Positions 1 to 64,000 of a stretch of 64,000 nt of DNA are shown one piece after another. This DNA is from Bremerella volcania (GTDB lineage: Bacteria > Planctomycetota > Planctomycetia > Pirellulales > Pirellulaceae). The DNA is taken from NCBI RefSeq assembly GCF_007748115.1, contig NZ_CP036289.1, forward strand, positions 372,001 through 436,000, read 5' to 3'. The notes beneath the pieces were generated by a model. The model ran no database searches. It saw only the letters and a program-made list of their open reading frames with translations, and was not told where the DNA came from. Numbering within the stretch: position 1 is the stretch's first letter; the number at the start of each line of letters is the position of its first letter. The translations under genes and the position numbers were made by a program.

Positions 1-1332
1 AAACGCTGCTCGGCCTGACTCGCGGTAACTGGGTGGTGCGAGCGCATCGACCAGGCGGTCACTGATCGCTTTGTCCGATTTGACGACCAGCATTGACCAC
101 GGCGTTCGCGCTTCGATCGTAAACCAACGCTTGTTATCGGCCCCCAGGCCATCCTCGCCGACCAACTGAATCCAGCCGTGATGCGTGCCAGCTTCCAGGC
201 CGGTCAGTCGGAAGCTCACGCTACGCGGCTGGTCGTCGGCCAGCTCGATCGTTTGACGATTGCGACGGGTTGCCGTAGGGACGATCAGCTCGCCGTTCTC
301 GACGATCGGTAACTTGTCGTCGACTTCTTCCACGAACATTTCCAGCGTCTCGACCTGGCTGCTTCCATCGGAGACGACTTCGACCTGCAGCGTGACGTCG
401 TGGTTCTCTGGCGTGCTCTCGGCGGAAAGCACCAGGTCGCTGATCGCGACGTTCTGCACGTCGTCGGCACCGACGTCGACGATATAGAGTGGAATGTCGG
501 GCTGCTCGGCAAGTGCCGCTTTCAATCGCTGGGCCTGATTGGCATCCCAGGCCGGGGCGGCCAGGTCGGTAAGGATATAGATCTCTTTGCGGGCCAGTTC
601 ATTGCTTTGGAGCATCTCGAGCGCGTTCTGCGTCAACTCGATCAGCGATTGTCCGCCGACGGCGATTTCCAGTCGCTGCAGTGCCTGACGGGCGGCTCCC
701 CGGTCAGGGGCGAAGATCGTCGATTGGGTACGCTGATCGAGCACGGCCATCTGGCTGTCTTCCGGCAGCTGCGAGGTGAGCCACATCCCCAGCTCTTGAG
801 CTTTCTCCAGTCGCGTTTGATTCTGATGGCGGTAGAGCATTCGCGGTGATGTATCGCAGATGATCACGGCGGCGACGGGTGCTTCCTGTTCGCCTACGAT
901 CGGCCCGGAACTGCTGGACATCGCCATCAGCGCCGAGACCAATGCACTAACGCCAATAAGCGCCGTAATGCCGGTCAGGATATAGGCCAGCGTGCGGCTA
1001 CTGCCGGCCAGCCAGGCGGCCAGGGTGACGAAGACGCCAATCAGTAGAATCACACCGAGCGAGCCGGAAAGCACCCAGCGGCCCAGCGCTGCCGAGGCAA
1101 CCCCAGGGCGGGCCAGGGCGATCACCAACGCCAGCACGGCCAGGCACCGCAGGGCCAAGAGTACCCAGTGCTTCAGTTGCAGACGGCGCGTATTTTGGAC
1201 GCTGCGTTGTCGGACGAAACGCAGGGCAGGGAATTCCAGTTGTTTCGGCTGCTGCCGCATCACCAAGTGCAAGATGATGGGCACGGCCACGAGCAGGCCT
1301 CCCAGCAGCAGGCCGACGTTGGCGAACTGCAT
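1..1332 (-). CDS. BatA-like membrane protein with von Willebrand A-like domain (partial, C-terminus outside window)
   Basis: The frame is open from an ATG at 1332 to the window edge with no stop, so 444 codons are visible and the C-terminus is missing. The N-terminus (MQFANVGLLLGGLLVAVPII) and the following LHLVMRQQPKQLEFPALRF are typical of the aerotolerance-regulator BatA N-terminal domain: a first membrane helix, a short cytoplasmic stretch, then more helices at about residues 50-70, 85-105 and 110-135. A VWA-like fold follows (VAAVIICDTSPRM, KEIYILTDL), but the metal-site motif DTSPR departs from DxSxS. It starts 3 bp after the DUF58 gene, so MoxR, DUF58 and this protein form an operon. 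Such clusters are thought to act in envelope or stress functions through MoxR-assisted assembly; the exact role here is inference. Confidence 0.85.
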   Translation of the reverse strand, partial: MQFANVGLLLGGLLVAVPIILHLVMRQQPKQLEFPALRFVRQRSVQNTRRLQLKHWVLLALRCLAVLALVIALARPGVASAALGRWVLSGSLGVILLIGVFVTLAAWLAGSSRTLAYILTGITALIGVSALVSALMAMSSSSGPIVGEQEAPVAAVIICDTSPRMLYRHQNQTRLEKAQELGMWLTSQLPEDSQMAVLDQRTQSTIFAPDRGAARQALQRLEIAVGGQSLIELTQNALEMLQSNELARKEIYILTDLAAPAWDANQAQRLKAALAEQPDIPLYIVDVGADDVQNVAISDLVLSAESTPENHDVTLQVEVVSDGSSQVETLEMFVEEVDDKLPIVENGELIVPTATRRNRQTIELADDQPRSVSFRLTGLEAGTHHGWIQLVGEDGLGADNKRWFTIEARTPWSMLVVKSDKAISDRLVDALAPPSYRESGRAAF

Positions 1333-1335
1333 GAA

Positions 1336-2232
1336 TCAAAACCTTGATTGGCGGCTGATGAGGTACTCGGTCAGGGCCTTGTCGAACTGCATGCTCGTGT
1401 CGAGTTCCACGTAGTCGACCCCGGCCTGAAAACAATCTTGGCGATACTTGTCGCGAAAGGCCGCAATCTCTTTCTGGTAGTCTTTGCGGTAGTTGCTGGC
1501 GTCGACCTTCATCCGCTCTTTCGTTTCCGGGTCTTCCAGTTCGACCATCCCGTCAAACGGAAAGGTGACTTCCGCTTCATCGAGAACGTGAAACAAGATG
1601 ACGTCGTGATTGCGATGACGCAGCTGGTAGATGGCCCGCATCACTTCGTCCGGATCGGCGAGTAAATCGGAAAAGATCATCACCACGCTGCGGTGCTTGA
1701 GCATGGCGGCCAGTTGCGAAAGGCTGTGCGCGATATCGGTCTCGCCGGTCGGCTTCAAGTTGGCCAGCAGCGAAAGGACGTCTCCCAATTGTTTTCGCTT
1801 CGACTTCGGCGGAAGGCTGGCGCGGATCTTGGTATCAAACGTTACCAGGCCGACCGGATCTTGCTGGTGGACCATCAAGTAACACAGCGCGGCGGCCAGG
1901 CTGATCGCGTAGTCGAACTTGGTCATCTCCTGGCGATAGGTGTACGCCATCGAACGGCTCAGATCCATTGCCAGGTAGCCGGTGATGTTCGTTTCCGCTT
2001 CAAACTTTTTGATGTAATAGCGGTCGGTCTTGGCGTAGACCAGCCAGTCGATGTCCTTCGGGTCGTCTCCCTGTTCGTAGCGGCGGTGCTCGCTGAACTC
2101 GACCGAGAACCCATGGTAGGGGCTGGCATGCAAACCTTGCAGAAACCCTTTGACCACGAACTGAGCGCGCAGGTCTAACCGCGAGATCTGGCGGATCACC
2201 TCAGGCTTCAGATAACTTTCGGCTGTGGTCAA
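1336..2232 (-). CDS. DUF58 domain protein (MoxR-associated)
   Basis: This 298-residue protein carries the DUF58 signature near residues 45-75: YEQGDDPKDIDWLVYAKTD followed by a YYIKKFEAE segment. After it comes a VWA-like region (LAMDLSRSMAY, about residues 90-100) in which DLSRS fits the DxSxS metal site. No membrane segment is visible, so it is probably cytosolic. Its ATG overlaps the stop of the upstream MoxR ATPase gene by 4 bp (ATGA), and the BatA-like gene follows after 3 bp, so translation is likely coupled. DUF58 proteins are regular partners of MoxR ATPases; a biochemical activity has not been settled for the family. Confidence 0.9.
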   Translation of the reverse strand: MTTAESYLKPEVIRQISRLDLRAQFVVKGFLQGLHASPYHGFSVEFSEHRRYEQGDDPKDIDWLVYAKTDRYYIKKFEAETNITGYLAMDLSRSMAYTYRQEMTKFDYAISLAAALCYLMVHQQDPVGLVTFDTKIRASLPPKSKRKQLGDVLSLLANLKPTGETDIAHSLSQLAAMLKHRSVVMIFSDLLADPDEVMRAIYQLRHRNHDVILFHVLDEAEVTFPFDGMVELEDPETKERMKVDASNYRKDYQKEIAAFRDKYRQDCFQAGVDYVELDTSMQFDKALTEYLISRQSRF

Positions 2233-3245
2233 CGTTCAAACTTTTCGATCTTGGGTTCCGGAACTTCTTCGAGCAGCTTTTCGATGATGTCGACGTTGGT
2301 CATCCCTTCGGCTTGGGCTTGGAAGTTCGTGCCGATACGATGCCGCAGCACGGGGATGGCGATCTTCTTCACGTCTTCAATCGCGACCGAGAAGCGACCT
2401 TCCATGGCGGCGATCGCCTTGCCGCCGTTAATCAGGTTCTGGCCGGCACGCGGACCGGCACCCCAGTCGACCAGTTCCTTGATGAACGCAGGAGTTTCGG
2501 CATCGCGAGGACGCGTCGCACGCACGAGCCGAGCGACGTACTTGATGACGTACTCGCTGACGGCGACCGACTGGACCAGCTTTTGAATGTTGAGGATCGC
2601 CCGGCTGCTGAACACCTTGCGGACTTCGACGCGCTCTTGCCGCGTGGTGGCCATGAGGATCTTTTCTTCCTCGTCGAGCGAAGGGTAATCGATGATGATG
2701 TTGAACATGAACCGGTCGAGCTGGGCTTCCGGCAGTGGGTAGGTTCCTTCCTGCTCGATCGGGTTTTGCGTGGCGATGGTGAAGAAGGGCTCCGGCAGGT
2801 CCATCGTTTCGCGGCCAACGGTCACTTCGCGTTCCTGCATCGCCTGCAGCAGCGAGGCCTGCGTCTTGGGTGGTGTACGGTTGATTTCGTCCGCCAGCAG
2901 AATGTTGGTGAAGACTGGCCCTTCGACGAAACGGAAGTTGCGGCGGCCATCTTCGTCTTCTTCCAGCACGTTGGTGCCAGTGATGTCGGAAGGCATCAGG
3001 TCAGGCGTGAACTGAATTCGCTTGAACTGCATGTCGAGCACTTTGGCCAGCGTGCTCACCATCAGCGTCTTCGCCAGACCAGGCACCCCTTCCAGTAAAC
3101 AGTGCCCACGCGTAAAAATGGCCGCGAACAATTGTTCGATGACTTCGTCCTGACCGACGATCACCTTCTGCAGTTCCTGCTGCATGACGATGCGTTGTTG
3201 TTTGAACTCTTGAAGAACTTCGCCCAGGTTTCTGGTTTTGCCCAC
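2229..3245 (-). CDS. MoxR family AAA+ ATPase
   Basis: This 338-residue protein is a complete MoxR-type AAA+ ATPase. Walker A is GVPGLAKT at residues 53-60. Walker B is LLADEINR at about 114-121, followed by the PPKTQASLLQAMQE segment typical of MoxR. Sensor 1 lies in ATQNPIEQEGTYPLPEAQLD and a C-terminal lid domain follows. MoxR proteins act as chaperone-like ATPases that use ATP to assemble or activate partner proteins, often VWA-domain ones. It leads the operon with the DUF58 and BatA-like genes. Divergent to it is the DUF4159 protein, a neighbourhood common in planctomycetes, and the shared upstream region (3246-3582) holds a palindromic repeat. Confidence 0.93.
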   Translation of the reverse strand: MGKTRNLGEVLQEFKQQRIVMQQELQKVIVGQDEVIEQLFAAIFTRGHCLLEGVPGLAKTLMVSTLAKVLDMQFKRIQFTPDLMPSDITGTNVLEEDEDGRRNFRFVEGPVFTNILLADEINRTPPKTQASLLQAMQEREVTVGRETMDLPEPFFTIATQNPIEQEGTYPLPEAQLDRFMFNIIIDYPSLDEEEKILMATTRQERVEVRKVFSSRAILNIQKLVQSVAVSEYVIKYVARLVRATRPRDAETPAFIKELVDWGAGPRAGQNLINGGKAIAAMEGRFSVAIEDVKKIAIPVLRHRIGTNFQAQAEGMTNVDIIEKLLEEVPEPKIEKFER

Positions 3246-3320
3246 AATAGACGCCTTGTCTCAGATGAGAATCGTCGATGGTGAATGAGTGACGCTGTTG
3301 GTCTTATCGGCCAATATCCG

Positions 3321-3424
3321 GTCCCCTCTCCCTTCCAAAGGGAGAGGGCTAGGGTGAGGGTTGATGAAGCTGGTACCAACTTCGCCCTCTCACCCTAACC
3401 CTCTCCCCGCAGGGGCGAGGGGAC
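3321..3424. repeat. Dispersed intergenic palindromic repeat, copy 1 (double unit)
   Basis: Two palindromic units lie back to back: GTCCCCTCTCCCTTCC with a complementary GGGAGAGGG, then CCCTCTCACCCTAACCC and an arm ending in GGGGCGAGGGGAC. Related C/T-rich palindromes occur at 26.4, 27.5, 34.3, 34.45 and 42.2 kb, always between genes. Here the repeat lies between two divergent genes, so it is not a simple terminator. Function unknown; it resembles REP-type elements. Confidence 0.75.
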
Positions 3425-3582
3425 ATTGATATCGTTTAGCCCGGTAATTGTAAGTTACGCAGGGGAAAAGGTTTGGTTCCGGCAAACGAAAACCCGCAGC
3501 CTTGCCAAGTGATTGTAGAAACGTGCTTCGATGGAAACAACGCACCTGCATTTCGCTTGTGCCCACCGCAGGCAGACCTAAG

Positions 3583-5988
3583 ATGGAAAGAAGCGAACGC
3601 GACGTGTCCCCAAGGAACCCCCGTTTGTTCCCACTGAGAATCACTAGCTGCCCTGCGCTGATTGTAGCGATCTTGCTGATTGTGCCCCCTGCGATGGCAC
3701 AGCGTGCCGCTACGCGCGGTGGGGTGACTCCCCAAAATGTCCGCGACTCGATGGACAAAGCGGTTCGTTATCTCAAGTCAACCCAGCGACAAGACGGAAG
3801 CTGGCCAGACTACGCAGAGTTTAAGGGTGGGGTAACCTCGCTGGTCACTTTGGCGCTCTTAGAGGCGGGGGTGCCGAAAGATGATCCCGCGATTCAAAAA
3901 GCACTGACTTCGCTCCGCAGTACCCGGGCCGATAAGACCTATGCGCTGGCACTGCAAACAATGGTCTTCTGCGCCGTCGATCCGCAAAAAGATTTGCAGC
4001 TGATCAAGTCGAATGCGGCGCTCTTGGAAAGCTATCAAATCCAATCGGGCGAACGTGCCGGGCTGTGGTCGTATGGCTCCCCGCGAGAAGGGGGCGGAGG
4101 AGGGGACAACAGCAACAGTCAGTTCGCGCTGCTGGCCTTGGACGAAGCGGCCGAGCATGGGGCCGAAATCAGCGAACAGACGTGGCGGCGGGCCTTCCTG
4201 CGCTGGGATTCGATGCAGAACGGCAGCGGGTCGTGGGGTTATCTTCCCAACGCCCCTGGCACCGGAAGCATGACCTGCGCCGGCATCACGTCGATGATCA
4301 TCACGACCAAACGCCTGGAAAGTGGCGACGCCGAAATCAACGGCGATCGCGTCAACTGCTGCGTGCCCCTCAAGCAGGACAGTTCCGTCGATCGCGGCTT
4401 CGACTGGCTGGCGAGGAACATGACGCTGCGTACCAATCCGTCGGAAGGGGGCGGGGGTGGAAACTCGCTGCTCTATTACTTGTACGGTATCGAGCGCGTC
4501 GGGCGACTCAGTGGCCGACGATTCATGGGGACGCACGATTGGTATCGTGAAGGGGCTGAGTTGCTGGTCGCTTGGCAAGACTCGTTGGACGGAACGTGGA
4601 AAGGAACAGGCGTCGTCGAGCAAAGCAATCCGCTGGTCTCGACCAGTTTCGCGCTACTCTTTCTCGCCAAGGGACGCCGGCCAGTGTTGGTCTCGAAACT
4701 GCGTTACACGGCCAACCAAGATTGGAATCCGCATCGTCACGATCTCAACAATTTGAATCGCCACGTGGAAAGTCTCTGGCAGCAGAAGATGACGTGGCAG
4801 GTCGTCGACGTCAGTGCCGTTAAATCGGCCGAAGATCTTCTGCAAACGCCGGTCATCTGGATCAGTGGAAAAGATGGCTTCCAGATTACGCCCAAGCAGG
4901 AAGAGCTGCTGGGGCAGTATATCGAAGCTGGCGGGTTCATCTTCGCCGAAGCGGGCTGCGGTGGTCAGAAGTTCGACAAGGATTTCCGGGCGATGTTGAA
5001 ACGGATTCTGCCGGATAGTCAGTTCCGTCTGCTGCCGCCAGATCATCCAGTGTGGTTCGCCGAACAGGCCGTCAGTCCGGACTTTGCCGTGCCGCTATGG
5101 GGACTGGATGCGTGTTGCCGAACGAGTGTGGTTTACACGCCGCAGGACTTGAGCTGTTACTGGGAACTGTACGGTAGCCGCAGTTTTCTCGATGACGACA
5201 ACATCTCGATCAAAGTCCGTAACCAGGTCACAGCGGCCAACGCGATCGGAGCCAACGTGTTGGCTTATGCCACCGGGCGGCAACTGAAGGACAAGTTGGA
5301 ACGGGTTGAACTGACGACTGATGGTGGCGTGCAAGATGAACTGGGCCGCAACGTACTGAAGGTGGCCAAGATTCAGCACCTGGGTGGTTCGGACGATGCC
5401 CCGGCGGCACTCGCCAATATGGTTCGCGTGGCTGGCGAGCAGCTAGACCTGCGATTCGATGTCGAAAAGCCGATGGTCACGCTGCAGGATGATGCTCACC
5501 AGTTCTATCCCATTTTGTTTATGCACGGCCGCCGCGATTTTGGCTTCAATTCCAAGCAGCGGAAGAATCTGAAAGAGTATCTCGAACGAGGAGGCTTCCT
5601 CTTTGCCGATTCGATCTGCGCCAGCAAGCCGTTTACGGCCGCGTTTCGCCGAGAGATCGCGGCGATCTTCCCAGACGCCAAGCTGGAAGCGATTCCGATC
5701 GACCACCCGATGCTATCGACTGCGTACGGCGGTTTCGACGTCACCAACGTCACGCTCAACGACCCGCAAACGCGCAACAGCAATGAAGGGGGCCTCAAGT
5801 CAGTTCGCCGTGAGTCGAGCCCTGAACTGGAAGGCCTGTTCATCAATAACCGCCTGGCGATCGTTTTCAGCCCGAATGACTTGAGCTGCGCGATGGAAAG
5901 TGGTGCCTCCTTGCAGTGCAAAGGGTACGTCAAAGAAGACGCTGCCCGAATTGCTACGAACGTTCTTTTATATGCGATGCAGCAGTAG
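3583..5988 (+). CDS. Secreted DUF4159-domain protein with terpenoid-cyclase-like N-terminal region
   Basis: From the ATG at 3583 the protein has 801 residues; the frame is open to 3502, but the internal ATG puts a basic start and hydrophobic stretch (LIVAILLIVPPAMAQ) close to the N-terminus, as expected for a signal peptide. Residues about 45-370 contain alpha/alpha-toroid repeats like those of prenyltransferases and squalene cyclases (RYLKSTQRQDGSWPDYAEF, MQNGSGSWGY). Two DUF4159 modules follow, at about 375-570 (ending in LPPDHPVWF) and 600-801 (FMHGRRDFGFNSKQR, then IPIDHPML). Each has the GGF(L/I)FA motif. It is divergent from the MoxR operon, with which DUF4159 proteins often travel. No enzymatic activity can be assigned from the sequence. 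Confidence 0.88.
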   Translation: MERSERDVSPRNPRLFPLRITSCPALIVAILLIVPPAMAQRAATRGGVTPQNVRDSMDKAVRYLKSTQRQDGSWPDYAEFKGGVTSLVTLALLEAGVPKDDPAIQKALTSLRSTRADKTYALALQTMVFCAVDPQKDLQLIKSNAALLESYQIQSGERAGLWSYGSPREGGGGGDNSNSQFALLALDEAAEHGAEISEQTWRRAFLRWDSMQNGSGSWGYLPNAPGTGSMTCAGITSMIITTKRLESGDAEINGDRVNCCVPLKQDSSVDRGFDWLARNMTLRTNPSEGGGGGNSLLYYLYGIERVGRLSGRRFMGTHDWYREGAELLVAWQDSLDGTWKGTGVVEQSNPLVSTSFALLFLAKGRRPVLVSKLRYTANQDWNPHRHDLNNLNRHVESLWQQKMTWQVVDVSAVKSAEDLLQTPVIWISGKDGFQITPKQEELLGQYIEAGGFIFAEAGCGGQKFDKDFRAMLKRILPDSQFRLLPPDHPVWFAEQAVSPDFAVPLWGLDACCRTSVVYTPQDLSCYWELYGSRSFLDDDNISIKVRNQVTAANAIGANVLAYATGRQLKDKLERVELTTDGGVQDELGRNVLKVAKIQHLGGSDDAPAALANMVRVAGEQLDLRFDVEKPMVTLQDDAHQFYPILFMHGRRDFGFNSKQRKNLKEYLERGGFLFADSICASKPFTAAFRREIAAIFPDAKLEAIPIDHPMLSTAYGGFDVTNVTLNDPQTRNSNEGGLKSVRRESSPELEGLFINNRLAIVFSPNDLSCAMESGASLQCKGYVKEDAARIATNVLLYAMQQ

Positions 5989-6168
5989 ACGCATCTTTCG
6001 CATTTGGCTACCTGAAACGTACAGAGCATCCAGCTTGGCCAATCACTGAAGTTCTCGCGAATTTGCTTTCTTCGCCGTGGCAATAGCACTACTCTTACGG
6101 TTGGGTCGGTGATTGCTTCTCACGCGTTCTACATTGCGTATTCGCCTCTCTCTCATGGAGTCCATGCC

Positions 6169-8526
6169 ATGCATCTCGGATCATGCGTCGCACGAGCGAC
6201 TGGTGTTTTTTGTTGTCTCGCGGCATTCTGCCTCGCCGGTTCGGTGATTGCCCAAGAGGTTCTGCCTCGGCCGGAGGAGCCTTTCAGGGGAAAGATCGGG
6301 TTAACCTACAAGGACTCCGTTGCTGTGAAACCGAAGCTGGATGTACCGGAAACGTACGGCTTGGAAGCCCCGCCGAACATCCTGATCGTGCTGATCGACG
6401 ATTGTGGTTTCGGGCAGTGCAGCACCTTTGGTGGTGCGGCTCCGACACCGACGCTGGATCGGATCGCCAAGAACGGAATCATCTACAATCGCTTCCACAC
6501 TACGGCGCTGTGTTCGCCAACTCGGGCAGCACTTTTGACCGGTCGAAATCATCATTCGGTTGGTTCCGGGGTGATTGGTGAAGCTGGGACCGGCTTCCCG
6601 GGCTACACGGGAATCATTCCAGCCTCCGCGGGTACGTTCGCGGAAGTGCTACGCGAGAACGGGTACATGAATGCCTGGTTCGGCAAGAACCACAACGTGC
6701 CAGACTGGGAAACGAGCATCGTCGGTCCGTTCGATCGTTGGGCCGATGGGCTTGGGTTTGATTACTTCTATGGTTTCGTCGGCGGCGATACCGACCAGTT
6801 TCATCCGGCGTTGGTTGAGAACAAGCGACGTATGACCGCTCCGGAAACCAATGAGGATGGTTCCCCTTATCACCTGACGACCGACCTGGCCGACCATGCG
6901 ATTCGGATGATGCGTGCTTCGAAGGCCGTGGCTCCGCAGCGTCCGTTTTTCGTTTACTTCGCTCCCGGCGCGACGCATGCTCCTCACCAGGTGCCGGAAG
7001 AATGGATTGAGAAATTCGAGGGCAAGTTCGATGGTGGTTGGGATAAATACCGCGAAGATACGTTTGCTCGCCAAAAGAAGATGGGCATCATTCCCGCCAA
7101 CACGCAGTTGACGCCGCGGCCAGAATCTTTGCCGGCTTGGGATTCCCTGCCGGAAGATCAACGCAAGGTATACGCCCGGATGATGGCCGTCTTTGCCGCG
7201 TTCACCGCGCATACCGATCATGAAGTCGGCCGTGTGGTCGATGCGATCGACGAAATGGGGGAACTCGACAACACGCTGGTGATCTACATTGCCGGCGACA
7301 ATGGTTCGAGTGCCGAAGGCGGCATGAGCGGTCTGCTGAATGAAATGACCTTCTTCAACGGGATCGAAGAACCGCTGGAGGCCAAGCTGAAAGCCATCGA
7401 CACGCTGGGAAGTGCCAAGCACTACAATCACTTTCCGGCTGGTTGGGCTTGGGCGATGGACACGCCGTTTCAGTGGACCAAGCAAATCGCCAGTCACTTT
7501 GGCGGAACACGCAATGGCATGGCCATCTCGTGGCCCAAAGGGATCAAGGCCCGCGGAGAAGTGCGGGATCAGTTTCATCACGTGATCGACGTTTATCCGA
7601 CCATTCTCGAGATCGTCGGTGTCGAGACGCCTGCCCAGTTGAACGGAATCGCTCAGAAGCCTGTCGAAGGGGTTAGCATGGTCTATTCGTTTAACGATGC
7701 GGATGCGGAAGACCGTCGGACCACGCAGTACTTTGAAATGCTCGGCAACCAGGGCATCTATCACGACGGTTGGATGGCCAGCGCCTTGCGAGGTGTGCCG
7801 TGGGCTTCCGAAAATCCGCCTGCGAATCTGCTCGATATGCCGTGGGAGCTTTATCACGTCGAAGAGGACTTCAGCCAAGCCAACGACCTGGCAAAGCAGA
7901 AGCCTGAGAAGCTAAAGGATTTAGTCAAACTGTTTTTCGCGGAAGCGTCGCGCTACAATGTGTTGCCGCTGGACGATCGCAAGACCGCGAGACTGGCGGT
8001 CGATAACCGCCCCAGTTTGACGCAGGGGCGCACTAAGTTCGTCTATCCCAATCTACTTCGCTTGACCGAGGGTTCGTCTCCTGACCTGAAGCACAAGAGC
8101 CACACGATTACGGCGGACGTCGTTGTCCCTGAAGGGGGTGCCGACGGTGTGTTGTTCACCCAAGGGGGCGATTTCTGCGGATACGGATTCTACGTGAAGG
8201 ATGGCAAGCTGACGTACCATTACAATCTGGCGGGAGTCGACCGCTACACGATCGAGTCGAAAGATAAGATTCCGACCGGGAACGTTCAGTTGAAGATGGA
8301 GTACGTCACCGACGCCGACAAGCCGCTGGCCGGTGCCGATGTGACGCTCTACGCGAACGATCAAGTGGTTGGTAAGGGACGCGTCGAGAAGAGCATTCCC
8401 AATCGGGTCACGCTCGACGAGACGACCGACATCGGCTTTGATACCGGAACGCCCATCAATGACCAGTACGAGGTGCCATTCAAGTTTGGTGGTCAATTGA
8501 AGACGGTGACGATCGAACTGAAGTAA
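6169..8526 (+). CDS. Secreted arylsulfatase-like sulfatase
   Basis: The start at 6169 is chosen because GGAG lies 8 nt upstream and a signal peptide follows (cleavage near GSVIAQ); the frame extends to a GTG at 6109. The 785-residue protein has the type I sulfatase signature LCSPTRAALLTG, with Cys115 as the residue converted to formylglycine, and the metal-binding segment LIVLIDDCGFGQ upstream. Further conserved parts are NAWFGKNHN, YFAPGATHAPHQ and YIAGDNGSS. The last 120 residues form a beta-rich extra domain. Such enzymes remove sulfate from esters of polysaccharides or aryl compounds outside the cytoplasm; planctomycetes carry many. The substrate cannot be read from the sequence. It stands alone and ends at a strong hairpin terminator. 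Confidence 0.93.
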   Translation: MHLGSCVARATGVFCCLAAFCLAGSVIAQEVLPRPEEPFRGKIGLTYKDSVAVKPKLDVPETYGLEAPPNILIVLIDDCGFGQCSTFGGAAPTPTLDRIAKNGIIYNRFHTTALCSPTRAALLTGRNHHSVGSGVIGEAGTGFPGYTGIIPASAGTFAEVLRENGYMNAWFGKNHNVPDWETSIVGPFDRWADGLGFDYFYGFVGGDTDQFHPALVENKRRMTAPETNEDGSPYHLTTDLADHAIRMMRASKAVAPQRPFFVYFAPGATHAPHQVPEEWIEKFEGKFDGGWDKYREDTFARQKKMGIIPANTQLTPRPESLPAWDSLPEDQRKVYARMMAVFAAFTAHTDHEVGRVVDAIDEMGELDNTLVIYIAGDNGSSAEGGMSGLLNEMTFFNGIEEPLEAKLKAIDTLGSAKHYNHFPAGWAWAMDTPFQWTKQIASHFGGTRNGMAISWPKGIKARGEVRDQFHHVIDVYPTILEIVGVETPAQLNGIAQKPVEGVSMVYSFNDADAEDRRTTQYFEMLGNQGIYHDGWMASALRGVPWASENPPANLLDMPWELYHVEEDFSQANDLAKQKPEKLKDLVKLFFAEASRYNVLPLDDRKTARLAVDNRPSLTQGRTKFVYPNLLRLTEGSSPDLKHKSHTITADVVVPEGGADGVLFTQGGDFCGYGFYVKDGKLTYHYNLAGVDRYTIESKDKIPTGNVQLKMEYVTDADKPLAGADVTLYANDQVVGKGRVEKSIPNRVTLDETTDIGFDTGTPINDQYEVPFKFGGQLKTVTIELK

Positions 8527-8551
8527 ACAGCGTGACAACGATCAAACGCGT

Positions 8552-8590
8552 AAAGGCCATCGTTCTTCGCGAGCGATGGCCTTTCTTTCT
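8552..8590 (+). terminator. Rho-independent terminator after sulfatase
   Basis: An 11-bp perfect stem (AAAGGCCATCG / CGATGGCCTTT) with a short loop is followed by CTTTCTGTTT. It lies between the sulfatase and the convergent PilM-like gene. Confidence 0.85.
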
Positions 8591-8611
8591 GTTTATACGA
8601 TGTCCAGGGAC

Positions 8612-11233
8612 CTAGATGTCGAGGAACTTTCCGTACTGCAGGAAGGTCAACAGCCCATGCAGGTACGAGCCCCCGCCCACGAGCTTGACCTCGGCCAGCT
8701 TCAGTTTGTCGAGCCCGGCGTACGTGTTCACCGAGTAGGATGTTTCCTTCGAGATGTTTTTGAGCACTGGCTCGATCACGTCGTATAGCTTGAAGATCTC
8801 GTCCGCCGTATCCGGCTTCTTTTTGAGTTCTTCTGCCTTGGTGAACGTGAGGCTCATCTGTCGCACGAGGATACGCGTGAAGTTTTCGCCACCAACTTCC
8901 AGGCCGCGGAACCAGATGGAATTGGGGCCGCAGATGATCAGGTGACTTGCATCCGAGCCGACGTCGAGAATGCCGACGGCCTGCTGGGTCTCTTCCATTT
9001 GCTGGCGATACGACTCGTCCGAAAAGAGATCGAAATCGAAGAAATTGTAGATCGCCATCTGATCGGTTTGAACGAGATTAGGCGTGATGCCCAGGCCTCG
9101 CAGGAACGCCAATCGTTCTTGGAGCTTGGTCAAGCGTGTGGCGACGACCACGCACGTTCGCTTGGCTTCGCTTTCCAGGCCCATATCTTCCGGTGCGATA
9201 TTGTCATCCCAGACATGATAGTCCCAAGACAATTCTTCGATCGGAAAGGGGATCTGGTGACGCACTTCGTATTGAACCGTCTTGGGGATCTTCTTGTCTT
9301 CCACCGGCGGAAGACTCAAAAAGCGTCCCAGAACCTCGGTTGCCGGCAGGCTCAAGCAGACGATCGGCTTTCCTCGCTTGTCGTTGAAGACGTCTTTGCC
9401 AACCGTGCTGAAGAACTGCTCGACGGCGTCTTGAATCAGACCGCGGCGGTCGGCGTCGTCCGCTCGGGAGAGGGGCCGCTTGTATTCGATCTTCACCATC
9501 TGTTCGATGTGAACGATCGTTTCGATCTCGTCTTTCTTTTCGCCTTTGCGTTCCTTTCGCAGCAGCACCGCTTTCAGACCGGAGTTGCTCAGGTCGATAC
9601 CCCAGGCAAGGTCGCCCGTCGGGGCCTTTCTGCCGACCCCAATCAATCCGAACATGCCGCCGCTTTTGTTGGGTAGCAAGTTGGTTTCGATTTTAGCGAT
9701 GCCAATTCCCTGCAGTCCAAGTCCCACGGCGACGACAAAGCCGGAAGCAAACAGATCGAAGTGCTCGTTGTCGTTGACCGCATCGGTATTGAACTTGCGG
9801 TATCGCGGATAAAGATCGACGGGAATCCCCAGCGTGGTGGTCTTGGGAGGCTCGGTCCAATACGAGCTGGGTGCGCCGCGATTCTTGCGAGCCTGCTCGA
9901 CCCGTTGGGTGATCTTGTGGAGCCGATCGATCGAGTGCTTGTCTTTCGGCATCATCTTGACCAGGCGGCTGGCCATGCCGACCAGGATGGGGTCGGCATA
10001 CGAACTTCGCCGCAGGTCAGCCGAAAGGAAGGCCAGCTCTGAGACTTGATCGAAGAACTTCAAAAAGTTTTCCGTGCGGACCGACTCGGGAACTTCCGAG
10101 AGAACCTGGTGGGCTCGCTCGTAGCGGAACTGCTTGATGTACTGCTTGGCTTTCTCGACCAGCTTCTCGCGTTTCAAGCGATCGGCCTGGTCTTGGGACT
10201 TGCGAAGCTTTTCAGCCAGACGCTGGGCCGAAATGTCATGCGGCTTGAGTTCGAGCAGGCGTTCCACTTTGGGAAGCAGACGCGACGTGCGGCGTTCCTG
10301 GATGGCCGTTTTGATTTCCTGGGCGAGTCGCTTGATCTGCTTCTTCGTTTCGCTGACTTCCTCGTAAAGCTCTTTCAGCGATTCAGGCCAGAGGTTCTTC
10401 GGGATTTCCCGAATCAAGGCGACCGCTTTTTCGGCGTGCTTACCGTCGCGCAGCTGCTTGGCCTCGGCTTCGACTTCGGGCGCACGATTGATCAGGCGAT
10501 CTTTCTCGAGCGTGATCTGCGTGATCATGGTGGCGGCACGCTTGGCGAATTCGATCTCCCCCTCGTGCTGTGCCTTGGTGAGGGTTCGCAAAACATCGCA
10601 TGCGCGGTCATGTCGCCCGTCTTTAAGCAATGCTTCGGCTTCGTCGAACTTCGATTCCAGGGCTTCGCGCTGGGCAGTGGCAGAGGCCTGAAGGTTGACC
10701 CCGCATTGGCCGCAGAACCGTTCATGGACGGTGTTCATGCCACCGCACTCAGGGCAGGCCAGAAAGAGCGCGTCGCCGCAATCGGAACAAAAACGGCGCG
10801 AAGGTGGATTGAGCGTCGAACACTTGCGGCACTGGATACGGTCGCCAGGCTCCGCTGATTTCGCGGTGGCTTTATGGCTGCTTCCGTTGGAACTGGACGC
10901 GAGCCGAGCAGAACTGCTCGACTGCTCGATATCCAACTTCTTGTCGTACTCGGCTTTCTTTTCCTTATCGGTCAGCGTTGCGATGGCGTCCTCGACATGG
11001 TTGAAGACTTGTCGCCAGAGGCCAGGGTCGATTTCACCGAATTTGGAATGCAGCTGCTTGCGAGCTTTCTCGCCGTAATTGCGAATGTAATTGACGTCGT
11101 TCTCAAAAACTTCGAGTTTTAACACCTCGTAGAAATTGAGTGTTTTCCCCTCGGTTTTTATCCGAAGCAGACGGTCGTACGGGTCGATGCTCGATTCAGT
11201 GGGTGACATTTCACCATTGTATTTACGAATCAT
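8612..11233 (-). CDS. PilM-like actin-fold protein with J-like and zinc-ribbon N-terminus; apparent circular permutation
   Basis: This 873-residue protein has several parts. Residues about 20-105 resemble a J domain (NFYEVLKLEVFENDVNYIR ... TDKEKKAEYDKKL) but lack HPD. Two zinc ribbons follow at about 130-185 (CRKCS, CSDCG, CPECGG, CGQCG). A long charged coiled-coil region runs to about 440. The rest is a type IV pilus PilM/ComA-like ATPase core: AWGIDLSNSGLKAVLL (about 541-557), QIPFPIEELSWDYHVW, GILDVGSDASHLIICG and VGGGSYLHGLL near the end. The segment that normally ends PilM (LG-PV...AVALGLAL) is instead at about 467-511, before the core. PilM anchors the inner-membrane pilus complex with PilN, but no pilN lies next door. 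A second ATG at 11209 is an alternative start. A regulatory role is possible. Confidence 0.8.
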   Translation of the reverse strand: MIRKYNGEMSPTESSIDPYDRLLRIKTEGKTLNFYEVLKLEVFENDVNYIRNYGEKARKQLHSKFGEIDPGLWRQVFNHVEDAIATLTDKEKKAEYDKKLDIEQSSSSARLASSSNGSSHKATAKSAEPGDRIQCRKCSTLNPPSRRFCSDCGDALFLACPECGGMNTVHERFCGQCGVNLQASATAQREALESKFDEAEALLKDGRHDRACDVLRTLTKAQHEGEIEFAKRAATMITQITLEKDRLINRAPEVEAEAKQLRDGKHAEKAVALIREIPKNLWPESLKELYEEVSETKKQIKRLAQEIKTAIQERRTSRLLPKVERLLELKPHDISAQRLAEKLRKSQDQADRLKREKLVEKAKQYIKQFRYERAHQVLSEVPESVRTENFLKFFDQVSELAFLSADLRRSSYADPILVGMASRLVKMMPKDKHSIDRLHKITQRVEQARKNRGAPSSYWTEPPKTTTLGIPVDLYPRYRKFNTDAVNDNEHFDLFASGFVVAVGLGLQGIGIAKIETNLLPNKSGGMFGLIGVGRKAPTGDLAWGIDLSNSGLKAVLLRKERKGEKKDEIETIVHIEQMVKIEYKRPLSRADDADRRGLIQDAVEQFFSTVGKDVFNDKRGKPIVCLSLPATEVLGRFLSLPPVEDKKIPKTVQYEVRHQIPFPIEELSWDYHVWDDNIAPEDMGLESEAKRTCVVVATRLTKLQERLAFLRGLGITPNLVQTDQMAIYNFFDFDLFSDESYRQQMEETQQAVGILDVGSDASHLIICGPNSIWFRGLEVGGENFTRILVRQMSLTFTKAEELKKKPDTADEIFKLYDVIEPVLKNISKETSYSVNTYAGLDKLKLAEVKLVGGGSYLHGLLTFLQYGKFLDI

Positions 11234-11269
11234 GAAGGCTGTGTGAAGACGATTCCGGTGCGAGTACGC

Positions 11270-12523
11270 TTATTTGACGTGGAATTCAAGCGCGATTCCG
11301 ATTCGATTTTCTGAGGGAACGCGGGGAATGTAGGGATGGTCGCTTTCCAGGACAATGTGCCCGATCGTTTGACCATAATAATTCCCACTAGGCGCACCGG
11401 GGGGTACCTGGATCTGTAGCTGGAACATGCCGCGATCAGCATCCAAGGGGACGACTTTTACGTCGAGAAATTTTGGATATTTGCGGATGTTGGTGACCTT
11501 CCAGGGGGTCGATCCCTGATCGACGCGAAAATTGAGCTTCAGCAGTTCGCTCCCTTCCGCGGAAGAGACCTCACCCAGCTTGATGCGTCCCCAGCCGTCG
11601 ATCAGGGTCGAAAAGAAGGTTGCTCCTGGGTCTTTGACGCGAAGATCGATGTTCAAGGCAACCTCCGGAGTTCGCGCCTCGACCTCCTCTTCCTCGGCAA
11701 GTTCTTCGGGATGGGCGGTGAATACGACCTGACCGACATGGTGCTCCGATTCCAAATCGCCGGGCACTTCGACCTTGATGATGTAGCCGCAGCGTCCTTC
11801 GACCGCCTTTAGATCTTCGGGCGAGGCCTCGTGCAGCGAGACCTTGACGCCGGGGATGCTGGCTTTGACGGTTTGAGTTACCTCGCCCAGCGACTTGAGC
11901 GTGCGGGAATACAGCAGGACTTCTTTCGTGGGACTGTCGCCGGGGTAAAGCGAGGAGAAGACCACTTTCGATTCGCTCAAACCCAGGCGCGTTTCGGTTA
12001 GGCCTTTGACGACGAATTCGATCTCTTTGCGGTCAGGGTCGTTGGTGAAAATAACCGCGGACTGAGAGAAGTTTCCTTCTTTGAATTTCAAGGTCCATTC
12101 GAGTTTGATTTCCGCCGTCTCGCCTGGCAAAACCTTCGAGGTTTCCAGGCCGAGCAGCGTGCAACTGCACGAACTGGGACCTTGCTTGAGTTCCAGGGGA
12201 GCGGTCCCCTCGTTGCGGATTTTGAAAACGTGCTGGGCCTGCGTGAATCGGGGCAGGACGCCAAAGTTGTAGGACGTTTCGTCCGTCACCGCGATGGGGT
12301 AAGCCGTGTTCTTCTTGGCTGCGGCCTTCTCCTGCTTGGGTGTTTCTTCTTCGGTCTTGGTGACAGGCTTTGTGGTCGTCGAGGGCTTCTGGGGACTGGC
12401 CGCTTTGGTTTCTTTTTCCGGAGCTGGATTCGACGACTGAGAATCGAAGGGGCCTGACAACCACAAGACTCCCGCGGTGGTGACGGAAATCAGAAGAATG
12501 ATCAGGGGCATGAAGCGGCTCAT
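11270..12523 (-). CDS. DUF1573 domain envelope protein
   Basis: The ATG at 12523 gives 417 residues with a hydrophobic N-terminus (MSRFMPLIILLISVTTAGVL), a signal peptide or anchor; the frame extends to 12586 but overlaps the upstream terminator hairpin. After a Lys/Thr/Pro-rich linker, residues about 95-180 form a DUF1573 / ASH-like immunoglobulin fold with the family's paired cysteines (QGPSSCSCTLLGL) and the phrase VLPGETAEIKLEW. A second, less typical beta domain fills the C-terminal half. DUF1573 proteins are abundant in Bacteroidetes and planctomycetes, are exported, and have no known enzyme activity. It lies 36 bp upstream of the PilM-like gene in the same orientation, so the two may be cotranscribed. 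Confidence 0.85.
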   Translation of the reverse strand: MSRFMPLIILLISVTTAGVLWLSGPFDSQSSNPAPEKETKAASPQKPSTTTKPVTKTEEETPKQEKAAAKKNTAYPIAVTDETSYNFGVLPRFTQAQHVFKIRNEGTAPLELKQGPSSCSCTLLGLETSKVLPGETAEIKLEWTLKFKEGNFSQSAVIFTNDPDRKEIEFVVKGLTETRLGLSESKVVFSSLYPGDSPTKEVLLYSRTLKSLGEVTQTVKASIPGVKVSLHEASPEDLKAVEGRCGYIIKVEVPGDLESEHHVGQVVFTAHPEELAEEEEVEARTPEVALNIDLRVKDPGATFFSTLIDGWGRIKLGEVSSAEGSELLKLNFRVDQGSTPWKVTNIRKYPKFLDVKVVPLDADRGMFQLQIQVPPGAPSGNYYGQTIGHIVLESDHPYIPRVPSENRIGIALEFHVK

Positions 12524-12563
12524 AACAGTGAACTCAACAGTAAGAATGGAAAGTATTATGAAA

Positions 12564-12594
12564 GCGAGCCTTGGGGTTTCCCCCAAGGCTCGGA
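12564..12594 (-). terminator. Hairpin terminator after the first DUF1559 gene
   Basis: A GC-rich stem of GAGCCTTGGGG with CCCCAAGGCTC and a 4-nt loop lies 60 bp beyond the stop of the DUF1559 gene. On the minus strand it is followed by GCTTTCATAAT, a weak T-rich tail. Confidence 0.6.
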
Positions 12595-12653
12595 CTTTCT
12601 AGAGGTATCGTAGTTTCGGTTCCTCTCGCAGGTAAGGCAAAGGCCATCGAAGA

Positions 12654-13946
12654 CTAGTCTTCGAAGGTACCCTTTTGAGCCTTACGAGGCAGGATGTTGA
12701 CACCGCAGTAGATGTCGAACCAGTCCATTTCAACCGTGTCGTCGGTGTAACCAACGCCACCGATCAGCAGATCTTCGCTGTTGGCTTCGTCGTCAATCGA
12801 GAAACCTGGGTTCAGGAAGCCGTCGCCGTTGACGTCGAAAGCGGTCTTGACCGAACCGTCAGCCATCAGGATGTTAGCAGCACCGCCGGTCTTACCAACC
12901 GAGTGCCAAGCGAACCAGTCACGAGTGTCCTGAGCCCATTGCTGGCTCGTACCACCCTGACCAGCAACGCGCTGACCGATGTCGTTGAACGTACCGGTAC
13001 CGGTCGTGTCGGTCGAGGTTTCGTCGTTACCCCACTTGGTAGGATCGTCCAGACCGTCCCAAGCACCGCTGACGCCATCGGAATCGTAGGCGACGAAGGT
13101 CGAGTGCGAAACGCTAACCGTGGTGGTGATGCCGGACTTCGAGGACAGAGCAGCAGGACCGTCGTTGAACGATTCAGCCAGACGTGCACCTTCGGTCAGG
13201 TCAGCGTCGACGCTGATGTCGTTGTCGAGAACGGCTTCGTCAGTGTCGCCAGGAGCACCACAACCATGCAGCGGAATGGCTTGCGAAGGAACGATGGCCG
13301 ATTCAACCGTACGCAGACGGAGGCCACCCTTCGAGCCGCCCAGACCCTTCATCGGACCTTCAATAAGGAGATCCTTGCCGCTGGCCGAGTACTTAGGCTG
13401 TTCACGAACAGCGAACCAGCTGGAAGCATAGTTCGTGTTGTAACCCTGGTCGATCAGGAAAGTCTTCAGGTATTCACCACGGTCGTTACCTGGGGTGTTG
13501 TACGCGGTGCCGCTGAACGGAGTCGTTTCCGAACCGCAGATGCCGCCGTACAGCTTGAAGGTTTCAGCACCTTCTTTTGGACCGGTCGAACCGGTTGGGC
13601 CACCGAGAAGGTCGTTCAGCTTTTCCAGACCACGCAGTGGCGAGGTTGGGCAGAGCATTTCGGCAGGAGCAGCGGAACCGGTGTTCACCAGGTCAGCAAC
13701 CCAACCGTAGGTGTCTGGGCAACCGTCACGACGGTAGTCGTAAGCGGAGCTGATCAGACGGCCCTTCTTGTCGACGCCGGAGAAAATGTAGGCACCGATA
13801 CCGAATTGACGCAGGTTGTTCTTGCATTCTGCATTACGAGCAGCTTCACGAGCACGCGAAACGGCAGGCAACAGCAGGGCAACGAGGATACCGATGATGG
13901 CGATAACCACCAACAGTTCAATCAACGTGAAACCACGCTTCTTCAT
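12654..13946 (-). CDS. DUF1559 prepilin-like protein
   Basis: This 430-residue protein starts with a type IV prepilin-type N-terminus: a short basic leader, cleavage motif [19 protein letters not shown] with Glu at position 5 of the mature form, then one hydrophobic helix. The DUF1559 body follows, with the [18 protein letters not shown] segment and the C-terminal [19 protein letters not shown] (the H-X9-DG-type motif). A Shine-Dalgarno GGAG lies 8 nt before the ATG. DUF1559 proteins are a large planctomycete-type family thought to be pseudopilins or surface proteins. The gene is followed at 14293 by a second, diverged copy in the same orientation and has its own terminator. Confidence 0.93.
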
Positions 13947-14008
13947 TGAAAATCTCCAAGGATTTAGTTACAAGCAATTGTGGAAAGAGTGTCGAAAGAC
14001 GCTTTTCA

Positions 14009-14058
14009 GAGGGCCGAAGCACGGAGTTCCAAATCTAGTGCTTCGGTCTCTCTTTTTT
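14009..14058 (+). other. Hairpin in the leader of the first DUF1559 gene, terminator-like on the plus strand
   Basis: GCCGAAGCAC (14013-14022) pairs with GTGCTTCGGT (14038-14047), extended by AGAG/TCTCT pairs, with a 15-nt loop. A T-run TCTTTTTTT follows on the plus strand only. It lies between the two DUF1559 genes, which run on the minus strand, so it may act as a plus-strand terminator against antisense reading or as a 5' leader structure on the minus strand. No plus-strand gene upstream explains it. Confidence 0.45.
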
Positions 14059-14292
14059 TGTGCTGTGTTGTTCCATCTGGGGTTGGGGGCTTTGAAGACG
14101 CTTTTCGCGTGATCAAAAGCGGGTTGACATAACTACGAATAGGAACCGATTTACTACTACGACCTCCTTTCAGTAAAGTGATTTGGCTAGATTGTCGCTT
14201 TGGATTGTCAACGTAATGTGAATCTCGGAGCGAATTTTCGATTAAGGTTAATTCCACTTCTTTTGGCGGTCGTTAACCCTCATTTGTGGCAG

Positions 14293-15519
14293 CTATTTGA
14301 ACTTCAGCGGTTTCAGATCCCACCGCGAATAACACTCGGTTTCGGGGACTTCCGCCTCGGTGTCGCGTTCGTAGCCGACCAGGTAATCTTCGCCGGCGAT
14401 AAAGCCTGGGTTCAGATACCCATCCCCATCGCTATCGGTGAGCGAGCGGACGCTTCCGTCGGCCATCAGGACATTGCAGACGTCGCCATGATTGGCGCCA
14501 AACTGACGCAGGTCCTGACGGCATCCTTCCCACCATGCTTCCTTCCAGACCGCCTCGCTTACGCTCGAGAAGGTTGGTGGCTGAAGTAGGGTGGTGGGTG
14601 TCCAGCCGGCGATGGTGTCACTGGGACTGGCCGAAACCCGGGGGCCCCAGGTGCAGAAGGGAACCATCGGATCACCTGCACTCACGCTGCCGGACAGACC
14701 GCGTGATAGCAGCCCGCCACCGCCCGAGAGGCCGTCTCCCAGGAGGGGAATCAAGCTTGAGGAAGTGGCCGAGTTGTCGACCATTGCCGTGGTTAGCGGG
14801 CCATGGGTTGCCGCGAGCGATACCAGAGGGTTGGTGCCGGTGGTGGTGACCAGGTTGCCCGTTGCGCGACGCGTGGAGCTGTCATACGACATGCGGACTC
14901 GCGACCGGATCAGGAACCAATGGGCAGTGTAATTCGTGTTATAGAGCTTGTCGTAAATCTTCGTCTTGACATGATTGTCACGATCGTCACCCGGAGTCTG
15001 CAGGCCAGCCGTTTCACAGATCTCGCGGCAGGGGTTCTTGCCGGCCAGGCCGCTTTCGAGCGCGACGGTCAAAGATCCGAGCGAATCCCCTTCGGGGTCA
15101 GCAAAGGCCGCGTAATCGTTGGGCGCCGTTCCCGTTTTGGTGACGTTGGTTTGTGACAGCAGGTCTTCGTAGGTGTCGGAGATTTGGGAGTTGTTCGAGG
15201 CGCACAGCATGTCACCAACGCCAATATTGGAATTGACCATGTCGGCGACCCAGCCCACTTCGGTGACCGCTCCATCGCGCTTCCAGCTGAATCCGCCCGA
15301 AGCCAGGCGTCGTCCCTTATCGATACCGGCGAAGTTGACCATGCCGATGCCGATTTGCTTCAGGTTCGACTGGCATTCCATCCGCCGTGCCGAGGCCCGA
15401 GCGCTGGCAACCGCAGGCAGAACCAGGCCGACAAGAATTCCGATGATCGCGATCACGACCAACAGTTCGACGAGCGTGAATGCAGGTCGCGGTTTAGCAA
15501 GCAAATGGTTCGATGTCAT
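14293..15519 (-). CDS. DUF1559 prepilin-like protein (second copy)
   Basis: The ATG at 15519 is chosen because it puts the prepilin-like motif ([20 protein letters not shown]) 12-13 residues from the start; the frame is open 50 codons further up but that part does not look coding. The 408-residue protein shares with the downstream DUF1559 protein the segments [20 protein letters not shown] and [20 protein letters not shown], plus the same layout of loops. The two are diverged paralogs. The expected location is the envelope after prepilin-peptidase processing. No minor pseudopilin or secretion genes are adjacent. Confidence 0.92.
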
Positions 15520-16227
15520 GAGTTTCTGCGTTTCGTGTGGCGATTGAGCAGTGTCGCGATTCTGGCATAGGGCGACATCGAGTATTCCATTCCACGTTTC
15601 GAATGCCCGGAGCGAGATTCTTCCAGATTCCATGGCGGAGTGCTCTTCAAGCGGGACGCGGGTTGGCAAAATTTCGTGAAAGTGATTTCACTTACACCTA
15701 CTGATTGCCCGCCTTGCCGATTACATTTCGCCATATTGTCGGGAGGACATGTTAAGAACGGATTTAGCCCTCGTTGTCTTCGCTTGAAGAGAAGCTGGCA
15801 GAAGCCAGCCAAGAATCCGAAGATGCACCGTCGTAAGAGGGTACTGAGCTGAATTGTTAAGAGTGGGGGGATCGCATGACAGAGGGTAAACAGCGGGTAA
15901 GTTGACCCATACAAGGAAAAAGGCCACCCAAAATCGCCCGTTAAACGAACGAACGTCATTGGGTGGCCTTTTCCTGGAACTCACACTTGCTTCGTAAACA
16001 TTCTTGGAGGGAAATGTTTCGATAGGCTCGTTACGATCTCTTCATAGTAATGGTTCGATCCCTGGAAAAAAATATCAAGAATTCATCGATCGAATTCCTC
16101 AACGTGGGGAAAATCTCTCGATTCATTGTCGGATCTTTTCCGGCAGGCGGGCATCTAAACGGAAAAACTTAGTGGGAAAGAGCCTCGATTCTCGATTCGT
16201 TCAATACCTCTTCCTTAGGAGTAAGTG
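15520..16227. other. 708-bp divergent intergenic region with no recognised gene
   Basis: The region separates the minus-strand DUF1559 gene and the plus-strand MOSC gene. No convincing protein-coding frame is present. It holds a small hairpin around 15790-15806 (GCTGG/CCAGC) and a large terminator-like inverted repeat at 15914-15975. Confidence 0.6.
15914..15975. terminator. Bidirectional terminator-like inverted repeat in a divergent promoter region
   Basis: The arms AGGAAAAAGGCCACCCAA and TTGGGTGGCCTTTTCCT are complementary over 17 bp with one bulged A, separated by 27 nt. Both strands end in a T-run (TTTT on plus, TTTTT on minus). Because flanking genes are transcribed away from it, it implies a further unannotated transcript on one side. 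Confidence 0.6.
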
Positions 16228-16935
16228 TTGTCTATTAAGGGAGTTATCGTTCAGGTGGCTGTCGGCATGCCCCAGAAATATGGCAGCGAGGAAGCGACCG
16301 ATCCGATGGATAAGACCTGGGAGACGGGCTTTTTTAAGAAGCCTGTCTCCATCTCAGTTCGTTTAAATCGCTTGGGCTTCGAGGGGGATGGCGTCGCCGA
16401 TACCGTCCATCATGGGGGAGTGGATAAAGCCGTTCTGTGTTACTCGGCCGAACATTACCCTGTTTGGCGAAATGAATTCCAACGGATGGAGGCCGTTTCC
16501 GAGCGTCTCTCGATTGAGGACTTCGGTAACGGGGCGTTTGGCGAGAACCTGACGGTCAGCGGGCTTTCGGAAGAAAACGTCTGCCTGGGGGACGTTTATG
16601 AAGTGGGAAGCGCGAAAGTCCAAGTCTCGCAGCCGCGCCAACCTTGCTGGAAGCTAGGACGACGCTGGCGTCTGAAGCAATTAACCGCCCTTGCCGTATC
16701 GACCGGACGGATGGGCTGGTATGTGCGCGTGATCGAAGAAGGGGCCGTTTCTGCCGGCCAGGAAATGAAGTTGATCGAGCGACCACTTCCTGATTGGCCG
16801 ATTGCTCGGCTGAACGAGCTGTTCTACCACGATCGAAGCAACCTGAAAGACGCCCAGGCGATGGCCGATTGCGTGGTATTAGCCGAATCGTGGCGGAGTG
16901 AATTTCGAAAGCGAATCGAAAAATCCGCGGGCTAG
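16228..16935 (+). CDS. MOSC domain protein (YiiM-like)
   Basis: A TTG at 16228 is preferred over the GTG at 16225 because TTAGGAG ends 6 nt before it. The 235-residue protein has the YiiM-type N-terminus (VIVQVAVGMPQKYG), the GDGVADTVHHGGVDKAVLCY motif and FGENLTVSGL, and the conserved cysteine in VSQPRQPCWKLGRR. MOSC domains are related to the molybdenum cofactor sulfurase C-terminus and bind sulfur- or Moco-bearing substrates; YiiM proteins take part in molybdoenzyme-dependent reduction of N-hydroxylated compounds. No Moco enzyme is adjacent, so the partner is unknown. The C-terminal 55 residues form the 3-alpha extension (RLNELFYHDRSNLKDAQAM) of YiiM proteins. Confidence 0.88.
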   Translation: MSIKGVIVQVAVGMPQKYGSEEATDPMDKTWETGFFKKPVSISVRLNRLGFEGDGVADTVHHGGVDKAVLCYSAEHYPVWRNEFQRMEAVSERLSIEDFGNGAFGENLTVSGLSEENVCLGDVYEVGSAKVQVSQPRQPCWKLGRRWRLKQLTALAVSTGRMGWYVRVIEEGAVSAGQEMKLIERPLPDWPIARLNELFYHDRSNLKDAQAMADCVVLAESWRSEFRKRIEKSAG

Positions 16936-17084
16936 CAAACTTTGCCCAAAGCCTATTGTGGGTTCTGTTTTCTCGTAAACAAAAATGATGAATGGATTTA
17001 GTGAACCTGGGGCATGCCTGTGGACGAATTTAATCTTCATGTTTCCGACCTATCCTCATCGTTGTTATGAGGTAAAATAGGGAA

Positions 17085-17283
17085 GCATCACGAACAAAGG
17101 ATATAAACCTTCGGCCCACATCGGCTGAGGGACCAATTTTTTGCGATTGCCCGTTTCATCAACGGCTAGTGCACGTGCACGCTCAGAAACGCGCAATTCT
17201 CGCAGCGACTCCACTCGTCGCATCTGGCCGAAGGTTTACTTACAGAAAACGCCTCGCTGACTAAGCGGGGCGTTTTTTGTTTC
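17085..17283 (+). ncRNA. Candidate structured small RNA (6S-like architecture)
   Basis: A 13-bp perfect closing stem, TAAACCTTCGGCC at 17104-17116 with GGCCGAAGGTTTA at 17226-17238, encloses 109 nt. Inside are short helices (CCGTT/AACGG around 17152-17164, TTGCG/CGCAA, GCGAC/GTCGC at 17205-17221) and the palindrome GTGCACGTGCAC. A 13-bp terminator with TTTTTT follows directly. A possible -10 (TAAAAT, 17073-17078) would give a transcript of about 200 nt. A long closing stem with an open centre and this size recall 6S RNA, but no conserved 6S sequence could be confirmed; SRP, tmRNA and RNase P signatures are absent. It lies between the convergent MOSC and rlmN genes. Confidence 0.5.
17246..17281 (+). 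terminator. Rho-independent terminator of the candidate small RNA
   Basis: AAAACGCCTCGCT pairs with AGCGGGGCGTTTT (one G-U pair) around the loop GACTA, followed by TTGTTT. It is eight nucleotides past the closing stem of the candidate RNA and could also stop readthrough from the MOSC gene 310 bp upstream. Confidence 0.85.
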
Positions 17284-17371
17284 TTGGGAGAGAAGCGGGA
17301 GTAACCACCGATGGTCATTCATGTCTGCGGCAGATAGCCATCCTACGGTTCAAGTGAAATTACCGAGGCCA

Positions 17372-18436
17372 TCAGGTTGGAGCGGATCCTTCCAACGGAA
17401 CCAGATTCTCTTTCGAGAGTCGCCGCAGTTGACCGCACGCCGCGTTGATCTTGTCCCCTTTGCGGTGGCGGAACTTCACGGTGATGCCGTGGCTTTCCAG
17501 GATCTCACGAAAACGCTGCTGAGCCTGGACGGTGGGCGTTTCGTAGGGCAAGCCGGGAACGGGGTTGTAAGGGATCACGTTCAACAGGGCAGGGCGGCCT
17601 TTGAGAAGCTTGGCCAACTGCTGGGCGTGCTCCGGGCGATCGTTCAACTCGGAAAGCAGTACGTACTCGAACGTGAGCCGTCGTCCACTTACCTCGAAGT
17701 AGTGATCCGCGGCGTCCAAAATCTTCTGGATGCCAATCGTCTTGTTGACCGGCACGATCTGCGTTCGCAGTTCGTCGTTGGGGGCGTGCAGCGAAACGGC
17801 CAGGTGATACCGCGTATCGAGCTTGGAAAGCTTGTCGATCGCCGGTGGCAGGCCGACGGTGCTGATCGTGATGCGCCGGGCACTGATGCCCAGGCCATCT
17901 TCCGACGATGCCAGATTCAAAGCTGGCAGCAAGCGATCGATGTTCGCCAGCGGTTCGCCCATCCCCATCACTACGATGTGGCTCAGGCGTTCTTCTTCGG
18001 GCAGCAGCATCTGCAGCCGTAGCATCTGTTCGGCGATCTCGCCGGCAGTCAGATTTCGCTCGACGCCATCGAGGCCCGAAGCGCAGAAGACACACCCCAT
18101 CGCGCAGCCGACCTGAGAACTGATGCAGATCGTTCGCCGATCGCCGTCCCGCAGCAAAACGCATTCAATGCGTCCGCCGTCATGCAGCTGGACCAGCAGC
18201 TTCTCCGTTCCATCGTCCGCCGTGGTGTGCTTGGCGATGGTGGTCGTCCAGATTCGGCACGACTCGGCCAGCTTCTCTCGAAACGCCTTAGGGAGGTTGG
18301 TCATCTCTTCGAACGAATCGACCCGATTCTGCACGATCCACTCGCGCAGCTGCTTAGCGCGGAACTTCGGTTGCCCGAGTTCTTTGACGGTGTCTTCCAG
18401 TTGATGACGGACGATTTGCTCTACGAGATCGATCAT
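17372..18436 (-). CDS. rlmN: 23S rRNA (adenine2503-C2)-methyltransferase RlmN
   Basis: This 354-residue radical SAM enzyme methylates C2 of A2503 in 23S rRNA and A37 of some tRNAs. The cluster ligands are Cys111, Cys115 and Cys118 (GCAMGCVFCASG). The two mechanistic cysteines are also present: Cys104 in TICISSQ and Cys334 in NAACGQLRR, matching the 7-residue spacing of the E. coli enzyme. The GMGEPLAN motif and ISTVGLPPAIDKL segment are conserved. The N-terminal RNA-binding part (FRAKQLREWI) is intact. It stands alone, convergent to the candidate small RNA. Confidence 0.97.
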   Translation of the reverse strand: MIDLVEQIVRHQLEDTVKELGQPKFRAKQLREWIVQNRVDSFEEMTNLPKAFREKLAESCRIWTTTIAKHTTADDGTEKLLVQLHDGGRIECVLLRDGDRRTICISSQVGCAMGCVFCASGLDGVERNLTAGEIAEQMLRLQMLLPEEERLSHIVVMGMGEPLANIDRLLPALNLASSEDGLGISARRITISTVGLPPAIDKLSKLDTRYHLAVSLHAPNDELRTQIVPVNKTIGIQKILDAADHYFEVSGRRLTFEYVLLSELNDRPEHAQQLAKLLKGRPALLNVIPYNPVPGLPYETPTVQAQQRFREILESHGITVKFRHRKGDKINAACGQLRRLSKENLVPLEGSAPT

Positions 18437-18631
18437 GAGTAAGGTCTATCAAGCAGACCCTATGGCTATTTCGAGGGAAAACGGTCTGCCCATGGTGATT
18501 GGCAGCAGAATCCGTTATATTAGCTAAATTCAACCCATTGCGAGGGTAGGTCTCCTAGGTGAACTCGTCTTTTACTAGATTCTCGCCTTCGCAGGTAATT
18601 GGTCAACTTCCCACAACGGCAAGATTGCACT

Positions 18632-18940
18632 ATGGCTCGAAAAGTCGCTAATCGTAAAGAGTTGCGCGCTCAAGTGGAGGCTGCCGAAGCCGCCGAAGCT
18701 CAAGACGAAGGAGCACCCAAGAAAAAAAAGGCGAAGCGCAAGTCCCGCAGCAAGAAAACCACCGAAGTCCGCATGAAGATGTTCTGGGGGGTTTTCAATC
18801 AATCGATGAAGCGGGTCGCTCTTTACGAGTTCGACCAGAAGGATGAAGCCGAAGCCAAGGCCGCCGATCTGAGCAAGTCAGGCAAACCGCCACACTTCGT
18901 TCAGAAGGTCAAAGAAACGATCGAAGAAACGATCGAGTAA
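18632..18940 (+). CDS. Small lysine-rich conserved hypothetical protein
   Basis: The ATG at 18632 (MARKVANRKELRAQVEAAEA) gives 102 residues; the frame extends upstream to 18599 without a better start. The N-terminal half is a helical acidic stretch followed by a strongly basic block (APKKKKAKRKSRSKKT), like a nucleic-acid-binding tail. The C-terminal half (MFWGVFNQSMKRVALYEFDQ, then KPPHFVQKVKE) looks like a small alpha/beta fold. I do not recognise the family. The basic block suggests DNA or RNA binding, which is inference. Located 195 bp downstream of the divergent rlmN start. Confidence 0.75.
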   Translation: MARKVANRKELRAQVEAAEAAEAQDEGAPKKKKAKRKSRSKKTTEVRMKMFWGVFNQSMKRVALYEFDQKDEAEAKAADLSKSGKPPHFVQKVKETIEETIE

Positions 18941-19033
18941 CGCCCCGCCACGCCCTATCCTTGGTGTGCCGTTTTCGTAGTTGCCTCGTCCTAGTACCAA
19001 CAACTTACCTGTTTGAGTGCGGGAGTCCCCACG

Positions 19034-19774
19034 ATGATGCTGCGAATGAGTCTCGTAACTTGCGCCGTACTTCTGCTTGCGGCGTTGGGATGCACCAGTG
19101 AACCCACACCACCCGCCCCTGCAGGCGGCGGTAGTGCCGCTTCACCAAAGCCGACCGGTGGGGCGGCGGCGCCGAAGGTTTCGCTGGCTCCGGCCGGCGA
19201 GGCGACTCCTCCGCTGGATGGTGGCCGCGTTCAGTCGAACATGCCCCAGGGATGGAAATTCCTGCCGCGCTCCAACGACTATCTTTTTGCGGCCTATTAC
19301 GAAGACAAGGGAGGCATCCCTCGGCTTGTGCTGCGAGAATCCGACGCCGGCGGCCTGCCGGAAACGACCTCCGCTGACTCGGCGAAGCAACTGGTTGCCA
19401 AGATCACCGAGGAAGTCGGTGCCGACAAAGATGCCGCCATGACGGTGGTCAATATCGGCAACAACTGGTTCGTCCGCTACGAGAAGGCGATGAAGTTCCG
19501 CAGTCTCGCGGCCAGCGGGGTCTTTCTGGAAACGGTTCGCTCCGGCAAACGGTTTTCGATCGAGCTTCTGACCTACAGCGTCGACAAAGAAAAGTTCCTG
19601 CCAGGCCTCTATCGCTTTGCCGCCGATTTGAAGGTGGAAGCAACGGAAGAGCCGGAAGCTCCTAAGGAGGAAGTTGAGGCTCCGAGTGAGTCAACGGAAC
19701 CGACAGAAGAAAAGCCCAGCGAGGCTTCCCCTGAGGATGTTCCTGCACCCGAAGCAGGTTCAAGCGAAGAGTAA
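19034..19774 (+). CDS. Secreted lipoprotein, function unknown
   Basis: The ATG at 19034 has GGGAG 8 nt upstream and is followed by a second ATG. The 246-residue product begins with a lipoprotein signal (VLLLAALGC lipobox, Cys at about residue 20), then a Pro/Ala/Gly-rich linker. A globular part at about 60-205 begins GRVQSNMPQGWKFLPRSNDY and reads like a sortilin-type or stress-response lipid-binding domain, but no family is recognised. The C-terminal 45 residues are highly acidic (Glu/Pro/Ala/Ser). It precedes another exported protein by 65 bp and may share a transcript with it. Confidence 0.8.
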   Translation: MMLRMSLVTCAVLLLAALGCTSEPTPPAPAGGGSAASPKPTGGAAAPKVSLAPAGEATPPLDGGRVQSNMPQGWKFLPRSNDYLFAAYYEDKGGIPRLVLRESDAGGLPETTSADSAKQLVAKITEEVGADKDAAMTVVNIGNNWFVRYEKAMKFRSLAASGVFLETVRSGKRFSIELLTYSVDKEKFLPGLYRFAADLKVEATEEPEAPKEEVEAPSESTEPTEEKPSEASPEDVPAPEAGSSEE

Positions 19775-19839
19775 CGCATAGCCGGACGATTATTGCTCTC
19801 GCGCATCCCCTCCACTTCTTTTTTACGAGATCCCCGCCC

Positions 19840-20514
19840 ATGCTCCGCTTGATTGTTTTCGCTGCCGTTGTCTGTTGTGTGGCTCCTGCATTTGGTGAAG
19901 CCCCGGCGGCTCCTGAGACCAGGCTATGTAAGCCTGGTAAATTGGTCGCATTTGAAAAGTTCGACAAGCCGAACGTCATGGTCGCCAAAGGGAAGGTCGA
20001 AGCTGGCCAGTGGCGCGATGGCCTGGGAGATTGGAAGACGGTTGACGGCGCCGCGTACGCGATTCAGGAAGCCCCCAGTGACCGGCGCCCCAACGGCCAC
20101 GAGGCCGTGTGCGAATACGTGACTGACATGGGGGACTTCGTGCTGACCGCCGAGTTCAAAATGAAAGAGGCTCCGCAGGTTGCGTTCGTCTTTCGCGATA
20201 CCAATCAACCGAACCTGCACCAAGGCCGCGTGATGATCAAGCCGGACGCGTTTTGGATTCAAAAGATGACCGGCATCTCGAAGGAAACCCGCCGGGAAGA
20301 GCTAAAGCGCGTCAAACACGACGTCGATCCCGACAAGTGGCACACGATCACCATCGAAGTGTGCGGCGATCGCATGCGAGCGGTGCTCGATGGCCAGGAA
20401 ATCGAAGCCGCCCACCAGCGTTTTCTCGATCGCAAAGGGCGCATCGGGTTCGTTGCCCGCGGTGAAGGAGCCCTGTTCCGCAACGTGGCCATCTGGGAAG
20501 CGGCCGCGAAGTAA
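19840..20514 (+). CDS. Secreted DUF1080-like (concanavalin-fold) protein
   Basis: This 224-residue protein starts with a cleavable signal peptide (MLRLIVFAAVVCCVAPAFGE). The remainder is a single beta-rich jelly-roll domain of the type found in DUF1080 / 3-keto-disaccharide hydrolase-like proteins, with GDFVLTAEFKMKEAPQVAFV, HDVDPDKWHTITIEVCGDRM and DRKGRIGFVARGEGALFRN, the usual closing strand. Planctomycetes encode many of these in carbohydrate-related loci. The catalytic residues of the family are not well enough known to say whether it is an enzyme. It is probably periplasmic. Confidence 0.8.
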   Translation: MLRLIVFAAVVCCVAPAFGEAPAAPETRLCKPGKLVAFEKFDKPNVMVAKGKVEAGQWRDGLGDWKTVDGAAYAIQEAPSDRRPNGHEAVCEYVTDMGDFVLTAEFKMKEAPQVAFVFRDTNQPNLHQGRVMIKPDAFWIQKMTGISKETRREELKRVKHDVDPDKWHTITIEVCGDRMRAVLDGQEIEAAHQRFLDRKGRIGFVARGEGALFRNVAIWEAAAK

Positions 20515-20565
20515 GCTTGCAAAGAATGTCCCGCCGCGCGAAAAGCTCCTCGCTTGGGTAAGTTC

Positions 20566-21360
20566 CTAGACAGCACGTACTTGCATTTCCATTCGGATGG
20601 AACGGGCGAGTCCATCAAGATCGCCATAGAGGCTCTTGCTGGTAATGTTCATCTTTCTTAGCAACGCAAATACGTTTTGGTACAAAGAATGGTCGATGCG
20701 TAGTTTTTCGATTGTTACGTTCTCGTATGCAGGCGACTCAACAACTGTCTCTATTTTCGACCCCCCGTTTCCAGACAAGATGAATGAACCTGCTTGGCGG
20801 TCGAGTCTTGTATTCATTTGCTTAGGTTCAGTAATCCAAAGAATATCGTAGGAAAAACGGTCGACTACATTCTCAAAAACTTGATCACGTTTGTTATGAA
20901 GCGTTTCCCTAGTCTCCGTAAACTGGCTGTCTTGTCGTTTTATTTCAGCGAGAGAGCTTTCCATAGTTGCTGTATAGTCGATCGCAAAGACAGAGAAGTC
21001 GTGCATACTATGTGGTGCGTAGCTCTCCAGTGCAAAGTACAACGCGACATAAGGACTCTCAGTAAAATCGACTAGTCGAGTCGGAACACCGTAGTGCTGC
21101 ATTATAGAAAGCCAGGCAAGCTTGGAGTCTGGCTGAATATTCTCCTTGTCGTAGAGGTGAAACTTTGATTGGAAAAGCGAGATAGAGTAGTCCTCAAATT
21201 GCTTGGCTCTATCCTTGGACCAGTCCTTACCAATCGCACGCTCAAGCGCCGATTGGAGCTTCCAGTCGGCGTCGGCTTGTCCCCGGAATACGAAATGATT
21301 CGGAGATTCGTTAAGGCGATGGATTAGTGCTTCCATATTGTCGATGCGAATCTCATCCAT
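20566..21360 (-). CDS. FRG domain protein
   Basis: The ATG at 21360 overlaps the end of the upstream gene (ATGGATGA) and gives 264 residues. The FRG motif is at Phe25-Arg26-Gly27 in HFVFRGQADADWKLQSAL, and the typical second block MQHYGVPTRLVDFTESPYVA lies at about 100-120 with ALYFAL after it. FRG domains are found in proteins of defence islands, phages and mobile elements; the biochemical role is not settled. Codon use is more AT-rich than in the neighbours, and the two-gene unit borders an insertion sequence, which fits horizontal acquisition. It is translationally coupled to the broken gene upstream. A role in phage defence is inference. Confidence 0.88.
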   Translation of the reverse strand: MDEIRIDNMEALIHRLNESPNHFVFRGQADADWKLQSALERAIGKDWSKDRAKQFEDYSISLFQSKFHLYDKENIQPDSKLAWLSIMQHYGVPTRLVDFTESPYVALYFALESYAPHSMHDFSVFAIDYTATMESSLAEIKRQDSQFTETRETLHNKRDQVFENVVDRFSYDILWITEPKQMNTRLDRQAGSFILSGNGGSKIETVVESPAYENVTIEKLRIDHSLYQNVFALLRKMNITSKSLYGDLDGLARSIRMEMQVRAV

Positions 21361-22189
21361 CTTGTCGTACCTTGTCGTATGCGGATGTAAGTTCGTCAAC
21401 GACATTTTCTGGATCGTGAGTCATCTCATCGAAACGGCGTTTGATAGGTTCTCCTCTTAAGCCAACTGTCTCTGGCGCTTGATTCCTCGTTCTTTTTACG
21501 CGAGCCGACGCCTTGTTGCCTGTTGCTGCAGTGCTTCTGGCTACTTCAGAAACGACGGATTTGTCCAAATCTTCACCGTCTATCTGCGCTTTGCCTTTGG
21601 CCGCATTGGCTTTAGCCGCGTAAACAGACAGCGGCTTCTGAAAGAACTCATCAGCATCAAATGGGTTAGGCCCTGTAAAGTGAGCCGTAAATCTAAGGAC
21701 TCGATACGCCCGAGCGATAGTCCTTAGGAAGCCTTCTGGATCCGATATAGGAGATATTAGTACCTCAACATCAGTGTCCATCACAATTGCTGTGCGTCGT
21801 AGGACTTGCTGGAGTTTGGAAGCAATGCCTGTTGGTCGACGCGCAAGGCGATGATTGTGCGCGATCCCAAGAAATCCAATGGCGGTGTTAAACACTACGT
21901 GAGTATAAGGGCTAGTTTCAAAATCCTCTTCAACAAAATTGCCAGTGTCTTCATCGAATTTTGTATTCGTTGTTCTAGTTGTTCTTCCAAATGCAAAGTA
22001 GCCTTTGTCTTTTTCGAAGTTTTCAATATTGCCAATGTGCCAAGTGCGTCCTGCTCTCAACTCGGCGGAAGGTCGTTCGTGAATTGCGAGTGCGAAAATC
22101 TCTTAAGGCGTAAGGGAAGGTTGAAACAACGATTTTTGAGACGGCAAAATTATCTTTGCCCGAAAAAGACTATACTCAATGGTGGACAT
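21353..22189 (-). pseudogene. FRG-linked gene interrupted by an in-frame stop
   Basis: From an ATG at 22189 the frame reads 28 codons (beginning MSTIEYSLFRAK), meets TAA at 22103-22105, and then continues in the same frame without a stop to 21353. The continuation starts EIFALAIHERPSAELRAG and looks coding from its first codon, so the TAA is most simply a GAA or similar codon mutated. The restored protein would have 278 residues. No family is firmly recognised; it vaguely recalls DUF4747-type proteins. The C-terminal third is charged. Reinitiation at TTG 22060 would give a 235-residue form. It lies directly upstream of, and overlaps, the FRG gene. Confidence 0.75.
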
Positions 22190-22255
22190 ATTAGAATGAA
22201 TTTATATCAAGATGGATATGCGATACAGCGGAAGTGTTGCTGGTGCATCCAGGTT

Positions 22256-22265
22256 AGGCATCAGC
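22256..22265 (+). repeat. Half of a 10-bp target duplication (AGGCATCAGC)
   Basis: This decamer abuts the left end of IS copy 1. Its partner is not on the other side of this IS but, in inverted form, at 59947-59956 beside IS copy 2. Confidence 0.9.
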
Positions 22266-23524
22266 CACGGCGATTGCGCCATGATGGGTTATCTGCGACA
22301 CTGAGGCAATGGCGGTCAGGCGATTTTGTGACGGAGGTTGTCGCGGCCTGATCCGGTGTTCTCAGGTGCCTTTCTCATGTCGTCACGTTCGCCTGTTTCC
22401 CTTCAAGAGTGCTTTGCCGATCTGACCGATCCGCGGACTCGCAAGGTGACTTATCCGTTAACGAATATCGTGACCATCGCGCTGTGTGCGGTGATGAGTG
22501 GGGCGGATGATTTTGTGGCTATCGCCGACTGGGCCGAGATGAAGAAGGAGTGGCTGGGTAAGTTCCTTGATTTGAGTTCCGGCATCCCTTCGCACGATCG
22601 CTTTAATGCGATCTTGGCTTCGCTGAATCCGGCTGAGTTTGAGAAGTGTTTGCTGACTTGGATCACCGCCTTACACGAAATCACCGACGGGCAGATCATC
22701 GCGATTGACGGCAAGACGCTGCGGCGGAGTTTCGACAAGGCCAGCAGCAAGGCGGCCATTCACATGGTCAGTGCCTGGGCGACTGCCAATCATGTGAGTC
22801 TCGGCCAGGTAGTAACCGACGCGAAGAGCAACGAGATCACCGCCATTCCCAAACTGCTTGAAATCGTCGAGGTTTCCGGCAGTTTAGTGACGATTGACGC
22901 TCAAGGTTGCCAACAGGACATCGCTCAGAAGATCGTCGACCAGGGAGCCGATTATTGCCTGGCCGTGAAGCGCAATCAGCCGACCCTCCACGATTCGATC
23001 GAAGATTTTTTTGTCGCGCAGCAGGAAAGCAATTTCAAGCGAGCCAAAGTACACCGTCACGAAACGCACGAGAAAGGGCATGGTCGCGAGGAGTCGCGTT
23101 CCTATTATATCTGCCCTGTGAACGACGAGATCATCACACGAGATCGTTGGTCGAACTTGAGGGCGATCGGGATGACGATCAATATCGTGAAGCAAGGCGG
23201 GAACGAGACGAGCGAGGTGCGATACTATATCCTGAGCAAGTACCTTTCCGGCAAGCGTTTCGCCGAGGCCGTTCGCGGTCATTGGGGCATTGAAAACAGC
23301 CTGCACTGGCAACTGGACGTGACGTTCGGTGAAGATCAATCTCGCATCCGCAAAGGGCACGCCGACGCCAACTTTAGCCTGCTACGAAGGACGAGCCTGA
23401 GCCTGCTGAAGAACAACAAGACAGCCAAGGTCGGCGTGAAGAACAAACGATTAAAATGCGGCTGGGGCGATGACTACCGCATGGAAGTCCTGCTGGGACG
23501 GTGAGTTATGGTGCAATCGCCGTG
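22266..23524 (+). mobile_element. ISAs1-family insertion sequence, copy 1
   Basis: The element is 1259 bp long. Its ends are imperfect inverted repeats, CACGGCGATTGCGCCAT on the left and the complement of CACGGCGATTGCACCAT on the right. Boundaries were fixed by comparison with copy 2 at 59957-61215, where similarity stops at the same base on both sides. Length, termini and the 10-bp target duplication fit the ISAs1 family. The flanks do not match each other: AGGCATCAGC on the left and CCCGGCATAC on the right. Confidence 0.96.
22377..23504 (+). CDS. ISAs1 family transposase
   Basis: This transposase of 375 residues starts at ATG 22377; the frame extends to a TTG at 22338 directly against GGAGG, too close to be used. 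It has the ISAs1 / H-repeat-associated layout: an N-terminal DUF4338-free helical part (LQECFADLTDPRTRKV), then a DDE core with IIAIDGKTLRRSFDKA (first Asp), VTIDAQGCQQDIA (second Asp) and VRGHWGIENSLHWQLDV (Glu). The sequence is intact and identical to the protein of copy 2, so the element is probably recent and may be active. Its stop codon overlaps a GTG start (GTGA) that reads into the severed membrane-protein fragment. Confidence 0.96.
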   Translation: MSSRSPVSLQECFADLTDPRTRKVTYPLTNIVTIALCAVMSGADDFVAIADWAEMKKEWLGKFLDLSSGIPSHDRFNAILASLNPAEFEKCLLTWITALHEITDGQIIAIDGKTLRRSFDKASSKAAIHMVSAWATANHVSLGQVVTDAKSNEITAIPKLLEIVEVSGSLVTIDAQGCQQDIAQKIVDQGADYCLAVKRNQPTLHDSIEDFFVAQQESNFKRAKVHRHETHEKGHGREESRSYYICPVNDEIITRDRWSNLRAIGMTINIVKQGGNETSEVRYYILSKYLSGKRFAEAVRGHWGIENSLHWQLDVTFGEDQSRIRKGHADANFSLLRRTSLSLLKNNKTAKVGVKNKRLKCGWGDDYRMEVLLGR

Positions 23525-24112
23525 CCCGGCATACTCCAAGGACTCACTTATTTTAGCGTGTTGGCGATGATCGCAGCGGGGTTCACCTATATGAGTCGCA
23601 TGATCATCTCGGCGTTTCGCCGCGAGTCGAGTCCGCGTCAGCGATTTACGATCTTCGGCTTGATGATCGTCACGGCGATTACCGCGGTCTGCCTGGTCGC
23701 CCTCAACCTTTTTCTGGGTTCAGAGAGTAGTCCTTCGGCCTTATTGGTCATCGTGATCTTGATCCTCGTGGGCTTTGCACTGACGGCCCAATGTGCCTCC
23801 GCGTGGTGCCGCACCAAGTGGGAAACGTTGGTGGTAGCCTTGGTGGCCTTGCTCGTGGCGATTCCCGCGGCGCTAGGCGTTCACGTGCTGCTTCACTACG
23901 TCAACAAGTCGCCGACGGAAGCCGGTGACGTCCTGATTCCCATCGGAACCATGGTCTTGTTCATGTGGATGCTCCTCTACCCGCTCTGGTTCGGCTTCTA
24001 CGCATTGGGCTGGACCTTGATCGACCCCAGTTGGAAGTTAGGACCACGCCACGTCGCAGGCCCCAAGGTCGCTGCCCCCGAGGAAGAGTTCGACGTGCTG
24101 ATGGAAGATTGA
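23525..24112 (+). pseudogene. C-terminal half of an IS-split membrane protein gene
   Basis: The first ten bases (CCCGGCATAC) are the target duplication. Reading on, the frame encodes PGILQGLTYFSVLAMIAAG and about 190 further residues with four or five membrane helices, ending in EEEFDVLMED. It aligns with the second half of the intact paralog at 61524-62438 (shared QRFTIFGLM, LYPL, DPSWKL). The first half lies at 61216-61534 on the other strand. Joined at the decamer, 319 + 578 nt give 897 nt, exactly 299 codons including the stop. The fragment might still be translated from GTG 23501 by coupling to the transposase. Confidence 0.88.
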
Positions 24113-24122
24113 CCCACCAGGC

Positions 24123-24638
24123 CTAATCCTCTTCATCATCGTCGTCGTATTCGACATGCCGCTCGCGCCAGTAGTCTTCGTTGGCCAGCACCTCTTCGAT
24201 GATCGATGGCTGACCGAGCGCGGCAAGCTGCGGAACTTTATCGAGTTGATGTTCGGCGTAAACCCCCTCGACGTCGAACTCCTCGGCATCGACGGGAATC
24301 GCCCACCCGTCCAGGTAGACGTACTGCTGACCCTCTTCCAGGTCTTCAGTCATCTGCTTCATGAAGTCGATCCAAAGATCGATGTCTTCGTCGGTCGGTG
24401 GTTCGCTGTAGCGGGTATCGAGATCGAGATGGGCCAGCTCCTCCCACGTCAGATCACAGGGCGCGGCGACGGTAAACGTGTAGGCATGCCGACACTTCGG
24501 GCAAGCAAACAGCCACCCGCAGCCACACCAGGGGCAATCCATCTGGGCCGGTGCCGAGATCCAGCACGGCTCGCATTGGCAGTGAGAAACCAAATCATCG
24601 TTGGCCTTCTTGAGGAAGAGTCCGACCTTTTCACTCAT
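24123..24638 (-). CDS. Zinc-ribbon protein of unknown function
   Basis: The ATG at 24638 has AAGGAT 7 nt upstream and gives 171 residues; the longer frame to 24788 lacks a plausible start. The N-terminus (MSEKVGLFLKKANDDL) is followed by a cysteine-rich cluster at about 22-50 with CQCEPCW, CPWCGCGW and CPKCRH, arranged as paired CxxC zinc knuckles. The middle is acidic (SEPPTDEDIDLWIDFM) and the C-terminus ends in a run of Asp and Glu. There is no signal peptide, so it is cytoplasmic. I do not recognise the family; a role as an adaptor or in nucleic-acid handling is speculation. It is convergent with the severed membrane-protein fragment. Confidence 0.78.
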   Translation of the reverse strand: MSEKVGLFLKKANDDLVSHCQCEPCWISAPAQMDCPWCGCGWLFACPKCRHAYTFTVAAPCDLTWEELAHLDLDTRYSEPPTDEDIDLWIDFMKQMTEDLEEGQQYVYLDGWAIPVDAEEFDVEGVYAEHQLDKVPQLAALGQPSIIEEVLANEDYWRERHVEYDDDDEED

Positions 24639-24932
24639 CGATCGATCCTTGCTGTTGGGGGTGTTCTTCACGTATGGGTTTCGATGGCAAGTGGATCCCA
24701 TCGGAAGATTTATTTCGGTGTACCCTACGCGGAAACGGGCAGCAAGCTTTTTTCTCTTCCCGGAAAAACATGAACCATTTACCAGCAATTTCGTTGAACA
24801 AAGTTTAGGGGAAAGAGATCAAACCTTCGTGAAAGTCTCTTCCCGCCCGATTTTCGCATTTCCCTCCCCCCGACGGCCATGCATAATCGAAAGTTGAATT
24901 CATTTCGGCCTGCTTTGCTTCGTTAGTTTCTT

Positions 24933-26423
24933 ATGTCTCGAATGATTCGAACCCTTACGATTTTCTTCGTTCTGCTACTGCTTCCCGGGCGCTATGCACT
25001 CGCCCAGATGAGCGCCTCGCCGTGGATCATGTCCTCGGACATTAACATCCCCGCCGATCAACAAGCCCAAGTCACCATGGGACCGCCTGGCTGCCCGGTG
25101 ATCGTGGTCAATCGTCAGGCCTGGCACATCAAATCGAAGAAGGTCGTGCAGACGATCCAGGATGGCTGGGAGATCGGCGACTACCGCTGCTTGAGCGCCA
25201 ACGGCAAGTACTTCGCCGCGTTCGAAGGTGGCCATTTCGATCGCGGGAAAGACATCAACGTCTGGAATCTGGTGACCGGCGAGATCGTCGCCACGATCCC
25301 AGGCAAGTCGAGCAGCATCTACCCGGTGATGAAGATCATGTACAACCGCTATCTTTTGGCGGCCCCCGATACCGGCGAGCAACTGACGATCTGGGACTTG
25401 GAACAAAACAAGAAGACGCGCGACGTCTTCGTACGAACGCAAGACGTCAACGAAGGGCAGCTGACCGTTTCCCCCGACGGCAAGTACCTGGCACTGTGCG
25501 AAGGGGACAAGGTCTCGGTCATGACCCTGGCCGATGGCCGCTACGCCGGCAACCTGGCAGCCCCCCTGCGTGATCCGACCAGCAGCACCGGTTGGACCGT
25601 CGGTGCTCGCGACATCAAAGACCTCGAGTTCTCGCCCGATGGACAAGAGATGGCGGCGCTCTACAGCAGCTTCAGCAAGCAGCGACTGGTGGTTTGGAAC
25701 GGCCAGGGGCAAATCACCCATGACATCCCGCTGAACATTCCATACGGCCGCTTGAACGCTTACAGCCTGTCGTGGCTGCCCGATCAAAAAGGATGGATCG
25801 TCGACGGCAACGTCATCGATCGCGAAACCAAGAAGATCACCGTTCAGTTCAAACGCCCCCGCAACGACAAAGACGAGATCGCCGTGCTCGACACGTACTT
25901 CCTGATGGGGCGTTTCGGAGAAGAGGCCGAATCGATCACCATGATCGGTCTTCCGTGGGAATCGATCGACAGTTCGCTGGAAGCCATGAACACGGTCGAC
26001 AATGCGATCCTCGGCCCTGGCGTGAAGCTTTCGCTGTACGTCTACATGCGAGGCCAGCGCGGCGAGTCGATCGACAAAGCCAGGGCAGCCGTCGGCGATG
26101 CGATTGTCGCCCGCATGAAAGCCGACAAGATGCTCTACGCCGCCGACCAGGAGGTCTACTTCCGCTTCAACGCCGAGCCTGCCTCCCCCGAGCATCAGTA
26201 CGGCCAGCTGAAACTGGAACTGCTGATGAAGGGCTCTGACGATCCGATCTGGGCTCATACGATCTCCTCGCGAGCCGCGACCGGCTTCCTGCAAGGTCTC
26301 GACAAGGGGGACATCTCCGACGCCGCGGCTTCGTCCGTCGTGCAGGAAATCAGCCAGGTACAGATCCCCTACTTCATGCCCCGCACGGCTGACTTCCTAC
26401 CACTGCCTTTTGTGGTGCAGTAG
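24933..26423 (+). CDS. Secreted WD40/beta-propeller-like protein
   Basis: This 496-residue protein starts with a signal peptide (MSRMIRTLTIFFVLLLLPG, cleavage near ALAQ). Residues about 50-300 contain weak WD40-like blades with phrases such as CLSANGKYFAAFEG, LTVSPDGKYLALCEGDKV and LEFSPDGQEMAALYS, in which xSPDGxxxA is the usual blade motif. The C-terminal 170 residues do not show blades. Such exported propeller proteins are common in planctomycetes and have no known enzyme activity; they probably bind proteins. It is convergent with epmA across a palindromic repeat. Confidence 0.82.
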   Translation: MSRMIRTLTIFFVLLLLPGRYALAQMSASPWIMSSDINIPADQQAQVTMGPPGCPVIVVNRQAWHIKSKKVVQTIQDGWEIGDYRCLSANGKYFAAFEGGHFDRGKDINVWNLVTGEIVATIPGKSSSIYPVMKIMYNRYLLAAPDTGEQLTIWDLEQNKKTRDVFVRTQDVNEGQLTVSPDGKYLALCEGDKVSVMTLADGRYAGNLAAPLRDPTSSTGWTVGARDIKDLEFSPDGQEMAALYSSFSKQRLVVWNGQGQITHDIPLNIPYGRLNAYSLSWLPDQKGWIVDGNVIDRETKKITVQFKRPRNDKDEIAVLDTYFLMGRFGEEAESITMIGLPWESIDSSLEAMNTVDNAILGPGVKLSLYVYMRGQRGESIDKARAAVGDAIVARMKADKMLYAADQEVYFRFNAEPASPEHQYGQLKLELLMKGSDDPIWAHTISSRAATGFLQGLDKGDISDAAASSVVQEISQVQIPYFMPRTADFLPLPFVVQ

Positions 26424-26432
26424 CCATCTCTG

Positions 26433-26468
26433 GTCCCCTCTCCCCCGCTGACGGTGGAGAGAGGGGAC
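26433..26468. repeat. Dispersed intergenic palindromic repeat, copy 2
   Basis: GTCCCCTCTC and GAGAGGGGAC form a perfect palindrome with a short internal spacer, between two convergent genes. It could stop transcription on both sides but lacks a T-run. Same family as the repeats near 3.3, 27.5, 34.3, 34.45 and 42.2 kb. Confidence 0.75.
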
Positions 26469-26485
26469 AGGAAGAAGAGAGAGCT

Positions 26486-27469
26486 TCACGCCTGTCGTGT
26501 CGGAAACGGGATCACCTCGTCGATTGACTTCGCGCCGATGGCCGCCATCACCAGGCGATCGAGTCCCAACGCGCACCCACTGCATGCTGGCAGCCCGGCG
26601 CGCATGGCCTCGATCAGCTGGCTACTCTCCGGCAGCTGCGGTTTGCCCAGGGTCTGGCGAGCCGCGTTATTCGCCCGATTTCGCTCGACCAGGAGCTCGG
26701 CGTCTAGCAGTTCGTCGTAGCCATTGGCCAACTCCATCCCGTCGACCAGCAGTTCGAAACGACACGCTACCCTCGGATCGGCTTCGTCCAGCCGAGCCAG
26801 GGCCGCTTGCGAGGCGGGGTAGTGATACAAAATCACTGGCTGCTGGAAACCAAGCTTGGGCTGGATCAGCTCGGAAAGAAGTAGTTCCAACAAGCCGTCG
26901 ACGTCGTCACTCATGAATGACGCCGGCACACTGACGTGGTGCTTTTCCGCGACGGCTCGAAGCTGCTGCGAGGTTGCCGTCAGCGGGTCGATGCTGAGGT
27001 GCGTTTGAAACAGCTTCGTGTAGCTGATCATCTCCGCTGGCCCACGCTGGAGGATCGCGACCGCCAAGTCGGAAAGCAGCCGCATCCCGGCCTGCAGGTC
27101 GTCACCGACGCGGTACCACTCGATCAGCGTGAACTCGACGTTATGCTGCGAGCCCGCCTCGGCCAGGCGAAACGCCTTGGTGATCTGAAAAATGGCCTCC
27201 GCTCCGGCCGCCACTAACCGCTTCATGGCGAACTCCGGCGAAGTCTGCAGGTAGTACGGCTCTCCTTCGCTTGGCCTGGCCGGATCCCAGGAGAGCGAAA
27301 CCGGCACGGGATCGAGATGCGTATCGACGACTGTATCCCGCGAAAGCAACGGCGTCTCGACTTCCCAGAACCCCAGCGCGAGAAAAAAGGCCCGCACTGC
27401 CTGGGTGATCTCGTGCCGCCGTTTCAAATTGTCGATCGACGCCGAAGGACGCCAGGTTTCGTTGGCCAT
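26486..27469 (-). CDS. epmA: EF-P lysine aminoacylase EpmA (GenX/PoxA-like)
   Basis: This 327-residue protein is a short class II lysyl-tRNA synthetase paralog without the anticodon-binding domain, the hallmark of EpmA (GenX/PoxA). Motif 2 (FQITKAFRLAEAG then EFTLIEWYRV) and motif 3 (GCALGLDRLVMAAIGAKSID) are intact. EpmA attaches beta-lysine to a conserved lysine of elongation factor P; EpmB normally makes the beta-lysine, and neither EpmB nor EF-P is in this window. The start codon gives the usual family length. Upstream is another copy of the palindromic repeat. Confidence 0.93.
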   Translation of the reverse strand: MANETWRPSASIDNLKRRHEITQAVRAFFLALGFWEVETPLLSRDTVVDTHLDPVPVSLSWDPARPSEGEPYYLQTSPEFAMKRLVAAGAEAIFQITKAFRLAEAGSQHNVEFTLIEWYRVGDDLQAGMRLLSDLAVAILQRGPAEMISYTKLFQTHLSIDPLTATSQQLRAVAEKHHVSVPASFMSDDVDGLLELLLSELIQPKLGFQQPVILYHYPASQAALARLDEADPRVACRFELLVDGMELANGYDELLDAELLVERNRANNAARQTLGKPQLPESSQLIEAMRAGLPACSGCALGLDRLVMAAIGAKSIDEVIPFPTRQA

Positions 27470-27501
27470 GAATCAGGAAGCAATCCGGGGTTAGCCTCTC
27501 T

Positions 27502-27543
27502 CTGGTCCCCCTCGCCCCCGCAGACGGTCGAGAGGGGGACCAG
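27502..27543. repeat. Dispersed intergenic palindromic repeat, copy 3
   Basis: CTGGTCCCCCTC and GAGGGGGACCAG-like arms are separated by a 16-nt spacer (GCCCCCGCAGACGGTC). It lies between the epmA start and the NRDE terminator. Confidence 0.7.
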
Positions 27544-27551
27544 ATGTTCAT

Positions 27552-27591
27552 AAAAAAAAGAGCACATCACGGATGCAATGTGCTCTTTCGA
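27552..27591 (-). terminator. Rho-independent terminator of the NRDE protein gene
   Basis: On the minus strand AAAGAGCACAT pairs with ATGTGCTCTTT and is followed by TTTTTTTT. The stem begins 23 bp past the stop codon of the NRDE gene. Confidence 0.9.
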
Positions 27592-27614
27592 GTGTTTTCA
27601 ATTCGCGTCGCCGA

Positions 27615-28391
27615 CTAGGCTTCGGCTCGGGAAGCTCGGGCTTCGCGGAGACCGCGGCTGAGGATGTCTCTGAGCAGCGGCGAGTAATCTTCGTAGCCAA
27701 CCTTGGTCGGAGGGCCTTCGGTGTATTGGAAGATGGCGTCACGAGGCTTTTTGCCCAGCGAGATTAGCGTGCTGCTGACCGTACCCCATTCCTTCCCTTC
27801 GATCACCATGCCAGGACGACCTTGAGCCGCTGGCGGACGGGCAAAGACCTTGCTGGAAACGGCCAGGAACTTCACGGCCGAATCGAGCGTTTGCAGGGTC
27901 ATCAGGCGATGAGCCAACTGAACGCGTTCGTCTCGCGAATCGTTCAGGTCGTGGCCGCCGATCAGGTTCAGGCCTTCTTCCAGACGCTGAGCGTTGACGT
28001 CGTCGCCGCCATGCACGACCCAACCGCTGTCGGCGTCAGCCATGACGAAGTTGACGCCGTCGTACTGCTCGGACATCAGCCCTTCCATCGCCACTTCCAC
28101 GGCTGCCTGAGCACTGCTGGCCCTAAGCAGTTCGCGGCACAAAAGTCCCCGCGAACGAGGTACCGGTGGACGCTTCATCTTGCGGCGGTTGGTGCATCCG
28201 ACAACGAGGCCGTGCTGATTGACGCCAAGCCAGGTTCCCCCAGCCTGCTGATCAATTCCGCACAACGCTCGCGGCTTCCCGGATTGAATCGAGGGAGCCA
28301 GCGTGGGACGATCGTAAAATTCTTCCCGATTAGCCGCGACAAGAATCGGAGCCTCAGGAACGCTTCGGTATTGGATTGCCAATAGGCACAT
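27615..28391 (-). CDS. NRDE (TANGO2-like) family protein
   Basis: The ATG at 28391 (MCLLAIQYR) matches the typical start of this family, whose N-terminal Cys is conserved, and gives 258 residues. The family motif reads NREEFYDRPT here, a variant of NRDE, at about residues 22-31. Also present are GGTWLGVNQHGLVVGCTNRR and the C-terminal FARPPAAQGRPGM and WGTVSSTLISL blocks. NRDE proteins have the N-terminal nucleophile hydrolase-like fold and are related to eukaryotic TANGO2, linked to heme and lipid handling; no reaction is assigned. There is a strong terminator just after the stop. Confidence 0.92.
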   Translation of the reverse strand: MCLLAIQYRSVPEAPILVAANREEFYDRPTLAPSIQSGKPRALCGIDQQAGGTWLGVNQHGLVVGCTNRRKMKRPPVPRSRGLLCRELLRASSAQAAVEVAMEGLMSEQYDGVNFVMADADSGWVVHGGDDVNAQRLEEGLNLIGGHDLNDSRDERVQLAHRLMTLQTLDSAVKFLAVSSKVFARPPAAQGRPGMVIEGKEWGTVSSTLISLGKKPRDAIFQYTEGPPTKVGYEDYSPLLRDILSRGLREARASRAEA

Positions 28392-29240
28392 ATTGTTAAA
28401 GAGCGGGGCTAGAGGAACGAAAAAAGCAAGTGCCCTGGTCACGCCCCAAGGTCGATCTAATTCCCTTGAGTCTATTCTTTTTTCCCTATTCGGACACCCT
28501 TTAATGGGGGTCGAGTACCTAAATTTTTGTTAAAACAAGTTTCCCCGACGGTAGCTTGAAGGAAGTGTGAAACCAGGGACCAAAAAACGCCCGCTATCCC
28601 CACCTTTAAGGTACACCCTCAATCGGCGGGGGCTTGGTTCAACTTTCCGCAATCGGCAGCCCCATGCCCTAAAACCCCGCATAATCAGCCTTTTCGGCCT
28701 CGTAAACGCTTGCCACGGCTCCTGTTTATCCTCTCTTCGGTTCGCCATCCGCCGGGGTGCTTACCATGAGCAGAAGGTCGCCACGTGAGCGATCGAACGG
28801 GCCATATTGGGATTGCCAGAGCCGACTCGATCGTCGACGACAAGGTGGATATCGGCACCGCTGATTCGTCGGTCCTTCTCCTCGTCAGGACACCCCAGCC
28901 GACGCACCGGTTCAACCGTCATCGGCTGAGCCCAAGGAAAGCTTTCCAGGTGCGAATACCCAGCCAAGCGAACGCTTGTCGCCCATCGTGCGAAATCATT
29001 GCTGGTCCAGTCAGGATCCCCTTAAACCACCGACATGGGTGAAGCGGCGAAAAAATTTCGGTATGATTTGAGACAGGGAATTTGTTTTGGCCCGCTGAGA
29101 AGAGGTTAGCGGCGTGCCGAACCGACGAGAAAACGAAGCGGATTCGCATTGCAGATGCATGGTAAATCATCCGCGGCGCGCGTTCTCTTTTCTATCCTCT
29201 TTTCCATAGCTAATCGGAACAGTAATTCGGGAGTGGTGAT
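28392..29240. other. 849-bp gap with no secure gene
   Basis: No frame here is convincing. A minus-strand frame ending at 28761 reads coding-like from about 28990 (GDPDWTSNDFARWATSVRLA ... HVATFCSW) but lacks a good start and is preceded by a stop; it may be a degraded gene. No tRNA or strong terminator was recognised. Confidence 0.5.
28761..28990 (-). pseudogene. Possible degraded small gene
   Basis: About 76 codons on the minus strand have codon use similar to neighbouring genes and read WTSNDFARWATSVRLAGY through to HVATFCSW before a TAA. A TAA just upstream and the lack of an ATG or ribosome binding site argue that the 5' end is lost. The only in-frame start is TTG 28967 in mid-sequence. 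No family is recognised; it may be noise. Confidence 0.25.
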
Positions 29241-29600
29241 ATGTCCTCAGGCAAGTTTGCCGGAGCGGTCGACTTAAGCGGTCCTGATCGACTGCAAATG
29301 TTCATTCACAAGGTGAGCGATTCTCAAGAGATGTGGGGCCTGTACGTCGACGGCTGGGCCGAAGCAACCGACAAAGACGGCAAGAAGGGCTTGGTCGTCT
29401 GGCCCGATGAACCACATGCCCGCCTTTGCGCTACCGATAAATGGCGACTACACTCCCCTAAGATGATCAAACTCTCCAGCTTCAACGAACGCTGGGTCGA
29501 TAAGCTCGTCCGCATGCGGCTGAAAGTGGCCGTCTTCCCTACCCCATTCGATGGGCCGGTCTTCGTCGATCCGGTGACCTTGCGAGCGGAACTTCTATAA
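29241..29600 (+). CDS. DUF2750 domain protein
   Basis: This 119-residue protein fills a single DUF2750 domain: DRLQMFIHKVSDSQEMWGLY near the start, then LVVWPDEPHARLC and FVDPVTLRAELL at the end. DUF2750 proteins are small, soluble and have no known activity. The start is preceded by GGGAGTGGTGATA, a fair ribosome binding site. The gene stands alone, 120 bp before fabH and in the same orientation; nothing in the context suggests its job. Confidence 0.88.
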   Translation: MSSGKFAGAVDLSGPDRLQMFIHKVSDSQEMWGLYVDGWAEATDKDGKKGLVVWPDEPHARLCATDKWRLHSPKMIKLSSFNERWVDKLVRMRLKVAVFPTPFDGPVFVDPVTLRAELL

Positions 29601-29720
29601 TTCCCTCCCAGGCGTTCTCGCAGATTCGCGTGTCTGGTAACTGAAATAGGCATGAGAACTTGGGGGATTTCTGGTACATTAATCGTTTTCCCGGACGAGC
29701 TTCCCTCACGAAACGAAAGC

Positions 29721-30782
29721 ATGGCGACGGCGCAACCCAATTCCTCTCCCGGTAGTGAAACGACCTCTCCGCGCCCAGTTCCCTCGGGCCGCAGTCACCT
29801 GCGTTCATTGATGGGCTTTCAGGTCCTCGGTACCGGTAGCTACGTGCCTGAGAAGGTCATCCCGAACGAAGACCTCTCGTCGCTCGGGTGCGATCCCGAG
29901 TGGATCATCCAGCGGACCGGCATCCGTGAACGTCGTCACGCCCCGGAAAACATTGCCACCAGCGACATGGCCTATGAAAGCGCCATCGCGGCCATCAAGT
30001 CGGCCGGTATCGAGACCGACGAGATCGATCTGATCGTGGTCGGAACCTTCACGCCCGATTCGGCAACCCCATCGACCGCCTGCCGACTGCAGGAACGGCT
30101 GGGCATTCGCGCGGCGGCCATGGACGTCAGTGCGGCCTGTGCCGGCTTCCTGTACGCGATGATCACGGCGGCCCAGTTCATCAAAACGGGGACCAGCCGC
30201 CGGGCATTGGTCGTCGGTGCCGATCTGCTGTCGCGGATCTCGAACCCCGAAGACAAGAAGACCTATCCCCTGTTCGGCGACGGCGCCGGCGCCGTTATTC
30301 TGGGCCCGGCCAGTGACGATCACGGCATGCTTTCGTACACGCTGGGAAGCGAAGGAGACGGCGGTCCCCTCTTGTGCGTCCCAGGCGGCGGTTCTCGCGA
30401 GCCCCTTACCGAGCAAGGTCTGTCCGAAGGGAAGCAGTACCTCTACATGGATGGCCGCAGCGTCTTTAAGTGGGCGGTGCGTGTGATCGAAGATTCGATC
30501 CGCGACGTGCTGTACGACGCCCACCTCACGCCGGACGACGTCTCGCTCGTTCTGCTGCACCAGGCCAACGTCCGCATCATTGACGCGGCCTGCGAAAACC
30601 TCGGCTTCCCCCGCGAGAAGATGGTGGTCAACTTGGACCAATACGGCAACACGTCGGCTGGCAGTGTCCCGCTTGTGCTCGACGAAGCGATGCAAAAAGG
30701 GCTCATCCACCGCGGCGATAAAATCTTGCTGTGCGGCTTCGGTGCCGGACTGTCGTGGGGGACGACCGTCTTCCAGTGGTAG
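29721..30782 (+). CDS. fabH: 3-oxoacyl-[acyl-carrier-protein] synthase III (FabH)
   Basis: The enzyme starts fatty-acid synthesis by condensing acetyl-CoA with malonyl-ACP. The catalytic triad is present: Cys140 in SAACAGFLYAM, His280 in LLHQANVRIID and Asn310 in YGNTSAGSVPL. The RTGIRERRH segment near the N-terminus is also typical. I use ATG 29721 (353 residues), which leaves a 30-residue Ser/Pro-rich N-terminal extension; ATG 29811 (MGFQVLGTGSYVPEK) would give 323 residues, nearer the usual FabH length, and is a real alternative. No other fab genes are adjacent. A good terminator follows at 30809. Confidence 0.93.
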   Translation: MATAQPNSSPGSETTSPRPVPSGRSHLRSLMGFQVLGTGSYVPEKVIPNEDLSSLGCDPEWIIQRTGIRERRHAPENIATSDMAYESAIAAIKSAGIETDEIDLIVVGTFTPDSATPSTACRLQERLGIRAAAMDVSAACAGFLYAMITAAQFIKTGTSRRALVVGADLLSRISNPEDKKTYPLFGDGAGAVILGPASDDHGMLSYTLGSEGDGGPLLCVPGGGSREPLTEQGLSEGKQYLYMDGRSVFKWAVRVIEDSIRDVLYDAHLTPDDVSLVLLHQANVRIIDAACENLGFPREKMVVNLDQYGNTSAGSVPLVLDEAMQKGLIHRGDKILLCGFGAGLSWGTTVFQW

Positions 30783-30808
30783 GTAACGGATCCACCGCAA
30801 CCACCAAT

Positions 30809-30833
30809 CGGGCATCATGGATGCCCTTTTTTT
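30809..30833 (+). terminator. Rho-independent terminator of fabH
   Basis: GGGCATC and GATGCCC form a stem with a 3-nt loop, followed by TTTTTTTA, 27 bp after the fabH stop. Confidence 0.88.
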
Positions 30834-30986
30834 ATGGTAATGCCTGACACGCTTTCTCTTGCTGAAAACTGAACACTGAAAACTTCTCCTCCCATCCGAT
30901 CCCCAACCTAATCTTTCTCCATCCGCTATTACGCGTTACGATTGCCTTCGAGATTAGCGATTAGAGAAACCTGAGAAGGAACCAAC

Positions 30987-32816
30987 ATGGCCACGACTGC
31001 CAAAGCAGCTAAGAAGTCCGTCAAAAAGCTCCTCACGCGCGACGAGGTCGCCACCGACGATACCTGGGATTTGAGCAGCCTTTATCCCGACGACCAGGCC
31101 TGGGAGAAAGACTTCAAAAAGCTGGCCAAGAAAGAAGAAGGCTTCGACAAGTTTCGCGGCACGCTGGCTACTGGGGCAAAAGAACTGCTGGCCTGTCTTA
31201 AGTTCGACACCGAAGTCGACCGTCTGGGCGAGAAGCTCGGCATTTACGCATTCCTCAAAACGACCGAAGACCAGGCCAACGACGAAAACCAACGCCGCAT
31301 GGCTCGCTTTCAGGCCGTGGCCAGCAAGCTCGGTCAGGCCGCCAGTTACATCGCGCCAGAGATCCAAGCCATTCCCGCCAAGCGTCTGCAGGAACTGATG
31401 GACGATCCGGTCCTCAAAGGCTACCGCCTGGTCTTGGAACGCATGACGCGTTACAAGAAGTACACTCTCGGCAAGAAGGAAGAACGCATCCTCGCCATGC
31501 AAAGCGAAATGGCCGGAGCCGCCGGCAAGGCGTTCCGCCAGCTGTTGGATGCCGACATGAAATTCGGCACCCTCAAAAACGAACATGGGGAAGAGCACGA
31601 ACTGACCAACTCGACCCTGATGGAATTCCTTCTCTCGCCGGAACGCAAGATCCGCAAGAAGGCTTTCGAACAGTACTACCAACAGTTCGAAGGGCACGAA
31701 AACACCCTCGCCGCGACCCTTTCCGGCTCGATCCAGAAAGACGTCTACTATGCCAAGGTCCGCGGCTACGAAAGCGCTCGCGGCCAGGCCCTGTATGCCG
31801 ATAACATTCCCGAGTCGGTTTACGATAACCTGATCGATTCGGTCCACCATCATCTGCCGGCAGTGCATCGCTACTTCGAGCTGCGGCGCCGCAAGATGAA
31901 ACTGAAGGATATCCACCACTACGACACCTACGTGCCGATCTTGAACAACATCAAGAAAAAGCACACGTGGGACGAAGCGGTCGAACTGATCATGAACGCC
32001 ATGATCCCGCTTGGCCCCGAATACTGCGACGTGCTGAAGGATGGCCTCACCAAGGCGCGCTGGTGCGACCGCTACCCCAACGCCGGCAAGCAAAGCGGTG
32101 CATTCAGCTGCGGCAGCTTCGACGCGGCTCCGTTCATTTTGATGAACTACAAAAAGGACGTGCTGGACGACGTGTTCACGCTGGCTCACGAGGCCGGGCA
32201 CTCGATGCACAGCTACTACTCTTCCAAGAGCCAGCCGTACCAGTACTACAACTACGTGATCTTCGTCGCGGAAGTGGCCAGTACGTTCAACGAACAGCTG
32301 CTCAGCCAGCACCTGCAAGAGAACGCCGAAAACGACCTTGAGCGGGCCTACCTCATCAACCGCGACATCGACGCCATCCGCGGCACGATCATTCGCCAGA
32401 CGATGTTCGCCGAGTTCGAGAAGATCACCCACGCGATGTGCGAAGCAGGCGAACCGCTCACGTCGAAGTCTTTCCAAGAGGTCTACCATGGCCTGTTGGA
32501 ACGTTACTTCGGCCCGGAGTTCGTCATCGATCCGCAATTGAAACTGGAATGCCTCCGCATCCCGCACTTCTACCGCGCGTTCTACGTTTACAAGTACGCG
32601 ACCGGCTTGTCGGCGGCGATCGCGTTGAGCATGCGCGTGCTCAACGGCGGCAAGAAGGAGTTGGATGACTATCTCTCCTTCCTCAAAGGGGGCTGCTCGA
32701 AGTACCCGCTGGATCTCTTGCGAGACGCCGGCGTCGATATGGAAAGCCCCAAACCGGTCGATATGGCGCTGAGTCATTTCGACAGCCTGGTCGATCAGTT
32801 GAACGATTTACTGTAA
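30987..32816 (+). CDS. pepF: M3 family oligoendopeptidase F
   Basis: This 609-residue protein is a zinc metallopeptidase of family M3 (PepF type). The zinc site is HEAGH at residues 401-405 (TLAHEAGHSMHS) with the third ligand Glu in the helix VAEVASTFNEQLL. The first third is the oligoendopeptidase N-terminal helical domain (WDLSSLYPDDQAWEKDFKKL). There is no signal peptide, so it is cytosolic, and it probably degrades short peptides. A GAAGGAACCAAC ribosome binding site precedes the ATG. The next gene begins 10 bp after its stop and is likely cotranscribed. Confidence 0.96.
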   Translation: MATTAKAAKKSVKKLLTRDEVATDDTWDLSSLYPDDQAWEKDFKKLAKKEEGFDKFRGTLATGAKELLACLKFDTEVDRLGEKLGIYAFLKTTEDQANDENQRRMARFQAVASKLGQAASYIAPEIQAIPAKRLQELMDDPVLKGYRLVLERMTRYKKYTLGKKEERILAMQSEMAGAAGKAFRQLLDADMKFGTLKNEHGEEHELTNSTLMEFLLSPERKIRKKAFEQYYQQFEGHENTLAATLSGSIQKDVYYAKVRGYESARGQALYADNIPESVYDNLIDSVHHHLPAVHRYFELRRRKMKLKDIHHYDTYVPILNNIKKKHTWDEAVELIMNAMIPLGPEYCDVLKDGLTKARWCDRYPNAGKQSGAFSCGSFDAAPFILMNYKKDVLDDVFTLAHEAGHSMHSYYSSKSQPYQYYNYVIFVAEVASTFNEQLLSQHLQENAENDLERAYLINRDIDAIRGTIIRQTMFAEFEKITHAMCEAGEPLTSKSFQEVYHGLLERYFGPEFVIDPQLKLECLRIPHFYRAFYVYKYATGLSAAIALSMRVLNGGKKELDDYLSFLKGGCSKYPLDLLRDAGVDMESPKPVDMALSHFDSLVDQLNDLL

Positions 32817-32826
32817 GGGGATCTCG

Positions 32827-33600
32827 TTGAAGAGCGTCCGCGAACAATTCGAACGAGAACTCACCGAGCGTGGTTACTCGTTTACGATCGATCCCGAATC
32901 AGGCTGTCACCTGGTAACCGTCGATGAAACCGAGCTGAAAGTCAGCCTTGAAAACCTGGAGCGTGAGCTGGCTGCTGGCATCGATGGCGATCGTGTGGCT
33001 CGGTTTGTCGATACGGTTCTCGCTTCGGTTGAAACCTTCGACGACGACTACGCGGCCGAGCGGCTTTACTGGTCGCTCGAGCCGAACGACTACGAGGAGA
33101 AAGCCGACTACTGCGAAGCCGTCAGCGACTCGGCGGATCGCGTGCTGGTCCATCTTTCCGCGTGCGGCACGATGATCACCTGGGTCACGCCGTCCATGCT
33201 GGAAACGCTGGGACTGTCCCTTGAGGACGCCGGCCGGCATGCATTTACCAACCTTGCCCGCGAAGTGGAAGCCGCGACGCTGGAAACGCAGGACGTTGAC
33301 GGTGTACCGCTGGGTTACGTAGTGACCGAGCTCCCTTTCAAAGCGGCACTGATCCTGGCACCCAACCTGCGGCAAATGGTCGAAGAGCGGCTCGGCTGGC
33401 CGGTGATGGCGGTCGTGCCGGATCGCGACTTTCTTTACCTATGGGGTGCTCAGCATCAGGGTTTTGTCTCTCGGCTGGGCCCGGTTGTAGTTCGCGAATA
33501 TACCCGCAGCCCTTACGCGATCTCGACCGAGGTTTATCGAATTGCTGACGACGGTGTGCGAGCCATTGGGGCATTCCCTGTGCCGGAAGAATCGTCTTAG
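32827..33600 (+). CDS. DUF1444 family protein
   Basis: The TTG start at 32827, with AAGGGGATC a few bases before it, gives 257 residues. The layout fits DUF1444 (YtpQ-like) proteins: an N-terminal helical part (REQFERELTERGYSFTID), the middle with LGYVVTELPFKAALILAPNL and the late motif VVPDRDFLYLWGA. The function of DUF1444 is unknown. No membrane segment is visible. It follows pepF after 10 bp in the same orientation, so the two are probably an operon, without an obvious functional link. Confidence 0.7.
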   Translation: MKSVREQFERELTERGYSFTIDPESGCHLVTVDETELKVSLENLERELAAGIDGDRVARFVDTVLASVETFDDDYAAERLYWSLEPNDYEEKADYCEAVSDSADRVLVHLSACGTMITWVTPSMLETLGLSLEDAGRHAFTNLAREVEAATLETQDVDGVPLGYVVTELPFKAALILAPNLRQMVEERLGWPVMAVVPDRDFLYLWGAQHQGFVSRLGPVVVREYTRSPYAISTEVYRIADDGVRAIGAFPVPEESS

Positions 33601-33693
33601 TTAAGTTCCGTTTTCTCTGATTCCCAATTTCGATAGCTTTCTCTAACATCAATCGCTTGATCTCCATGATCTTGTGGGAAGGGAGTCGTCACC

Positions 33694-34269
33694 GTGAGCT
33701 TCGCTTATTCGTGGTTGGCTGTTTCGGGCAAATCGCCGGACGATACGCTTCGTGACTTGGGGCTGACACTGGGAAACACGTACGAAGGGTTCCCCAACGG
33801 CAACCTCTCAGGCATCATGCTTCCCACGGGCTGGTACCTGGTCGTCTCCGAGCGCTGCGACTACGCCAATACCCGCCGCTTGCGTCGGCTTTCCAAACGG
33901 TGCGAATTGGTGACATGTGCCGTCGAAGAGCATGTCATGTACGCCAGCACATCCGGTTGGAAGAACGGAAAACATGCCTGGGAAATCACCCACGACAGCC
34001 AGTCGGCCGCCGGCAGGCATCACCTGGATGCGACCGGCAAGTTGCCTCCGATGTTCGACGAGATCCGCACCTGGTACGCCGGTGAACAAGCGGCCATGGA
34101 CCAGTCGAACCAACTGGTCGACTGCACCATGGAAGTCCCGATCGAAACGGCCCGGCGCATCACGGGGTTCTCGTTTCACGACACGCTACCCGGTGAAGGG
34201 AAAGACCTGTTCCATCATCTCGATCGTGACCCGACCGCGAAAAAGTGGTGGCAATTCTGGCGACGTTAA
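33694..34269 (+). CDS. Hypothetical protein
   Basis: A GTG start with GGGAAGGGAG upstream gives 191 residues. I do not recognise the family. The N-terminus (SYSWLAVSG-like, FAYSWLAVSGKSPDDTLRDL) is followed by a mixed alpha/beta region with conserved-looking CDYANTRRLRRL and CAVEEHVMYASTSGW, a helix MFDEIRTWYAGEQAAMDQ, and a basic aromatic tail (KKWWQFWRR) that might touch membrane. There is no signal peptide. It could be an immunity-type or SMI1-like small protein, but this is only a guess from size and fold impression. Confidence 0.7.
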   Translation: MSFAYSWLAVSGKSPDDTLRDLGLTLGNTYEGFPNGNLSGIMLPTGWYLVVSERCDYANTRRLRRLSKRCELVTCAVEEHVMYASTSGWKNGKHAWEITHDSQSAAGRHHLDATGKLPPMFDEIRTWYAGEQAAMDQSNQLVDCTMEVPIETARRITGFSFHDTLPGEGKDLFHHLDRDPTAKKWWQFWRR

Positions 34270-34300
34270 AGCGACTTTCTAAGGGCGCATGCGCAAGCAC

Positions 34301-34354
34301 CCTCTCCGGTCCTCTCTCCACCGTCTGTGCACAGAGAGGGTCAGGGTGAGAGGG
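34301..34354. repeat. Dispersed intergenic palindromic repeat, copy 4
   Basis: CCTCTCTCC and complementary arm GAGAGGG, followed by TCAGGGTGAGAGGG as in copy 1. It pairs across about 95 bp with copy 5 and lies between two convergent genes. Confidence 0.7.
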
Positions 34355-34447
34355 CATCTTGCGAGAGCGAAGCGCATGCACGATTGACGTTCGCGTTTGG
34401 TTCGGAACTTCTCGTTGGCGATGTTTGGCAAACGTCGTTTCACAAAC

Positions 34448-34486
34448 TCTCACCCTAGTCATCTCCCTGCGAGGGAGAGGGGACAG
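34448..34486. repeat. Dispersed intergenic palindromic repeat, copy 5
   Basis: CTCACCCTAGTCATCTCCC is followed by GCGAGGGAGAGGGGACA. Together with copy 4 it forms an inverted pair at the end of the convergent genes at 34269 and 34493. Confidence 0.7.
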
Positions 34487-34492
34487 GAATTT

Positions 34493-35086
34493 TTACGGCG
34501 GGCCGCGTTGTTGGGTTTTATTCGACGATTGCGAGCGCTCTTCGGGTGCCATGCTCACCTTTTCATGAGCATGCCTTCGCTCTGAGTGACACTCGCGGAC
34601 GACGTGCGATTGCGTGGCTGCCGCTGGCGCATGCCCGCGCGGACGTGGGCATGGCATCGGTTGCTGTTTGAGCAACTTCTGCAACCGTTTGAGTTCGCTC
34701 CCCTGCCGATCAAGGACCTTCAGGTGGAAGCTTACCCAGGCCAGCGCGCGGTCTAATTCCTGGGAAGACGGCACGCCGAGTCCGTCGATCATTGTGCCGG
34801 TGAGGTCGCTACGGTCAGGCTGCTGCAAGCGTTTGGAGCGTGCAGGCCGCGATGGCGATTCTTGGATGAGTGTTTGCTGTTGGGGCGGCTTAAGATTCGC
34901 GGACTCAGGCGGAGAAAGCTCTTCCTGCGGCGAAGGATCGACCGCAATCACCAATTGCCCCACGACATCCGCCGGGACTTCGACCATCGTCCCGCAGGAC
35001 GAACAGACGAAGTACTTGCCGGCGCGCACGACCACCTGGGGCTTAGTCGCGCCGCTTGGTTCAGGTTGGTCGTGGTTGGTGGTCAT
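34493..35086 (-). CDS. Hypothetical protein with small zinc-binding motif
   Basis: From ATG 35086 the protein has 197 residues; the frame goes to 35179 but the upper part reads as noncoding. Near the start, RAGKYFVCSSCGTMVEVPAD is a single CxxC knuckle, followed by Pro/Ser/Glu-rich linker, a helical segment (DRALAWVSFHLKVLDRQGSE) and a basic His-rich tail. Low-complexity parts make homology hard to judge and I do not recognise the family. The ribosome binding site is weak. It ends against a palindromic repeat, and part of the tail may be the result of an earlier stop having been lost. Confidence 0.55.
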   Translation of the reverse strand: MTTNHDQPEPSGATKPQVVVRAGKYFVCSSCGTMVEVPADVVGQLVIAVDPSPQEELSPPESANLKPPQQQTLIQESPSRPARSKRLQQPDRSDLTGTMIDGLGVPSSQELDRALAWVSFHLKVLDRQGSELKRLQKLLKQQPMPCPRPRGHAPAAATQSHVVRECHSERRHAHEKVSMAPEERSQSSNKTQQRGPP

Positions 35087-35308
35087 GGTTTTACTCGATG
35101 TGGTTGTGTGGCAATATTTGTCCGGTAATCCCGAATAGGCACAGATACTTTCTTCGCATTTCCTCGAAGGCGTGCCCATGGCACGAGAGAACCTTCGATT
35201 GGTCTGCGTGTCGTATATTCAATTTATGGGCAATGCGCTTCAGTGAGATAGTGCGCGCGGAAAATTTTTTTCGTCTTTGATTTCCGACCCACTCAAAGCG
35301 GCAGCAAG

Positions 35309-36199
35309 ATGAACCACCAAGACAAAGATGCCCTGCAGCAGCGGCTGTTTAAGCACGTCGACTGCTTGGCTGGTCTGATTGGACCGCGCTGTTTTCAGCG
35401 GGCTGGCTCGATGGATGCCGCGATGGGTTACCTGCGTCAGCAGTGGTCGGAGATGGGGTACGCGATCACCGAGGAACCTTACAACGCAATGTCGGACGTC
35501 GCCACCAATTTCGTGGTCGAAACCCCGGGCACCAGCCGCGCCGAGGAGATCATCGTGCTGGGAGGCCATTACGACACGGTTCTGTCGACGCCTGGTGCCG
35601 ACGACAATGCTTCCGCCGTGGCGGTACTGCTGGAGGTCAGTCGGCTGCTGAAAGACCATGTCGGCAAGCGAACGGCGCGGTACGTCGCGTTTGCCTGTGA
35701 AGAGCCCCCCTATTTCAACCTAGACGAAATGGGCAGCCAGCATCATGCGCGCACGGCAAGAGAGCGCGGCGACAAGATTGTCGGGATGCTGTGTCTGGAG
35801 ATGGTGGGGTACTTTCAAGATGAGCCGGGTTCGCAGCCCTACCCCGAGGAAATCCCCAAGTGGCTGACCTGGCCGCTGCCCAGACGGGGCAACTTTCTAA
35901 CGGCGCTGGGAAACCTGGCTTCGTGGAAGCTGGCGTATCAGTTTCACCGCGGCTTCCAACGCGGTTCGCGGTTGCCGCTGTGGACGTTGCCGCTGCCGGA
36001 CAAGTTCGAATTCATCTTTTTGAGTGACAACCGCGCCTTTTGGGAACAAGGTTATCCGGCACTGATGCTGACCGATACGGCCTTCGTGCGGAACCCCAAC
36101 TATCACCAGGCGAGCGATACGCCGGACACGCTCGACTACCGGCGCATGGCCGAAGTGGCCCTCGGCGTTGCATCTGCCATGAAGCGGCTTTTAAAATAG
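35309..36199 (+). CDS. M28 family metallopeptidase
   Basis: This 296-residue protein is a co-catalytic zinc peptidase of family M28. Metal ligands are visible: His87 and Asp89 in GGHYDTV, Asp98 in PGADDNASAVAVLLE, the Glu pair in FACEEPPYF, and the C-terminal His of NPNYHQASDTPDTLDY. There is no obvious signal peptide, unlike most M28 aminopeptidases, so it may be cytosolic. The residues around the metal bridge look complete, so it should be active; substrate is unknown. The next gene starts 55 bp further on. Confidence 0.93.
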   Translation: MNHQDKDALQQRLFKHVDCLAGLIGPRCFQRAGSMDAAMGYLRQQWSEMGYAITEEPYNAMSDVATNFVVETPGTSRAEEIIVLGGHYDTVLSTPGADDNASAVAVLLEVSRLLKDHVGKRTARYVAFACEEPPYFNLDEMGSQHHARTARERGDKIVGMLCLEMVGYFQDEPGSQPYPEEIPKWLTWPLPRRGNFLTALGNLASWKLAYQFHRGFQRGSRLPLWTLPLPDKFEFIFLSDNRAFWEQGYPALMLTDTAFVRNPNYHQASDTPDTLDYRRMAEVALGVASAMKRLLK

Positions 36200-36254
36200 A
36201 GAACGCTTCGGCCAGTTAGTAAACCCAGGCAAGCTCGACAGGGGCGGCAATTTC

Positions 36255-36758
36255 GTGGATTCGACCGTTAAGTCCATCCAGCTGGAAACGGCTGGACTGG
36301 GGATCATTTTCTATTCTCCCCACAATGCTGCGCACATTGAACCGGGGGACGACTACTTAAGTGTCCACTATACGAACGTGCCGGACGTGCGACGGCACGT
36401 ACGGGCCGGCTCGATCGTCGGCTTTTGCACCGGCACGCCAGGCACGTTTCGATTGCGCGTGCAGCGCGGCAAACCGGCGATGTGTGCCGAGCAACACGAG
36501 TTCAGCCTGACGCTTCCCTTCCGCTGTATCGGCGGAAAGGTTTGCTTTCGCGACCTTTACGACTTGATGGACTGGAACGTCGAATGCCCCGAACAGCAAA
36601 CGTTGCTGCTGCGCGACGGCGCTTACAAGGTGATGGTTCGCTCGAACACGCCTCCGTCAGGCGTTCTGGGTGACAATCAGCTGATTGATTTCTACTTCCA
36701 ACGAGTCGATGAACTGCCCGATATTCCGCACCGGGGCTCTCCCTATCTGTGCCCCTAG
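36255..36758 (+). CDS. Hypothetical protein
   Basis: A GTG start gives 167 residues with no signal peptide. The protein is rich in beta-strand-like segments (LGIIFYSPHNAAHIEPGDDY, GSIVGFCTGTPGTFRLRV) and ends in DIPHRGSPYLCP. It contains six cysteines spread over the length. I do not recognise the family. It follows the M28 peptidase in the same direction and may share its transcript. Confidence 0.72.
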   Translation: MDSTVKSIQLETAGLGIIFYSPHNAAHIEPGDDYLSVHYTNVPDVRRHVRAGSIVGFCTGTPGTFRLRVQRGKPAMCAEQHEFSLTLPFRCIGGKVCFRDLYDLMDWNVECPEQQTLLLRDGAYKVMVRSNTPPSGVLGDNQLIDFYFQRVDELPDIPHRGSPYLCP

Positions 36759-36992
36759 CCCCGCTTAACACCGGCAGTTGATCGCTTGCGAACCCATCGG
36801 TTTGCTACTGGCTGACGCCTATCGCGCAATTGATCGGCAAATGTTGGCGAGGGGACTTTCCTTGCCGCCAGTTGCGCCTAGTGTTGGTCTTAAGGAATTC
36901 ACCTTACCCCAAGCATCGTCCGCCGGCCTGTTGGATGGACGCCGTGACGATGCCCTAGCACCCTTTTTTCATGCACCTACGGAGGGATTTTC

Positions 36993-37250
36993 ATGGTCCG
37001 AGCGTTGCTTATGACCGTCGCGCTTTTGGTTGGTTTGTCGATGGTTTCGGTGAGCGAAGCAGGTTGGCGACATCGCCGTTGCGGCAATTACCACTATCGG
37101 GGATGTGCCACCACCTATCACGGAAGCTACTACCACGGCGGCTGTTACGACAACCCCTACTACGGTAGCTATTCAAGCGGCTGCTCCTCGTGCGGCGGAG
37201 CAAGTTATCATGCCCCCAGCACCGGCTGCGCCAGCGGAGTTTGCCGTTAA
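36993..37250 (+). CDS. Small secreted Gly/Tyr/Cys-rich protein 1
   Basis: This 85-residue protein has a strong ribosome binding site (CGGAGGGATTTTC) and a signal peptide (MVRALLMTVALLVGL, cleavage near SEAGW). The mature part is rich in His, Tyr, Gly and Cys (eleven Cys in about 60 residues), suggesting a disulphide-stabilised or metal-binding surface peptide. It is the first of three small secreted proteins in a row that share the start M-x-R-x-L-(L/M) and aromatic composition. A perfect terminator follows. Confidence 0.8.
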   Translation: MVRALLMTVALLVGLSMVSVSEAGWRHRRCGNYHYRGCATTYHGSYYHGGCYDNPYYGSYSSGCSSCGGASYHAPSTGCASGVCR

Positions 37251-37273
37251 GCCGAACCACGAATCAGCATCAT

Positions 37274-37312
37274 GAAGACACCGCGCCGGTCATGCATCGG
37301 CGCGGTGTCTTT
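37274..37312 (+). terminator. Terminator after small secreted protein 1
   Basis: AAGACACCGCGCCG and CGGCGCGGTGTCTT form a 14-bp stem with a 9-nt loop, followed by TCTTG. Confidence 0.85.
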
Positions 37313-37435
37313 CTTGATAAGCGACCGCCAACGCAGAATTGAGAACTTGTTGCTTCTCTCTCGAGTCGACGACGGTAACAATGACAAGGAGGGAGTTACC
37401 CACTGGTCTTCCTGGCTTCTCAGAGGAGTAAAGCC

Positions 37436-37768
37436 ATGTTTCGTACGCTGCTGCTGGCCGCTGTTCTTATCGGCGGGATGATGTTCGTTTCCACCTCGCG
37501 GGCCGATGCTGGTGGTCGCCGTTATTATCGACCCTACGTCGCTAACTACGGCTACTACAACTACCCCGGCCGCGTCACCGCCTATTACGGCGGTCCCTAC
37601 TACCGTAGTCACTATTACGGGCCAGCCTATGGCGCCCCGGGATACTACTACGGGCCGCGCTATTACTACCGACCTGTGTCGACCTATCGCTACTACGGCT
37701 ATCCGGGTTACGGATACAGCTACGGTTATGGTTACGGACCCGGCGTGAGCTTCCGCGTTGGCTTCTAA
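37436..37768 (+). CDS. Small secreted Tyr-rich protein 2
   Basis: This 110-residue protein has AGAGGAGTAAAGCC before the ATG and a signal peptide (MFRTLLLAAVLIGGM, cleavage near SRADAG). The mature 85 residues contain more than 30 tyrosines in YYGP and YGY repeats, with Gly and Pro, and no cysteine. Such composition is typical of cross-linkable or matrix proteins, which is inference. The N-terminal region resembles those of its two neighbours, so the three probably arose by duplication with rapid change of the mature part. Confidence 0.8.
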   Translation: MFRTLLLAAVLIGGMMFVSTSRADAGGRRYYRPYVANYGYYNYPGRVTAYYGGPYYRSHYYGPAYGAPGYYYGPRYYYRPVSTYRYYGYPGYGYSYGYGYGPGVSFRVGF

Positions 37769-37796
37769 AGCGGAACAATCACTTTGCCTCACTCAG

Positions 37797-37834
37797 GTGA
37801 CGTTTGTCCTCGGACAGGCGTCACTTTTTCTTGC
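37797..37834 (+). terminator. Terminator after small secreted protein 2
   Basis: GTGACG pairs with CGTCAC, and TGTCC with GGACA inside it, followed by TTTTTCTTG. Confidence 0.75.
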
Positions 37835-38044
37835 GCGGATCGCAGGACGAACTATTAGTTTTCCAAATGGTGGTCATTTTGAATCATTAGGGTACTAAAT
37901 GTCCATTGCTTCACAACTTGAAATCCGGCTTCTTTTTCGCGAAACCAGGAAATTTCTCGGGTAATTCGATATAGTTCGAGCAGTTCTCGACAGAGCTATG
38001 CAGGGGAACGTTACCAGTTTTTACGAGTTCCTAAGGAGAATGAG

Positions 38045-38287
38045 ATGATTCGCACGTTGATGCTGACGGCTGTTCTCGCTGCTACCATGATGCTTGCTTC
38101 TACGGCCCAAGCCGGCTGGGGGCGAGCGCCCCATTATCGAAATGTCAGCCAACACCCGCATGCCACAACCCATGACTACTACACCGGACGTTACATTTCG
38201 CCCTATCACGGCGGATATCGCGGCTTCGGTTTCGGCGGATATGGCTACGGCACCGGCTTTGGTCCTGACTTCCGAGCAGGAAGCTAA
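38045..38287 (+). CDS. Small secreted Gly/Tyr-rich protein 3
   Basis: This 80-residue protein has CTAAGGAGAATGAG upstream of the ATG and a signal peptide (MIRTLMLTAVLAATMM, cleavage near TAQAG). The mature part is rich in Gly, Tyr, His and Phe (YHGGYRGFGFGGYGYGTG), with no cysteine. Together with the two preceding genes it forms a cluster of small surface-type proteins, each with its own terminator, so each is its own transcription unit. Confidence 0.8.
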   Translation: MIRTLMLTAVLAATMMLASTAQAGWGRAPHYRNVSQHPHATTHDYYTGRYISPYHGGYRGFGFGGYGYGTGFGPDFRAGS

Positions 38288-38315
38288 GCCTGACTGGTCG
38301 ATTTCCTATTAAACT

Positions 38316-38345
38316 TCGCACCATGGGACTTTGCTCATGGTGCGT
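38316..38345 (+). terminator. Terminator after small secreted protein 3
   Basis: CGCACCATG and CATGGTGCG form a 9-bp stem with a 10-nt loop, followed by TTCTCTTG. It lies 28 bp past the stop and before the convergent metallopeptidase gene. Confidence 0.8.
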
Positions 38346-38354
38346 TCTCTTGCG

Positions 38355-39785
38355 CTAGGGGGTCGGTCGCACTGCTTGAACCGTGATGATGTTGCCTCCC
38401 TGGTCGATCACCTTGGCCTGGAGCCGAACCTCTTTCTTCCCGGCCTCCACTTTGAGTTCCAGCTTGCGCTGGTCTTCGTCTTCGGTTCCCTCTAGCTGCT
38501 CTCCGCCGACAACGCTTCCGCGGACGTCGTCGTAGTAGAGGACTGCCTTCACGCCGCGATCATCTTTGGCTTGGATGCTTACCTGGTAGACGTTCGGTTT
38601 GTCGGTTGGTTCAAGTTGAACTTCGAGTTGAGGTGCTGCGTTGTCAGTGAGGTCGACATCGGGATTCAGCAGCCGCGACGATGCCAGGATATTGGCATTG
38701 GCATCGGAGAAGCGTGCCCTGCCCGAGACCGGCGTCTTGGGGTTGAGGTTCTCCTTCATCTTCCGAAACCCATTGCCCATGATGTAGTGACGATCGTCGC
38801 GTTGATCGTGCGGCAAGCCTAACGCGTGTCCCACTTCATGAATCACGGCACCGAAGCCGTCCTCGATAAACTCGAACCGTGGCGAGTCAGGTCGGCCATT
38901 GCCCAGCGCCGTGCGTCCTTCGATCGGCGTGCGATCTTGAAAGAGCTTTTCCTGCTCGGCAACCGTGGTCGCGCAGAACATATCTTGCAAGACCCACGCC
39001 GAGAAGTTCGCCGTTCCCCCATCGGCCGAACGCCAGCCTCCCAAGGCGATGCCGCCGGGCCATTCAAATACGTGCGGGCCTTCGTCGTAAGTTTCGGCGA
39101 AGGTGATCACCAGGTGCGTCGACTCCGAGCCGATACTCCGCGGGATCTCAGGCTTCAGCTGTCGCAACTGAAAGTACGGATCGTAGTTGGGTGCGCCGTT
39201 GTAGTGCTTCGCCGGATGCTTTCCCCGCACTAGGTGCACGATCGGGGTGCCGCTTTCATCGGTTTGAAAGACGAGCCCGCGATCAGGCAGACCGCGACGC
39301 TTGAACTCGTACTTGTAGGTCTCATTCACGAAGTGCATCAACGTGTTGATCTTCTCGCGATAGCCTGGCTTCGGCTCGCGATCGGTCGGCACGAAGTAGA
39401 TCAGGCGCACCTTGTGATCGATCGGCGAGATCTTGGCAAACTCGGGCAAACTGTCGGCCTTGGTCCAATCGCCGGTCACCCACCGCTGATAAGGGCGGCC
39501 GCCGACCGATAACTCGGCTTGCTTGGGCTTCAGCCGAATTTTGATCTGCCGCCCGCGATCGATGATCTCGACGCTGTCTTCCTTGCGCTGCAGCTCTTCG
39601 AAGCGAAGCGAGCTTCCCTTCGCGTCGACCTCTAACCATTTACCGCTGCCGCTATCGATGAAGTAGCTTTGGTTGTCCCCTTGCTTCTTCCACGCAGCAA
39701 TCTCCGCGGCCGGTAGTCCCTCCACGCCAACAAACAACAACATGAGCAGCGGAAACAGAAACGCTTGGGGTAGTCGGCAAGTCAT
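38355..39785 (-). CDS. Secreted metzincin-type zinc metallopeptidase
   Basis: ATG 39785 gives 476 residues with a signal peptide (LFPLLMLLFVGVEGLPAAE). The zinc site HEVGHALGLPH starts at about residue 316 and fits the extended HExxHxxGxxH motif of metzincins, with HYIMGNGFRKM after it as the likely Met-turn. The N-terminal 90 residues form a beta domain (SYFIDSGSGKWLEVDAKG); the C-terminal 120 residues (QLEVQLEPTDKPNVYQVSIQ) look like an Ig-like domain. It may digest extracellular protein. The frame open to 39848 lacks signs of coding. It is convergent with the third small secreted protein gene. Confidence 0.88.
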   Translation of the reverse strand: MTCRLPQAFLFPLLMLLFVGVEGLPAAEIAAWKKQGDNQSYFIDSGSGKWLEVDAKGSSLRFEELQRKEDSVEIIDRGRQIKIRLKPKQAELSVGGRPYQRWVTGDWTKADSLPEFAKISPIDHKVRLIYFVPTDREPKPGYREKINTLMHFVNETYKYEFKRRGLPDRGLVFQTDESGTPIVHLVRGKHPAKHYNGAPNYDPYFQLRQLKPEIPRSIGSESTHLVITFAETYDEGPHVFEWPGGIALGGWRSADGGTANFSAWVLQDMFCATTVAEQEKLFQDRTPIEGRTALGNGRPDSPRFEFIEDGFGAVIHEVGHALGLPHDQRDDRHYIMGNGFRKMKENLNPKTPVSGRARFSDANANILASSRLLNPDVDLTDNAAPQLEVQLEPTDKPNVYQVSIQAKDDRGVKAVLYYDDVRGSVVGGEQLEGTEDEDQRKLELKVEAGKKEVRLQAKVIDQGGNIITVQAVRPTP

Positions 39786-39901
39786 GAGCACACGCAACGA
39801 GAGAACAAGGAGGGAAGACCAGCGACCGAACTCCACTGCCAGCCGCACTTCTGCGTTATTTTATACACGCCGCCAAGCAAGCTGGCAACTTTTTCTGGCG
39901 A

Positions 39902-40930
39902 TCAGCCTCGTTTAGCGGACGTAATCCACAGAAACGGTTTGCCCGCTTCGTCGACTTTCAGGTCGATCCCGAGAAATGCCTGGTAGAGGATGTGATCGAG
40001 AATCTTCTTGTAGAACGTCTTGTCTTTGGGAAAGCGAACGTCAACGTTGGTATCGATATTGTCCTGGGCGATCTTGTAGTGATCGAAGAAAATCGGCGTA
40101 TTCAAACGGGGGCCGATCGCCCCGAGCGCTTTCTCAAGAGGCGTGCGATTGATTTCGACCTCGATGAATTGAAACAAAACCGGGCACGTATCGGCTGGAC
40201 TTTGCTTGAGCGGTTGGCTGACCGGCCATCCATCGTCGCTGGCTGCCATGGGCAGCACATGCAGATTGACGGTGCCGCCGATCTCGCGTTTGGGAACGAC
40301 GATCAAGCCGTGCGCACGAAGCAGGATCGCCATGGCCGTACCGGCGCAGTAGCCGTTGAGTTCGTCCTTCGCTTTGAGCAATTTTACCTGGGCAATCATC
40401 GCCGGAGAGGCACTGAAGTTCAGCCCGGTCAACTCGCGAACCGCCCCCAAGGTTTCGGCCAGCGGCTGGTCCTTCGTGCTAAAATCGAGCGGCTTGGAGA
40501 GCTTCGCCAGGACTTCATTGCGCTCGGCGCGCGTCATGCCGTCACTTTCCGGCTGACGCATCAGTTCGTCTTCGCCACCCACTTTGATGCGCTGAAACCA
40601 CTGCGGCAGTTCACCCAGATTGCGCTTGGTGAAGCGTTTGCCATCGGGCATGTGCAGCGTTTGATCGCGTCCCAGGATGGCCGTCACGCGATACGATTGG
40701 CTACGCCCGAGATTGACTTCCTCGATCCCGACCTTCTCGCCATCGCGGCCCGTGCGCAGCTTGACCGAGTCGGCACCCTTGTCGTTGAGCAGACGAGTCC
40801 ACTCTTGCAGAGCCGTAATCGACAGACCTTTCTCGGTGATCACCTCGAGCGTCACGCGATGATCGGCCCAGGCCGTCGCCGGAAACGCAAAGAGGATCAA
40901 GGTCGTTAATAGCGTGCGCAGTTGAGTCAT
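39902..40930 (-). CDS. Secreted hypothetical protein with secretin/STN-like repeats
   Basis: This 342-residue protein has a signal peptide ([16 protein letters not shown]). Two segments resemble the short N-terminal (STN) domain that precedes secretins and TonB receptors: [20 protein letters not shown] at about 150-170 and [19 protein letters not shown] at about 255-275. Family members with only this pair are common in planctomycetes; the job is unknown, possibly outer-membrane associated. The gene is followed, on the same strand, by the metallopeptidase gene 116 bp on. Confidence 0.78.
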
Positions 40931-41152
40931 GCCTGGCTCCGTTTCGGTTCTCGTTCACGACTCAATTGTAGCACTCGCCTGGCGCGCAGCCGGGGAATTG
41001 GCAGAATCGTTACCCTTGGAATTCCCTTACTGGCGGTGTCTAAGTGGTTGCAACGATCCAGGGGAAGGGACAAAATAACCGGTTCTGTGGTTTGCCACAC
41101 TTTTTTATTGACATACCATCGACGCGTTTTTCACCCCTCAAAGGAGCACGGC

Positions 41153-42157
41153 ATGGCCCGCGCAGTCACGATGTTCACCGGCCAGTGGGCCGATATGAAA
41201 CTGGACGATTTGGCCAAGACCATGAAAGGTTTTGGTTTTGACGGTCTCGAATTGGCCTGCTGGGGGGACCACTTTGAAGTGGACCGCGCCGTCACCGAAG
41301 ATGACTACTGCGACAAGAAACGCGAACAACTGGACAAGTACGATCTGGGGTGCTGGTCGATCAGCACGCATCTATGTGGCCAGGCCGTTTGCGACATCAT
41401 CGACGAGCGTCACAAGGCGATCCTGCCTGACTCGGTTTGGGGGGACGGCGATCCGGCCGGTGTGAACGACCGCGCGGCGGAAGCGGTGAAAAACGCTGCC
41501 CGGGCAGCTCAGAAGTTTGGCGTGCCGGTCGTCAACGGTTTCACCGGCAGCAGCATCTGGCACCTGCTTTACAGCTTTCCGCCGGTTCCTCCGAAGATGA
41601 TCGACGACGGCTTCAAGCTGTTCGCCGATCGCTGGAATCCGATCATGGACGTCTTCGGCGAATGCGGCATCAAGTTCGGCCTGGAAGTCCACCCGACCGA
41701 AATCGCGTTCGACATTTACAGCGCCGAGAAGGCCCTTGATGCGATCGGTCACCGCGAAGAGTTCGGCTTCAACTTCGACCCAAGCCATCTGCTGTGGCAA
41801 GGGATCGACCCGGTCGAATTCATTCGCTACTTCCCCGACCGCATCTACCACGTCCACATCAAGGACGCGATCACGACGCTCAACGGCCGTAGCGGCATTC
41901 TGGGCAGCCACATCGACTTCGGCGATCATCGCCGCGGTTGGAACTTCCGCAGCCCTGGCCACGGTGGCGTGAACTTTGAAGAAATCATCCGCGCCTTGAA
42001 TGACATCAAGTACACCGGCCCGCTGAGCATCGAATGGGAAGACAGCGGCATGGATCGTCTGCATGGTGCGGAAGAATCGTGCGAGTTCGTCCGCAGCATC
42101 GACTTCGCCCCCAGCGACGTGGCGTTCGATTCTGCCTTCGACAAAGAAAAGCAGTAA
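41153..42157 (+). CDS. Sugar phosphate isomerase/epimerase family protein
   Basis: ATG 41153 has AAAGGAG 6-7 nt upstream, so it is the start; the frame open from 40922 is ignored. The 334-residue protein is a TIM barrel of the xylose isomerase-like (AP endonuclease 2) superfamily. The metal ligands are probably Glu in [13 protein letters not shown], Asp in [11 protein letters not shown], His in YHVHIKDA and Glu in LSIEWEDSG. Such planctomycete proteins are usually paired with oxidoreductases in inositol or sugar degradation, but no partner is here. The substrate is not identifiable. It ends at a strong terminator. Confidence 0.92.
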
Positions 42158-42180
42158 GCAAGCGGAATCCTGGCGTATCT

Positions 42181-42220
42181 TGTCCCCTTCCCGTGCGAGG
42201 GGAGAGAGGGCTAGGGCTAA
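42181..42220. repeat. Dispersed intergenic palindromic repeat, copy 6
   Basis: TGTCCCCTTCCC, then GCGAGGGGAGAGAGGGCTAGGG, the same C/T-rich and G/A-rich arms as copies 1-5. It lies between the isomerase-like gene and its terminator. Confidence 0.65.
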
Positions 42221-42247
42221 TCCTCAAATCGCTACAAACCAAACAAT

Positions 42248-42280
42248 CCGAGCCAGAAGCATAATCCGGCTCGGTTTTTT
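42248..42280 (+). terminator. Terminator after the isomerase-like gene
   Basis: CCGAGCC and GGCTCGG pair around a 13-nt loop, followed by TTTTTT. Confidence 0.88.
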
Positions 42281-42368
42281 CATGCGCCGGGGCCAGAAGT
42301 TGGCAAGGAATCGGGATTGAGGTCACACTAGAGTGTTAGTGACTACCAGATCCTAGCCCTGGAAGTGC

Positions 42369-42539
42369 GACATGTATAATAGCCAGGGGCGTGAGCCCCT
42401 GGTACGAGATCTCCAAAAGCGAGTTCAGCCCCCAACGGGGCGACATAGCCTATGCCGCCCCGTTGGGGCTCGCGATTGATTTATACACCTTTCCAGGGGC
42501 TCGCGCCCCTGGCTATGACATGTCGCCCCGTTGGGGCTG
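42369..42539. repeat. Nested palindromic repeat cluster
   Basis: CCAGGGGC-GTGA-GCCCCTGG (42383-42402) and CCAGGGGCTCGCGCCCCTGG (42493-42512) flank GCCCCAACGGGGCGACATAG and its complement CCGCCCCGTTGGGGCT. The outer halves are also inverted (ACATGTATAATAGCCAGG and GGCTATGACATGT), so the whole 171 bp can fold as one large structure. It is unlike the other repeats of the window and supplies the start region of the next gene. Confidence 0.85.
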
Positions 42540-44406
42540 GGGAACAACCCTTTCCCCAAACATACCCTTGCAACTTACGACCGCTGCCATCCTGATCCTC
42601 TCCGCCGTGACGATGCAAGCCGAAGCGCCGTCGCGGGCAGAGATCGATGCGCGGTTTCAGGCGCAGCTCAGCGAGTTGGCGGCCAAGTGCGACGAGGTGA
42701 AGTTGCCGGAGCAAGCCGAGCTTACCCGCAAGTGGATCGTTCCCCGGTACGGACAGGCAAACCTTTTTTACCTGGTGCCGGAAAGCGATCCGCTTCAGCC
42801 TGACGGTGACGCCTCGCAGTTGGTTCAATTCTGGTATCAGAAGTTTCGTTCCATCCGCAACGAGCATGCCGATGCCCTGTACAAACATGCTCAGGAAATG
42901 CTGATCGCCAAGCAGGGAGCCAAGTCGTATCAAACGCTGCACGAGGTGCTGCGCGAGAACCCCGACCATACCGACGCGCGGCGGATCCTCGGTTATGCCA
43001 ACGTCAACGGAACATGGCGACGCCCAGGCGTGGTGACGCGGGCCAAGCAGCCGCGGTACGAGCATCCCAAGTTCGGCTGGCCGGCCAAAAGCTTCTGGCA
43101 GATCGATACGCCCCACTTTCAAATCATGACCAACCTCAGCGAGGCGGAAGGCCTGAAGCTGGGGGAGCGTCTGGAGATCGTCTATTCGGCCTGGGAACAG
43201 ATGTTCTTTTCGTACTGGAGCAACGAACTGCAGTTGGCCGGGTACTTCGACGGAGGCTCGCCAAGCCCGGTACGCAAGAAGTTTGAAGTCGTGTTGTTCA
43301 AGACGCGCGGCGAATATGTGAATTACCTGGAACAGGTCCAGCCGCGCATCGGCATCACGCTGGGCATCTACCAGTTCGACGAAGAGAAGGTGTACCTCTT
43401 TCACGACGAGAGCGAAGCGGCCCACGCCACCTGGCATCATGAGGTTTCGCATCAGCTGTTTCAGGAGTACCGCAGTGCCTCGAAAGACGTTGGGCTGAAC
43501 TTCAACTTCTGGGCAATCGAAGGGGTGGCGATGTACATGGAGTCGTTGCGGATCTTCGACGGGTACGTCACGCTGGGGGGGATTGATGCGACGCGGCTGC
43601 AGTTTGCTCGCAATCGATACTTTAACGACGACTCTCGTATTTCCTTCGCTGAACTTGTAAGCCTGGGACGCAGTGAACTCCAAAAACGCCCTGACATTGG
43701 TGCCCTCTATAGCGAATCAGCAGGCCGCACCCACTATTACCTCGATTATCCAGAAGACTACGCCCCCGAAAGTCAAAAGTGGCGTGAGCCATTCATTGAG
43801 TATTTGAAAGAGATCTACCTGGGACGTGATACGGTGCACTCCTTAGGGGACAAAGTGGTATACCGAGGACGGATAGGTACCGAGACGTTCTACATGAACT
43901 TTCTCTCAGTCTTCGACGAAGACATCCTGGCTCTGCCCCAAGGCGCGCCAACAACCGACCTGGTACTTGGCAGCATGGATACGATCACCGATGCGGCCCT
44001 CGCGCGGATCGGCACGTTTGAGAAATTGCGTTGGCTGGATCTCACCAAAACGAGCATCACCGATAGCGGTATTGCTCACCTGACTGGCTGCCGTTCGCTG
44101 CGAGATTTGAGTATCGCCACCACCCACATCAGCGACCGCAGCCTGGCGACTGTTGGTAAGCTGAAGACACTGGAAGAACTCGACATCAGTGGTACGCCGG
44201 TCACCGATGCTGGTCTCGCTCATCTAAGTTCGCTATCGAACTTGAAGGTCCTGCGGATGGCGGTCACGCAGATCACCGACGAAGGGCTGTTGAAGCTTGC
44301 CGGCTTGAAAGATCTGGAAATGATCGATGCCCGGCAAACGCGGATCACGCCGCAGGGTGTTGAGCGTCTAAAGCAATCGCTGCCGAAGGTGGTGGTTCAC
44401 CACTAA
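42520..44406 (+). CDS. Secreted DUF1570 metalloprotease-like protein with C-terminal leucine-rich repeats
   Basis: The start is uncertain. ATG 42520 lies inside the palindromic cluster and gives 628 residues with a signal peptide (LQLTTAAILILSAVTMQAEA); TTG 42568 is a shorter alternative. The DUF1570 peptidase-like part carries HEVSH at residues 307-311 (ATWHHEVSHQLFQEYR), a zinc-type HExxH. The last 150 residues have about six leucine-rich repeats of the 24-residue type (SITDSGIAHLTGCRSL, TPVTDAGLAHLSSLSNL, TQITDEGLLKLAGLKDL), a solvent-facing binding surface. The fusion suggests a surface protease with a protein-binding tail. No partner genes are adjacent. Confidence 0.85.
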   Translation: MSPRWGWGTTLSPNIPLQLTTAAILILSAVTMQAEAPSRAEIDARFQAQLSELAAKCDEVKLPEQAELTRKWIVPRYGQANLFYLVPESDPLQPDGDASQLVQFWYQKFRSIRNEHADALYKHAQEMLIAKQGAKSYQTLHEVLRENPDHTDARRILGYANVNGTWRRPGVVTRAKQPRYEHPKFGWPAKSFWQIDTPHFQIMTNLSEAEGLKLGERLEIVYSAWEQMFFSYWSNELQLAGYFDGGSPSPVRKKFEVVLFKTRGEYVNYLEQVQPRIGITLGIYQFDEEKVYLFHDESEAAHATWHHEVSHQLFQEYRSASKDVGLNFNFWAIEGVAMYMESLRIFDGYVTLGGIDATRLQFARNRYFNDDSRISFAELVSLGRSELQKRPDIGALYSESAGRTHYYLDYPEDYAPESQKWREPFIEYLKEIYLGRDTVHSLGDKVVYRGRIGTETFYMNFLSVFDEDILALPQGAPTTDLVLGSMDTITDAALARIGTFEKLRWLDLTKTSITDSGIAHLTGCRSLRDLSIATTHISDRSLATVGKLKTLEELDISGTPVTDAGLAHLSSLSNLKVLRMAVTQITDEGLLKLAGLKDLEMIDARQTRITPQGVERLKQSLPKVVVHH

Positions 44407-44465
44407 GCGGGCCTATAAAATCGATGGCTCCTCCACTTCCCTTCCTTCCTGTTGGAGCCGCGCCG

Positions 44466-45269
44466 ATGTCTGCCCCTCGTCCCTGGATACTTTCTGAAGT
44501 TAACTACGGCCACGTGAAGAACACCCAATACGAAGTGGCCGTGCTTCCCTTGGGTGCCACCGAACCGCACAACCTGCACTTGCCGTACGGAACCGACGAC
44601 TACGAAGGGACCCAGATCGGCCAGCGGATCTGCGAGGCGGCCCACAAGCAAGGGGCCAAAGTCATTCTTTTGCCGACGATGCCCTACGGCACCGAGACCA
44701 ACATGCGGCAGTTTCCGCTGGCGATGAACGTTGACCCGTCGACGCTGTTTGCCGTGGTTACCGATCTGGTCGAGTCCCTGGTGCAAAGCGGAATCAAGAA
44801 GGTCGTGCTGCTCAACAGCCACGGCGGAAACGAGATGAAACCACTGCTGCGCGAGCTGTACGGAAAAACGGAAGCCCATGTTTTTCTATGTAATTGGTTT
44901 AAGGCCTTCAGCGAGCAAGAATACCACGAGATCTTCACCCACAAAGAAGATCATGCCGGCGAAATGGAAACCTCGATGATCCTGGCGTATCGTCCCGAGC
45001 TGGTTGCCAGACGACCAGATGGATCGTTTGACGCTGACTCCGGAGCGACCAGGCCGATGCGGATGGAGGCCCTCGAGCATGGCTGGGTTTCAATCACCCG
45101 CCCCTGGCACTTGCTGACGACCAACAGCGGATCAGGCAATCCTCACGAGGCGACGGCCGAAAAAGGGGAGCGCATGATGGAGCTTCTCGTCAGCCGCCTG
45201 GCCCCCTTCCTGGTCGAGCTATCCCATAGCCAGGCAGACGAAAACTTCCCGTTTGTCATCGACGGTTAG
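44466..45269 (+). CDS. Creatininase family amidohydrolase
   Basis: ATG 44466 has GGAG 8 nt upstream and gives 267 residues. Creatininase-fold metal ligands can be seen: Glu in PLGATEPHNLHLP, His in the same stretch, Asp in YGTDDYEG, and Glu later in DHAGEMETSMIL. The NSHGGNE motif of the family is intact (LLNSHGGNEMKP). Family enzymes hydrolyse cyclic amides, such as creatinine or F420 and riboflavin precursors, so the true substrate is open. It follows the DUF1570 gene by 59 bp in the same orientation. tRNA-His is next. Confidence 0.92.
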   Translation: MSAPRPWILSEVNYGHVKNTQYEVAVLPLGATEPHNLHLPYGTDDYEGTQIGQRICEAAHKQGAKVILLPTMPYGTETNMRQFPLAMNVDPSTLFAVVTDLVESLVQSGIKKVVLLNSHGGNEMKPLLRELYGKTEAHVFLCNWFKAFSEQEYHEIFTHKEDHAGEMETSMILAYRPELVARRPDGSFDADSGATRPMRMEALEHGWVSITRPWHLLTTNSGSGNPHEATAEKGERMMELLVSRLAPFLVELSHSQADENFPFVIDG

Positions 45270-45365
45270 ACGTAAGCCGTTAAAACGGCTGGTTTTGCAG
45301 AAATCAGAAGGCCCGGCCAATTGACGAAAGCCGAGGCGGCATTTAAGATAAGTCGCTTCGATTGT

Positions 45366-45440
45366 GGTGGGTATAGCTCAGCTGGTTAGAGCACTGGATT
45401 GTGGTTCCAGGGGTCGTGGGTTCGAATCCCTCTATCCACC
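45366..45440 (+). tRNA. tRNA-His (GTG)
   Basis: The acceptor stem pairs GTGGGTA with TATCCAC, and the extra 5' G (45366) pairs with C45440, as required for histidine tRNA. D-arm TAGCTCAGCTGGTTAGAGCA, anticodon arm CTGGA-TTGTGGT-TCCAG with anticodon GTG, and T-arm GGTTCGAAT are all canonical. CCA is not encoded. A T-rich stretch follows. Confidence 0.97.
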
Positions 45441-45507
45441 CTTTCTTTTCTTTGGTCGAGGGCCCCACTGGTTTGCCCTCCCATCCTTCGCGAGGCTCTC
45501 TCAGCCC

Positions 45508-45746
45508 ATGTCGGATTCCCGTGAGCGTCAATTGCCTCTGGCCGTTATCGTCACTACAAAGGCCCTCTATACGTCGTGCTGGGCGTGGCGCGGCATAGCG
45601 AGACCGACGAGCCGCTGGTCGTCTATCGCAAGGATTACGGCGATAAAAGCCTGTGGGTGCGTCCGCTGGCGATGTTCATCGAATCGGTGATCGTCGATGG
45701 CCAGGAAGTGCCCCGGTTTGAATACCTAGGACCCGAGAGCTTTTAG
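45508..45746 (+). pseudogene. DUF1653 family protein gene with a frameshift near its start
   Basis: From about 45540 to the TAG at 45744 one frame encodes a nearly complete DUF1653 domain (GRYRHYKGPLYVVLGVARHS, WVRPLAMFIESV, DGQEVPRFEYLG). That frame has no start codon: it meets TGA about 10 codons upstream. The normal N-terminal leader (ATG 45508, MSDSRERQLPLA) is in the adjacent frame. One missing base near 45535 (CCT-CTGGCC where CCTCCTGGCC would fit) explains both. Either a frameshift mutation or an error in the sequence. DUF1653 proteins are small and have no known function. Confidence 0.7.
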
Positions 45747-45816
45747 TTGTCTTTCGATCTACCCTGGCGGGATGCGGGGCATCATGACTTGATGTTCGTC
45801 AGTTGGCTCGGCGTAT

Positions 45817-45856
45817 GAAAAAAGCCTGAGATCTTTCGACCTCAGGCTTTTTTGTT
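45817..45856. terminator. Bidirectional terminator
   Basis: AAAAAAGCCTGAG and CTCAGGCTTTTTT pair around a short loop, giving T-runs on both strands. It serves the YTV protein gene (minus) and any plus-strand transcript from the tRNA region. Confidence 0.88.
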
Positions 45857-45883
45857 TTTAACTCGTCAGGCGTGAGCCGAAGC

Positions 45884-47494
45884 TTAGGCACCGCAGCTGC
45901 CGCAAGCCGAACCACACGAGGTGGTACCACAAGCAGGAACTTGGATGGTCTTAGGAACCATCTTGCAAACAGGAACCTGAACTTCTTCAGTCACGGTGTG
46001 AGGAACCATGACAGTGTACGTGCGAACTTTGTCTTCGTACACGGTCTTGTAGGTCGTAACCGGAACTTCCTTGGTGCGGGTTTCGGTGTTGCAGACCATG
46101 TACTTAACTTCCTTGGTCTTGGTTTCCGGAACCATCGTGCACACCTGGTAGGTGTACTCTTGCTGTTGTGGAACGCACTCGGTGTAGGAAACTTCCTTCT
46201 GCTTGGTTTCGGTCACGTAGTTGCAAACCTGGTAGGTGTACTCACGCGTTTCCGGAACACATTCGGTGTACGAGACTTCCTTTTGCTTGGTCTCGGTCAC
46301 GTAGTTGCAGACCTGGTAGGTGTATTCACGAGTTTCGGGAACACAAACCTTGTGCTTGACTTCCTTGGTCAGCGTTTCAGGAACCATCTTGCACACCTGG
46401 TAGGTGTACTCTTGGGTTTCTGGACGGCAAACCATGTGCTTGACTTCCTTCTGCTTGGTCTCGGTGACCATGTTGCAGACCTTGTAAGTCTGAGTACGTT
46501 CTTCCGGCTTCATGACGCACACGGTGTAGGTGTACGGCACTTCTTCGGTGACCTGACGCATGACGGTGCATTCGTAGGCTTCTTCGACGACGTTAGGAAC
46601 CCAAACCTTGCAGGCAGTTGGGCAACCGCAGCAGTCGGTGCTGCACTTGGTTTGCCAGCAGCCACGATCCACGCAGCGGGTCTTGGTAACGGTTTCAGGA
46701 ACCATCTTGCAAACGGTCTTGGTACCGGTGCGTTCTTCCTGGTGAGGAACCATCACGGTGGTGGTCTTCGTCTTGGTTTCCCAGACTGGCTTGGTGACGG
46801 TGTAGTCAACGACCTTGGTTTCCCAGTCTTGAACCATCACGGTCTTGGTGCCGGTCTTGGTTTCGTAGACGGGCTTGCAGACGGTGTAGTTGACCAGCTT
46901 GGTTTCCCAAGTTGGAACCATGACGGTCTTGGTACCGGTCTTGGTTTCATAGACCGGCTTACGAACGCAGTAGTCGACCAGCTTGGTCTTGGTCACGGGA
47001 ACCATGACCGTCTTGGTGCCAGTCTTGGTTTCGTAAACTGGCTTTTTCACGCAGTAATCGACCATCTTCGTCTTGGTTACGGGAACCATGACCGTCTTGG
47101 TGCCGGTCTTGGTTTCGTAAACCGGCTTGTTCACCGTGTATTCAACGACCTTGGTTTCCCAAGTCGGAACAGTCACGGTGTACTCTTTGGTGACGTAGCT
47201 GGTTTCCGGAACGCGTTTGCACACCTTGTAGGTTTGTTCCCGAGTTTCGGGAGTGCATACGGTCTTGGTTACGGTGCGGGTTTCCATCACCGTCGTAGGA
47301 ACCATGACGGTCTTTTCGACCATAGTCACAGGTGCGGCTTCACCGCACGAAGAACAAGAGGCCGTGCCACACCCAGTGTCACAGCTGGTTGCACATGGTG
47401 ACGCACAGCCAGCGTGGCAGTGACGTCGACCCGCTTCCGCCAGTTGCGGAACGCTCAAGAAGGCCATCGTAAGTACGAGAACAACACGGAGCAT
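45884..47494 (-). CDS. YTV-type repeat protein (planctomycete envelope protein)
   Basis: ATG 47494 with GGGGGAAAGA upstream gives 536 residues with a signal peptide (MLRVVLVLTMAFLSVP). After a Cys-rich linker the protein is made of 28-residue repeats. The first block has about five units beginning KPVYETKTGTKTVMVP with DY(C/T)V between them; the second has about six units of the type CKMVPETLTKEVKHKVC and ETREYTYQVC. A short Cys-rich piece (CWQTKCSTDCCGCPTAC) separates the blocks, and the C-terminus is again Cys-rich. This matches YTV-motif proteins known from Rhodopirellula and related genera, which are thought to be insoluble cell-envelope components cross-linked by cysteines. Confidence 0.9.
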   Translation of the reverse strand: MLRVVLVLTMAFLSVPQLAEAGRRHCHAGCASPCATSCDTGCGTASCSSCGEAAPVTMVEKTVMVPTTVMETRTVTKTVCTPETREQTYKVCKRVPETSYVTKEYTVTVPTWETKVVEYTVNKPVYETKTGTKTVMVPVTKTKMVDYCVKKPVYETKTGTKTVMVPVTKTKLVDYCVRKPVYETKTGTKTVMVPTWETKLVNYTVCKPVYETKTGTKTVMVQDWETKVVDYTVTKPVWETKTKTTTVMVPHQEERTGTKTVCKMVPETVTKTRCVDRGCWQTKCSTDCCGCPTACKVWVPNVVEEAYECTVMRQVTEEVPYTYTVCVMKPEERTQTYKVCNMVTETKQKEVKHMVCRPETQEYTYQVCKMVPETLTKEVKHKVCVPETREYTYQVCNYVTETKQKEVSYTECVPETREYTYQVCNYVTETKQKEVSYTECVPQQQEYTYQVCTMVPETKTKEVKYMVCNTETRTKEVPVTTYKTVYEDKVRTYTVMVPHTVTEEVQVPVCKMVPKTIQVPACGTTSCGSACGSCGA

Positions 47495-47775
47495 AATCAA
47501 TCTTTCCCCCAGAAACTTTCTGAAAACAAGTAGGTCGTAAGGGCGTCTCACCCGACGCCTCTTTAACAGTAGGTCATTCATTAGCTTTAACTGGCAAAGT
47601 TCGATTCTAACGGCTGCGCTAGTCAGGTTAAATTAGGTTCTTGTGTATTTTAGGCAAAATATACAAGCAACTACCCAAGCAACCTGAGGGAGGGGCTGAT
47701 TCGCAAGTTGCGGGGTGTTATCAACAATACAGAAGAACTTCCCTCGCTCGTCTGCTCGGTTGAGGACATTCCACG

Positions 47776-48702
47776 GTGCAAGCCAAACGAACATGCTGCG
47801 TCATCATCGCCGCGCTAGGTCTCCTAGCCGCGGCATGTGGCCTCATCGCATCCCTTGTGCCAACTTTGCTTCCAAGTCCAGCCACAGCAACGATTTTTGC
47901 AATCCTGGCGATCGCCATCACGTTCACCGCCGTGGTGACGCTTGCCTCGACCAATTCCGATTCTGCCCCAACTGGTACGGATGCCACACAAGAGAATTCA
48001 CGGCTAAAGCTCGAGCTTGATACGCTGCGGCACCTGAACGCCCAGTTGTTGGAAGACAAGTTCTTTCTGCAGTTCCTAAAAGCCGATCAGGATCACGAGC
48101 GGCAACTATTGGCCCTCGATCTACATGACTTGACTTTGCCAAATCTGACGTCTTCGTTATTTCAGATGGAAGCGCTCGGCCAACGCCTCAGCGGCATGGA
48201 TGACTCGCTCGATGGGACGATCGACCTGCTTCGCGAAAGCATGCATCAAACGCGCCGGGTGATGAACTGCTTGTCGCCGACGCTGGTCCAGGATGAAGGA
48301 GTCGTCGCCAGTTTGCAGCGCCTGGTCGATCACTTCCAGGCATCGGTCGACAGCGTGCGGTTTCACCACGACGTCGAGTTCGATCGGCTTTCTCCATTGT
48401 GTGAATGCGCGCTAATTCAACTAGTCCGCGAAGCGCTGGATCAGATCCGCCGCAATCGATTCGCACAGAACGTGGAACTGGAGCTTGTGCAAGAGGACGA
48501 CCGGCTGCGCTTGGCCATCACCGATGACGGTGCGGGGAATCTGGCCGACAGCCCGCGGATTCAAGATTGCCTGGAGATTCTGTCGGGCCATCAAGCGGCA
48601 CAGCACCAACAGGGGTCGGGACACGTGATGCGAGTAGAGTTTTCCGTCACCGATTTGATTCAATCGGACACGATCAAGGAAAAATCGCGAGCATTCAGTT
48701 GA
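47776..48702 (+). CDS. Orphan histidine-kinase-like membrane protein with degenerate ATP site
   Basis: GTG 47776 gives 308 residues. Two membrane helices (about 8-30 and 37-57) come first, then a coiled coil (LKLELDTLRHLNAQLLED). A HisKA_3-like dimerisation motif has its putative phospho-acceptor at His117 (LLALDLHDLTLPNL). The ATPase part reads LVREALDQIRRNRFAQN where a normal NarL/DesK-type kinase has EALxNxxRHA, so the catalytic Asn is Gln; ITDDGAG is kept. It may be an inactive or altered kinase. No response regulator or sensor domain is adjacent, so its signal and partner are unknown. Confidence 0.72.
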   Translation: MQAKRTCCVIIAALGLLAAACGLIASLVPTLLPSPATATIFAILAIAITFTAVVTLASTNSDSAPTGTDATQENSRLKLELDTLRHLNAQLLEDKFFLQFLKADQDHERQLLALDLHDLTLPNLTSSLFQMEALGQRLSGMDDSLDGTIDLLRESMHQTRRVMNCLSPTLVQDEGVVASLQRLVDHFQASVDSVRFHHDVEFDRLSPLCECALIQLVREALDQIRRNRFAQNVELELVQEDDRLRLAITDDGAGNLADSPRIQDCLEILSGHQAAQHQQGSGHVMRVEFSVTDLIQSDTIKEKSRAFS

Positions 48703-48789
48703 TCTGCGTCGGAAAGAACGGCTAAGCGGTTATACTGTAATCTGCCTGCCCCGGTTTTGCTTCTTCGATTCCCCTGTTCTTTGGTTACC

Positions 48790-49539
48790 ATGCGCGTCGC
48801 CCTATTCGTTCCCTGCTACATCGATCAACTCTACCCGCGCGTGGCCATGGCCACTTTAGATCTGCTGGAACAACTGGGCGTCGACGTGGAATTTCCAGCA
48901 GCCCAAACGTGCTGCGGGCAGCCGATGCTTAACAGCGGCTGCGATACCGATGCGTTGCCGCTGGCCGAGCGGTTTGTCGAGATCTTCTCGGGCTACGATG
49001 CCATCGTTTGTCCCAGCGGTAGCTGCGTGTCGATGGTGAAGAATCACTACGATCACCTTTTGCACGAGAACGCCAATTACGACACGCTCCGCACGCAGAT
49101 CTTTGAACTGTGCGAATTTCTGGTCGACGTGCTGAAGATTGATTCGCTGCCGGTCAAGTTTCCCTACAAGGTCGGTCTCCATTCAAGCTGTCACGGCCTG
49201 CGTGAACTTCGCCTGGCCAGCGATAGCGAACTGAACGCTCCGGAATTCAACAAGCCGAAGCAACTGCTCGCACTGCTGGATGGCGTCGAGTTCGCCGAGC
49301 TGAAACGGAAAGACGAGTGTTGTGGCTTTGGTGGCACGTTTGCGGTTTCTGAAGAAGCGGTAAGCTGCACGATGGGGCGCGACCGGATCGCCGACCACCT
49401 GCAAGCCGGAACACAAGTACTTACCGCCGGCGACATGTCGTGCTTGATGCACCTGGCAGGCTTGATCAAACGCGAGAAGCAGCCCATCCGCGTCATGCAC
49501 ATCGCCGAGATCCTCGCCGGATACGAGGTACCCCAATGA
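48790..49539 (+). CDS. lutA: L-lactate utilization protein LutA (LldE-type Fe-S protein)
   Basis: The ATG at 48790 (MRVALFVPCYID) gives 249 residues. It has two CCG domains with AAQTCCGQPMLNSG and the C-terminal KDECCGFGGTFAVSEE, plus HSSCHGLREL, as in LutA/LldE. In the LutABC complex this subunit, with LutB, oxidises L-lactate to pyruvate, passing electrons through Fe-S clusters to the membrane pool. Its stop overlaps the lutB start by 4 bp (ATGA), so the genes are translationally coupled. Regulator genes such as lutR, and a lactate permease, are not in the window. Confidence 0.93.
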   Translation: MRVALFVPCYIDQLYPRVAMATLDLLEQLGVDVEFPAAQTCCGQPMLNSGCDTDALPLAERFVEIFSGYDAIVCPSGSCVSMVKNHYDHLLHENANYDTLRTQIFELCEFLVDVLKIDSLPVKFPYKVGLHSSCHGLRELRLASDSELNAPEFNKPKQLLALLDGVEFAELKRKDECCGFGGTFAVSEEAVSCTMGRDRIADHLQAGTQVLTAGDMSCLMHLAGLIKREKQPIRVMHIAEILAGYEVPQ

Positions 49540-50933
49540 GCGCTATCAAAAGCTACGATCACCCGACTAACGCCAACCAGTTCAACCAGGACCAGGACCG
49601 TACCCATTGGCACGACTCTTCGCTGTGGTTCATCCGCGAAAAGCGGGACCGCATGTCGAAGAGCTTGCCCGAGTGGGAAACGCTTCGATCGTGCGCGTCG
49701 CAGATCAAAGCCCACACCGTCAGCAAACTGGCCGACTACCTGGAAGAGTTCGAGAAGAACGCGACCGCTCGCGGGGTGCAAGTCCACTGGGCGAAAGATG
49801 CCGAAGAACACAACCAGATCGTGCTCGAGATTTTGCGAAAGCACCAGGCGAAGCGGATCGTCAAATCGAAATCGATGCTAACCGAAGAGTGCCACCTGAA
49901 TCCGTGGCTCGAGAAGCACGGGATCGAAGTGGTCGATACCGACCTGGGAGAACGCATCGTTCAGTTGCGGCAAGAGCCCCCGTCCCACATCGTGATGCCC
50001 GCCATCCACCTGAAGAAGGAAGACGTCAGCAACACGTTTCACGAACATCTGCAAACCGAAAAAGGGAATAACGACCCGAACTACCTGACCGAGTCGGCTC
50101 GTCAGCACTTGCGGCAGAAGTTCTGCCAGGCCGACGTCGGCATCACCGGCGTGAACTTTGCCATCGCCGAAACGGGCGGCTTTGTCGTTTGCACCAACGA
50201 AGGGAACGCCGACCTGGGTGTTTCGCTGCCGAAGGTTCACATCGCGTGCATGGGAATCGAGAAGCTGATTCCCAAGGCCGATCACCTCAGCATCTTTCTG
50301 CGACTCTTGGCCCGCAGCGCGACCGGGCAGCCGATCACGACCTACTCTTCGCACTTCCACGGTCCCGTGGAAGGGGGCGAACTGCATATCGTGCTGGTCG
50401 ACAACGGCCGCAGCAAAATCATGAACAGCGACGACTACCGAAACTCGCTCAAGTGCATTCGGTGCGGCGCGTGCATGAACACCTGCCCCGTCTATCGTCG
50501 TAGCGGCGGCCATAGCTACGCGGCGACGGTCCCGGGACCGATTGGTTCGATTCTCAATCCGCTTCGCGACGCCAAACACCACAAGACGCTGCCGTTTGCC
50601 TGTACGCTGTGCGGCAGTTGCAGCGACGTCTGCCCGGTAAAAATCAACCTGCACGAGCAGCTTCTTACGCTACGCACCGAAGTGAAAAACCAGAAGCAAC
50701 TGCCGATGTCGAAAACGCTGCCGATGCGGATTGCGTCGTACGTGTTCCAGCGGCCGAAGCTGTATGCCTGGCTCGGGGGGATCGGCAAGTTCTTCCTGCG
50801 AACGATGCCCCGCTTCCTGATCTACAACCCGCTGAACCCCTGGGGACGTCATCGCGAGATGCCGGAAGCTCCGCCGGAAAGCTTCCGCCAGCAGTACGCC
50901 CAACGTGCGAAGAAGAAAAGCGACGACCGATGA
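49536..50933 (+). CDS. lutB: L-lactate utilization protein LutB (Fe-S, LUD domain)
   Basis: ATG 49536 overlaps the lutA stop and gives 465 residues; the longer frame to 49440 overlaps lutA. The LUD domain (TNEGNADLGVSLPKVHIACM, KADHLSIFLRLL) makes up most of the protein. Two 4Fe-4S motifs come after it: CIRCGACMNTCPVYRR at about 305-320 and CTLCGSCSDVCPVKI at about 355-370. The C-terminal basic part (PRFLIYNPLNPWG) is typical of LutB. It supplies the electron-transfer subunit of the lactate-oxidising complex, next to lutC with another ATGA overlap. Confidence 0.95.
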   Translation: MSAIKSYDHPTNANQFNQDQDRTHWHDSSLWFIREKRDRMSKSLPEWETLRSCASQIKAHTVSKLADYLEEFEKNATARGVQVHWAKDAEEHNQIVLEILRKHQAKRIVKSKSMLTEECHLNPWLEKHGIEVVDTDLGERIVQLRQEPPSHIVMPAIHLKKEDVSNTFHEHLQTEKGNNDPNYLTESARQHLRQKFCQADVGITGVNFAIAETGGFVVCTNEGNADLGVSLPKVHIACMGIEKLIPKADHLSIFLRLLARSATGQPITTYSSHFHGPVEGGELHIVLVDNGRSKIMNSDDYRNSLKCIRCGACMNTCPVYRRSGGHSYAATVPGPIGSILNPLRDAKHHKTLPFACTLCGSCSDVCPVKINLHEQLLTLRTEVKNQKQLPMSKTLPMRIASYVFQRPKLYAWLGGIGKFFLRTMPRFLIYNPLNPWGRHREMPEAPPESFRQQYAQRAKKKSDDR

Positions 50934-51535
50934 GCAGCAAAGATCAAATCCTGAAGTCGGTCCGCAACCAGTTGGTTCCATCGGCCGATCTGCCGAGCCT
51001 GGACCAGGACTGGATTCAGTACGACGATGCCGTCGCCCACTTTGGCGAAGTCCTGCAAGCGGTCGGAGGAACCGCGATTGCCGTGGAAGGGATCGACGGA
51101 CTAACCGAAGAACTCGCCAAGATTCCGGCCTACACCGACGCAAAGAAGACGGTCAGCTGCGTCGAAGGGCTCGTGGGAACGGTGGACCTGGATCGCGTCG
51201 AAGATCCGCACGAGTTGGAAGACGTCGACTACGCTGTTTTGCCGGGCGAGTTCGCGGTGGCCGAGAATGCGGCAGTGTGGGTGACCGATGCCAAGATCCG
51301 GCACCGGGTGATCCTCTTTATCCCGCAGCATATATCCCTGGTAATTCACTGCGCAGGCGGCAAGGTGGAAGAAGCCGTGGTCCACAACATGGCCGAGGCT
51401 TACCAGCGACTAGTGTGGAGTCGAAACGAATTCGGCTGCTTCATCTCGGGCCCCTCCAAGACGGCCGACATCGAGCAATCGCTTGTTATCGGAGCGCATG
51501 GGGCGCGTTCGCTGCATGTCTTTTTTGTCTTCTGA
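50930..51535 (+). CDS. lutC: L-lactate utilization protein LutC (LUD domain)
   Basis: ATG 50930 overlaps the lutB stop by 4 bp and gives 201 residues. The LUD domain is recognisable by AVLPGEFAVAENAAVWVTDA, HISLVIHCAGGKVEE and the closing CFISGPSKTADIEQSLVIGAHG. It has no cysteine-ligated cluster, as usual for LutC. It completes the lutABC operon. Its last 126 bp lie antisense to the 3' end of the convergent gene at 51410-52291, so transcripts of the two overlap. Confidence 0.93.
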   Translation: MSSKDQILKSVRNQLVPSADLPSLDQDWIQYDDAVAHFGEVLQAVGGTAIAVEGIDGLTEELAKIPAYTDAKKTVSCVEGLVGTVDLDRVEDPHELEDVDYAVLPGEFAVAENAAVWVTDAKIRHRVILFIPQHISLVIHCAGGKVEEAVVHNMAEAYQRLVWSRNEFGCFISGPSKTADIEQSLVIGAHGARSLHVFFVF

Positions 51536-52291
51536 ACGAGTCGCCTCGCTGGCCTCTTCATCGAGCTTCTTACGTTTCTCGCGCGGCTGATCTTCCGCGT
51601 TGCCTTCGCCTCGCTTTTCCTTGGCCAGGGCTACGTCGGACGTTTCGCGCTTACGCTCTTCCATACGCCGACGGCGACGATGCCACTCTTCCCACTGCTC
51701 CGGCGTGAAATGAGGACGGCCTTCCCAGTTTCGTCCGCGCTGGTCATCGTCACTACGACGACGCCGAGGAGGACCGTCGTGCCAGTCCCATTCCGGGGTA
51801 AGATCTCGGGTTTCGGTATTTACCATGGCGATCTGCTCGGCGGTCACCTGGTAGTGCAGAATCTCGGCCTGGCGGCGATTCTCGGGAACGCTTCGGATAA
51901 CCTCCAGCATCGCGTAACCATCTTGCGGGCTGAGGTGAGTACTGCGGATCGCCCCTACGTCGGTCGTAACCTGGCGATCGACGACACGGCTCCACTTATC
52001 GACCAGGATCAGTTCCTGGCGATTGGCGGGCGCATCTTTGACCGGCTCAAGATCGGTGAGCACGTACACCTGGCAGTCGTCTCCATATTCGGAAACGAAG
52101 TCCGCTTTCAACCGAACGTTGTACTTGATCGGTCCCCATAGCGACTCTCGCGGCATGCTGTAAGCCAGGTACTGCTTCTGGAAATAAGCAACGTAGCTTG
52201 GCCCATGCATGTAAGCCAACGCACTAAAGAGAACTAACCCGGGCAAAACCACTTGGGTAATTTTGGTCCAGGTCGATTCCTTAAGGATCAT
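51410..52291 (-). CDS. Membrane-anchored protein with charged low-complexity tail
   Basis: ATG 52291 with GAAGGTAACAGC upstream gives 293 residues; the frame to 52369 has no better start. A single N-terminal helix (VVLPGLVLFSALAYMHGP) anchors a domain of about 150 residues (YNVRLKADFVSEYG, CQVYVLTDLEPVKDAPANRQ, SRVVDRQVTTDVGAI). The last 120 residues are Arg/Glu/Lys/Asp-rich and probably unstructured. I do not recognise the family. Its 3' end overlaps lutC in antisense, so the final 42 codons are constrained by both reading frames. Confidence 0.78.
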   Translation of the reverse strand: MILKESTWTKITQVVLPGLVLFSALAYMHGPSYVAYFQKQYLAYSMPRESLWGPIKYNVRLKADFVSEYGDDCQVYVLTDLEPVKDAPANRQELILVDKWSRVVDRQVTTDVGAIRSTHLSPQDGYAMLEVIRSVPENRRQAEILHYQVTAEQIAMVNTETRDLTPEWDWHDGPPRRRRSDDDQRGRNWEGRPHFTPEQWEEWHRRRRRMEERKRETSDVALAKEKRGEGNAEDQPREKRKKLDEEASEATRSEDKKDMQRTRPMRSDNKRLLDVGRLGGARDEAAEFVSTPH

Positions 52292-52466
52292 GCTGTTACC
52301 TTCTCTGTCTGTTCTGTTCCGGGGACGAACGGCCAAGGTGGGTCGTGGGGGCCGCTCCAATAGAATCAACCGCGCAAAAGCACGCAGGTGTCGCTCTTCT
52401 CGTCACGATTCTCGCGGAATCTGCAAACTGGTCAAGTAATTCGCAAGCTTACGAATTCAGGTAAGA

Positions 52467-52799
52467 CTAGACCACGACTCCCAAATCGCCAGCACGCTTT
52501 CTGATAGCGGCCTCGAAATAGTAGTAGCGTCGTCCCTTATCGTACTTCCGCGACCACTGAAAGGTCGAGTAAACCAGCTTCAGCTCGAGTTTGTCCTGCT
52601 CGACAAGCTTGACCACCAGAGCAATAAACGCGAATTGCTCGGGAAGACGGGCGTAAAGACCCCGTTCGAGCGTGTCTTGGAGGTTCGCCACTTCGGCTGC
52701 GTCAAGTCGTTGTGGAGCGAGCCAACCTTGCCCCAGCGCATAAGCACCCCCCAGAGCAAAACTGCCGGCAATCCATTTCAGCATTCGACGTCGCATCAT
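52467..52799 (-). CDS. Small membrane-anchored hypothetical protein
   Basis: ATG 52799, with a perfect AAAGGAGG 5 nt upstream, gives 110 residues; a second ATG follows directly. The N-terminus (MLKWIAGSFALGGAYALGQG) is basic and hydrophobic: a signal or anchor. The rest (LYARLPEQFAFIALVVKLVE, then LVYSTFQWSRKYDKGRRYYY) is a helical plus aromatic-basic domain ending AGDLGVVV. I do not recognise the family. It runs in the same direction as the charged-tail protein that follows 175 bp on. Confidence 0.8.
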   Translation of the reverse strand: MMRRRMLKWIAGSFALGGAYALGQGWLAPQRLDAAEVANLQDTLERGLYARLPEQFAFIALVVKLVEQDKLELKLVYSTFQWSRKYDKGRRYYYFEAAIRKRAGDLGVVV

Positions 52800-53195
52800 C
52801 GGCCTCCTTTGGCATCGAGAAAATTCGGGCGTGATACGTATCAAAATTCCTTCCACCGTGGCAAGAGCAACACCCCTTGGATTACCGCTAGCACTGACTT
52901 CAGGCCACATAGCGTGATTCTTAGCACCTTTATCTGAAGTAGAAGTGGCAAAGCTTGACTTTGTATATTGAAAGCGTCATACTGCCGAAAAGGCTTGTTA
53001 TTGAGGGGTTCATCCTAACAGGCCCCTGGTTTGAGGACCGCGCTATCCCCGCAAGCGCTGGCTACCCAGCTTGAGAGAACCTCGTCTCTCATACGTCATC
53101 TCCCACTTGGTGACGCTTTTGGGTTGTCCTACCTCCGCTTGTATACCGTCGCATCGGCGTCGGTATTCGTCCCAATTTGACCAAGGAGCATTCCC
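52800..53195. other. 396-bp divergent intergenic region
   Basis: No gene is seen. A possible plus-strand promoter is TTGACT (52955-52960), 17 bp, CATACT (52978-52983), which could serve the DUF1501 gene with a long leader. The -10 match is modest. Confidence 0.4.
52955..52983 (+). promoter_or_regulatory. Possible sigma70-type promoter for the DUF1501 gene
   Basis: TTGACT and CATACT are separated by 17 bp. Match to consensus is five of six at -35 and four of six at -10. Planctomycete promoters are not well defined, so this is weak evidence. Confidence 0.25.
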
Positions 53196-54671
53196 ATGCT
53201 GGTCATTCCTGGAAGTAAAGCGAAGGACGTCTGCGATTCCCACTTGGGACCAACTCGTCGCGATCTACTGCGCGTTGGCGGTTCTGCCATGCTGGGTCTC
53301 TCGCTTGGGCAAATGCTGAATCTGCAGTCAGGCCAAGCCTTGGCGGCCGAGTCCAACTCGCACGGTGCCAACTTCGGCAAAGCGAAGAGCATCATTCTGG
53401 TCTACCTGCAAGGCGGCCCTAGCCACTTGGACTTGTGGGACCCGAAAGATGACGTACCAGACAACGTGAAGAGCGTGTTCAAGCGAATCGGCAGCAAGGT
53501 GCCTGGCATCGATCTGACCGAGAACATGCCCAAGCTGGCCCAAGAGACGGACAAGCTCACGCTGATTCGCTCAATGAGCTATACCCCGGTCGGCCTGTTT
53601 AATCACACCGCCGCCATCTACCAAATGCATACCGGCTACACAGCCGACAAGGTCAGCCCAAGTGGACAGTTAGAACCGCCCACCCCCAAGGACTTCCCCA
53701 ACTTCGGCTGCAACATCATCAAGTTTAAGCCGCCGGAAGTTCCCATGCTGCCGTTCGTGATGATGCCGCGACCGCTGCAGGAAAGTAACGTCGTCAACAA
53801 GTCGGGCACCGCAGGCTTTCTGGGGCGTGCCTACGATCCGTATTATCTGTTCCCGTCGGGAGATGATATGGACATGAACAAGATGGACCGCATCAATGTT
53901 GACGACCTGAAGCTGCGGCCTGAGATCACCAGCACGCGTCTGGGACGTCGGGCACGCCTGCGAGACATGATCAACGCCGGCATGCCGGCGCTGGACAAAG
54001 CGGTCGAGTCGTACGACCTGGACAAGTACTACGAAACGGCTCTGAACCTGATCTCCAGCGGTCGGGCTCGCGACGCGTTCGATCTTTCCAAAGAAAGCGA
54101 CAAGACCCGCGATCGCTACGGCCGGAACACGTTCGGCCAGAGCTTACTTTTGGCACGCCGCCTGGTCGAAGCGGGTACCCGGGTCGTGGAAGTGATCTGG
54201 CCGAAAGTCGCCAACAGCAACAATCACAGCTGGGATCACCACGTAGATCTGAGCAACCGCATGAAGAACCAGTCGGCACCGATGCTGGACTCCGGTTTGT
54301 CCTCGCTGATCGCCGACCTGGACGACCGAGGCATGCTCGACGAAACGCTGGTCGTTGCCGTCGGTGAGTTTGGCCGTAGCCCACAGCGCGGCGTGAGCAC
54401 CTCGGGCAACAACAACAGCGCCGATGGCCGCGATCATTGGCCTTACTGCTATACGGCTTGCCTGGCTGGTGCTGGGATCGGTCGCGGCAAGGTCTACGGC
54501 GAATCGGACGATACGGCTTCGGCGCCGAAGAACGATCCGGTTCATCCGACCGAATTGTTAGCCACGATGTACCACGCGATCGGCATCGATCCGCAGACGA
54601 TCGTTTACAACCATTTGAATCAGCCCCGCGAGCTAGTGAAGGCCGAAGCCGTTACGGCACTCTTCGGCTAG
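53196..54671 (+). CDS. DUF1501 domain protein with Tat-type signal
   Basis: The ATG has CCAAGGAG 7 nt upstream and gives 491 residues. The N-terminus has a twin-arginine motif ([14 protein letters not shown], Arg21-Arg22) and the mature domain is DUF1501, a sulfatase-related fold, with [17 protein letters not shown] near the start, [20 protein letters not shown] in the middle and [11 protein letters not shown] then [19 protein letters not shown] at the end. In planctomycetes DUF1501 genes normally sit beside a DUF1549/DUF1553 cytochrome-like gene; none is present here, so this is a solitary copy. Substrate unknown. A strong terminator follows. Confidence 0.93.
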
Positions 54672-54718
54672 AACGAACTCCGCCCCATTCTTTTCGACAA
54701 TCCTCCCTTTCCTTTTCA

Positions 54719-54763
54719 CAAAACGGCCTCGGTGATACCCATCCCACCGAGGCCGTTTTATTT
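54719..54763. terminator. Bidirectional terminator between DUF1501 gene and katG
   Basis: AAAACGGCCTCGGT and ACCGAGGCCGTTTT form a 14-bp stem with a 12-nt loop, followed by ATTTTGG on plus and by T-rich sequence (TTTTGTGAAAAGG) on minus. A second hairpin with ACGCGTCC arms lies at 54783-54819, closer to the katG stop. Confidence 0.85.
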
Positions 54764-54847
54764 TGGGGGTCGCGCAAAAGAAAACGCGTCCCACCGCAAA
54801 GCGGCGGCAGGACGCGTCCGGGGGGGATTGCACTCGCGAATTCTCGC

Positions 54848-57738
<2,891 letters not shown>

Positions 57739-59178
57739 ATGCTCCAAAACACATCCGGAAAGCCACTGGATACTCACCAGAAGGCGCTCAGCATCAACCT
57801 GGACAATCGCCGATACGGCACGTTTGCCGAGATTGGTGCCGGCCAGGAAGTCGTCCGCTGGTTTTTCCGCGTCGGGGGTGCAGCCGGAACGATCGCCAAG
57901 AGCATGTCGGCATACGACATGCAGGTCAGCGATGCGATCTACGGACGTGCGAAGCGTTACGTCTGCCGCGAACGTCTGCAGGCGATGCTCGACCAAGAGC
58001 ATGCTTTGAATCTGGAACGTCTGACCGACATTCGGGGCGAGACGAGCACGTTCTTCGCGTTCGCCGATACGGTGAAGGCCCGCGGATACAAAGGGGGCTC
58101 GGAATGTCACGGTTGGATGGGAATCAAGTTCCAAGCCCACCCGCGCGACGACGATAGCCAGATCATCATCCACGTCCGCATGCTCGACAACGAGATGGCC
58201 CTGCAGCAGGAAGCTTTGGGGATCGTCGGCGTGAACCTGGTCTACGCCGCGTTCAACTACCATCACGAACCGGAACTGTTGGTCGACTCGCTGCTGGATG
58301 GTCTTTCGACCTCGCGTATCGAGATCGACATGATCGAGTTCTCCGGCATCGCATTCCGTCGGGTCGACAATCGCCTGATGAGCTTGAAACTGGTGGAACT
58401 GGGCCTGAGCGGGGCGGCCATGTTCGCGGCCAACGGCGAAGTGCTGCAACCGTCCGAGTTCCTTTACAAGAAACCCATTCTGGTCGAGCGTGGCAGCTTC
58501 CGTCCGGTTTGTAACGTGAACCTGGACATGCTCAATTGTGCCCACGAAAAGTTCTCGCAGCTTCCCGACGTCAAAGGGAAAGAGGTGGCTCAGATCATGG
58601 AGATCACCATGCGGAACTTGAAGGCGGAAGGCGAGATCGACCGCCGCGACTTCCTTGCACGTGCCGATGTGATGGCCGCGTGCGGCATGAACGTGCTGAT
58701 CTCCGACTACTTCGAGTACTACCGGTTGGGCGCTTACCTGGCTCGCTGCACCAACGAACACATCGGCGTAGTGATGGGAGCGGCCAGCCTTCGCGAGCTG
58801 TTCGACGAGAAGTATTACACGACGCTCGACGGCGGCATTCTGGAATCGTTCGGACGCCTATTCAAGAACGACCTGAAGATCTACTGCTATCCACTGAGAG
58901 ATCGCGACACTGACGAACTATTAACCTGCGAAACGCTGAACATCAAACCGGAACTCCAAAAGCTCTACCGCTACCTATTGGAGCGGGACGGGATCAGCGA
59001 TCTCGACAACTACAATCCCGACTGTTTGGGTATCTTCTCGCGTGACGTGCTGCGAAAGATTGGCGATTGCGATCCCTCGTGGGAAACGATGGTCCCGCCT
59101 CCCGTGGCCAAGGTGATCAAGGAACGCAAGTTCTTCGACTACCAATGCCCCGATGACGACTCGTGTGCGGTCACGTAG
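57739..59178 (+). CDS. Conserved cytoplasmic protein of unknown function
   Basis: The ATG has GCGGAAG 6 nt upstream and gives 479 residues with no signal peptide or membrane segment. The N-terminal segment YGTFAEIGAGQEVVRWFFR, then TIAKSMSAYDMQVSDAIYG, is strongly conserved in a family I recall from several phyla, which is often misnamed TonB-dependent receptor or nicotinate-nucleotide adenylyltransferase. Nothing here supports either name: no beta-barrel, no HxGH. The middle has ISDYFEYYRLGAYLARCTNE; the C-terminus ends in a short acidic tail. It stands alone, with a perfect terminator behind it. Confidence 0.85.
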   Translation: MLQNTSGKPLDTHQKALSINLDNRRYGTFAEIGAGQEVVRWFFRVGGAAGTIAKSMSAYDMQVSDAIYGRAKRYVCRERLQAMLDQEHALNLERLTDIRGETSTFFAFADTVKARGYKGGSECHGWMGIKFQAHPRDDDSQIIIHVRMLDNEMALQQEALGIVGVNLVYAAFNYHHEPELLVDSLLDGLSTSRIEIDMIEFSGIAFRRVDNRLMSLKLVELGLSGAAMFAANGEVLQPSEFLYKKPILVERGSFRPVCNVNLDMLNCAHEKFSQLPDVKGKEVAQIMEITMRNLKAEGEIDRRDFLARADVMAACGMNVLISDYFEYYRLGAYLARCTNEHIGVVMGAASLRELFDEKYYTTLDGGILESFGRLFKNDLKIYCYPLRDRDTDELLTCETLNIKPELQKLYRYLLERDGISDLDNYNPDCLGIFSRDVLRKIGDCDPSWETMVPPPVAKVIKERKFFDYQCPDDDSCAVT

Positions 59179-59202
59179 TTTCGCTGGCGGCTGATAGAAT
59201 AC

Positions 59203-59238
59203 ACAAAAAGCTCCTTGCCCGCGCAAGGAGCTTTTTTC
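59203..59238 (+). terminator. Rho-independent terminator
   Basis: AAAAAGCTCCTTG and CAAGGAGCTTTTT form a 13-bp stem with a 6-nt loop, followed by TCG. It lies 25 bp past the stop of the conserved gene. Confidence 0.92.
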
Positions 59239-59341
59239 GTTCCTCATGTCTTCTGTTCGACTCGTTTGGCCAAAACGTTTGCAGTGCTTCCCTGTGAAGG
59301 ATAACCTCGTAGAGGGTCAACTCACCTCATGGGGGAATCCA

Positions 59342-59755
59342 ATGTCCATCGATCGCAAAGCGTGCTCGAAAAAGCTTCTCGAATTGTGGGGCGACAACGC
59401 CGTTCACCAAGCGTCGGATTACCTTGCCGACGACTACGTCAATCACCAATTTCCTGACGCAGCCGGTGGCACTTCTTCCAAGTCGCTCAGCGAGTGGAAA
59501 GCCCTCGTCTCTGATTTTCACGAGGGCTTCTCAGACGTAAAGATGGAAGTGCTGTTGCAAGTCGCCGAAGGGGACTATGTCTGCTCGCGTTGGCGGATGA
59601 CGGCAACCAACACCGGCGCGTTCCGCGATGCCAACTCGACCGGCAAGACGACCACCTGGACCGGCGTCCATACCGATCACTACGAGGGTGACAAACTCGT
59701 TGAAAGCTGGGTCGAATGGGACAAGTCGAGTTGGCTCGAAGGGCTAGGCCTTTAA
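59342..59755 (+). CDS. SnoaL-like / ester cyclase family protein
   Basis: ATG 59342 gives 137 residues with GGGGGAATCCA upstream; the longer frame to 59246 overlaps the terminator of the previous gene. It is a single NTF2-like cone fold of the SnoaL/ester cyclase type: CSKKLLELWGDNAVHQASDY, then FHEGFSDVKMEVLLQVAEGD and the closing VHTDHYEGDKLVESWVEWD. Members are mostly of unknown use; a few cyclise polyketides. No polyketide genes lie near. Before the IS-driven inversion it would have been next to the AT-rich FRG cassette. Confidence 0.88.
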   Translation: MSIDRKACSKKLLELWGDNAVHQASDYLADDYVNHQFPDAAGGTSSKSLSEWKALVSDFHEGFSDVKMEVLLQVAEGDYVCSRWRMTATNTGAFRDANSTGKTTTWTGVHTDHYEGDKLVESWVEWDKSSWLEGLGL

Positions 59756-59956
59756 CCGGTCGGCAATTTTACTTCGTCAAAGGTCACGAAACCGATGTGG
59801 CCTTTGCTATTGAGAAAATGCGTTGACCATTGAAGGATCAATATTTCAGTCCTAAATGATCACTCAAATGGATTTACACGCAAGCTTCAACAAATAACAA
59901 TATTACCAATGTCGCAAAATTACATCTGTATTGATATAGCCCACCTGCTGATGCCT
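59756..59956. other. AT-rich intergenic region beside IS copy 2
   Basis: About 200 bp with no gene; a weak hairpin (CAAAGGTCAC/GTGGCCTTTG, 59777-59808) lies just past the SnoaL-like stop. The low GC resembles the FRG cassette, to whose upstream side this stretch was joined before the inversion. Confidence 0.5.
59947..59956 (-). repeat. Partner half of the AGGCATCAGC target duplication
   Basis: Plus strand reads GCTGATGCCT, the complement of AGGCATCAGC found at 22256-22265. It abuts the right end (in IS orientation) of IS copy 2. Confidence 0.9.
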
Positions 59957-61215
59957 CACGGCGATTGCACCATAACTCACCGTCCCAGCAGGACTTCCAT
60001 GCGGTAGTCATCGCCCCAGCCGCATTTTAATCGTTTGTTCTTCACGCCGACCTTGGCTGTCTTGTTGTTCTTCAGCAGGCTCAGGCTCGTCCTTCGTAGC
60101 AGGCTAAAGTTGGCGTCGGCGTGCCCTTTGCGGATGCGAGATTGATCTTCACCGAACGTCACGTCCAGTTGCCAGTGCAGGCTGTTTTCAATGCCCCAAT
60201 GACCGCGAACGGCCTCGGCGAAACGCTTGCCGGAAAGGTACTTGCTCAGGATATAGTATCGCACCTCGCTCGTCTCGTTCCCGCCTTGCTTCACGATATT
60301 GATCGTCATCCCGATCGCCCTCAAGTTCGACCAACGATCTCGTGTGATGATCTCGTCGTTCACAGGGCAGATATAATAGGAACGCGACTCCTCGCGACCA
60401 TGCCCTTTCTCGTGCGTTTCGTGACGGTGTACTTTGGCTCGCTTGAAATTGCTTTCCTGCTGCGCGACAAAAAAATCTTCGATCGAATCGTGGAGGGTCG
60501 GCTGATTGCGCTTCACGGCCAGGCAATAATCGGCTCCCTGGTCGACGATCTTCTGAGCGATGTCCTGTTGGCAACCTTGAGCGTCAATCGTCACTAAACT
60601 GCCGGAAACCTCGACGATTTCAAGCAGTTTGGGAATGGCGGTGATCTCGTTGCTCTTCGCGTCGGTTACTACCTGGCCGAGACTCACATGATTGGCAGTC
60701 GCCCAGGCACTGACCATGTGAATGGCCGCCTTGCTGCTGGCCTTGTCGAAACTCCGCCGCAGCGTCTTGCCGTCAATCGCGATGATCTGCCCGTCGGTGA
60801 TTTCGTGTAAGGCGGTGATCCAAGTCAGCAAACACTTCTCAAACTCAGCCGGATTCAGCGAAGCCAAGATCGCATTAAAGCGATCGTGCGAAGGGATGCC
60901 GGAACTCAAATCAAGGAACTTACCCAGCCACTCCTTCTTCATCTCGGCCCAGTCGGCGATAGCCACAAAATCATCCGCCCCACTCATCACCGCACACAGC
61001 GCGATGGTCACGATATTCGTTAACGGATAAGTCACCTTGCGAGTCCGCGGATCGGTCAGATCGGCAAAGCACTCTTGAAGGGAAACAGGCGAACGTGACG
61101 ACATGAGAAAGGCACCTGAGAACACCGGATCAGGCCGCGACAACCTCCGTCACAAAATCGCCTGACCGCCATTGCCTCAGTGTCGCAGATAACCCATCAT
61201 GGCGCAATCGCCGTG
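59957..61215 (-). mobile_element. ISAs1-family insertion sequence, copy 2
   Basis: The 1259-bp element reads, in inverted orientation, as copy 1 (22266-23524); compared stretches are identical and the proteins match residue for residue. Its termini are the same inverted repeats. Flanks are GCTGATGCCT on the left and GTATGCCGGG on the right, the complements of the decamers that flank copy 1. It splits a membrane-protein gene. Confidence 0.96.
59977..61104 (-). CDS. ISAs1 family transposase
   Basis: Identical in protein sequence to the transposase of copy 1: 375 residues from ATG 61104, with the IIAIDGKTLRRS, VTIDAQGCQQ and RGHWGIENSLHW blocks of the DDE core. No mutation separates the copies, so the second insertion is recent or the copies have been homogenised. 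The stop lies 21 bp inside the right end. Confidence 0.96.
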   Translation of the reverse strand: MSSRSPVSLQECFADLTDPRTRKVTYPLTNIVTIALCAVMSGADDFVAIADWAEMKKEWLGKFLDLSSGIPSHDRFNAILASLNPAEFEKCLLTWITALHEITDGQIIAIDGKTLRRSFDKASSKAAIHMVSAWATANHVSLGQVVTDAKSNEITAIPKLLEIVEVSGSLVTIDAQGCQQDIAQKIVDQGADYCLAVKRNQPTLHDSIEDFFVAQQESNFKRAKVHRHETHEKGHGREESRSYYICPVNDEIITRDRWSNLRAIGMTINIVKQGGNETSEVRYYILSKYLSGKRFAEAVRGHWGIENSLHWQLDVTFGEDQSRIRKGHADANFSLLRRTSLSLLKNNKTAKVGVKNKRLKCGWGDDYRMEVLLGR

Positions 61216-61225
61216 GTATGCCGGG
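61216..61225 (-). repeat. Partner half of the CCCGGCATAC target duplication
   Basis: Plus strand reads GTATGCCGGG, the complement of CCCGGCATAC at 23525-23534. It lies at the left end (in IS orientation) of copy 2 and is part of the split reading frame. Confidence 0.9.
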
Positions 61226-61534
61226 TCCATGATTCGCGAAAAGGATCAGCAGTATCGTCATGCCGACCAGCAGCCACCGCACCCACCACCGGGCATTGCC
61301 ACAAGCCAGGTAGAAGCCTGCGAACGTGGTCAGGCTATAGCAGATAAACATGGTGAACTCGATTCGACGGTCTGGCCAGCCATACAGGCAAAACAAGATC
61401 GCCAGTGCCCAGACGAGCAGCGAGACCATGCCGCAAAGCTGGAGCAGTCCACTTCGAGTCGACCGGTTTGCCGCGGCATGGTCATCCGCCGGGTGGTTCT
61501 CTTCACGGGTCGTTACTTCGGCTCTAGTTTCCAT
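61216..61534 (-). pseudogene. N-terminal half of an IS-split membrane protein gene
   Basis: From ATG 61534 this frame encodes 106 residues with three hydrophobic helices, then runs into the IS and stops there at 61130. Its last native residues (ILFANHGPGI) fit onto PGILQGLTYF at 23525 through the shared decamer. It starts within the last 11 bp of the intact upstream paralog, so the two were an operon. The paralog shares FYLACG.ARWWVRWL with it. A truncated protein of 134 residues with an IS-derived tail could still be made. Confidence 0.88.
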
Positions 61535-62438
61535 CGCCAGGATCGCTCATCAGCACGTCGACTTCTGCTTCGATGCGAGCCGGCCGGTGGGGTCGCTCGT
61601 AGCGTGGTTTCAGCTTCCAACTCGGATCGACCAATGAGCCCCCCATGCCGTAAAAGACGAACACCAACGGATAAAGAGTGACCCAGGTGGTGAAGGCCAT
61701 CAGCCAGCAGGCGGACACCACGTTCCATATCGGCGGCATTTGATCTTGGATCAAGTAGAAGACGAGACAGATGGCGAACGGCATCAGCAGTGCTAAGGAT
61801 ACGGCACTCGCGACGAATGGAATGGCTTGACGCTGGCTGGTAGTCCACAGGGGAGAACATTGGGTAATCAAGCACAAACCAAAACATGCCATCATGATGA
61901 CGATCGACGCCCCGCGAGCCGGTTCCTGAAATTCCGGAAGGTTGCTCATCGCGACCGCGCAGACGGCCGCGATGCCGGTCACAAGCATCAAGCCGAAGAT
62001 GGTGAAACGCTGCGAAGAGCTTGACTCGCCGCGAATGACGGCCACGATCATGCGGACCAGGTAGGTGAAGCCTGCCGATAGCATGATCAGCACGCCAAAC
62101 ATCACATAGGCAACTGGATCGATTTGCTGAATCATGGTGATCGAAAAGGCCACGACCGCCCCAAAGGCGACCAGCCACCGTACCCACCATTTCGCCCAGC
62201 CGCACGCCAGGTAGAAGCCCGCGATCCCTGCCTGGCCGAAACGAATGAAGATTCCATGCTCCTCGCCGGGGGTTCGCCACGCCAAAAGCACGACGATCTC
62301 CAGTAGCAACATGGCAAACAGAACCAAGGCTGCCGGGACCAACCATTTGGTTGCTTCCAGGTCGTACGGATCTGTGGAAGCAGCATCGTCCGCCGGAAAC
62401 GCGGTCGAGGAAAGTGCTTCGTCTTGATCAGCTTCCAT
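61524..62438 (-). CDS. Multi-pass membrane protein, intact paralog of the split gene
   Basis: This 304-residue protein begins with an acidic Ser/Asp/Ala-rich cytosolic tail, then has about seven membrane helices (e.g. WLVPAALVLFAMLLLEIVVL, AYVMFGVLIMLSAGFTYLVR) and ends in a soluble tail with DPSWKLKPRYER and EAEVDVLMSD. It lines up along its length with the reconstructed split protein (298 residues). I do not recognise the family. The stop overlaps the start of the broken copy by 11 bp. Confidence 0.82.
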   Translation of the reverse strand: MEADQDEALSSTAFPADDAASTDPYDLEATKWLVPAALVLFAMLLLEIVVLLAWRTPGEEHGIFIRFGQAGIAGFYLACGWAKWWVRWLVAFGAVVAFSITMIQQIDPVAYVMFGVLIMLSAGFTYLVRMIVAVIRGESSSSQRFTIFGLMLVTGIAAVCAVAMSNLPEFQEPARGASIVIMMACFGLCLITQCSPLWTTSQRQAIPFVASAVSLALLMPFAICLVFYLIQDQMPPIWNVVSACWLMAFTTWVTLYPLVFVFYGMGGSLVDPSWKLKPRYERPHRPARIEAEVDVLMSDPGDGN

Positions 62439-62653
62439 TCAGCCGGCTTTTGCGTGTCGAAAAGAAAAGGGTAAGCAGCAACTACCCTTCACCGTAACAG
62501 GTGGTTAGCGCAAAGGCTATGATACTGGCGAGTTTCCCCCCCGGGAGGATGCTCAGCGGCAGTAAGTGAGTGATGATTTCTCCAGCAAGATCGACGAGAA
62601 CCGTCGAGCGGAACTGCGTTGGCTCGCTGTTTGGCTGAGACGCACCACTTTGG

Positions 62654-63148
62654 CTAGGGAAGGAGGTTTAGTTCGACCACATTCATTCCCGCTTCAATGG
62701 TCACATGGAGATTGCTGGTGGTGGGGTTACTGTATTTCGCTGGGATCAGGTTTTTTCCGATGACCATTCGGCCAGTGCCTCCCGGAGCATTTTGCCCGTT
62801 AGGGGAGGTCTGTTCGGTGCTCATTCCAGCGTCATCGTACGCGTTTACGGCGACTGTGGCTTCTCCTAGTGGGACGCCATCTCCACTCTCGAACGTCGAA
62901 ACATCCACGATTTTTCCATTCTCGATTTTACCGAATGCGGATCGCGTGCCAGGGACCTCGAACACGATGGTTCCTTTCTCGATCGGTTTCCCTTGGTAAG
63001 TCACCGTGCCGGTAACTTGACCTAGGGAGGGGCCGCTATCGCATCCCAGCATGACAGCGGCCATGGTTAAGACAAGTGCGGCAAACGCGAGTCTTGGACA
63101 TGGAACTTGCTGCCCCCCGTTACCAAGGTACTTGACGGAAAAACTCAT
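62654..63148 (-). CDS. Lipoprotein with transthyretin-like (carboxypeptidase-regulatory-like) domain
   Basis: ATG 63148 with AGGAAATG upstream gives 164 residues; the upper frame to 63271 overlaps the neighbouring gene. The lipobox is VMLGC at about residues 31-35 (TMAAVMLGCDSGPS). The rest is a single beta-sandwich: VTGTVTYQGKPIEKGTIVFE, then GVPLGEATVAVNAYD and SNLHVTIEAGMNVVELNL. Such small lipoproteins regularly follow DUF1559 genes in planctomycetes, as here. Function unknown; surface-exposed role likely. Confidence 0.9.
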   Translation of the reverse strand: MSFSVKYLGNGGQQVPCPRLAFAALVLTMAAVMLGCDSGPSLGQVTGTVTYQGKPIEKGTIVFEVPGTRSAFGKIENGKIVDVSTFESGDGVPLGEATVAVNAYDDAGMSTEQTSPNGQNAPGGTGRMVIGKNLIPAKYSNPTTSNLHVTIEAGMNVVELNLLP

Positions 63149-63206
63149 GAAACATTTCCTGCCAGTAATGAAGAGTGAATAACAAACGAGTGGACGGATT
63201 CCGTTA

Positions 63207-64000
63207 TTAAGGAAGTTGGGGAACTTCGCCCCCGGCTTTGGACGCCCCGGCACGGTAGGCGGCGCCGTCAATGGTTTCGGACAGGAACGTCACCGAACCG
63301 TCGCACAATAGGAAGTTCGCTCCGCCTGGGTGAAAGCTGCGGAATGCGATGTTCTCTCTCCAGTCGGTGACCGTTGGCCCAAGAGTGCCATTCAAAAAAT
63401 CGCGATTGCGATGATTGATGGGATAGGCCGTGCTCGAGAAACAGGCCGAACCCCAGTTCTGCCAGTGGCTCCACGCACCAATACATTCCCCAAGGAGATA
63501 GGTATGGCTCAGACCGTCGGTGATATCCGAGAATTTCGCCGAGTAGTCTAGTGTGCCAATCACGCCACGAACGAATTCTTCCGAGTTCCCGGCCCCGGTG
63601 TGGGTGACTCCCACGCCAGCGACGCCGGTGCCGTTGGGGTAATCGCCGATGCTCGCGGCATAGTCGCACTGCGAGATCTCCCAGCCGGTGCCGAAGTGAT
63701 CTTCGACGGCGGCTTCGCCCCCTTGGGAGTTGGAAGGGCAAAGAAACTGCTGGTGTACCATGCGAATGAACTTGTAGTTACAAACCACCGAAGGGTCGTC
63801 CATCATCGTATTGTTCCATCCGCTGGGGCGATCGTACGAGGGCTTTTCGAACTCGATGAGATCGTAAATGGCCGTTTGTTCCATGAAAGCGAGAATTCGG
63901 GGAGCCCAACCCCATTCTCGTCGCGGCTTGCCGAGTGACTCGATCTCGGAGTTACCTGGGGGAAGCTTCTGGAACGTGTCGTGATAGTTGTGCATTGCCA
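63207..64000 (-). CDS. DUF1559 prepilin-like protein (partial, N-terminus outside window)
   Basis: The frame is open to the window edge; the visible 264 codons lack the N-terminal pilin signal. It begins (A)MHNYHDTFQKLPPGNSEIE, the block that follows the pilin helix in DUF1559 proteins, and continues with DITDGLSHTYLLGECIGAW and the closing HPGGANFLLCDGSVTFLSE, the H-X9-DG motif. ATG 63995 lies mid-domain and is not the true start. It is followed after 58 bp by the transthyretin-like lipoprotein gene, the usual pairing. Confidence 0.92.
   Translation of the reverse strand, partial: AMHNYHDTFQKLPPGNSEIESLGKPRREWGWAPRILAFMEQTAIYDLIEFEKPSYDRPSGWNNTMMDDPSVVCNYKFIRMVHQQFLCPSNSQGGEAAVEDHFGTGWEISQCDYAASIGDYPNGTGVAGVGVTHTGAGNSEEFVRGVIGTLDYSAKFSDITDGLSHTYLLGECIGAWSHWQNWGSACFSSTAYPINHRNRDFLNGTLGPTVTDWRENIAFRSFHPGGANFLLCDGSVTFLSETIDGAAYRAGASKAGGEVPQLP

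Follow-up and report, generated by a model that had tools for sequence, protein, structure and literature searches.

The window analysed here, a stretch of 64,000 nucleotides corresponding to positions 372001-436000 of a genome assembled as one contig of 6,496,182 bp, carries two copies of an insertion sequence (IS) of 1,259 bp which share 100% identity over their entire length, lie on opposite strands and are separated by 36,432 bp (Table 1). The transposase they encode scores 414 bits against NF033564 (transpos_ISAs1), for a cut-off of 70, which places the element in the ISAs1 family; its Pfam matches are PF13808 and PF01609, and the terminal inverted repeats of the IS start at both ends with CACGGCGATTGC. 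Next to the inner end of the left copy and the outer end of the right copy lie the two halves of one gene. Elsewhere in the window (45884-47581, minus strand) lies a gene whose DNA is internally repetitive (78-84% identity) and whose 565-aa product contains seven YTV repeats (PF07639).

Table 1. Features at the two IS copies, in window positions
Feature	Position	Strand	Remark
Target copy a, AGGCATCAGC	22256..22265	+	Left flank of left IS
ISAs1-family IS, copy 1, 1,259 bp	22266..23524	+	Transposase NF033564 transpos_ISAs1, E 3.2e-124
DDE transposase gene of copy 1, 388 aa	22338..23504	+	
Target copy t, CCCGGCATAC	23525..23534	+	Right flank of left IS
3' half of split membrane-protein gene (putative)	23525..24112	+	195 aa and stop; residues 3-195 correspond to G002 residues 106-298, 71.5%
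Inverted segment, 36,432 bp	23525..59956	-	Orientation relative to its own flanks opposite in four relatives
Target copy a', complement of AGGCATCAGC	59947..59956	-	Left flank of right IS
ISAs1-family IS, copy 2, identical to copy 1	59957..61215	-	
DDE transposase gene of copy 2, 388 aa	59977..61143	-	
Target copy t', complement of CCCGGCATAC	61216..61225	-	Right flank of right IS
5' half of split membrane-protein gene (putative)	61216..61534	-	Start at 61534; corresponds to G002 residues 1-102, 57.8%

ISAs1-family elements generate target duplications of 8-10 bp. Neither window copy is bordered by a direct duplication, as the two 10-bp flanks of each mismatch at nine of ten positions. When the flanks of one copy are compared with those of the other, they match reciprocally, with no mismatch at either end. 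Within the window, AGGCATCAGC occurs once per strand (at 22256, with its complement at 59947) and so does CCCGGCATAC (at 23525, with its complement at 61216). Among the 120 pairs that can be formed from the 16 full copies found in the genome, this pair is the sole one with three or fewer flank mismatches at either end, the next-best cross-match being a single end with four mismatches. With equal base frequencies, a perfect double match would arise by chance with a probability of about 120 x 4^-20, or 1e-10, and a fortuitous match is ruled out.

Genome-wide, the element was found 16 times in full, with identical sequence, and once in partial form, a count obtained from 40 of 50 first-look candidates and to which more divergent copies may have to be added. 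A perfect 10-bp direct duplication borders 12 of the 16 full copies, that is, 12 of the 14 located outside the window pair, which argues that simple insertion is the normal mode of this element. The structural claims of the earlier note agree with these data. It had placed the feature at 22256-61225 with an interval of 36.4 kb, which the exact string positions reproduce; the two opposed 1259-bp ISAs1 copies it described are indeed present and identical (22266-23524 on the plus strand, 59957-61215 on the minus strand); its statement that the mismatched flanks of each copy become 10-bp duplications upon inverting the interval is exact, with zero mismatches at both ends; and the 8-10 bp duplications it gave for the family fit the 10 bp observed in 12 of the 16 copies.

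Besides the two window copies, the full copies devoid of a perfect duplication are L012 and L013. For L012 (G000:C1:4492580-4493838), three of ten positions mismatch and the surroundings are otherwise colinear with the same-genus relative G001. For L013 (G000:C1:4126310-4127568), seven of ten positions mismatch; its two flanks match G001 in the same direction about 100 kb apart, and a 10-kb sample of the G001 DNA in between is nearly absent from this genome, so that the site possibly reflects an IS-associated deletion here or an island in G001. A further exchange involving L012 or L013 was rejected, no flank cross-match of theirs being found among the 16 full copies, as was an exchange with the partial copy, whose flanks were compared by eye only. 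The latter (L023, G000:C1:1739991-1740859) is a truncated form of the same IS, 100% identical over bases 391-1259.

In relatives, the closest named carrier of the element is Blastopirellula marina DSM 3645 (80% protein identity). Exact 10-bp duplications border eight of the 12 full-length related copies examined, seven of nine in this strain and one of three in same-genus genomes, and no pair with exchanged flanks was found among these 12 copies. In the same strain, a ninth duplication is present at L083, offset by one extra base, and the flanks of another copy (L086:424-1686) differ at all ten positions.

Gene order was then compared with eight same-genus genomes (G001-G008), using four arms named AL (outer left), AR (inner left), BL (inner right) and BR (outer right). 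For G001, G002, G005 and G008, the comparison was region-wide and retained matches of at least 250 bp with E values of at most 1e-20; the identity of matched blocks to the window was only about 70-94%. All four genomes have the order BR(-) AR(+) ... BL(+) AL(-), with the outer arms reversed relative to the inner segment, which is the order of the window once 23525-59956 is turned back. G008 has its first matches at greater distances from the ISs (24307 and 63208) than G001, G002 and G005 do. Placements in G003, G004, G006 and G007 come from searches in which, for most genomes, only part of the first-look candidates was scored. G003 and G006 have AL(+) BL(-) ... AR(-) on one contig each and are thus un-inverted in three of four arms; among the matches listed, their BR arm has no placement, and for the inner portion of BL (54957-57109) the match is on a different contig. 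In G004 and G007, the arms are spread over several contigs and fit neither order, which makes these two genomes uninformative. G004 resembles the window in that parts of BL and BR share a strand of one contig, yet about 41 kb separates them where the window has them adjoining. For this portion of BR, G005 and G006 have a weaker match on the far side of the region, past its opposite end; it may be a paralogue, and the resemblance was therefore given no weight.

Among the matches listed, the present order of the window was found in none of the eight same-genus genomes. A relative with this order, which the earlier note had named as the observation that would contradict its reading, was thus sought and not encountered, and its central claim of an inversion between the two ISs is supported by the four region-wide comparisons. 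The un-inverted order of these four relatives rules out that the present order is ancestral; the inversion was either derived in the lineage of the window or made in its assembly. The 60 relatives searched include no genome of the same species, judged by identities, and none was found that has both ISs in the un-inverted order, or that combines the old order with an IS at one of the two sites.

The right-hand insertion site has an empty counterpart. In G002, a gap-free alignment of 120 bp spans the joined flanks with one target copy kept. The spacing of matches fits one target copy exactly both in G001 (61 bp, i.e., 43 + 28 - 10) and in G002 (8 bp, i.e., 1 + 17 - 10). The alignment of G001 across this site has two compensating one-base gaps, and that of G005 crosses the join with small gaps near its far end. 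At the left-hand site, about 1.9 kb (window 20521-22265 and 59777-59956) is unmatched in G001, whose matches ending at window 20520 and 59776 overlap by 14 bp. The stretch from 20566 to the left IS was matched only in its own genome (60 relatives, at most five candidates scored in each). Because this DNA is absent in relatives, the order at the left-hand site is drawn from neighbouring genes rather than from a base-exact empty site. An FRG-domain gene (PF08867) is located in the part beside the left IS (20521-22265).

The split gene leads to the same conclusion. Its two halves, which today lie 37 kb apart on opposite strands, match one intact 298-aa protein of G002. The product has no Pfam or NCBIfam match and was judged, from its hydrophobic stretches, to be a probable membrane protein. 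The 3' half has one additional weak match within the G002 protein (E 0.02), which suggests a possible internal likeness within this protein. Both the insertion and the flip have broken the gene, so that simply losing the IS would not bring its halves together again. Collectively, the gene order of relatives and the split gene form evidence independent of the flanks and, at the level of sequence comparison, confirm that the segment was flipped.

An assembly error, in which the true duplications match and identical copies were joined the wrong way round, has to be considered in a genome containing 16 identical copies of 1.26 kb, and the absence of the present order from all eight relatives (0/8) is predicted alike by an assembly flip and a real one. 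A second inverted pair serves here as an internal control. This pair, the closest inverted one in the genome, consists of copies at 2439624 (plus strand) and 2467172 (minus strand), 27.5 kb apart, both with clean 10-bp duplications. On the left side of this pair, the outer arm is colinear with the inner arm in all four relatives (G001, G002, G005, G008). On the right side, the outer arm continues along this contig and strand in G002 and has no colinear match in G001, G005 and G008 among the matches listed; the inner right arm is unmatched in all four relatives among the matches listed. These colinear arms imply that the old order persists at the pair whose duplications are clean, but not at the pair whose duplications are exchanged. 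They also suggest that the assembly was able to resolve an inverted pair at the 27.5-kb scale. Since 12 of the 14 other copies, including this pair, are joined with the right duplications, the repeats were resolved by the data elsewhere. The whole genome being, in addition, in one contig, we regard a misassembly at the window pair as quite unlikely.

Inverted identical repeats are expected to reverse the DNA between them at some rate. The 1,259-bp repeats being still in place, the segment might flip freely, both orientations coexisting in comparable amounts with the assembly showing one of them. A single assembly shows one orientation and carries no information on such a mixture, which the earlier note had offered as an alternative and which goes beyond the evidence; the internal-control pair, the closest of similar kind at 27.5 kb, is found in its old order. 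Free flipping appears very improbable. A programmed switch driven by a site-specific invertase is not favoured either, as the boundaries are exactly at the IS ends and a gene is split by the event. No site-specific recombinase was found among the window proteins run through Pfam or NCBIfam, which represent part of the 153 open reading frames.

The likeliest mechanism, although unproven, is recombination between two earlier insertions. Two copies of a recently spread ISAs1-family element would have inserted independently, in opposed orientation and about 36 kb apart, the left one in a short accessory stretch and the right one inside the membrane-protein gene, each making its own 10-bp duplication. 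Homologous recombination by the RecA pathway would then have crossed over between the identical 1,259-bp copies and flipped the intervening DNA, leaving each IS with one flank from either site. We consider it probable that the 36-kb segment was inverted through this sequence of two independent insertions and a RecA-dependent crossover. A RecA homologue is encoded in the genome (430 bits). We infer both that the insertions were separate and that a crossover, rather than the transposase, made the inversion. The event is likely recent, because no difference has accumulated in the 20 target bases or between the two copies, and the flip should be reversible, as expected from repeats which stay intact and inverted.

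The same flanks could be produced in one step. In this scenario, replicative transposition of a single IS, already bordered by its own duplication, would be aimed in trans at another site, so that the element is duplicated and the intervening DNA inverted. According to the available portions of the sources, intramolecular replicative transposition in trans does invert the DNA between an IS and its target (PMC7986276, PMC5142620), each copy then keeping one original and one target flank (PMC7986276). The flanks observed in the window, with target copies inverted, are those predicted by such an event (PMC7986276; figure legend of PMC5142620), and L012 and L013 lack perfect duplications, as adjacent rearrangements can leave them. 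Nevertheless, 12 of the 16 copies are clean simple insertions, unlike what is expected from mostly unresolved intrachromosomal replication, an argument that bears on the usual route of the element more than on one such event; and what these sources describe, in the parts available, concerns the IS6 family and other replicative elements (PMC7986276, PMC5142620). In the open-licence literature, no paper was found that settles how ISAs1-family elements move; in the accessible text of PMC9330008, the family appears solely in a cited reference. Recombination is preferred, given that simple insertions make up the majority of the copies, and the one-step inversion is deemed unlikely. If true, the one-step route would mean that transposases of this DDE family can invert DNA by themselves, and swapped duplications on IS pairs of other genomes might then record transposition instead of recombination.

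The earlier note had presented the swapped duplications as direct evidence of a recombination-driven inversion. The inversion itself stands; the duplications are not direct proof of recombination, because one intramolecular replicative transposition leaves identical flanks. An inside-end event of a composite pair, as in Tn10, would also produce the exchanged-flank pattern. Flanks thus do not distinguish recombination from replicative transposition, which sets the limit of the method. The locus is a natural and well-supported instance of insertion scars which, by themselves, pointed to an earlier gene order later confirmed by separate evidence, and scanning IS copies for exchanged duplications does find real rearrangements. 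No prior report of this particular inversion was found in the open-licence literature.

The event is a clean example of an already known kind of rearrangement. For IS copies lacking target duplications in laboratory evolution lines, the causes put forward are recombination between ISs, degeneration, or deletion of adjoining DNA (PMC11708052, in part). Copies without duplications, with recombination between ISs among the proposed causes, are common to that study and to the present genome; unlike here, the subject of the paper is deletions and duplications, and its main text does not contain the term "inversion" (PMC11708052). Replicative transposition in trans, as described in the accessible parts of PMC7986276 and PMC5142620, shares with the window pair the flank layout and the inverted IS copies and requires one starting IS and a replicative transposase. 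In contrast to it, most copies here have clean duplications, which argues for ordinary insertion. The same signature is known from the inversions of Aeromonas salmonicida subsp. pectinolytica 34mel, which, in the available part of the report, were found through reciprocal target duplications and backed either by how genes are ordered in a relative or by genes whose two halves now lie far apart (PMC5756416). Those inversions involve the named elements ISAs18, ISAs19 and ISAs27 in another phylum (PMC5756416, in part), while here an ISAs1-family element with 10-bp duplications is involved, probably in a planctomycete. As at the present locus, reciprocal duplications lie on pairs of ISs (27 kb apart with 9 bp in a 34mel example) and support comes from a relative's gene order, with distant gene halves in other 34mel cases (PMC5756416, same part).
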